In this document: in pieces, positions 1-20,120 of the stretch
How the letters are laid out: every line of letters begins with the position of its first letter
Numbering within the stretch: position 1 is the stretch's first letter
Assembly (NCBI GenBank): GCA_024223125.1
Contig: JAAEOP010000729.1
Coordinates: 1-20,120 of the forward strand
DNA length: 20,120 nt
Source of the DNA: Chloroflexota bacterium
Lineage (GTDB): Bacteria; Chloroflexota; Anaerolineae; Promineifilales; Promineifilaceae
Direction of reading: 5' to 3'
Program-made: the position numbers and the translations under genes
The notes under the pieces: model-generated
The model's database searches: none
What the model saw: only the letters and a program-made list of their open reading frames with translations
What the model was told of the DNA's origin: nothing

Positions 1-50
1 CAGTTGCCCGCACGATTGGTATGGCAAACTTTGCGGAAGGTTGTAAACGC

Positions 51-599
51 TTAAGCCAATTCCATGACGGGAATAAAGCCACGAGTTTCCAGTTCAGCAA
101 TGGCTATGGCCGCGCTTTCTTCCACACTCTGTAAATCGGTACGGATGTGAATATCTGGATTTTCCGGCGCTTCAAATGGGTCAGAGATGCCGGTAAAGTT
201 GGGGATTTCCCCGGCTATCGCTTTTTTGTACATCCCTTTCACATCCCGATCAATGACCACATCCAACGGGGCATCAATAAACACTTCCAGGAAATTGGTC
301 GTATTGTCGCGCACATGATCACGCACTTTCTGATAAGGAGAGATGAAGGAGCAAATACAGCCTACTCCATTACGCGAGAGCAATTTAGCGACAAAGGTGA
401 CGCGCTCGATATTCTTGGTTCGATCTTCGGCCGTAAAGCCCAAATCACGAGTCAAACTTTCACGCACTACATCCCCATCCAGCCGCTCCAGCCGCAGATT
501 GCGAGCCTCAAGCTGCTTTAACATTTCCATTGCAACTGTGGTTTTACCGGCGCCAGAAAGCCCAGTCATCCATAAAACAAAACCTTGTTGTTCGTTCAT
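51..599 (-). CDS. cysC: Adenylylsulfate (APS) kinase, stand-alone
   Basis: Phosphorylates adenosine 5'-phosphosulfate at the 3'-OH with ATP to give PAPS, the sulfate donor for sulfotransferases; cytoplasmic. The 182-residue protein is normal for a single-domain APS kinase. Visible motifs are the P-loop GLSGAGKTT (residues 13-21), the DGDVVR segment (42-47), the FISPY substrate segment (about 84-88) and the FTGISDPFEAP lid/C-terminal motif (about 134-144), so it looks catalytically intact. ATG start at 599 with a modest AGGT ribosome site. It lies 93 bp downstream of the fused ATP sulfurylase/APS kinase, probably in the same transcript, making it a second APS kinase in one locus. The two kinase domains differ clearly (P-loop GLSGAGKTT here, GLHNAGKST in the fusion), so this is not a recent duplication. 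Confidence 0.95.
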   Translation of the reverse strand: MNEQQGFVLWMTGLSGAGKTTVAMEMLKQLEARNLRLERLDGDVVRESLTRDLGFTAEDRTKNIERVTFVAKLLSRNGVGCICSFISPYQKVRDHVRDNTTNFLEVFIDAPLDVVIDRDVKGMYKKAIAGEIPNFTGISDPFEAPENPDIHIRTDLQSVEESAAIAIAELETRGFIPVMELA

Positions 600-623
600 A
601 ATTTTCTACCTATTTTTTAAATT

Positions 624-680
624 TTCCCGGAAACTTTTGTGCGTTTTCTCTGAAATGATAACTATACCAGTTTCCGGGAA
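624..680. repeat. Stem-loop between the two sulfate-activation genes
   Basis: A perfect 12-bp inverted repeat, TTCCCGGAAACT at 624-635 and AGTTTCCGGGAA at 669-680, encloses a 33-nt A/T-rich loop in the gap between the fused sulfurylase/kinase and the stand-alone kinase. On the minus strand it is followed by A-rich, not U-rich, sequence, so it does not look like a Rho-independent terminator. It could be an mRNA processing or stabilising hairpin that sets the ratio of the two products; role unproven. Confidence 0.5.
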
Positions 681-692
681 ATAATATTGTTT

Positions 693-2417
693 TTAGTGCG
701 GCTTCAAAAAGCCTTGTTCTATCAAATGATTGACGATTAATCGGGCGTTTTCTTCGGCCGAATGATTAATTGTCTCAATCCGAATTTCGGGGTGACGTGG
801 CGCTTCGTAGGGATCATCAATCCCGGTAAAACCGGAAACTAACCCCTGGCGAGCCTGAGCATACAACCCTTTGGTGTCTCGATGTTCACATATATCCAAA
901 GGTGTGTCTACAAATACCTCAATATAATGACCCTGATCAAATCCACCGCGCACATCATTCCGAGTGGCCCGGTAAGGGGAAACGGCCGCACAAATAGCCA
1001 GACCACCATGCCGGGTAATTTCAGAAGCCACATACCCAATACGCCGCACATGATCATCCCGGTCTTCTTTGCTATAGCCCAACCCCTCACTGAAGTGGGT
1101 ACGCACCACATCCCCATCGAGTAGGGTTACATTACGGCCGTGTTCCTGTAACAGCGTAGTTAAGACAGCGGCCGTGGTAGATTTTCCCGCATTGTGCAGC
1201 CCCGTAAACCAGAGACAAGCCCCCTGACGGTAACGTGGTGGGTATGTTTCATACAAGATTTCAGCCACCGGATGGCGAGTAAACCAGGCTGGCAGAAGTC
1301 GGCCGTTGTGCAAATATTCTTCCCGCACCTGCGTACCAGAAATTGAAGCCGTTTTCATCTCTGGCGTCACACTGGTAATTTCTTCATACCGTTCTTCTTC
1401 CGGCAAATAAACCAACATACGGAAAGGTACAACTGTTACCCCAATCTCTTCACTAAAGCTTTCCACTAAATCCTGGGCATCATACGGCCCATAAAACGGA
1501 TTGCCTTCAGAGTCACTGCCTGGCCCGGCATGGTCGCGTCCCACAATGAGGTGATTGGCCCCATAATTACGGCGAATAATAGCGTGCCATAACGCTTCAC
1601 GCGGGCCGCCCATTCGCATCGCTAACGGCAGCAATGAAAGCAAAATCCGATCGGGATCATAATGATTGGCAGCCAACGCTTTATAAGTACGTACACGGGT
1701 AAAATAATCCACATCCCCCGGTTTGGTCATGCCCACCACCGGATGCAGCAGCAAAACGCCATCCTTTTCCTCGATAGCCCGCTTGGTGAGTTCTTCGTGC
1801 ACCCGGTGCATCGGGTTCCGGGTTTGGAAGGCGACCACATTTTCATGGCCGTATATTTCCAATTTGGCGCGGGTTTCGGCCGGAGTCATCCGTATATTTT
1901 TGAAGTCGTAATGTGACGGCTGTTTCAAAACTTGTAACGGGCCAGAGATGTTTCGCTTACCCCAACGGTGCATTTCCGCCACTGTCGGATGGCGCAGGTC
2001 TGTGGAGCCAAATGCTTTCAGGGCTATTTCTTCCTGGCTCCATTCATACACTTCTTCCACTGTCATAATGGCCAGAATTTCATTCTGCGGGTCGCGCAAA
2101 GCCACATCCTGCCCAATTTCAACAATAACGTCATCATCAATTGGCAGGGGAATGGGCATGGGGAAAACGAAACCATTTGCCAGGCGCATCGTGTCCAGAA
2201 CGCTCTGATGATCGGCCTCTCCCATAAACCGGTCTAAGGGCGAAAAAGCGCCCACAGCCAATAATTCCAGGTCACATACCGCCCGGTCTGACAGTCTGAT
2301 AGAAGGAAGACGATTGGCATAATCGCTTAACTCTTCCAGGGATTCTGCGGGCACAAGCAGGTTAACCAGCTTGCCCCCGTATGGTGAAATAAGGGTTGAT
2401 TCTTTTGTTGCTAACAT
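693..2417 (-). CDS. sat: Bifunctional ATP sulfurylase / APS kinase
   Basis: Makes APS from sulfate and ATP (N-terminal sulfate adenylyltransferase, about residues 1-390) and then PAPS (C-terminal APS kinase, about 398-574); cytoplasmic. The sulfurylase signatures are present: QTRNP (198-202), HRVH (204-207) and GRDHAGPG (293-300). The kinase domain has the P-loop GLHNAGKS (406-413), LDGDVVR and FTGIDDPYEAP, so both halves look active. The reading frame extends to a TTG at 2444, but that codon lies inside the U-tract of an intrinsic-terminator-like hairpin. The ATG at 2417, preceded by AGAGGA, gives a normal sulfurylase N-terminus (574 residues) and is preferred. This Sat-CysC fusion is known from thermophilic and other bacteria. 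With the kinase downstream and a sulfotransferase nearby it points to PAPS supply; no PAPS reductase is visible. Confidence 0.95.
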   Translation of the reverse strand: MLATKESTLISPYGGKLVNLLVPAESLEELSDYANRLPSIRLSDRAVCDLELLAVGAFSPLDRFMGEADHQSVLDTMRLANGFVFPMPIPLPIDDDVIVEIGQDVALRDPQNEILAIMTVEEVYEWSQEEIALKAFGSTDLRHPTVAEMHRWGKRNISGPLQVLKQPSHYDFKNIRMTPAETRAKLEIYGHENVVAFQTRNPMHRVHEELTKRAIEEKDGVLLLHPVVGMTKPGDVDYFTRVRTYKALAANHYDPDRILLSLLPLAMRMGGPREALWHAIIRRNYGANHLIVGRDHAGPGSDSEGNPFYGPYDAQDLVESFSEEIGVTVVPFRMLVYLPEEERYEEITSVTPEMKTASISGTQVREEYLHNGRLLPAWFTRHPVAEILYETYPPRYRQGACLWFTGLHNAGKSTTAAVLTTLLQEHGRNVTLLDGDVVRTHFSEGLGYSKEDRDDHVRRIGYVASEITRHGGLAICAAVSPYRATRNDVRGGFDQGHYIEVFVDTPLDICEHRDTKGLYAQARQGLVSGFTGIDDPYEAPRHPEIRIETINHSAEENARLIVNHLIEQGFLKPH

Positions 2418-2442
2418 AGGTCCTCTATTCTTGCCAACTCTC

Positions 2443-2487
2443 AAAAAAAAGCAGCCCTACCTTTTGCTTGGGGCAGGTGGGCTGCTT
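2443..2487 (-). terminator. Intrinsic terminator / attenuator in the sat leader
   Basis: AAGCAGCCC (2449-2457) plus ACCT (2459-2462) pair with AGGT (2475-2478) plus GGGCTGCTT (2479-2487), giving 13 bp with one bulged base and a 12-nt loop. On the minus strand the stem is followed by eight U residues. It lies only 26 nt before the sat ATG and downstream of a good promoter at 2628-2655, so it would stop transcription before sat unless relieved. That placement suggests an attenuator. The alternative is that it simply ends the lipoprotein transcript. Confidence 0.75.
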
Positions 2488-2531
2488 GTATGATTTGAAA
2501 GTTACAGCTTATGATTTTGTAATCGTGACTA

Positions 2532-2551
2532 CTTGTGCAAGACTGCACAAG
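2532..2551. promoter_or_regulatory. Inverted repeat in the sat leader, possible operator
   Basis: CTTGTGCA (2532-2539) and TGCACAAG (2544-2551) form a perfect 8-bp palindrome with a 4-nt centre. The 10-mer ACTTGTGCAA at 2531-2540 recurs exactly at 2646-2655, where it covers the -35 box of the sat promoter. A recurring half-site with one copy on the promoter is typical of a regulator binding site. As RNA, the palindrome would also form a hairpin in the leader. Confidence 0.45.
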
Positions 2552-2602
2552 CATTGGTTACGTTAAATATAAAATCTTACATGCAGTCTAACATAAAAAT
2601 AG

Positions 2603-2620
2603 CATTGTCCGCTGACAATG
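2603..2620 (-). promoter_or_regulatory. Leader hairpin close to the sat transcription start
   Basis: CATTGTC and GACAATG pair perfectly (7 bp) around a 4-nt loop, immediately downstream of the predicted sat transcription start on the minus strand. It is part of a leader of about 200 nt that holds three hairpins before the sat ATG. It resembles no riboswitch class that I can recognise. Confidence 0.4.
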
Positions 2621-2627
2621 CATCTCC

Positions 2628-2655
2628 ATTGTACGCCATTTACCAACTTGTGCAA
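2628..2655 (-). promoter_or_regulatory. Promoter of the sat/cysC unit
   Basis: On the minus strand, TTGCAC (2655-2650) and TACAAT (2633-2628) are separated by 16 bp, a good housekeeping-sigma match. Transcription should start near 2621, giving a 5' leader of about 200 nt. The -35 box lies within an exact copy of the ACTTGTGCAA repeat (2646-2655), so a factor binding the repeat would compete with RNA polymerase. Confidence 0.6.
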
Positions 2656-2671
2656 TGATCACCAGTCAACT

Positions 2672-3241
2672 TTATTCTTGTGGCAAAACTACAGAATCGT
2701 AGAAATATCCAACGCGAGGCATAGACATTTCACCCTCACCGGGTAAGATATCGTCTTCAGTAAGGCTGACTGTTGTAACATCGGCCGTTACTCCCACTCG
2801 GGTACCTGGTTGAAGGGCTGTCACAGGAATAGAAAAAGCGCCATCTGAGTCAATAACACCAGACCCTAATTCTTCTCCCATAAAAGTCATATTCAAAACA
2901 TATATTGTTAAGCCTGGCGGGCCAACACCAGTAACGGCCGTGTCGGTAGATTGCACCGGTCTATCAAAAGCCAATAAGATGGCATTTGGATTTAAGGCTG
3001 GGTATGCGATCTGGGGCGCGACGGCCGTTGGCGGGGGATACGTCTCTGGAGTTACTACGGCCGTTGGCGGCGGATAGGCCTCCTGAGAAGTCCCCGTATC
3101 TGGCGATGGCGATGGAACTGATTCAACTTCCTGTTGATCTGGAGTGACTGGCGTTGGTGTGGACGTATCTTCATTACCACAAGCTGCCAACAACAGTACA
3201 AATGTCAGCAAAATAAGTTTTCGCAATTGACTATTAACCAT
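2672..3241 (-). CDS. Secreted lipoprotein of unknown function
   Basis: A 189-residue protein with a type II signal peptide: a positive N-terminus, a hydrophobic run (about 8-17) and lipobox LAAC with Cys21 as the predicted lipidated residue. It should be anchored on the outer face of the membrane. Residues about 25-80 are a Thr/Ser/Pro-rich linker containing tandem 12-residue repeats around YPPPTAV. The C-terminal ~110 residues are predicted beta-rich (LTIYVLN, GAFSIPV and GTRVGVTADVTT stretches) and may be a small Ig-like or carbohydrate-type sandwich, but I do not recognise the family. ATG start with AAGGAAG upstream. It lies between the sat leader and the terminator of the repeat protein upstream. 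Confidence 0.8.
   Translation of the reverse strand: MVNSQLRKLILLTFVLLLAACGNEDTSTPTPVTPDQQEVESVPSPSPDTGTSQEAYPPPTAVVTPETYPPPTAVAPQIAYPALNPNAILLAFDRPVQSTDTAVTGVGPPGLTIYVLNMTFMGEELGSGVIDSDGAFSIPVTALQPGTRVGVTADVTTVSLTEDDILPGEGEMSMPRVGYFYDSVVLPQE
3021..3092 (-). repeat. Tandem 36-bp coding repeat in the lipoprotein linker
   Basis: Two copies of a 36-bp unit lie in tandem, each carrying ACGGCCGTTGGCGG (plus strand, beginning at 3021 and 3057). They encode the repeated YPPPTAV linker; a third, degraded protein copy (IAYPALNP) follows. Each unit contains one ACGGCCGT octamer, which encodes Thr-Ala-Val. The repeat probably arose by slippage or recombination and sets the length of the surface linker. 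Confidence 0.65.
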
Positions 3242-3277
3242 TGATCATCTTCCTTTACAATAATCATCGTTGTAGAC

Positions 3278-3308
3278 AAAAAAGAAGCCATCTTTGAAGA
3301 TGGCTTCT
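3278..3308 (-). terminator. Rho-independent terminator of the repeat-protein gene
   Basis: A perfect 11-bp stem, AGAAGCCATCT (3283-3293) with AGATGGCTTCT (3298-3308), has a 4-nt loop and is followed on the minus strand by six U residues. It lies about 33 nt past the stop codon of the gene ending at 3341. The lipoprotein gene downstream therefore probably needs its own promoter or read-through. Confidence 0.85.
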
Positions 3309-3340
3309 ATCTTTATAAGCTAGGTTCTATCAAAACGACA

Positions 3341-4774
3341 TTAAGGAAGATTGAACCCATTGGTTGTTGATTTGTCAAATGAAGAAGAACCATTATTGGG
3401 TGTACACGGGCTTACCGATGTCCAACTAGCTTCGTTGGCTACCACAATGATATCTTGATCAGATGTAATGGTTACACCAGACAACGTACTTGCTGGTAAG
3501 CTTGAGCCACTCCAGATGGATTTAGCGCTCGCACAAACATAAACGCTAGAATCACCAGCGGCAATCGTTTGGGCAGAGGTTGTGTGCGTGTCGCCATTAT
3601 TATCAGTAAAACTCAAAACTATATTGGTAGCAGCGCTGCCACCCACATTTTGGATTTGCAGAGCTGTGGTACGACCAAAGCGGTTCTCTTTGTAAGCTGG
3701 ATAAGAAACTGTCGTGCTGGCTGTTGAGGCAGCTTGACAATTGTACGTCGTAGATGTTTGGTTAGTGTTAAGCAACGGAAGTTCAGCTTCATTCACAATA
3801 CCGGCAACAAGACCATCAGCGCCTACGACTGTAGCTGCAAAGAGCGTACCAGACGTAATTTCTGGCACATCAATAAAGGTAACTGATGCTCCCGATGCAA
3901 CACTGGTTTTAGTTGAAACAAAACTGCTGCCGCCACTCACAAAGGTAGCGGTAATGTCTTGAGCAGACGTGTGCAAATTTTGCACCTGCAAACCGCTTTT
4001 ACGGCCGAAGTGATTTTGCTTATAGGTCGGGCAGTAAATTGTTTGTTCAATTTCGCCCGGAGCAAAACCGCTGCTGCCTTGCAATACTGTGGCCACTGTA
4101 GCAGTATGTTCATGCTCAAGCATAACGCCGGCAATAGGCTCAGAAGCTGTCATAGACATAGCGCCGATATTGTTTGTGCCGGTAACGCCAGCCAAACCAG
4201 CATCTACAGCCACCATTTGGCCCGGCGAAATGCTAGAGGTGGTATAGGGATAAGCTGTGCCACCGATGTTGAAGGTCACATCAACTGTCGTGGTGCTAGA
4301 GCCTGCATTCTGTAGGTAGAAGGTTGTTGTTTTGTTGAAATGATTGTACTTAGCCAACGGGAATTCAAGGTCAGTATTAGGGCTGCTGCTGCCAATACCA
4401 TTATAAATAGCCGCCGCTTTACCGCCGGAAATGCCATTCCCACCAGCTTCACGATTGGTCAAGTTAACCAATGCGACCAATGGTTCATCTGAACTGGTTA
4501 CGATGGAACCTACAAACCCAGCCGGTAAACTGGGAATATCAGATGGGCCAATATTTAAGGCTGCGCCAGAAGCAATGCTTGTAGAATAGGGATATGTACT
4601 GGACGAAGCAGAATCATAGGCCGTCACGCTAACTGTAGCTGTGCCTGTGCCTACATTTTGATGGGTGGCGCCAAACCAGAATCCTCCTCCTTGGGGACCA
4701 ATTTGAGCGCTTGCAACCCCTACTGCAACAAGCAGCAAGGCTACCAATAAAAACAGAAATGTCTTTTTCTTCAT
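3341..4774 (-). CDS. Secreted protein with four beta-rich repeats
   Basis: A 477-residue exported protein. The signal peptide is MKKKTFLFLL followed by a long hydrophobic core ending in ASA-Q (about residues 1-24). The rest is Ser/Thr/Gly-rich and divides into four repeats of about 100 residues (about 28-130, 140-235, 249-345, 359-470). The last three each open with a motif like YK-N-[HR]-F-[GN]-[RK] followed by a QN step (143-149, 251-260, 361-370), and each has a late block like EPIAGVM or DGLVAGIVNEA. This suggests tandem beta-sandwich domains of a surface or matrix protein. The open frame reaches 4864, but ATG 4774 has a strong GGAGG site and a promoter lies inside the longer frame, so the shorter start is chosen. 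Function unknown; no membrane anchor or sortase motif is seen. Confidence 0.85.
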   Translation of the reverse strand: MKKKTFLFLLVALLLVAVGVASAQIGPQGGGFWFGATHQNVGTGTATVSVTAYDSASSSTYPYSTSIASGAALNIGPSDIPSLPAGFVGSIVTSSDEPLVALVNLTNREAGGNGISGGKAAAIYNGIGSSSPNTDLEFPLAKYNHFNKTTTFYLQNAGSSTTTVDVTFNIGGTAYPYTTSSISPGQMVAVDAGLAGVTGTNNIGAMSMTASEPIAGVMLEHEHTATVATVLQGSSGFAPGEIEQTIYCPTYKQNHFGRKSGLQVQNLHTSAQDITATFVSGGSSFVSTKTSVASGASVTFIDVPEITSGTLFAATVVGADGLVAGIVNEAELPLLNTNQTSTTYNCQAASTASTTVSYPAYKENRFGRTTALQIQNVGGSAATNIVLSFTDNNGDTHTTSAQTIAAGDSSVYVCASAKSIWSGSSLPASTLSGVTITSDQDIIVVANEASWTSVSPCTPNNGSSSFDKSTTNGFNLP

Positions 4775-4827
4775 GTGAAACCTCCAAAAGTAAGTAATGA
4801 AATTGGGTAAAATTTTAAACAATACAA

Positions 4828-4856
4828 ATTCTAGGGTAGATATAAGGATAAAACAA
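4828..4856 (-). promoter_or_regulatory. Promoter of the repeat-protein gene
   Basis: On the minus strand, TTGTTT (4856-4851) and TAGAAT (4833-4828) are separated by 17 bp. The predicted start near 4821 gives a leader of about 46 nt to the GGAGG ribosome site and the ATG at 4774. No equally clear promoter is visible for the divergent plus-strand gene at 4988; the A/T-rich 4920-4980 stretch probably carries it. Confidence 0.55.
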
Positions 4857-4987
4857 TACTCCATACGGGTTATTATTGTGATTATTCGCTTATTTTATCG
4901 GTGTAGTTGCCTAAAAAGGTTTTCCTGACTGGGTAATCATATTACACTTATTTCATCATATTTTATATCCAATATTCTTGAGCAATT

Positions 4988-6541
4988 ATGTTAACTACCG
5001 GAAACAAGCAACCTGATATTCTACTGTTGGTATTAGACACCCAACGAGCCGACAAGCTTTCTTGTTATGGCTATGGCGTGGAAACATCTCCAAATCTGGA
5101 TCGATTGGTCAATGATGGGGCGACACAATTTTCAAAGGCAGTGGCGCCAGCCCAATGGACTGTCCCCAGTCACGCATCGCTGTTTACCGGCCTTTATCCG
5201 TCGCAACATTCGTTAGTTCAAATGGATGCTGCTTTGCCTTCACCTGTTGTTACGTTGGCCCAACGCTTGCGCCAGGCAGGGTATTTTACGGCCGGATTTT
5301 CCCACAATCCCTTAATCGGCCGTGTTCCCAACAACTTAAATCGAGGATTCATCAATTTTCAGAATTACAACACACCTGGGGCGGGGTTGTTGGCATTTCA
5401 ATTTGACAAGGACAAAAAGCTGCCCACTGTCTCAACGCGAATGAAGCATTACGGCCGTTTCCTCATAGCCGAGTCACTTGGTTATAGCCAAACATCCCCA
5501 TTACAACATTTATCAATGGTAGGCCACCCATTGTGGAACAAGTTACAGCATCTTACCAAACGATCTAAAGCAGCTCTGGCAACTAAATCATTACAAGACG
5601 CCGCCCACATCTTAATAAACAGGCCTGGGTTAACATCAGAGCAGCCTGCTTTTGTATTCATGAATTTAATGGGAACCCATACGCCTTATGCGCCTTCTTC
5701 AGAAAAGCTCCGCAGATTTTTGCCAGAACGATTGGGAAGTAAACATGCCCGCCAATTTCAACAGATGGTCAATCGCTGGCAGGTAAATATTGATAATTGG
5801 TTAGATATGCCTTTTGTCCATGAAGCGTTGGAAGCGATCTTACACGCTTTTTATGATGCCGAAGTGGCCGAACAGGATGCGAAGCTGGGGAAATTCTTTG
5901 ATACATTGAAACACAATCATGCGTGGGAGAATTTGTTGGTTGTGGTTATGGCTGATCATGGCGATCATTTGGGAGAAAAGAAGCGGTTGAACCATGCTTT
6001 TGGCGTCTATGAGCCTTTGGTTCATGTACCCCTGATTGTACGCGACCCCGAAGGACAGTTCACCAATGGCACGGTTCAAGAGCAGGTTGTCTCTACGCGG
6101 CAAGTTTTCCATACTTTGTTAACGGCCGTAAATGTCGCCACTCCAGAAGAAGAAAAACTGTCCCTACAAAATTCTGCCAACAGCGCTCCCGAACTGATCT
6201 TAGCGGAAGGACACCCCATCGAATGGGCTTTACAGCGATTAAAACAAAATCGGCCTGAGATAATCAACCCACAACAGGCGCATAAACCAGCCTATGGCAT
6301 TTTTGCCAAAGGACATAAGTTGATTACCATCGGATCACGCCAGGAACTATATGACCTGCAAGAAGATAATCTGGAAACAAGTGATTTAAGTCAGCAGCAG
6401 CATGATTTAAGGCGGGATTTATACAACTTGCTGCAAACTCAATTGGCGCAAATGACCCCGGTTGTTGCAGAAGTAGAACGCCGAGATGTGGAAGATGAAA
6501 TCGTTTTGGCGCAGTTACGCCGCCTGGGATACCTGGAGTAA
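4988..6541 (+). CDS. Sulfatase-fold (alkaline phosphatase superfamily) enzyme, Thr-type
   Basis: A 517-residue metal-dependent hydrolase or transferase of the sulfatase/phosphatase superfamily. Metal-site segments are LDTQRADKLSCYGYG (16-30, Asp17), MADHGDHLGE (321-330, Asp323/His324) and NHAFG (His336); the C-terminus RRLGYLE is typical of the family. At the nucleophile position the sequence is WTVPSHASLFTG with Thr58, where true sulfatases have Cys or Ser of the C/S-x-P-S-R motif that becomes formylglycine. Thr is used by phosphoglycerol-transferase-like members, so desulfation is not assured. No signal peptide or membrane segment is seen, so it is probably cytoplasmic. ATG start with a weak ribosome site. 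It ends 2 bp before the sulfotransferase gene, which makes a two-gene unit likely. Confidence 0.88.
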   Translation: MLTTGNKQPDILLLVLDTQRADKLSCYGYGVETSPNLDRLVNDGATQFSKAVAPAQWTVPSHASLFTGLYPSQHSLVQMDAALPSPVVTLAQRLRQAGYFTAGFSHNPLIGRVPNNLNRGFINFQNYNTPGAGLLAFQFDKDKKLPTVSTRMKHYGRFLIAESLGYSQTSPLQHLSMVGHPLWNKLQHLTKRSKAALATKSLQDAAHILINRPGLTSEQPAFVFMNLMGTHTPYAPSSEKLRRFLPERLGSKHARQFQQMVNRWQVNIDNWLDMPFVHEALEAILHAFYDAEVAEQDAKLGKFFDTLKHNHAWENLLVVVMADHGDHLGEKKRLNHAFGVYEPLVHVPLIVRDPEGQFTNGTVQEQVVSTRQVFHTLLTAVNVATPEEEKLSLQNSANSAPELILAEGHPIEWALQRLKQNRPEIINPQQAHKPAYGIFAKGHKLITIGSRQELYDLQEDNLETSDLSQQQHDLRRDLYNLLQTQLAQMTPVVAEVERRDVEDEIVLAQLRRLGYLE

Positions 6542-6543
6542 TT

Positions 6544-7392
6544 GTGACAATCACCAAAGAAGTAGATAAGTCTACGACAATCATCTTTTTGCACATACCG
6601 AAAACGGCCGGATTGACTTTATATGAGATTTTGAATCGGGAATACGGCCGCAACTACATTTACACATTTGTCGGCGGCCGGCAGCGTTTACAGCAATCAA
6701 TGGACTCTTTTGCCGGGCAAACAGAAACAGAACGGGCCAACTACCGTCTGCTGCGCGGGCACACCCCTTTTGGCATACACAACCTGGTTCCAGGGCCAGC
6801 CACTTACATCACATTCCTTCGCGATCCCATCAAACGGGTTGTTTCACACTATTACTACGTCAAGAACAACCCGCATCATTTACTACATGAAGCCGTCACA
6901 TCCCAGAATATGAGCTTGCAAATGTATCTGTCTAGCGGCATCAATTATGAGTTGGACAATGGACAGACGCGCCAATTGGCTGGTATAACGGATGAAATAC
7001 CATATGGCGCTTGTGACCAGGAATTACTAGACCAGGCTATTGTCAATATAGACAGATGTTTTTCATTGGTTGGCCTGACAGAACGGTTTGATGCGTCACT
7101 GCTCATCATGCAGCGCCTGCTTGGCTGGCACAAGACGCCACTTTATGTGCGCCAAAATGTTTCACGATCCCAGTCGGCTCGCCCAGAATTGTCTGCTGAA
7201 ACGAGGCAACTGATTGAACAATACAACGATTTAGACAGGGCTTTATATGCTTACGGCCGTACACGCTTCACCGCCCTTCTTAAAACAATTGGGGAAATAG
7301 AGATGCGGCGCTTCAATCAACTAAATCGTCTTTACTATCCTTTTGGCAAATTACAATCTGTCATTCGCACTAACTTGCGTAAACTTCTTTGA
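6544..7392 (+). CDS. PAPS-dependent sulfotransferase (sulfotransfer_2-like)
   Basis: Transfers sulfate from PAPS to a hydroxyl or amine acceptor, by family usually a carbohydrate or lipid. The 282-residue protein shows the 5'-phosphosulfate loop HIPKTAGLTL (17-26), an RGHTPFGIH segment (71-79) like heparan/2-O-type sulfotransferases, and the 3'-phosphate motif FLRDPIKRVVSHYYY (91-105) with Arg93 and Ser101. No signal peptide, so it would act in the cytoplasm where PAPS is made. The GTG start lies 2 bp after the preceding TAA with GGAG inside the end of that gene, indicating translational coupling. It is the only clear consumer in this window for the PAPS made by sat/cysC. The acceptor is not evident from sequence; the neighbouring glycan locus is the natural candidate. 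Confidence 0.9.
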   Translation: MTITKEVDKSTTIIFLHIPKTAGLTLYEILNREYGRNYIYTFVGGRQRLQQSMDSFAGQTETERANYRLLRGHTPFGIHNLVPGPATYITFLRDPIKRVVSHYYYVKNNPHHLLHEAVTSQNMSLQMYLSSGINYELDNGQTRQLAGITDEIPYGACDQELLDQAIVNIDRCFSLVGLTERFDASLLIMQRLLGWHKTPLYVRQNVSRSQSARPELSAETRQLIEQYNDLDRALYAYGRTRFTALLKTIGEIEMRRFNQLNRLYYPFGKLQSVIRTNLRKLL

Positions 7393-7418
7393 GATTGGAG
7401 ATTAAATCTCTCAATCTC
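7391..7418. terminator. Hairpin between convergent genes
   Basis: GAGATTG plus GAGAT (7391-7402) pair with ATCTC plus CAATCTC (7406-7418, one bulged T at 7411) around a 3-nt loop. It fills the gap between the sulfotransferase stop and the epimerase stop, overlapping the first. A bidirectional terminator is likely by position, but neither side has a clear U-tract and the stem is A/T-rich. Confidence 0.4.
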
Positions 7419-8555
7419 TCAAGAACCATCAGACGCCAAACCACGTTTCACCAATTCCTGTTCAGCAATATGAGAATGATCTTGCCAATGTTGTCTCCTC
7501 AAATCTGCCAATAAATTATCAATCCCCGCTGAGAATGTTATTTGAGGATTGTACCCCAGCAATTTTCTGGCCAGGGTTAAATCGGCCGTGCAATGACGAA
7601 TGTCTCCGGCTCGATATTGTCCGCTGATAATTAGCTCTGGCCCGCCGAACTTTTCGGTCACAATCTGAGCAATTTGCAGCAAGGTTAACGCTTCGCCGGA
7701 GCCGACATTGAAGATTTTGCCAACGGCCGCCTCCTGTTCCAGCGCCAATTCACACGCCTGAACCACATCCTGAATATGTACAAAATCCCGGCTTTCCCGT
7801 CCGTCTTCATACACCGGGATCGCCCGGTCATTTTTCATCCGGGTAATAAAGGTACTTATAACGCCGGTGTACGGATTACTTAATGACTGACGCGGTCCAT
7901 AAACATTGAAAAAACGTAAAACAACTACCGGGATATTGTATGTTTCCCCAATGAGCAAACACACCTGCTCCTGGTTTTGTTTACTGATGGCGTAGATGGA
8001 ATAAGGGGCGGCTGTTGTCTCTTCGGATGTGGGCTGCGATTGAACAGCACGGCCGCAATTCGGGCAAACAACTTCCCAGCGGCCGTCTCGCAACTGGTCA
8101 ATTGGGCGGGGGGCTGGATGAACCAGACCGCACTGTGGACAATTGCCAACGCCTTCCCCATAAACAGCCCGCGAAGAAGCCAGCACAAGACGTTTTATGC
8201 TGTTCTTTTGTTCGCTGAGAAGTTCCATCAACACGGCCGTGCCCCCCACATTCACATCCAGATACTCGCTAATCTGGTACATGGATTGTCCCACACCTGT
8301 ATAAGCGGCAAAATGATAAACGGTCGTTTTCCCAACCAAAGTCTCGCGCAAAACTTCCTTGTCCCGTATATCCCCTTGAATCACCCGCACCCGATCATCC
8401 AGATAATCGGGAATTTTTCGCATTTGCCCATGCACCTGTGGATGCAAAATATCCAAGACCGTCACCTGATGTCCAGCTTTCAGCAGCGTGTCAGCCAGAT
8501 GGGAACCGATGAATCCCGCACCGCCAGTAATTAACACATTTTCACTCATCTTCAT
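7419..8555 (-). CDS. NAD-dependent sugar epimerase, dTDP-rhamnose 4-epimerase-like
   Basis: An extended short-chain dehydrogenase of 378 residues acting on a nucleotide sugar. It has the Rossmann motif GGAGFIGS (11-18), the catalytic Ser in ASSRAVYGE (about 126-134) and YAISK (Tyr188-Lys192). Between Ser and Tyr lies an insertion of about 45 residues with two Cys pairs, CPQCG (139-143) and CPNCG (164-168), that looks like a zinc ribbon. A similar Cys-bearing insertion is known in WbiB-type dTDP-L-rhamnose 4-epimerases, so a 6-deoxyhexose precursor is the likely substrate; UDP-sugar epimerase is the alternative. The ATG overlaps the flippase stop (TAATG), so it is the last gene of the glycan operon and translationally coupled. 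Confidence 0.88.
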   Translation of the reverse strand: MKMSENVLITGGAGFIGSHLADTLLKAGHQVTVLDILHPQVHGQMRKIPDYLDDRVRVIQGDIRDKEVLRETLVGKTTVYHFAAYTGVGQSMYQISEYLDVNVGGTAVLMELLSEQKNSIKRLVLASSRAVYGEGVGNCPQCGLVHPAPRPIDQLRDGRWEVVCPNCGRAVQSQPTSEETTAAPYSIYAISKQNQEQVCLLIGETYNIPVVVLRFFNVYGPRQSLSNPYTGVISTFITRMKNDRAIPVYEDGRESRDFVHIQDVVQACELALEQEAAVGKIFNVGSGEALTLLQIAQIVTEKFGGPELIISGQYRAGDIRHCTADLTLARKLLGYNPQITFSAGIDNLLADLRRQHWQDHSHIAEQELVKRGLASDGS

Positions 8556-9856
8556 TACAATCCTTTGCCCGCGCCTGGACGTAAGTACGCCATATCCAAT
8601 CTAAAAAATTCACGCCAATCCAGACGGCATATATATCGTTGCACATAAACCAATGCCGGTATCGTATAGAGCGGCATCGCCAGAACCCGTGCCCAGGCCG
8701 TGCCCAGGCCGCCAAAACGAGGAACCAGCCACAAACTCAACAGGATATTTCCGACCATACTAAAGAGGGCAAAAACAGCCACCATGCGTTGTTTATTGGC
8801 CGAAATGAGCAGTCGTGAATTGGGCACATTTAGCGCCGCGATGAAAAATGCCCATGCCAAAACAGCTAAAATTGGACCTGCCTCTTCATAAACTGATCCA
8901 AACACAAACTCAATGATTTGTGAAGAAAATAGGGACACAAATAAAGCAATCGGGAAGGTAAGAACGATTAAAAATTTCATAGATTGGCTGTATACCGCCT
9001 GCAAATTACTCTGATTGTGGTAGGCACGCGAAATCACCGGAAATAGTGCTAATTGAATACTTCGCGGGATAAACAATAAGAGGGTAAAGATCATGGCGGC
9101 CGTGCCATAAACACCTACAACTTCCTCCGGCCAAAAAAAGGAGAGAATCACATCGTCAAATTGATACTCTACAATCAAAATAAAGGAGACTGCAATAAGA
9201 GGCGTGGCTATTTTGAGACTGTGTCGGGCAAAACGCCAGTCCCATTTCCAGATAGATTGCCGCACAAACGGCCGTCGGGAGAGTATCCAGCCATTGGTCA
9301 ACATTTCAGCGATGCTGGCCAACAGAAATATCGCGGCAATTGGCATGAGAACAGCGATGTTCAGCAGCACAGCCACCCCGCCCACAATCCGCACAACACT
9401 GAAAATCAACAACACCACTGTGTATGACTTCATATCTTCAAAAGAAGCCCATACCGCCTGAAATAAATTACTGATACTGGCGGGGATAATTGAGGCCGTC
9501 ATAATGACAATAAACTGTTTGGTTTCTGGCGCGTAAGGGAGATAAGGCGAAACAAGGACAATTCCCAACCAAAAAACAGTCGCTAACGCCAGACGCAGCG
9601 CCATATAATTCCCCAAATACAACCCCACCTTTGTCTTGTCCTTAGACACGTCCCGCACCAATAACTGGTCTAGTCCCCAGAGAGACAATGTTAACAAGAT
9701 ACTAGTGTAAGTAATGGCTAATTTATAGCTGCCGAGCGCTTCCGGCGTCAGCATCCACGCCACTAAGATGAAGGTGACAGTTTGCCCAATCCGTTGGCTA
9801 ATTCCGGCTATGAGGTTATAGCCAGAATTACGCAGCACTCGCCGTCGCGTACTCAT
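8555..9856 (-). CDS. Wzx-type polysaccharide flippase
   Basis: A multispanning membrane protein of 433 residues, of the polysaccharide transport (Wzx/RfbX, MATE-like) family. The N-terminus RNSGYNLIAGISQRIGQTV and following LTPEALGSYKLA segment are characteristic. About 12 hydrophobic segments run along the protein, with the cytosolic basic stretch typical of the family. It would flip lipid-linked oligosaccharide units across the cytoplasmic membrane. ATG start at 9856 overlaps the methyltransferase stop by 4 nt (ATGA) and its own stop overlaps the epimerase start by 1 nt, so three genes are tightly coupled. Its presence says the locus builds a glycan by a flippase route; no Wzy polymerase is evident in the window. 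Confidence 0.9.
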   Translation of the reverse strand: MSTRRRVLRNSGYNLIAGISQRIGQTVTFILVAWMLTPEALGSYKLAITYTSILLTLSLWGLDQLLVRDVSKDKTKVGLYLGNYMALRLALATVFWLGIVLVSPYLPYAPETKQFIVIMTASIIPASISNLFQAVWASFEDMKSYTVVLLIFSVVRIVGGVAVLLNIAVLMPIAAIFLLASIAEMLTNGWILSRRPFVRQSIWKWDWRFARHSLKIATPLIAVSFILIVEYQFDDVILSFFWPEEVVGVYGTAAMIFTLLLFIPRSIQLALFPVISRAYHNQSNLQAVYSQSMKFLIVLTFPIALFVSLFSSQIIEFVFGSVYEEAGPILAVLAWAFFIAALNVPNSRLLISANKQRMVAVFALFSMVGNILLSLWLVPRFGGLGTAWARVLAMPLYTIPALVYVQRYICRLDWREFFRLDMAYLRPGAGKGL

Positions 9857-10815
9857 AATTCTGTCCCCAATTTAGCTACCACCGTTAAAACCGAGCCACG
9901 GCCGCGCCGGTTCAACCAATTAAAATACGGATTGGTCAAAGGCGCCCAAAATGGTAAATATGTCATCTTCCGCATAAATTTGCGCGTCGTACCAGGGGGC
10001 ATTTTCTGGTTCAGCCAGGTGTGAAAGCTTGCTGCCCAGGTATGATAGGTTGCCAAATAATGGTTGGCTACTACCAAATGAAACCCCGCTCGATTCAACA
10101 GCAAATCCAAACTTTGGCCATGAAACAAATAAAGGTGACGGGGGGCATCATATCCAATCCAGGTCGGGCCAAATCGCTCCGCCCACACACTGGTTGGGTC
10201 TGGAATTGAAAACGCGACCAACCCTCCAGGCCGCAAAATTCGGGCTGTTTCTTTTAGGATCGCCAACGGGTCAAAAGTATGTTCCAACACATCCCACAAC
10301 GTGACCACATCAAAACTTTGGGCTGGCAATTGACTGTCTAACAAATCACCGTTAAATACGGTAAACCCAAAACGTTGTTGAGCATACACGGCCGCATCTG
10401 ACTGTAATTCAACCCCTTGCACTTCCCAACCCCCCTTTTGCATCTCAGCCAAATAATTGCCAGTGGCGCAGCCCACATCCAACAGCTGCCCAACGGCCGC
10501 ATGTTGGTTCACAGCCGACATCACCCCACGCAAATTTCGCCGTCGCTTCCAACGCATAAGCGGCCATTTCTCATCGGCAATGGCCGGCCGGTAAGCCGCA
10601 TAGTTAGAGAGGTAATAATCTATTATTTTTGTTTGTGTGGGTCGAGGGCTTAAGAGGAGTAAACCACATTCTGGGCAGCGCCGCCAGGCAAAATTGCCCG
10701 GTAATTCAAACCACCAATCCGGCCGTTCAAATAACAGTTCCGCAGGTGCAGCATGGCTAAAAAGACACCCCACCGTCTCAAATTCAGGCAACCGTTCAGG
10801 GCTAGATCGGGTCAA
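9853..10815 (-). CDS. SAM-dependent methyltransferase with N-terminal Cys motif
   Basis: A class I methyltransferase of up to 320 residues. Motif I is LLDVGCATG (111-119), followed by GVEL (about 134-137) and LWDVLEHTFDP (about 173-183). The N-terminus has CPECG (47-51) but only a single Cys17 where relatives have a full CxxC pair, so the zinc knuckle is degenerate. Likely methylates a sugar or glycan precursor, given its place before the flippase. The start is uncertain: the first candidate, TTG 10815, lies inside the palindromic element 10801-10881. TTG 10791 and GTG 10773 are alternatives, and none has a good ribosome site. The element may have replaced the original 5' end. Stop overlaps the flippase start by 4 nt. 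Confidence 0.85.
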   Translation of the reverse strand: MTRSSPERLPEFETVGCLFSHAAPAELLFERPDWWFELPGNFAWRRCPECGLLLLSPRPTQTKIIDYYLSNYAAYRPAIADEKWPLMRWKRRRNLRGVMSAVNQHAAVGQLLDVGCATGNYLAEMQKGGWEVQGVELQSDAAVYAQQRFGFTVFNGDLLDSQLPAQSFDVVTLWDVLEHTFDPLAILKETARILRPGGLVAFSIPDPTSVWAERFGPTWIGYDAPRHLYLFHGQSLDLLLNRAGFHLVVANHYLATYHTWAASFHTWLNQKMPPGTTRKFMRKMTYLPFWAPLTNPYFNWLNRRGRGSVLTVVAKLGTEL

Positions 10816-10881
10816 TTTTTTTCGCCCATACGCTGTGTGTTACGAGTAGAAAATTGACCCAATCTTGGGGGGGGTGAACGA
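10801..10881 (-). repeat. Palindromic ~80-bp element, copy 1
   Basis: The core 10804-10865 has ends AGATCGGGTCAATTTT and AAAATTGACCCAATCT, near-perfect inverted repeats of 16 bp. In reverse complement the copy matches element 2 (11897-11973) in the terminal repeats, in CTACT-GTAA-ACACA inside, and in flanking TCGTTCACCCC and TCTAGC. A run of eight G (10867-10874) lies at one end. No coding capacity; MITE-like or REP-like. Confidence 0.7.
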
Positions 10882-10899
10882 TTACAAAATCAGTCATGT

Positions 10900-11790
10900 T
10901 TATTTAATTCCGCGAATACCATGCCACAAGCCCGTCCAATATGCTTTAATGGAATCAAACCGGCCTTGCCGGGCCAGATTAAATGTAGTTCGTAAGGCGC
11001 TGGCTCCTCGCCAGGGAATGACAATAAACCAACGTGAGCGCATGCCCACATTTTTCTTATAAAATTGTACACCTGAGCGGGCCATCCAATATCGTTCGGC
11101 GGGACTACCACTGCCACCGCTGCTCACCGACACTTTGTGCCACATGGTCGCCTTCGGCGCTAACCGCAGACGGAATCCAGCCTCTTGTGCCCGGCGTGAA
11201 AAATCTCGATCTTCATAATAAAGGAAAAAGTTATCATCTGGCAATCCTACCGTTTCCAGTAGATTACGAGTGAGCAGAACAGCGCAAAACGGGGCGTCAT
11301 CAATATCTACCGCTTCTTCCCATTGCCCCTCGTCTAGTTGATTTTCCCCCGGCCGTTGAACTTCATAATTCCACTGATTCTCCCACCCGCCCACACTCCA
11401 GATTCGCTTTGGTTCATCGGCATAATAAATCTTGGGCATTACCAGGCCAATATCTGCGGCCGATTGGGCTTCTTTCATTAGTTCGCTAATACAATCGGGA
11501 GCTAAAAGAGTGTCGTTGTTCAACAAAAAGATGAAATCAAACCCTTGCTCCAGGGCATACCGAAACCCAGAGTTGTACCCTCCGGTGGGGCCTAAATTCT
11601 CTGGCAGGGTCAGGATTTCGGTTTGGGGATACGTCTCTTTTACACGAGCGACGGTATCATCCGTCGAGCCATTATCAACTACAAGCGGCGTAAACGGCCG
11701 ATATTCCTGTCGATAAACGGTTTCCAAACATTCGATGGTATGCTGCGCCTGATTCCAGTTTGTTATGATGACGCATACAGATTCGGTCAT
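10900..11790 (-). CDS. Glycosyltransferase family 2, rhamnosyltransferase-like
   Basis: An inverting GT-A glycosyltransferase of 296 residues acting at the cytoplasmic face on a nucleotide sugar. Motifs: CVIITNWN near the N-terminus, VVDNGSTDDT (first Asp motif), FLLNNDT (the DxD equivalent, about residue 90), and FFLYYEDRDFSRRA, typical of the rhamnosyltransferase-type GT2 group. The frame begins with ATG 11805, but ATG 11790 has GGAGA about 8 nt upstream and gives the usual MTESVCVII start, so it is chosen. The gene is flanked by two oppositely oriented copies of the ~80-bp palindromic element, about 85 and 110 bp away from its ends, which raises the possibility that it was gained as a unit. 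Confidence 0.9.
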   Translation of the reverse strand: MTESVCVIITNWNQAQHTIECLETVYRQEYRPFTPLVVDNGSTDDTVARVKETYPQTEILTLPENLGPTGGYNSGFRYALEQGFDFIFLLNNDTLLAPDCISELMKEAQSAADIGLVMPKIYYADEPKRIWSVGGWENQWNYEVQRPGENQLDEGQWEEAVDIDDAPFCAVLLTRNLLETVGLPDDNFFLYYEDRDFSRRAQEAGFRLRLAPKATMWHKVSVSSGGSGSPAERYWMARSGVQFYKKNVGMRSRWFIVIPWRGASALRTTFNLARQGRFDSIKAYWTGLWHGIRGIK

Positions 11791-11813
11791 ACGATAAATC
11801 TCCATAATTATTC

Positions 11814-11846
11814 AGGTGCGACGCATTTCACAAGTGCATCGCACCT
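11814..11846. repeat. Palindrome upstream of the GT2 gene
   Basis: AGGTGCGACGCA (11814-11825) and TGCATCGCACCT (11835-11846) form a 12-bp stem with one G-U/C-A position and a 9-nt loop. No U-tract follows on either strand, so a terminator is unlikely. It looks like a REP-type palindrome, in the 5' region of the GT2 gene. Confidence 0.5.
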
Positions 11847-11879
11847 CTGAGAAAACCCGCTAATGTTATCCAGCGGTCA

Positions 11880-12001
11880 GGTTTCGGGCAAACTGTTCGT
11901 TCACCCCAAAAGATTGGGTCAATTTTCTACTTGTAAAACACAATATGTGTACGAAAAATTGACCCAATCTAGCATACCCCCTGAATGGTTTCGGGCAAAC
12001 T
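11880..12001. repeat. 15-bp direct repeats bracketing element 2
   Basis: GGTTTCGGGCAAACT occurs exactly at 11880-11894 and 11987-12001, 107 bp apart, on either side of element copy 2. The second copy touches the first base of the stop codon of the sulfatase-fold gene. They may be a target duplication from insertion, or a duplicated gene end. Confidence 0.6.
11897..11973 (+). repeat. Palindromic ~80-bp element, copy 2
   Basis: The core 11911-11970 starts AGATTGGGTCAATTTT and ends AAAATTGACCCAATCT, with an inner stem (GTA-ACACA / TGTGTAC). It is the inverse-orientation partner of copy 1 at 10801-10881. It lies between the 15-bp direct repeats in the intergenic region before the GT2 gene. Confidence 0.7.
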
Positions 12002-13425
12002 CATTTCATTTCTACCGGTAGATATAGTTGATGGGGTAAAAACGTATCCATAATATGCCACCGTAATTGGTTATGCTTTTCCGGCTCTTGCCCAATGAGA
12101 TTATTTTTTTCGTAGATGGATGCCGTTTGTAATTGATAGAGTTGGCTGGCAGTTGGCTGGTTGAGATGATGTATATATTTCCAACCATCCAAATTAACAG
12201 AGCGTAAATCATCTGGCGGAGATGCCCAAAAAAGAGGATTGTCCGGATCGACAACAGCGTCTACTTCGCTGTAAATCGGCCGTGATGACGTATACGGCCG
12301 TGACCCTTCAATGAACGGCCGTAAGCTAACAGCCTGTAAATTCGTGGGCATAGAAAGTCCAACATAATCCAAAATAGTAGGCATCAAATCCATCGTTTGT
12401 ACGGGAACTGTCACTGCCAGACCCGGTGAAATGACACCTGAATAACGCATGAGCATGGGGACACGGACAACTTCCTCATACAAGGAGCCAGCATGTGACC
12501 ATTCGCCATGCTCCCCCAACATCTCACCATGATCTGTGGTCACGATGATGAGTGTATTTTGCATCAAATGACGACTTTCCAATTCATCCAATAATTGCCC
12601 CAGGTAAAAATCCCAATACGTTATTTCACCATCATAAAGGGCATTTAGATATTGCAGATCACGGGCGGACAATACCAGTTGGCCAGACTTTGCCGTTTCG
12701 CCGTGACCAAAAATAGCCGGGGTCAGGGTTCCGGTATAGGCAGCGTCATAGAGGATATCGTAAGGGGGCGGCGGATCGTACTCGGTGTGGGGATCGAAGT
12801 AATAGGTAAACAAAAAGAGCGGCTGAGAGCCGCTTATTACCGGCGTCCAACTAGCACTTAACCAATCCGTCACCAGGAGATTCAGGTCAGCAGCTCGAAC
12901 CGGTCCATTCGTGTTGTTATTGGCAAGGCCATCATCATAATGATCAAAACCCTGATTAAAACCGAGGTCTCCACGAATACAATATGGTCGGCTGGTGAAA
13001 CCGGCGGTGTAATAACCAGCCTCATGCAAATATTCAGCTAATGTTTTTTCGCTGTCCGGCAATGTGTCCCCAATCGTTTCCCAGGAGGCACCGGTTTCTG
13101 AAGGAATACGGCCGGTCATGAGAGCGGCATTGGAAGGACATGTCCACGGAGAACTGGTGTGGGCTTCAAAACGGACGCCTTCTTGGGCGATACGGCCGTC
13201 TAAATGAGGCGTAGTTGGTCGGGCATATCCATAAGTGGAAACGTGATTAATCCTCAAGGTGTCTACAATGATCAAAATGATGTTAGGCAGCGTTGTTCGC
13301 TCATCGGCCGCCATCACATTGTTGTTATTGGTTCCAAAATGGCCCAGCAACATGATTGTCACCATCAGCAAACTGAGTCCGAAGAGGATGACGCCGATGT
13401 TGATAAGTTGCCGCTTTTTGTTCAT
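12001..13425 (-). CDS. Membrane-anchored sulfatase-fold enzyme, Thr-type
   Basis: A 474-residue alkaline-phosphatase-superfamily protein with one N-terminal membrane segment (about 8-28), so the catalytic domain should face outside the membrane. Metal-site segments are IIVDTLRINH (Asp55), TTDHGEMLGEHGEWSHAG (DHG 298-300, His311) and YFDPHTEYDPP. The nucleophile region reads PWTCPSNAALMTG: Thr95 is at the catalytic position and the neighbouring Cys96 is at the x of C-x-P-S-R, so formylglycine conversion of the canonical kind is not expected. Start at ATG 13425 has a perfect AGGAGG with 8-nt spacing; the longer frame to 13482 overlaps the preceding gene and is not preferred. It lies inside the glycan locus, 26 bp after the multispanning transferase. 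May hydrolyse sulfate or phosphate esters, or transfer phospho groups to the glycan. Confidence 0.87.
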   Translation of the reverse strand: MNKKRQLINIGVILFGLSLLMVTIMLLGHFGTNNNNVMAADERTTLPNIILIIVDTLRINHVSTYGYARPTTPHLDGRIAQEGVRFEAHTSSPWTCPSNAALMTGRIPSETGASWETIGDTLPDSEKTLAEYLHEAGYYTAGFTSRPYCIRGDLGFNQGFDHYDDGLANNNTNGPVRAADLNLLVTDWLSASWTPVISGSQPLFLFTYYFDPHTEYDPPPPYDILYDAAYTGTLTPAIFGHGETAKSGQLVLSARDLQYLNALYDGEITYWDFYLGQLLDELESRHLMQNTLIIVTTDHGEMLGEHGEWSHAGSLYEEVVRVPMLMRYSGVISPGLAVTVPVQTMDLMPTILDYVGLSMPTNLQAVSLRPFIEGSRPYTSSRPIYSEVDAVVDPDNPLFWASPPDDLRSVNLDGWKYIHHLNQPTASQLYQLQTASIYEKNNLIGQEPEKHNQLRWHIMDTFLPHQLYLPVEMK

Positions 13426-13451
13426 AGCTCTACCCTCCTGTAAAGGTCTAA

Positions 13452-15032
13452 TTAATTGCAGGGAGGCAAATGATAAACCCACATATGGATTGTTTCGGCC
13501 GAAAGGAAAGAGCCGCTAAAACTTTCTACCAGACAATTTGCGGCCGTAAATGATTCCCGCGCGGCCACATCTTCGGCCGACATTTTTGTGGAATTGTTGC
13601 CTGCTTCGCTTAACACCAGATATTGCACCCCTTGTTCACGATACCATTCCGGTGGATTATGATGTAGATGCTGCACCTTTAATACCGGCCACACGGCCGT
13701 GTCCACATTCGGCGAAAAATATTCCATGGCAATCCCAGTGCCTGACGATAAGTTACTCTCAATCCAGCGTTGGGTTTGGCTGCGTACATCATCCCCATTT
13801 AATCGTTGGTTTACGGCCGTTGATTGAAACAACAAGGGCAAAAATATGAGTAAAAAGAGTACACTTCCGCTCACCCGTTTTACCCATAACGTCCAAGAGA
13901 AATGGTCTAACCTGGCCAACAACCAATCCAATAACAACGCCGCCCAAGCAACAAAGATAGGCGCCGATGGTAGCCACATCCGCGCTTCGCGGCGTGTCTG
14001 GCTCACAATTGCCAGCCATAACACCATCACAAAACTATTCACCAACAACGCCCGCGACCAACCCCAATGACGCCAACTTAAAAGGAAACCTACCAAACCA
14101 GCAAAAAAAATGAACGCATTAGGACTGCTAATATGATAGTTTAAGTGCCACTGCCAACTTGTGCCTACAATATTTTGAGCCGGCGAATTGTACAATCGCA
14201 ATGAATACCCAAACCAGTACAAAAATTTTGGCAAGTTGAGAACAACATATGGTGTTCCCATTAAGAACCCAGCGCCCATCGCTATTGGCCCGGCTAACGT
14301 TCGCATGTTTACTAGATCATCCAGTTTTTTTGCTTTTAAGAAGGGGAGCGCCAGGAGAGGAACGGCTAAGGCCACCCCATTGTATTTGGTTGAAGCAGCT
14401 AATCCGCAAACCAAACCGGCCCCAGCATATGGCCACAAGCTGTCTTGTTCCCAACGGTCAAATACGCGCACAAGCAGGTAAAGTCCCAACAAGCTCCAAA
14501 ATGTTAATGCTGTATCGGTGGTAGCAAAATGACTGTGGGTGACTAAGGCGGGCAGCACGGCCGCTAATGCCGCGGCCATCAATCCCTGTCGCCGGTTACC
14601 TAAACGAGCCGCCAACATGTAAAGCGCCAACACAATACCCATCCCAAACATAACGGACACCAACCGGGCAGCCACAAAATATTCAGGATGATTGGCGACA
14701 GCCGGAAACGCACCCCTCTCATAAATAGACAAATCAGCCGGGAACTCAATAAACCCATTCCGGGCTGATTGCACAAACGTTAGGGCAGACACGGCCGCTA
14801 ACAAATAAATATGAAACGTGCCGTACTCCATTCTTGTTGGTTCTAAATTCCCAGTTTTAATCATCGTCAGAGCCGGCATCACCACCGCGTCTTCATCAGG
14901 ATGATATAGATTAGGCAGGCCAAAGTTAATTCCCCAAAGGCGTAAACCAAGCGCCAACAATAAAATGCCGCTTAACAACAGTTGCAGCTTGTACTTTTGC
15001 ATGATTAAACTGCTTCGTTCTACTAACTTCAA
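13452..15032 (-). CDS. Multispanning glycosyltransferase (GT39/ArnT-like)
   Basis: An integral membrane protein of up to 526 residues with about 10 hydrophobic segments, resembling the dolichyl-phosphate-mannose or ArnT-type GT-C transferases that use polyprenyl-phosphate sugars on the outer face of the membrane. After the first segment comes LYHPDED (HPDE about residues 44-47), the acidic first-loop motif expected in this superfamily. A soluble tail of about 100 residues follows the last membrane segment. Start: TTG 15032 overlaps the GT4 stop by 4 nt, whereas ATG 15002 gives 516 residues and a conventional N-terminus; neither has a strong ribosome site. It probably adds a sugar to a lipid-linked glycan or a surface protein; the acceptor cannot be read from the sequence. 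Confidence 0.82.
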   Translation of the reverse strand: MKLVERSSLIMQKYKLQLLLSGILLLALGLRLWGINFGLPNLYHPDEDAVVMPALTMIKTGNLEPTRMEYGTFHIYLLAAVSALTFVQSARNGFIEFPADLSIYERGAFPAVANHPEYFVAARLVSVMFGMGIVLALYMLAARLGNRRQGLMAAALAAVLPALVTHSHFATTDTALTFWSLLGLYLLVRVFDRWEQDSLWPYAGAGLVCGLAASTKYNGVALAVPLLALPFLKAKKLDDLVNMRTLAGPIAMGAGFLMGTPYVVLNLPKFLYWFGYSLRLYNSPAQNIVGTSWQWHLNYHISSPNAFIFFAGLVGFLLSWRHWGWSRALLVNSFVMVLWLAIVSQTRREARMWLPSAPIFVAWAALLLDWLLARLDHFSWTLWVKRVSGSVLFLLIFLPLLFQSTAVNQRLNGDDVRSQTQRWIESNLSSGTGIAMEYFSPNVDTAVWPVLKVQHLHHNPPEWYREQGVQYLVLSEAGNNSTKMSAEDVAARESFTAANCLVESFSGSFLSAETIHMWVYHLPPCN

Positions 15033-16198
15033 ATTTGCTTCTCGTTTTGCCAGACTGACAATAATTCTTTGGTTTTAGCCCCGATCGCTGCTATCGTGTT
15101 TTCTTGTACCCGTTCAAAAGCGGCTATCGCCATTTGCCGGCGTAAATCTGGAGTTTGCGCCAGTTCTAAAATTCCGGCCGCCAATGCTTGCGGATTGGCT
15201 CGTTCAACCAGATAAACATGCTTCTTATGCTTCAATTCTGCCTGTATCGTTTCCGCATCGCCGCTGATAACCGGCCGCTGCATCATCATCCCTTCCCAAA
15301 TTTTGTTTTGAATGGTGCAGCGCGATTGTTTTGTGGTACCGAATACACCCAGGACGACATGGGATTGAGCGATTTGGGCTGGTAGTTCTTCTTTATCTAT
15401 CCAACCGCGGAAGTGAACATTATCCAGATTTAACTCGCGGGCTAACTGTTCGGCCGACGGCCGTTCCTGCCCATCCCCATAAAAATCAAACTGGATTTGG
15501 GGTTGGTCTTGCAATGCGGCCGCCGCCCGAATCATCGTTTCCACTCCATGCAAAGGAATGAAGGTGCCGTAATAAATGATGCGGAAATAATCTTGTGGCG
15601 GCCGTAAATCTGGACGCGGTCGGTAAATGCGGTCGTCTACCCCCAACGGAACTAGGCTAAACTTCTCCGGTTTCAAATCGTACTTCTCACAATAATATTC
15701 CCGGTATTCAGGCGTATCGGCTATGAGGAGATCGGGTAATTTTAAGCTGCCTTTCTCCAACCAGAAAATTAACTTTCCGCTAATAGGGCTTTTTTGTGCC
15801 AATCCCCGTTCCTCGGCAATCAAATGCAAAGACATAAGAATATCTAATGCCATCGGTTTACGCCGCCACCAGGAAAGCAACCGTCCCAAATACACATCAA
15901 ACTGACCCGGATACCCGACCAGCATAATGTCATATTCCGGGGTGTGACGATGGGCTTGAAAGAGTCGCCAATATGCCTTGATAACCCTTTTGAAAAATCG
16001 AGGACTTTTCCAACCGCCGCCCGCCTGTGCCACCCGGTCGGCAACGCTATGCCACAAAGGGCTGTGACACTCCTCCACAATGGCTCCATTTTGGCGCAAT
16101 CCGGCAATGATGACCTGATTACGCACGTAATTGGCCCGGTAAGTACCAAAAAAGCAGAGGCGCAACGGCCGTGTTTGTTCATCTAAAATTTTATCCAT
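15029..16198 (-). CDS. Glycosyltransferase family 4
   Basis: A retaining GT-B glycosyltransferase of 389 residues. The N-terminal half has LRLCFFGTYRANYVRNQ; the C-terminal donor domain has VPLGVDDRIY, IIYYGTFIPLHGVETMI, FYGDG and KIWEGMMMQRPVISGD, the usual GT4 landmarks. It is the first gene of the glycan operon. The frame extends to TTG 16249, but ATG 16198 is only 9 nt from a TATAAT box and has no Shine-Dalgarno, so a leaderless or nearly leaderless mRNA is likely. Its stop overlaps the start of the next gene. Likely adds a sugar to the lipid-linked repeat unit at the cytoplasmic face; the specificity is unknown. Confidence 0.9.
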   Translation of the reverse strand: MDKILDEQTRPLRLCFFGTYRANYVRNQVIIAGLRQNGAIVEECHSPLWHSVADRVAQAGGGWKSPRFFKRVIKAYWRLFQAHRHTPEYDIMLVGYPGQFDVYLGRLLSWWRRKPMALDILMSLHLIAEERGLAQKSPISGKLIFWLEKGSLKLPDLLIADTPEYREYYCEKYDLKPEKFSLVPLGVDDRIYRPRPDLRPPQDYFRIIYYGTFIPLHGVETMIRAAAALQDQPQIQFDFYGDGQERPSAEQLARELNLDNVHFRGWIDKEELPAQIAQSHVVLGVFGTTKQSRCTIQNKIWEGMMMQRPVISGDAETIQAELKHKKHVYLVERANPQALAAGILELAQTPDLRRQMAIAAFERVQENTIAAIGAKTKELLSVWQNEKQI

Positions 16199-16207
16199 AG
16201 GCGGCAA

Positions 16208-16236
16208 ATTATAACGGATTTCCCGGTTAATACACT
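16208..16236 (-). promoter_or_regulatory. Promoter of the glycan operon, probably leaderless
   Basis: On the minus strand a perfect TATAAT (16213-16208) ends 9 nt before ATG 16198. Transcription would start within about 0-3 nt of the start codon. The -35 region at 17-bp spacing (AGTGTA) is poor, so an activator or other contact may be needed. Confidence 0.5.
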
Positions 16237-16283
16237 GTGAGCCAAACAATCAACTTTCCCCAGATGATTGAGAAAATGCTTAT

Positions 16284-16322
16284 AGAAAAAGAAAAGCCCC
16301 TCTTGTAATCAAGAAGGGCTTT
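16284..16322 (-). terminator. Rho-independent terminator of the 31-residue gene
   Basis: AAAGCCC/TCTTG (16293-16305) pair with CAAGA/GGGCTTT (16310-16322), with one mismatch and a 4-nt loop. On the minus strand the stem is followed by a U-rich run (TTTTCTTTTTCT). It separates the small membrane peptide transcript from the glycan operon. Confidence 0.8.
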
Positions 16323-16367
16323 GTCCCAGCCACCCCAAATAGAAACTGGCGCTACAAAACGAGGGTG

Positions 16368-16395
16368 GGGATCTGCCCCCAAAAAGGCAGATCCC
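16368..16395. repeat. Stem-loop after the 31-residue gene
   Basis: GGGATCTGCC (16368-16377) and GGCAGATCCC (16386-16395) form a perfect 10-bp stem with an 8-nt loop, 16 nt past the stop of the small gene. No U-tract follows on the minus strand. With the terminator 46 nt further on, the 3' region is strongly structured, possibly to stabilise the mRNA or as part of a small RNA. Confidence 0.5.
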
Positions 16396-16411
16396 TCACA
16401 TTACTATTTTT

Positions 16412-16507
16412 TTACATGCGCGGTCTTGTCATAGACACACCGGCCATCAATCCAATGATGAAGAAAATTAGGGCAAGAATAATTAGCGCTTCTAATGAGA
16501 TGGTCAT
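16412..16507 (-). CDS. 31-residue single-span membrane peptide
   Basis: A short gene encoding MTISLEALIILALIFFI followed by IGLMAGVSMTRPRM. There is one hydrophobic helix (about residues 5-24) with a short basic C-terminus (Arg28, Arg30), the expected pattern for a small bacterial membrane protein with the C-terminus in the cytoplasm. Support for a real gene: AAGGAG ribosome site 8 nt before the ATG, a TTGACA-containing promoter upstream, and a terminator downstream. It overlaps no other convincing gene. Family unknown. Small membrane peptides often modulate a transporter, sensor or respiratory complex, or act as toxins, but nothing here decides between these. Confidence 0.65.
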   Translation of the reverse strand: MTISLEALIILALIFFIIGLMAGVSMTRPRM

Positions 16508-16569
16508 GATACTGCTCCTTGCTACTATTGGGGACAAACCCCGCTAATATTGTTTCCCACCCCGACAAA

Positions 16570-16598
16570 AGTAAAACATACAGCAATCGAATTGTCAA
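16570..16598 (-). promoter_or_regulatory. Promoter of the 31-residue gene
   Basis: On the minus strand, a consensus TTGACA (16598-16593) is followed after 17 bp by TTTACT (16575-16570), a 4/6 match to the -10 consensus. Predicted start near 16563 gives a leader of about 55 nt. Confidence 0.5.
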
Positions 16599-16770
16599 GA
16601 TAGCGACAAAAAGATGCCATAAATGTCAGGAGACTGTCAGGAATCGGATGGTTTTGTGAGGGATTATTCGCAATACTACAAAAGATAACAGGGGTTTGTG
16701 TACACGGATAGGGGAAATACGGATAAAACTGAGGAACCTTCCGGTGGTTTGCTGCGTTGATCCTTGAATG

Positions 16771-16809
16771 AAAAAACGGCCGTCAAACTGCAAAGTCTGA
16801 CGGCCGTTT
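16771..16809 (-). terminator. Rho-independent terminator of the etf operon
   Basis: A perfect 12-bp stem, AAACGGCCGTCA (16774-16785) with TGACGGCCGTTT (16798-16809); inside it, ACT/AGT can pair around a GCAA tetraloop. On the minus strand it ends in six U residues. It lies 42 nt past the etfA stop. Each arm contains one complete ACGGCCGT octamer. Confidence 0.85.
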
Positions 16810-16836
16810 ACTGAAAACTGATTACTGAAAACTGAT
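16809..16836. repeat. Tandem 14-bp repeat next to the etfA terminator
   Basis: TACTGAAAACTGAT is present twice back to back (16809-16822 and 16823-16836) between the terminator stem and the etfA stop. It probably arose by slippage. No function is evident. Confidence 0.7.
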
Positions 16837-16850
16837 CACCGACTGCCGAA

Positions 16851-17825
16851 TCAACCAAGTCGTTTCTGGAATTCGGCCGTAAGCGCCGGAGCCACCTTAA
16901 ACAAATCGCCCACAATGCCATAATGGGCCAGTTTGAAGATAGGTGCATCCGGGTCTTTATTGACAGCTACAATGATCTTAGATGTCCGCATACCGGCCTG
17001 ATGCTGAATAGCGCCGCTGATGCCACAAGCAATATACAAATCCGGGCTGACCGTTTTACCCGTCTGTCCGACCTGATGATCGTAGGGAATCCAACCCGCA
17101 TCTACGGCCGCGCGCGAAGCTCCCAACGCGCCACCCAATGTATCGGCCAACGCTTGCACCGACGCGAACCCTTCTGCACTGCCTACGCCACGGCCGCCAG
17201 AAACGATGATGCTGGCATCAGTCAGACTAACTGTACCTTCTTTGCCTTCAAAACCGACAACTTTGGCGTTGATGTCATCTTCAGCCACCACAGCGTCACT
17301 CCATTGGGCGGAACCGCTGCCGCCGGTAGATTCTGCCTGGGGGAAAGCCCGGCTGCGTAAAGTGATAATTTGCGTACCGGCCGTGATGTGAACATCGGCT
17401 AATAATTTACCGGCGTACACGGGGCGGGTCACTTTAACTGTGCTGCCATCCACCTGCACATCAATAGCGTCGGCAATGACGCCGGCATCCAAATCAGCGC
17501 CCAGCCAGGCCGCCAGATCACGGCCGTGTGTACTGCCACCAATAATAATCACGGCCGGATCATGTTCCTGCGCCAGTTTCGTGATTAACGGGCCGGCCGC
17601 TTCCACACGAAAATCGGCCAGGGTGGCGTCATCCGCGCCTAACACAGCATCCACACCCAGATCAAAAGCGGCATCGGCTACGCCAGAAACATCTGATCCC
17701 AAAACGAGACCAGTCACTTGTTGGTCCAAATCGGCAGCCACTTTACGGGCCGCCCCAATCGCTTCCTGGGCTGCAGCCGGAATGGTGTCATTTTTACTTT
17801 CTACAAATACCCATACGCCGCTCAT
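16851..17825 (-). CDS. etfA: Electron transfer flavoprotein, alpha subunit
   Basis: The FAD-binding subunit of the soluble ETF heterodimer, which accepts electrons from acyl-CoA and related dehydrogenases and passes them to the membrane quinone oxidoreductase. 324 residues, normal length. The N-terminal domain has VWVFVE and the GGSTHGRDLA segment (about 96-105). The C-terminal FAD domain has SGGRGVGS (209-216), ASRAAVDAGW (236-245), QVGQTGKTVSPDLYIACG (251-268), SGAIQHQAGM (270-279) and NKDPDAPIF (289-297). ATG 17825 overlaps the etfB stop by 4 nt (ATGA). Followed by a strong terminator. No dehydrogenase or ETF-quinone oxidoreductase gene is in the window. Confidence 0.97.
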   Translation of the reverse strand: MSGVWVFVESKNDTIPAAAQEAIGAARKVAADLDQQVTGLVLGSDVSGVADAAFDLGVDAVLGADDATLADFRVEAAGPLITKLAQEHDPAVIIIGGSTHGRDLAAWLGADLDAGVIADAIDVQVDGSTVKVTRPVYAGKLLADVHITAGTQIITLRSRAFPQAESTGGSGSAQWSDAVVAEDDINAKVVGFEGKEGTVSLTDASIIVSGGRGVGSAEGFASVQALADTLGGALGASRAAVDAGWIPYDHQVGQTGKTVSPDLYIACGISGAIQHQAGMRTSKIIVAVNKDPDAPIFKLAHYGIVGDLFKVAPALTAEFQKRLG

Positions 17826-18622
17826 ATTACCTTCTCCTCGAATAACCTGTCGGCCAAAATGCGGACCTGTTCTTCTACGCTGTCGGCTTCAATAATTTCC
17901 ACACTGCCTTCACGGGGCGGAATGGCATACACTTTAGACCAATCCACTTTGCTGGCGGCCGCTCCCGTTTCACCATCCACAGACAGGTCGCCGGCGTTCC
18001 AGGTGGGAATCTTGGCCCGGTTGGCTTTACGGATACCCATGAGGGAGGGATAACGGGGTTCGTTAATCTCTTTGACGACGCTGATAACTACCGGCAAATT
18101 GGCCGTAATTATCTCTCGGCCGTCGTCCAGCAAACGTTCAACCGTAATCTGACCATCAGTCACTTCTTTGATGGCCGAGACATAGGTGAGCGGCGTCCAA
18201 CCTAATTGTCGGGCTACCTGCATGGGGGTCAGACCAGTATCGCCGTCAATAGCTTGTTTGCCAAAGATGGCAATATCTACATCCCCAATGTTATTGATGG
18301 CGGCGGCCAAAATACGGGCTGTGCCCAGCGTATCGCTGCCACTAAAGCTGGTATCAGAAACAAGAACAGCGCCGGTACAACCCATCGCCAGACTGGTTTT
18401 GAGCGCATCCTGACTTTCTGCGGGACCGGCCGTCAGAACAATGACATCTGAGGCGCCATGATTTTCTTTGAAGCGCACGCCTTCTTCCACGGCATACTCA
18501 TCCCAAGGATTGAGGACGTTGGGCTTGCCACCGGGATCATCCCAGCTTACATGTCCGCTCTCGTCTACGGTGAGTACGGCCGTCGTACTGGGCGTCTGTT
18601 TAATACATACAACTGCTTTCAT
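17822..18622 (-). CDS. etfB: Electron transfer flavoprotein, beta subunit
   Basis: The AMP-binding partner of EtfA; the two form the soluble ETF. 266 residues from ATG 18622, which has GGAGG 7 nt upstream and gives the family's typical MKAVVCIKQTP start. The longer open frame to 18679 starts in a hairpin and is not preferred. Motifs: NPWDEYAVEEGVR (about 38-50), the nucleotide loop GKQAIDGDTG (121-130), and the ETF beta signature around NEPRYPSLMGIRKANRAK. It appears to be a standard electron-carrying ETF; nothing visible shows the bifurcating type. Translationally coupled to etfA. Confidence 0.96.
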   Translation of the reverse strand: MKAVVCIKQTPSTTAVLTVDESGHVSWDDPGGKPNVLNPWDEYAVEEGVRFKENHGASDVIVLTAGPAESQDALKTSLAMGCTGAVLVSDTSFSGSDTLGTARILAAAINNIGDVDIAIFGKQAIDGDTGLTPMQVARQLGWTPLTYVSAIKEVTDGQITVERLLDDGREIITANLPVVISVVKEINEPRYPSLMGIRKANRAKIPTWNAGDLSVDGETGAAASKVDWSKVYAIPPREGSVEIIEADSVEEQVRILADRLFEEKVI

Positions 18623-18640
18623 TAAATTCCTCCGTATCGT

Positions 18641-18679
18641 GTGGCGCGTAGTCTGGCGAGGCCAGCCTCTACGGGCCAC
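18641..18679. repeat. Intercistronic hairpin before etfB
   Basis: GTGGC / CGTAG / CTGG-type segments on one arm pair with CCAG / CTACG / GCCAC on the other (14 bp, two small interruptions, 5-nt loop). It fills the 62-bp gap between the zinc-ribbon gene and etfB, just upstream of the etfB ribosome site. It may be a REP-type palindrome or an mRNA processing site setting etfB/etfA dosage. Confidence 0.5.
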
Positions 18680-18684
18680 AATTT

Positions 18685-19197
18685 TTAGATTTCCATTAAC
18701 AACGGTTCGTTGATTTCACGGAACCGTTGGCTAAATGTCTCATTTTCAAAGGCAAATGTAGTTGCCCGCCAAGTAAAGTTTTCGATGCGGGCGGCGTTTA
18801 AGACGGCTTGTTTTGGGGGCAGATATGTTTTACGAATCTGGCGTTTGAAGAAGGCATGCGTTACGGTCGTAGCCATTATCGTCCCCAAGCCCACCATCAA
18901 CAAACGCAGTAGAAACGGCAAACTGGCCGGGGCCACAAGCAGCCCTATGCCTAACAACAAAAGGAAGACAGCCCCGCTTATGAGCCAATCCATCTTTTGC
19001 AATCGCTCTTCAGCGGCCGATTTGTAGTTGATGTGGGCAGCGCAATCTGTACAAACGGGAACGCCGATTAAACGGGTAATACGGCTGATCCGTTTTTTTA
19101 CCGGCATGATGTAGGGGGCAGGACGGCCGCAGTGGGAGCAGATGCCAGGAAAAGTAACAGTTTGTTGGGGACGGACTTTAATTTTAACCAGGACCAT
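18685..19197 (-). CDS. Zinc-ribbon membrane protein of unknown function
   Basis: 170 residues. The N-terminal domain has two Cys pairs, CSHC (20-23) and CTDC (49-52), a likely zinc ribbon in the cytoplasm. Two hydrophobic segments follow (about 71-90 and 92-112), then a soluble tail of about 55 residues with aromatic-rich NFTWRATTFAFENETF. I do not recognise a named family. It is the first gene after a strong promoter and precedes etfB by 62 bp, so it is probably co-transcribed with the ETF genes; whether it works with them is unknown. ATG start at 19197 with a weak ribosome site. Confidence 0.8.
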   Translation of the reverse strand: MVLVKIKVRPQQTVTFPGICSHCGRPAPYIMPVKKRISRITRLIGVPVCTDCAAHINYKSAAEERLQKMDWLISGAVFLLLLGIGLLVAPASLPFLLRLLMVGLGTIMATTVTHAFFKRQIRKTYLPPKQAVLNAARIENFTWRATTFAFENETFSQRFREINEPLLMEI

Positions 19198-19232
19198 GAT
19201 TCACTATCGTTCAGTAGCTTTGAATTGGGGTA

Positions 19233-19261
19233 ATTATAACGAGGTCGGTCAGGTGAAGCAA
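19233..19261 (-). promoter_or_regulatory. Promoter of the zinc-ribbon/etf operon
   Basis: On the minus strand, TTGCTT (19261-19256) and a perfect TATAAT (19238-19233) are separated by 17 bp. The start near 19226 gives a leader of about 29 nt. No other promoter is evident before etfB, so this one probably drives all three genes. Confidence 0.65.
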
Positions 19262-19314
19262 TACGACGCAGTGCGTTATGAGTTTTAGGGAGACAATCTC
19301 ATTCAGATGTTTTT

Positions 19315-19342
19315 TTGAACCAACGGCCGTCTGGCATATAAT
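19315..19342 (+). promoter_or_regulatory. Promoter of the 101-residue gene
   Basis: TTGAAC (19315-19320) and a perfect TATAAT (19337-19342) are separated by 16 bp. The spacer contains an ACGGCCGT octamer (19323-19330). The start near 19349 gives a leader of about 27 nt with AGGAG before the ATG. Confidence 0.65.
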
Positions 19343-19375
19343 CGCGCCGATTTTCACAAAAGGAGATATTCGTTC

Positions 19376-19681
19376 ATGAGAACTGGAAAATGGTTACGCT
19401 TTGCAGGCGCTTTACTTTTATTATTTGTGGCGACCGCGCCAACGGCCGTGTTAGCTAAAGAAGGCGGTCACAATCAAACTACAACCCATATGGTTTATCA
19501 GGATGGGCACGAAGATGAAAGTGCCGAAGAAGTGTCCGCTACGGGTGATGGGGTAGGTTTTGTATTGACATTGATTGCGTTCATTATTGGTTTAATTATC
19601 GCGGTGGTGGCTATCGTGGGAGCCGTGGGGTTAGGTCTTATTGGCATTGGGTATGCTTCGGTAAATGCGGAAGAAGGGTAG
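19376..19681 (+). CDS. Small secreted/membrane protein of unknown function
   Basis: 101 residues. It begins with a signal-peptide-like region (positively charged MRTGKWLR, a hydrophobic core, and VLA-K at about 25-28). A short polar, His- and acid-rich stretch follows (HNQTTTHMVYQDGHEDESAEE). The C-terminal half is strongly hydrophobic and Gly-rich (about 59-95), long enough for one or two membrane spans. Good promoter, AGGAG ribosome site and ATG support expression. I recognise no family. The polar His/Asp/Glu stretch outside the membrane might bind metal, but this is speculation. Its 3' end abuts the truncated helicase-like remnant on the other strand. Confidence 0.75.
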   Translation: MRTGKWLRFAGALLLLFVATAPTAVLAKEGGHNQTTTHMVYQDGHEDESAEEVSATGDGVGFVLTLIAFIIGLIIAVVAIVGAVGLGLIGIGYASVNAEEG

Positions 19682-19686
19682 TAACC

Positions 19687-19830
19687 CCTCCGTAGCCAAC
19701 CAAAACTAATAAAGTTCATACCCCGGTCATAATGTACAGAACCCGAGAGTGAAGGCATGTAAACATCAGCGACCATATCGGCCGTAGACATATCCACTGT
19801 TACCGGAAGGTGAAGGTTTTTTAGCGACAT
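19687..19830 (-). pseudogene. Truncated N-terminus of a PLD-like helicase protein
   Basis: About 48 codons from ATG 19830 (with AGGTGA upstream) read MSLKNLHLPVTVDMS, then a block centred on DVYMPSLSGSVHYDRGMNF and FGWLRR. This matches from memory the N-terminus of bacterial DEAD/SNF2 helicases with a phospholipase-D-like front domain, whose members show a Y-P-L-S-YDRGVGFFS-WL pattern. The resemblance stops at about 19687. Beyond that the frame runs antisense to the 101-residue gene and has no helicase features. It begins 45 nt after the stop of the minus-strand gene upstream, as a normal operon partner would. I read it as a decayed or truncated helicase gene; a translated short protein is possible. 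Confidence 0.45.
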
Positions 19831-19874
19831 CTCGTTATCACCTGGGTTTTGTATTGAACCAAGCTGACTAGAAA

Positions 19875-20120
19875 TCAATCCAACCCGGCCCTGTCCAACC
19901 GGCGCAGCAAGGCACTGCGACGCGAATATGTTGAGCGCAAACGATGCAGGCGGGCTGCATAAGCCGGTTCTGTTCCCTGGTAGATGGCTAGATCGTGTAA
20001 TTTTGTTAGCAATTGTACTGCCTTGTCATAGGGTTTGGCCTGACCTTCCTGGATGAGTTGATCAACGGCCGTCCACGTCTCCTCTGCTTTAGGGGCCAAC
20101 GCTTCCATCTGCCGCTTACG
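19875..20120 (-). CDS. C-terminal end of a probable SWIM zinc-finger protein (partial)
   Basis: The open frame runs off the right edge, so only the last 81 residues are visible. The tail has AKPYDKAVQLLTKLHDLA, then AYAARLHRLRSTYSRRSALLRRLDRAGL. The pattern YD-AV-LL-LRDLA ... F-RL-LR-RKPSL-RRLD-AGL is, from memory, the C-terminus of uncharacterised bacterial SWIM zinc-finger proteins. The zinc finger itself is outside the window, so the call is tentative. Such genes are often next to SNF2-type helicases, which fits the helicase remnant directly downstream. Confidence 0.5.
   Translation of the reverse strand, partial: RKRQMEALAPKAEETWTAVDQLIQEGQAKPYDKAVQLLTKLHDLAIYQGTEPAYAARLHRLRSTYSRRSALLRRLDRAGLD

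Follow-up and report, generated by a model that had tools for sequence, protein, structure and literature searches.

The octamer ACGGCCGT belongs to the highly iterated palindromes of the HIP1 kind, has the core CGGCCG, and is common to one order of Chloroflexota. In these uncultured bacteria it stands in nearly every gene-permitted place and is a new, extreme counterpart of HIP1. Our preferred reading, which we consider reasonably probable, is that a NotI-type methyltransferase, in most genomes solitary, writes the site, and that a weak and uniform force maintains it. The window referred to below is the whole stretch of Chloroflexota DNA analyzed (20,120 nt), and the genome-wide figures come from relatives of its bacterium, whose genomes are labeled G001 and so on.

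Among the titles and abstracts listed in searches of the open-access PMC literature, preprints excluded, none described the ACGGCCGT palindrome in Chloroflexota, which is weak evidence of absence because of that open-access, preprint-free scope. What HIP1 does remains a matter of dispute. This second strong case lies in another phylum and has outer-base switches, bare-core genomes, a candidate methyltransferase, and polar flanks; it therefore becomes possible to test which features track the enzyme and which the site.

The palindrome in the window

The initial annotation had counted 23 octamers by hand against an expectation of about 0.3, and our count reproduced both this number and every coordinate. 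ACGGCCGT was the most frequent octamer in the window; base composition predicts 0.26 copies, and an order-2 Markov model that masks CGGCCG predicts 0.31 (Poisson log10 p -34). The core CGGCCG, previously estimated at several dozen copies, occurred 74 times versus 6.6 expected. A maximal-order Markov model predicted 22.7 octamers, and the outer two bases are therefore independent in the window once CGGCCG is given. The primary unit within the window is thus the hexamer CGGCCG, with a preference for A/T at the outer bases.

Nineteen of the 23 copies lie inside listed ORFs and four outside them (16776, 16800, 19323, and 20065). The ORF copies are spread over three frames (nine Thr-Ala-Val, five xAC-GGC-CGT, and five Arg-Pro), in agreement with the earlier statement that different reading frames are involved. 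Scans of the window for tRNAs and Rfam families gave no matches. The ACGGCCGT copies, for which no strand is assigned, are as follows.

1134..1141, ATP sulfurylase/APS kinase ORF, His-Gly-Arg
2934..2941, Thr-Ala-Val
3021..3028, Thr-Ala-Val
3057..3064, Thr-Ala-Val
5451..5458, sulfatase ORF, Tyr-Gly-Arg
6122..6129, Thr-Ala-Val
7253..7260, Tyr-Gly-Arg
8233..8240, Thr-Ala-Val
9268..9275, Arg-Pro frame
12294..12301, Arg-Pro frame
12315..12322, Arg-Pro frame
13192..13199, Asp-Gly-Arg
13693..13700, Thr-Ala-Val
13813..13820, Thr-Ala-Val
15457..15464, Arg-Pro frame
16165..16172, Arg-Pro frame
16776..16783, outside listed ORFs; pairs with the 16800 copy as a 12-bp inverted repeat
16800..16807, outside listed ORFs
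17520..17527, ETF alpha, His-Gly-Arg; the column holds the octamer in 7/19 loci including the window
18576..18583, ETF beta, Thr-Ala-Val; the column holds the octamer in 18/20 loci including the window
19323..19330, outside listed ORFs
19442..19449, Thr-Ala-Val
20065..20072, outside listed ORFs

Distribution across the order

At least 1000 octamer copies were present in 31 of the 56 genomes of the order that were examined (maximum, 15,176), and the reversed pattern occurred only 4-459 times in these genomes. The whole genomes G001-G008 carried 7,598-15,176 copies each, 25- to 116-fold above the reversed pattern, rather than the near-Markov counts that the initial annotation had named as the outcome contrary to its claim. 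The density in relatives was 1-2 per kb; as in HIP1-type systems, a palindromic octamer exceeds its expectation tens-fold, with hundreds to thousands of copies per Mb. The excess is confined to one Chloroflexota order as far as sampled: all 24 of the 396 genomes in our class sample with CGGCCG above 1.5/kb and more than twice as frequent as GCCGGC belong to this order, and a ratio above 2 was found in 4 of 301 genomes in the phylum sample, two of which are in the order list. Masking (N) left the samples of G182, G053, and G416 without an octamer profile, and G402, with 2,887 copies in its genome, had no dominant octamer in its 6.6-kb sample. Copies are also conserved in place, a point that had been proposed for checking: where orthologue pairs kept Thr-Ala-Val (TAV), the site was also kept in 444 of 448 cases (24 gapped positions were excluded from the mismatch classes of this comparison).

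Filling of codon opportunities

In G004, the density of ACGGCCGT was 2.17/kb in coding versus 1.80/kb in intergenic DNA, and the counts in the three frames were 419, 237, and 117 versus 8.6, 3.4, and 1.05 expected from codon use. The excess thus occurs regardless of frame and coding status, as for HIP1; it is not limited to the codon pairs of one frame, and codon use is insufficient to explain it, as had been argued from the window. A codon, amino-acid, or composition bias, a repeat family, or an assembly artefact could draw on Thr-Ala-Val being the commonest frame; every frame and intergenic DNA are affected, however, the excess extends over many genomes and unrelated genes, and the reversed pattern is not raised. 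These observations refute such readings, to which we assign next to no probability.

The octamer spelled 419 of the 437 Thr-Ala-Val tripeptides in G004, and other tripeptides were filled to a similar extent (DGR, 95/104; HGR, 52/59; YGR, 45/50; NGR, 45/56). The scaled strength S was 5.07 for TAV and 4.69 for intergenic DNA, and 5.51, 5.21, 4.58, and 5.68 for YGR, HGR, NGR, and DGR, respectively; codons and intergenic DNA imply a force of similar size, about 5 per site. Filling was 92-96% where the next site lay 32-800 bp away, 81% (26/32) at less than 32 bp, and 16/18 at more than 800 bp. Selection limited by density is therefore unsupported beyond 32 bp. In G004, Thr-Ala-Val itself exceeded the composition expectation 7.7-fold and a dipeptide model 4.1-fold; the filled codon opportunities amount to a DNA signal that reshapes a proteome.

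Outer bases and one-off forms

The outer base differs between lineages, which carry TCGGCCGA, GCGGCCGC, or bare CGGCCG; GCGGCCGC is the octamer of G011, at 136 per 100 kb. G404 instead carries TGCCGGCA, whose core differs from CGGCCG, and this counts against the preferred reading. One-off forms are biased to the end bases, as in HIP1-type systems: 36 of the 40 one-off neighbours of ACGGCCGT in the window change position 1 or 8, and 183 of the 336 one-off forms in G004 change the first or last base. The G004 total compares with 311 expected, with forms raised at the outer bases and T5, and octamer recognition in this genome is nearly all-or-none. In G003, as in the window, one-off forms were raised at the outer bases.

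These data bear on two alternatives. Under the first, the octamer is a DNA uptake or recombination signal, and preference for octamer-bearing incoming DNA fills genomes by molecular drive; the USS of Haemophilus and the DUS of Neisseria are parallels. The similar coding and intergenic force, the density of sites, information that extends into the flanks, and the presence of ComEC in 32 of 33 genomes are consistent with such a signal, but ComEC was found in non-octamer genomes too. Moreover, known uptake signals are non-palindromic and have over-represented one-mismatch forms (PMC1939737), whereas our octamer is palindromic. Its one-off forms are hardly above expectation in G004 as a whole, although the window and G003 have an excess of those that change an outer base. 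We regard this explanation as unlikely.

Equally doubtful is a footprint of methyl-directed mismatch repair (Elhai's GmeC model), in which methylated sites bias repair and the palindrome accumulates without a benefit of its own. MutL was found in 26 of 27 motif-rich genomes, a candidate methyltransferase is present, and the end-base bias of the window's one-off forms resembles that described for HIP1 (PMC4390886). However, the model saturates near 1 site/kb (PMC4390886), in contrast to the filling in G004; A, T, and G as outer bases do not all yield one dinucleotide beside a methylated first C; and the flanking skew described below is not predicted. Neither ComEC nor MutL discriminates as a determinant of the octamer.

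GC-skew inversion around the sites

In octamer genomes, the sites mark the centre of a local GC-skew inversion, from G-rich to C-rich flanks, that reaches to about 40 bp. The same skew was found at ACGGCCGT, TCGGCCGA, and GCGGCCGC, and at TGCCGGCA in G404 (22 copies); within the window it was not resolved. The AT skew was about zero, which speaks against deamination as the cause. No hairpin or extended inverted repeat surrounds the sites, as the left and right flanks were uncorrelated. The view that the skew is a scar left slowly by old sites is unsupported, because sites present in only one orthologue were as skewed as shared sites; orthologues without the site had skews of -0.01 to 0.03 (pairs below 75% identity) and -0.12 to 0.14 (closer pairs). 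The inversion suggests an additional contact or process reaching about 40 bp; methylation does not predict it and alone does not explain it.

An abundant nucleoid or chromosome protein that binds the octamer as a dimeric site with flank contacts would fit a palindrome with uncorrelated half-flanks, the skew on both sides, and the depletion of site pairs 8-32 bp apart (18 gaps versus 42 expected). The nearly all-or-none recognition in G004 argues against such a protein, which we consider quite improbable. The lineage-specific outer base, the near-complete codon filling, and the skew inversion go beyond the initial annotation.

Candidate methyltransferase and its neighbourhood

An orthologue of a DNA methyltransferase of about 690 aa was present in 22 of 23 octamer genomes versus 3 of 10 others (Fisher p 0.0002, kinship within this one order ignored); the association may reflect shared ancestry only. 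The orthologues share 47-62% identity. The enzyme was present in G009, G012, and G016, whose loci read showed no dominant octamer, and was not found in the octamer genome G148. A PF01555 search yielded no orthologue in the bare-hexamer genomes G015, G166, G291, and G361, an absence that is unsure because the match is weak (true members give E values no lower than about 6e-4), and BLAST of the sampled loci, small genome parts, of G148, G166, G291, G361, G015, G017, and G018 yielded none. The predicted model (pLDDT 87.7) had one match among solved structures at E <= 0.001, the DNA methyltransferase CcrM. This best match is an adenine enzyme, which counts against the preferred reading.

Other candidates were set aside. 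PF00145 matches occurred in 16 of 27 motif-rich genomes and were absent from the other 11 (G001-G004, G008, G015, G182, G208, G227, G379, and G393), which speaks against a PF00145 enzyme as the shared writer. In G003 and G004 the PF02086 proteins are of Dam type. An RlmKL identity for the 690-aa protein, which has a weak PF01555 match, was dropped; the RlmKL-like protein is that of G361.

A NotI-family endonuclease gene (PF12183) adjoins the methyltransferase in G005 and G011, that is, in 2 of 16 neighbourhoods, and another gene does so in 14 of 16 (adjacent gene only; upstream neighbours were assigned from Pfam matches or from BLAST hits to a scanned neighbour). Two further pairs of NotI-family protein and methyltransferase were found among the homologues, on contigs of 99,259 and 6,388 bases that the partners presumably share. 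A PDB sequence search with two NotI-like pieces gave no match. Downstream of the methyltransferase, 8 of 24 loci have a gene for the nuclease NurA, and G008 has a HerA-like gene.

Among the functions considered in the initial annotation, a methyltransferase target appears best supported, by this gene neighbourhood. The writer would be the 690-aa amino-group methyltransferase of a NotI-type restriction system, which in most genomes seems to stand without an adjoining endonuclease gene, and its predicted target is NCGGCCGN with the host's own outer base. Judging from the sequences, the modified base would be cytosine, because GCGGCCGC contains no adenine. Methylated octamers may serve a chromosome process such as strand marking, repair, or end processing, and a weak, uniform benefit or conversion bias (about 5 per site, scaled) would capture near-sites that drift within reach.

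A further reading, inverse restriction or self-marking, is distinctly unlikely. The NotI-type-methylated octamer would protect DNA from, or switch, a nuclease-translocase such as NurA-HerA; mark-poor DNA would be degraded or badly repaired, so that sites would be gained and kept. The G-rich to C-rich flanks would then be a track for a machine that reads strand polarity, and the octamer would change along with the specificity domain under a constant flank rule.

Comparison with known systems

NotI-type restriction-modification shares with our system the core CGGCCG, and in G005 and G011 the methyltransferase also has a NotI-family gene as its neighbour. The two differ in that another gene adjoins in most neighbourhoods, and in that GCGGCCGC, the recognition site of NotI, is abundant rather than avoided in G011. 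Sites of an adjacent endonuclease are normally avoided, which counts against the preferred reading. The USS and DUS are likewise short, genome-wide signals with extended flanks, but they have a non-palindromic, orientation-specific core, unlike the octamer, whose one-off forms are hardly raised in G004. Chi resembles our system in the strand asymmetry, with G-rich sequence beside the octamer, and in the nearby NurA and HerA-like genes; however, Chi has a polar core read on a single strand, whereas the octamer is palindromic, with polarity in the flanks only.

HIP1 (GCGATCGC) is a palindromic octamer that most cyanobacteria, one group apart, carry at 300-2700 copies per Mb; it occurs in coding and intergenic DNA, has kin with altered outer bases (TCGATCGA) or other palindromes, and is linked to methyltransferases (PMC4390886). 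ACGGCCGT is similar in its palindromic form, its coding and intergenic occurrence, and its outer-base variants, and differs in its core, its phylum, its nearly complete codon filling, and its skew to about 40 bp. On a Trichormus plasmid (200 of 366 kb, 128 HIP1 copies), the HIP1 skew was 0.41 and 0.22 at 1-4 bp and 0.03-0.07 at 5-45 bp. The genome-wide excess in relatives upholds the parallel drawn in the initial annotation, and ACGGCCGT is an analogue of the cyanobacterial HIP1, not HIP1 itself.

Abundance and spread of the octamer

The 23 copies of ACGGCCGT counted in the initial annotation were all present in the window, each at the coordinate given for it, and a masked order-2 model yielded 0.31 expected copies; the earlier estimate, for equal base use, was about 0.3. 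The core CGGCCG, which had been put at several dozen, occurred 74 times versus 6.6 expected. The maximal-order expectation of ACGGCCGT was 22.7 (versus 23 observed); since the outer bases appear independent given CGGCCG, the hexamer is primary in the window and the flanking A/T a preference. At 16774-16809 lies a 12-bp inverted repeat, possibly a terminator hairpin; each of its arms is an octamer not contained in the listed ORFs. Positions 51-16249 carry two APS kinase ORFs, two sulfatases, a sulfotransferase, glycosyltransferases and a polysaccharide-export-type protein, and are perhaps a sulfated-polysaccharide locus.

The window's ETF beta shares 80-85% identity with its best Chloroflexota records (labeled Ardenticatenaceae, Anaerolineae, or plain Chloroflexi). 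Among its 226 relatives, 80 were retained; it falls within a clade of ACGGCCGT-rich loci, and ACGGCCGT was the commonest octamer in 20 of the 80. Kin loci carried TCGGCCGA (L031 and L035) or GCGGCCGC (L029). For a 170-aa ORF lacking a Pfam match (18685-19197), 24 of the 80 ETF loci contain relatives. Candidatus Leptofilum is described in PMC10746286 as an activated-sludge filament.

The excess extended genome-wide in relatives: eight related whole genomes (G001-G008) contain 7,598-15,176 copies of ACGGCCGT versus 99-459 of the reversed pattern. At least 1000 copies were found in 22 of 396 genomes sampled from the class, all 22 within the order of the window's relatives, and in 31 of 56 genomes of that order. 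These are mostly fragmentary MAGs whose completeness was not given; ComEC was present in 32 of 33. In the phylum sample, CGGCCG was more than twice as frequent as GCCGGC in 4 of 301 genomes (G002, G053, G324 and G668). CGGCCG was strongly avoided in some class or phylum genomes (47 versus 5,432 for the control in G446; 27 versus 5,815 in G478), as would be expected if GGCC or CGGCCG were a restriction target.

Filling and conservation of sites

Genes were called as the longest ORFs. In 400 kb of G004, 854 copies of ACGGCCGT were found versus 16.2 expected (order-2), at 2.17/kb in genes and 1.80/kb in intergenic DNA. The 24 one-off forms totaled 336 versus 311 expected; those with T in position 1 rose most (3.7x), followed by A in position 8 (2.5x) and T in position 5 (2.2x). 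The claim that codon use alone is insufficient was borne out, as the three frames lay 49-, 69- and 111-fold above codon usage, and 6-, 20- and 47-fold above expectation given the protein sequences. Spacing was near random (variance/mean 0.84-0.97), with too few gaps of 8-32 bp (18 versus 42 expected).

Thr-Ala-Val was encoded as ACGGCCGT in 419 of 437 cases in G004 (400 kb), 95 of 97 in G003 (100 kb) and 8 of 8 in the called genes of the window, versus 2 of 14 in G011, which has another octamer; six control tripeptides were close to expectation. Assuming equilibrium, the scaled strength of the force per site (S) was 4.6-5.7 in codons (log-odds versus motif-free codon usage) and 4.7 from the intergenic excess. 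With the next site at a distance of 32-800 bp, 92-96% of opportunities were filled; at shorter distances the count was 26 of 32, and at longer ones 16 of 18.

Copies were also conserved between relatives, a check that had been called for. Across 355 reciprocal orthologue pairs from 16 genomes, which are not independent, the partner of a site was exact in 656 cases, one-off in 35, two-off in 115, further off in 491 and gapped in 24. Where Thr-Ala-Val was retained, so was the site in 444 of 448 cases; Thr and Ala codons outside sites were unchanged in 49% and 51% of cases, respectively. In ETF beta, Thr-Ala-Val occupied one column in 18 of 20 loci, counting the window, and all 18 encoded it as ACGGCCGT; in ETF alpha, 7 of 19 loci had the octamer at one column.

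Octamer variants and flanking GC skew

Genomes with T as the outer base carried 135 (G013) and 158 (G014) octamers per 100 kb; at 97% and 95% of them, respectively, the adjoining base was one of A and T. The G-type genome G011 had 136 per 100 kb, followed by C in 72%. Four genomes (G166, G291, G361 and G015) had CGGCCG at 3.2-5.4/kb without a single dominant octamer. In G404 (L322-L324), the control pattern TGCCGGCA was itself highly iterated (3,665 copies versus 14 of ACGGCCGT). The commonest octamer of L041 (Thermoflexales) was GATCGATC, 12 in 12 kb versus 0.17 expected, with no clear flank skew.

Around G004 sites, the 5' flank of the strand was rich in G and the 3' flank in C. GC skew was 0.51 at 3-4 bp, 0.26-0.33 at 5-12 bp, 0.20 at 13-20 bp, 0.14 at 21-30 bp and 0.08 at 31-45 bp, with AT skew of about zero; it was larger at third codon positions and similar in intergenic DNA. 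No comparable profile was seen in G004 at CGGCCG outside the octamer or at the more frequent of the control palindromes, and the skew was largely missing from orthologues without the site. It was present in all A-, T- and G-type sets tested except the window, where 23 copies did not resolve it (0.12±0.14, 0.08±0.10 and 0.13±0.11 over 3-12 bp), and was weaker in G001 (0.29, 0.05 and 0.14 over 3-12 bp; 175 copies). At TGCCGGCA, skew was seen at 22 copies of G404 (0.43, 0.27, 0.24 and 0.16 over 5-30 bp) and 9 of L021, but not at 6 of L010. In the bare-hexamer genomes it was missing or weak (up to 0.22 at 3-4 bp in G166).

Candidate methyltransferase and comparison with known systems

A candidate DNA methyltransferase of ~690 aa carries the motifs DPMMGGGT and TDPPY and has an extended central region (21 sequences in alignment A1). 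The 33 genomes searched for it included 23 octamer genomes, of which 22 had it; it was also present in G009, G012 and G016, and was not seen in G148, G010, G015, G017, G018, G166, G291 or G361. Some copies were interrupted or truncated: split over two frames (G014), in pieces on two contigs (G227), or truncated at a contig end (G325) or at the edge of the examined stretch (G264). A structure search returned CcrM alone at E ≤ 0.001, with a low whole-chain TM-score of 0.15. The enzyme tree grouped loosely by octamer type (4 changes versus a shuffled mean of 5.9; 1 of 200 shuffles as low).

A NotI-family gene (PF12183) lay upstream in G005 (152 bits) and G011 (42 bits), both partial reads at the edge of the stretches; the family is widespread (4,500 proteins at E ≤ 1e-5), and NotI cuts GCGGCCGC. 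NurA lay downstream in 8 of 24 loci (a 69-aa piece in G007), and in G008 a HerA-like gene came next. The neighbors in G003 were genes for a P450, an MFS transporter and an adjoining HNH endonuclease (loci L362 and L363 for G008 and G003).

The candidate NotI-type enzyme is probably the writer of the sites. ACGGCCGT appears to work like HIP1 of cyanobacteria, as a palindrome across the genome linked to a candidate methyltransferase. In Elhai's GmeC model (PMC4390886), methyl-directed mismatch repair biases palindrome gain; filling beyond the needs of repair, together with the skew, would call for more than such a repair footprint. In contrast to the broad skew at the octamer, the 128 HIP1 copies in the 200 kb examined of a 366-kb Trichormus plasmid had a skew of 0.41 and 0.22 within 4 bp and of 0.03-0.07 at 5-45 bp.
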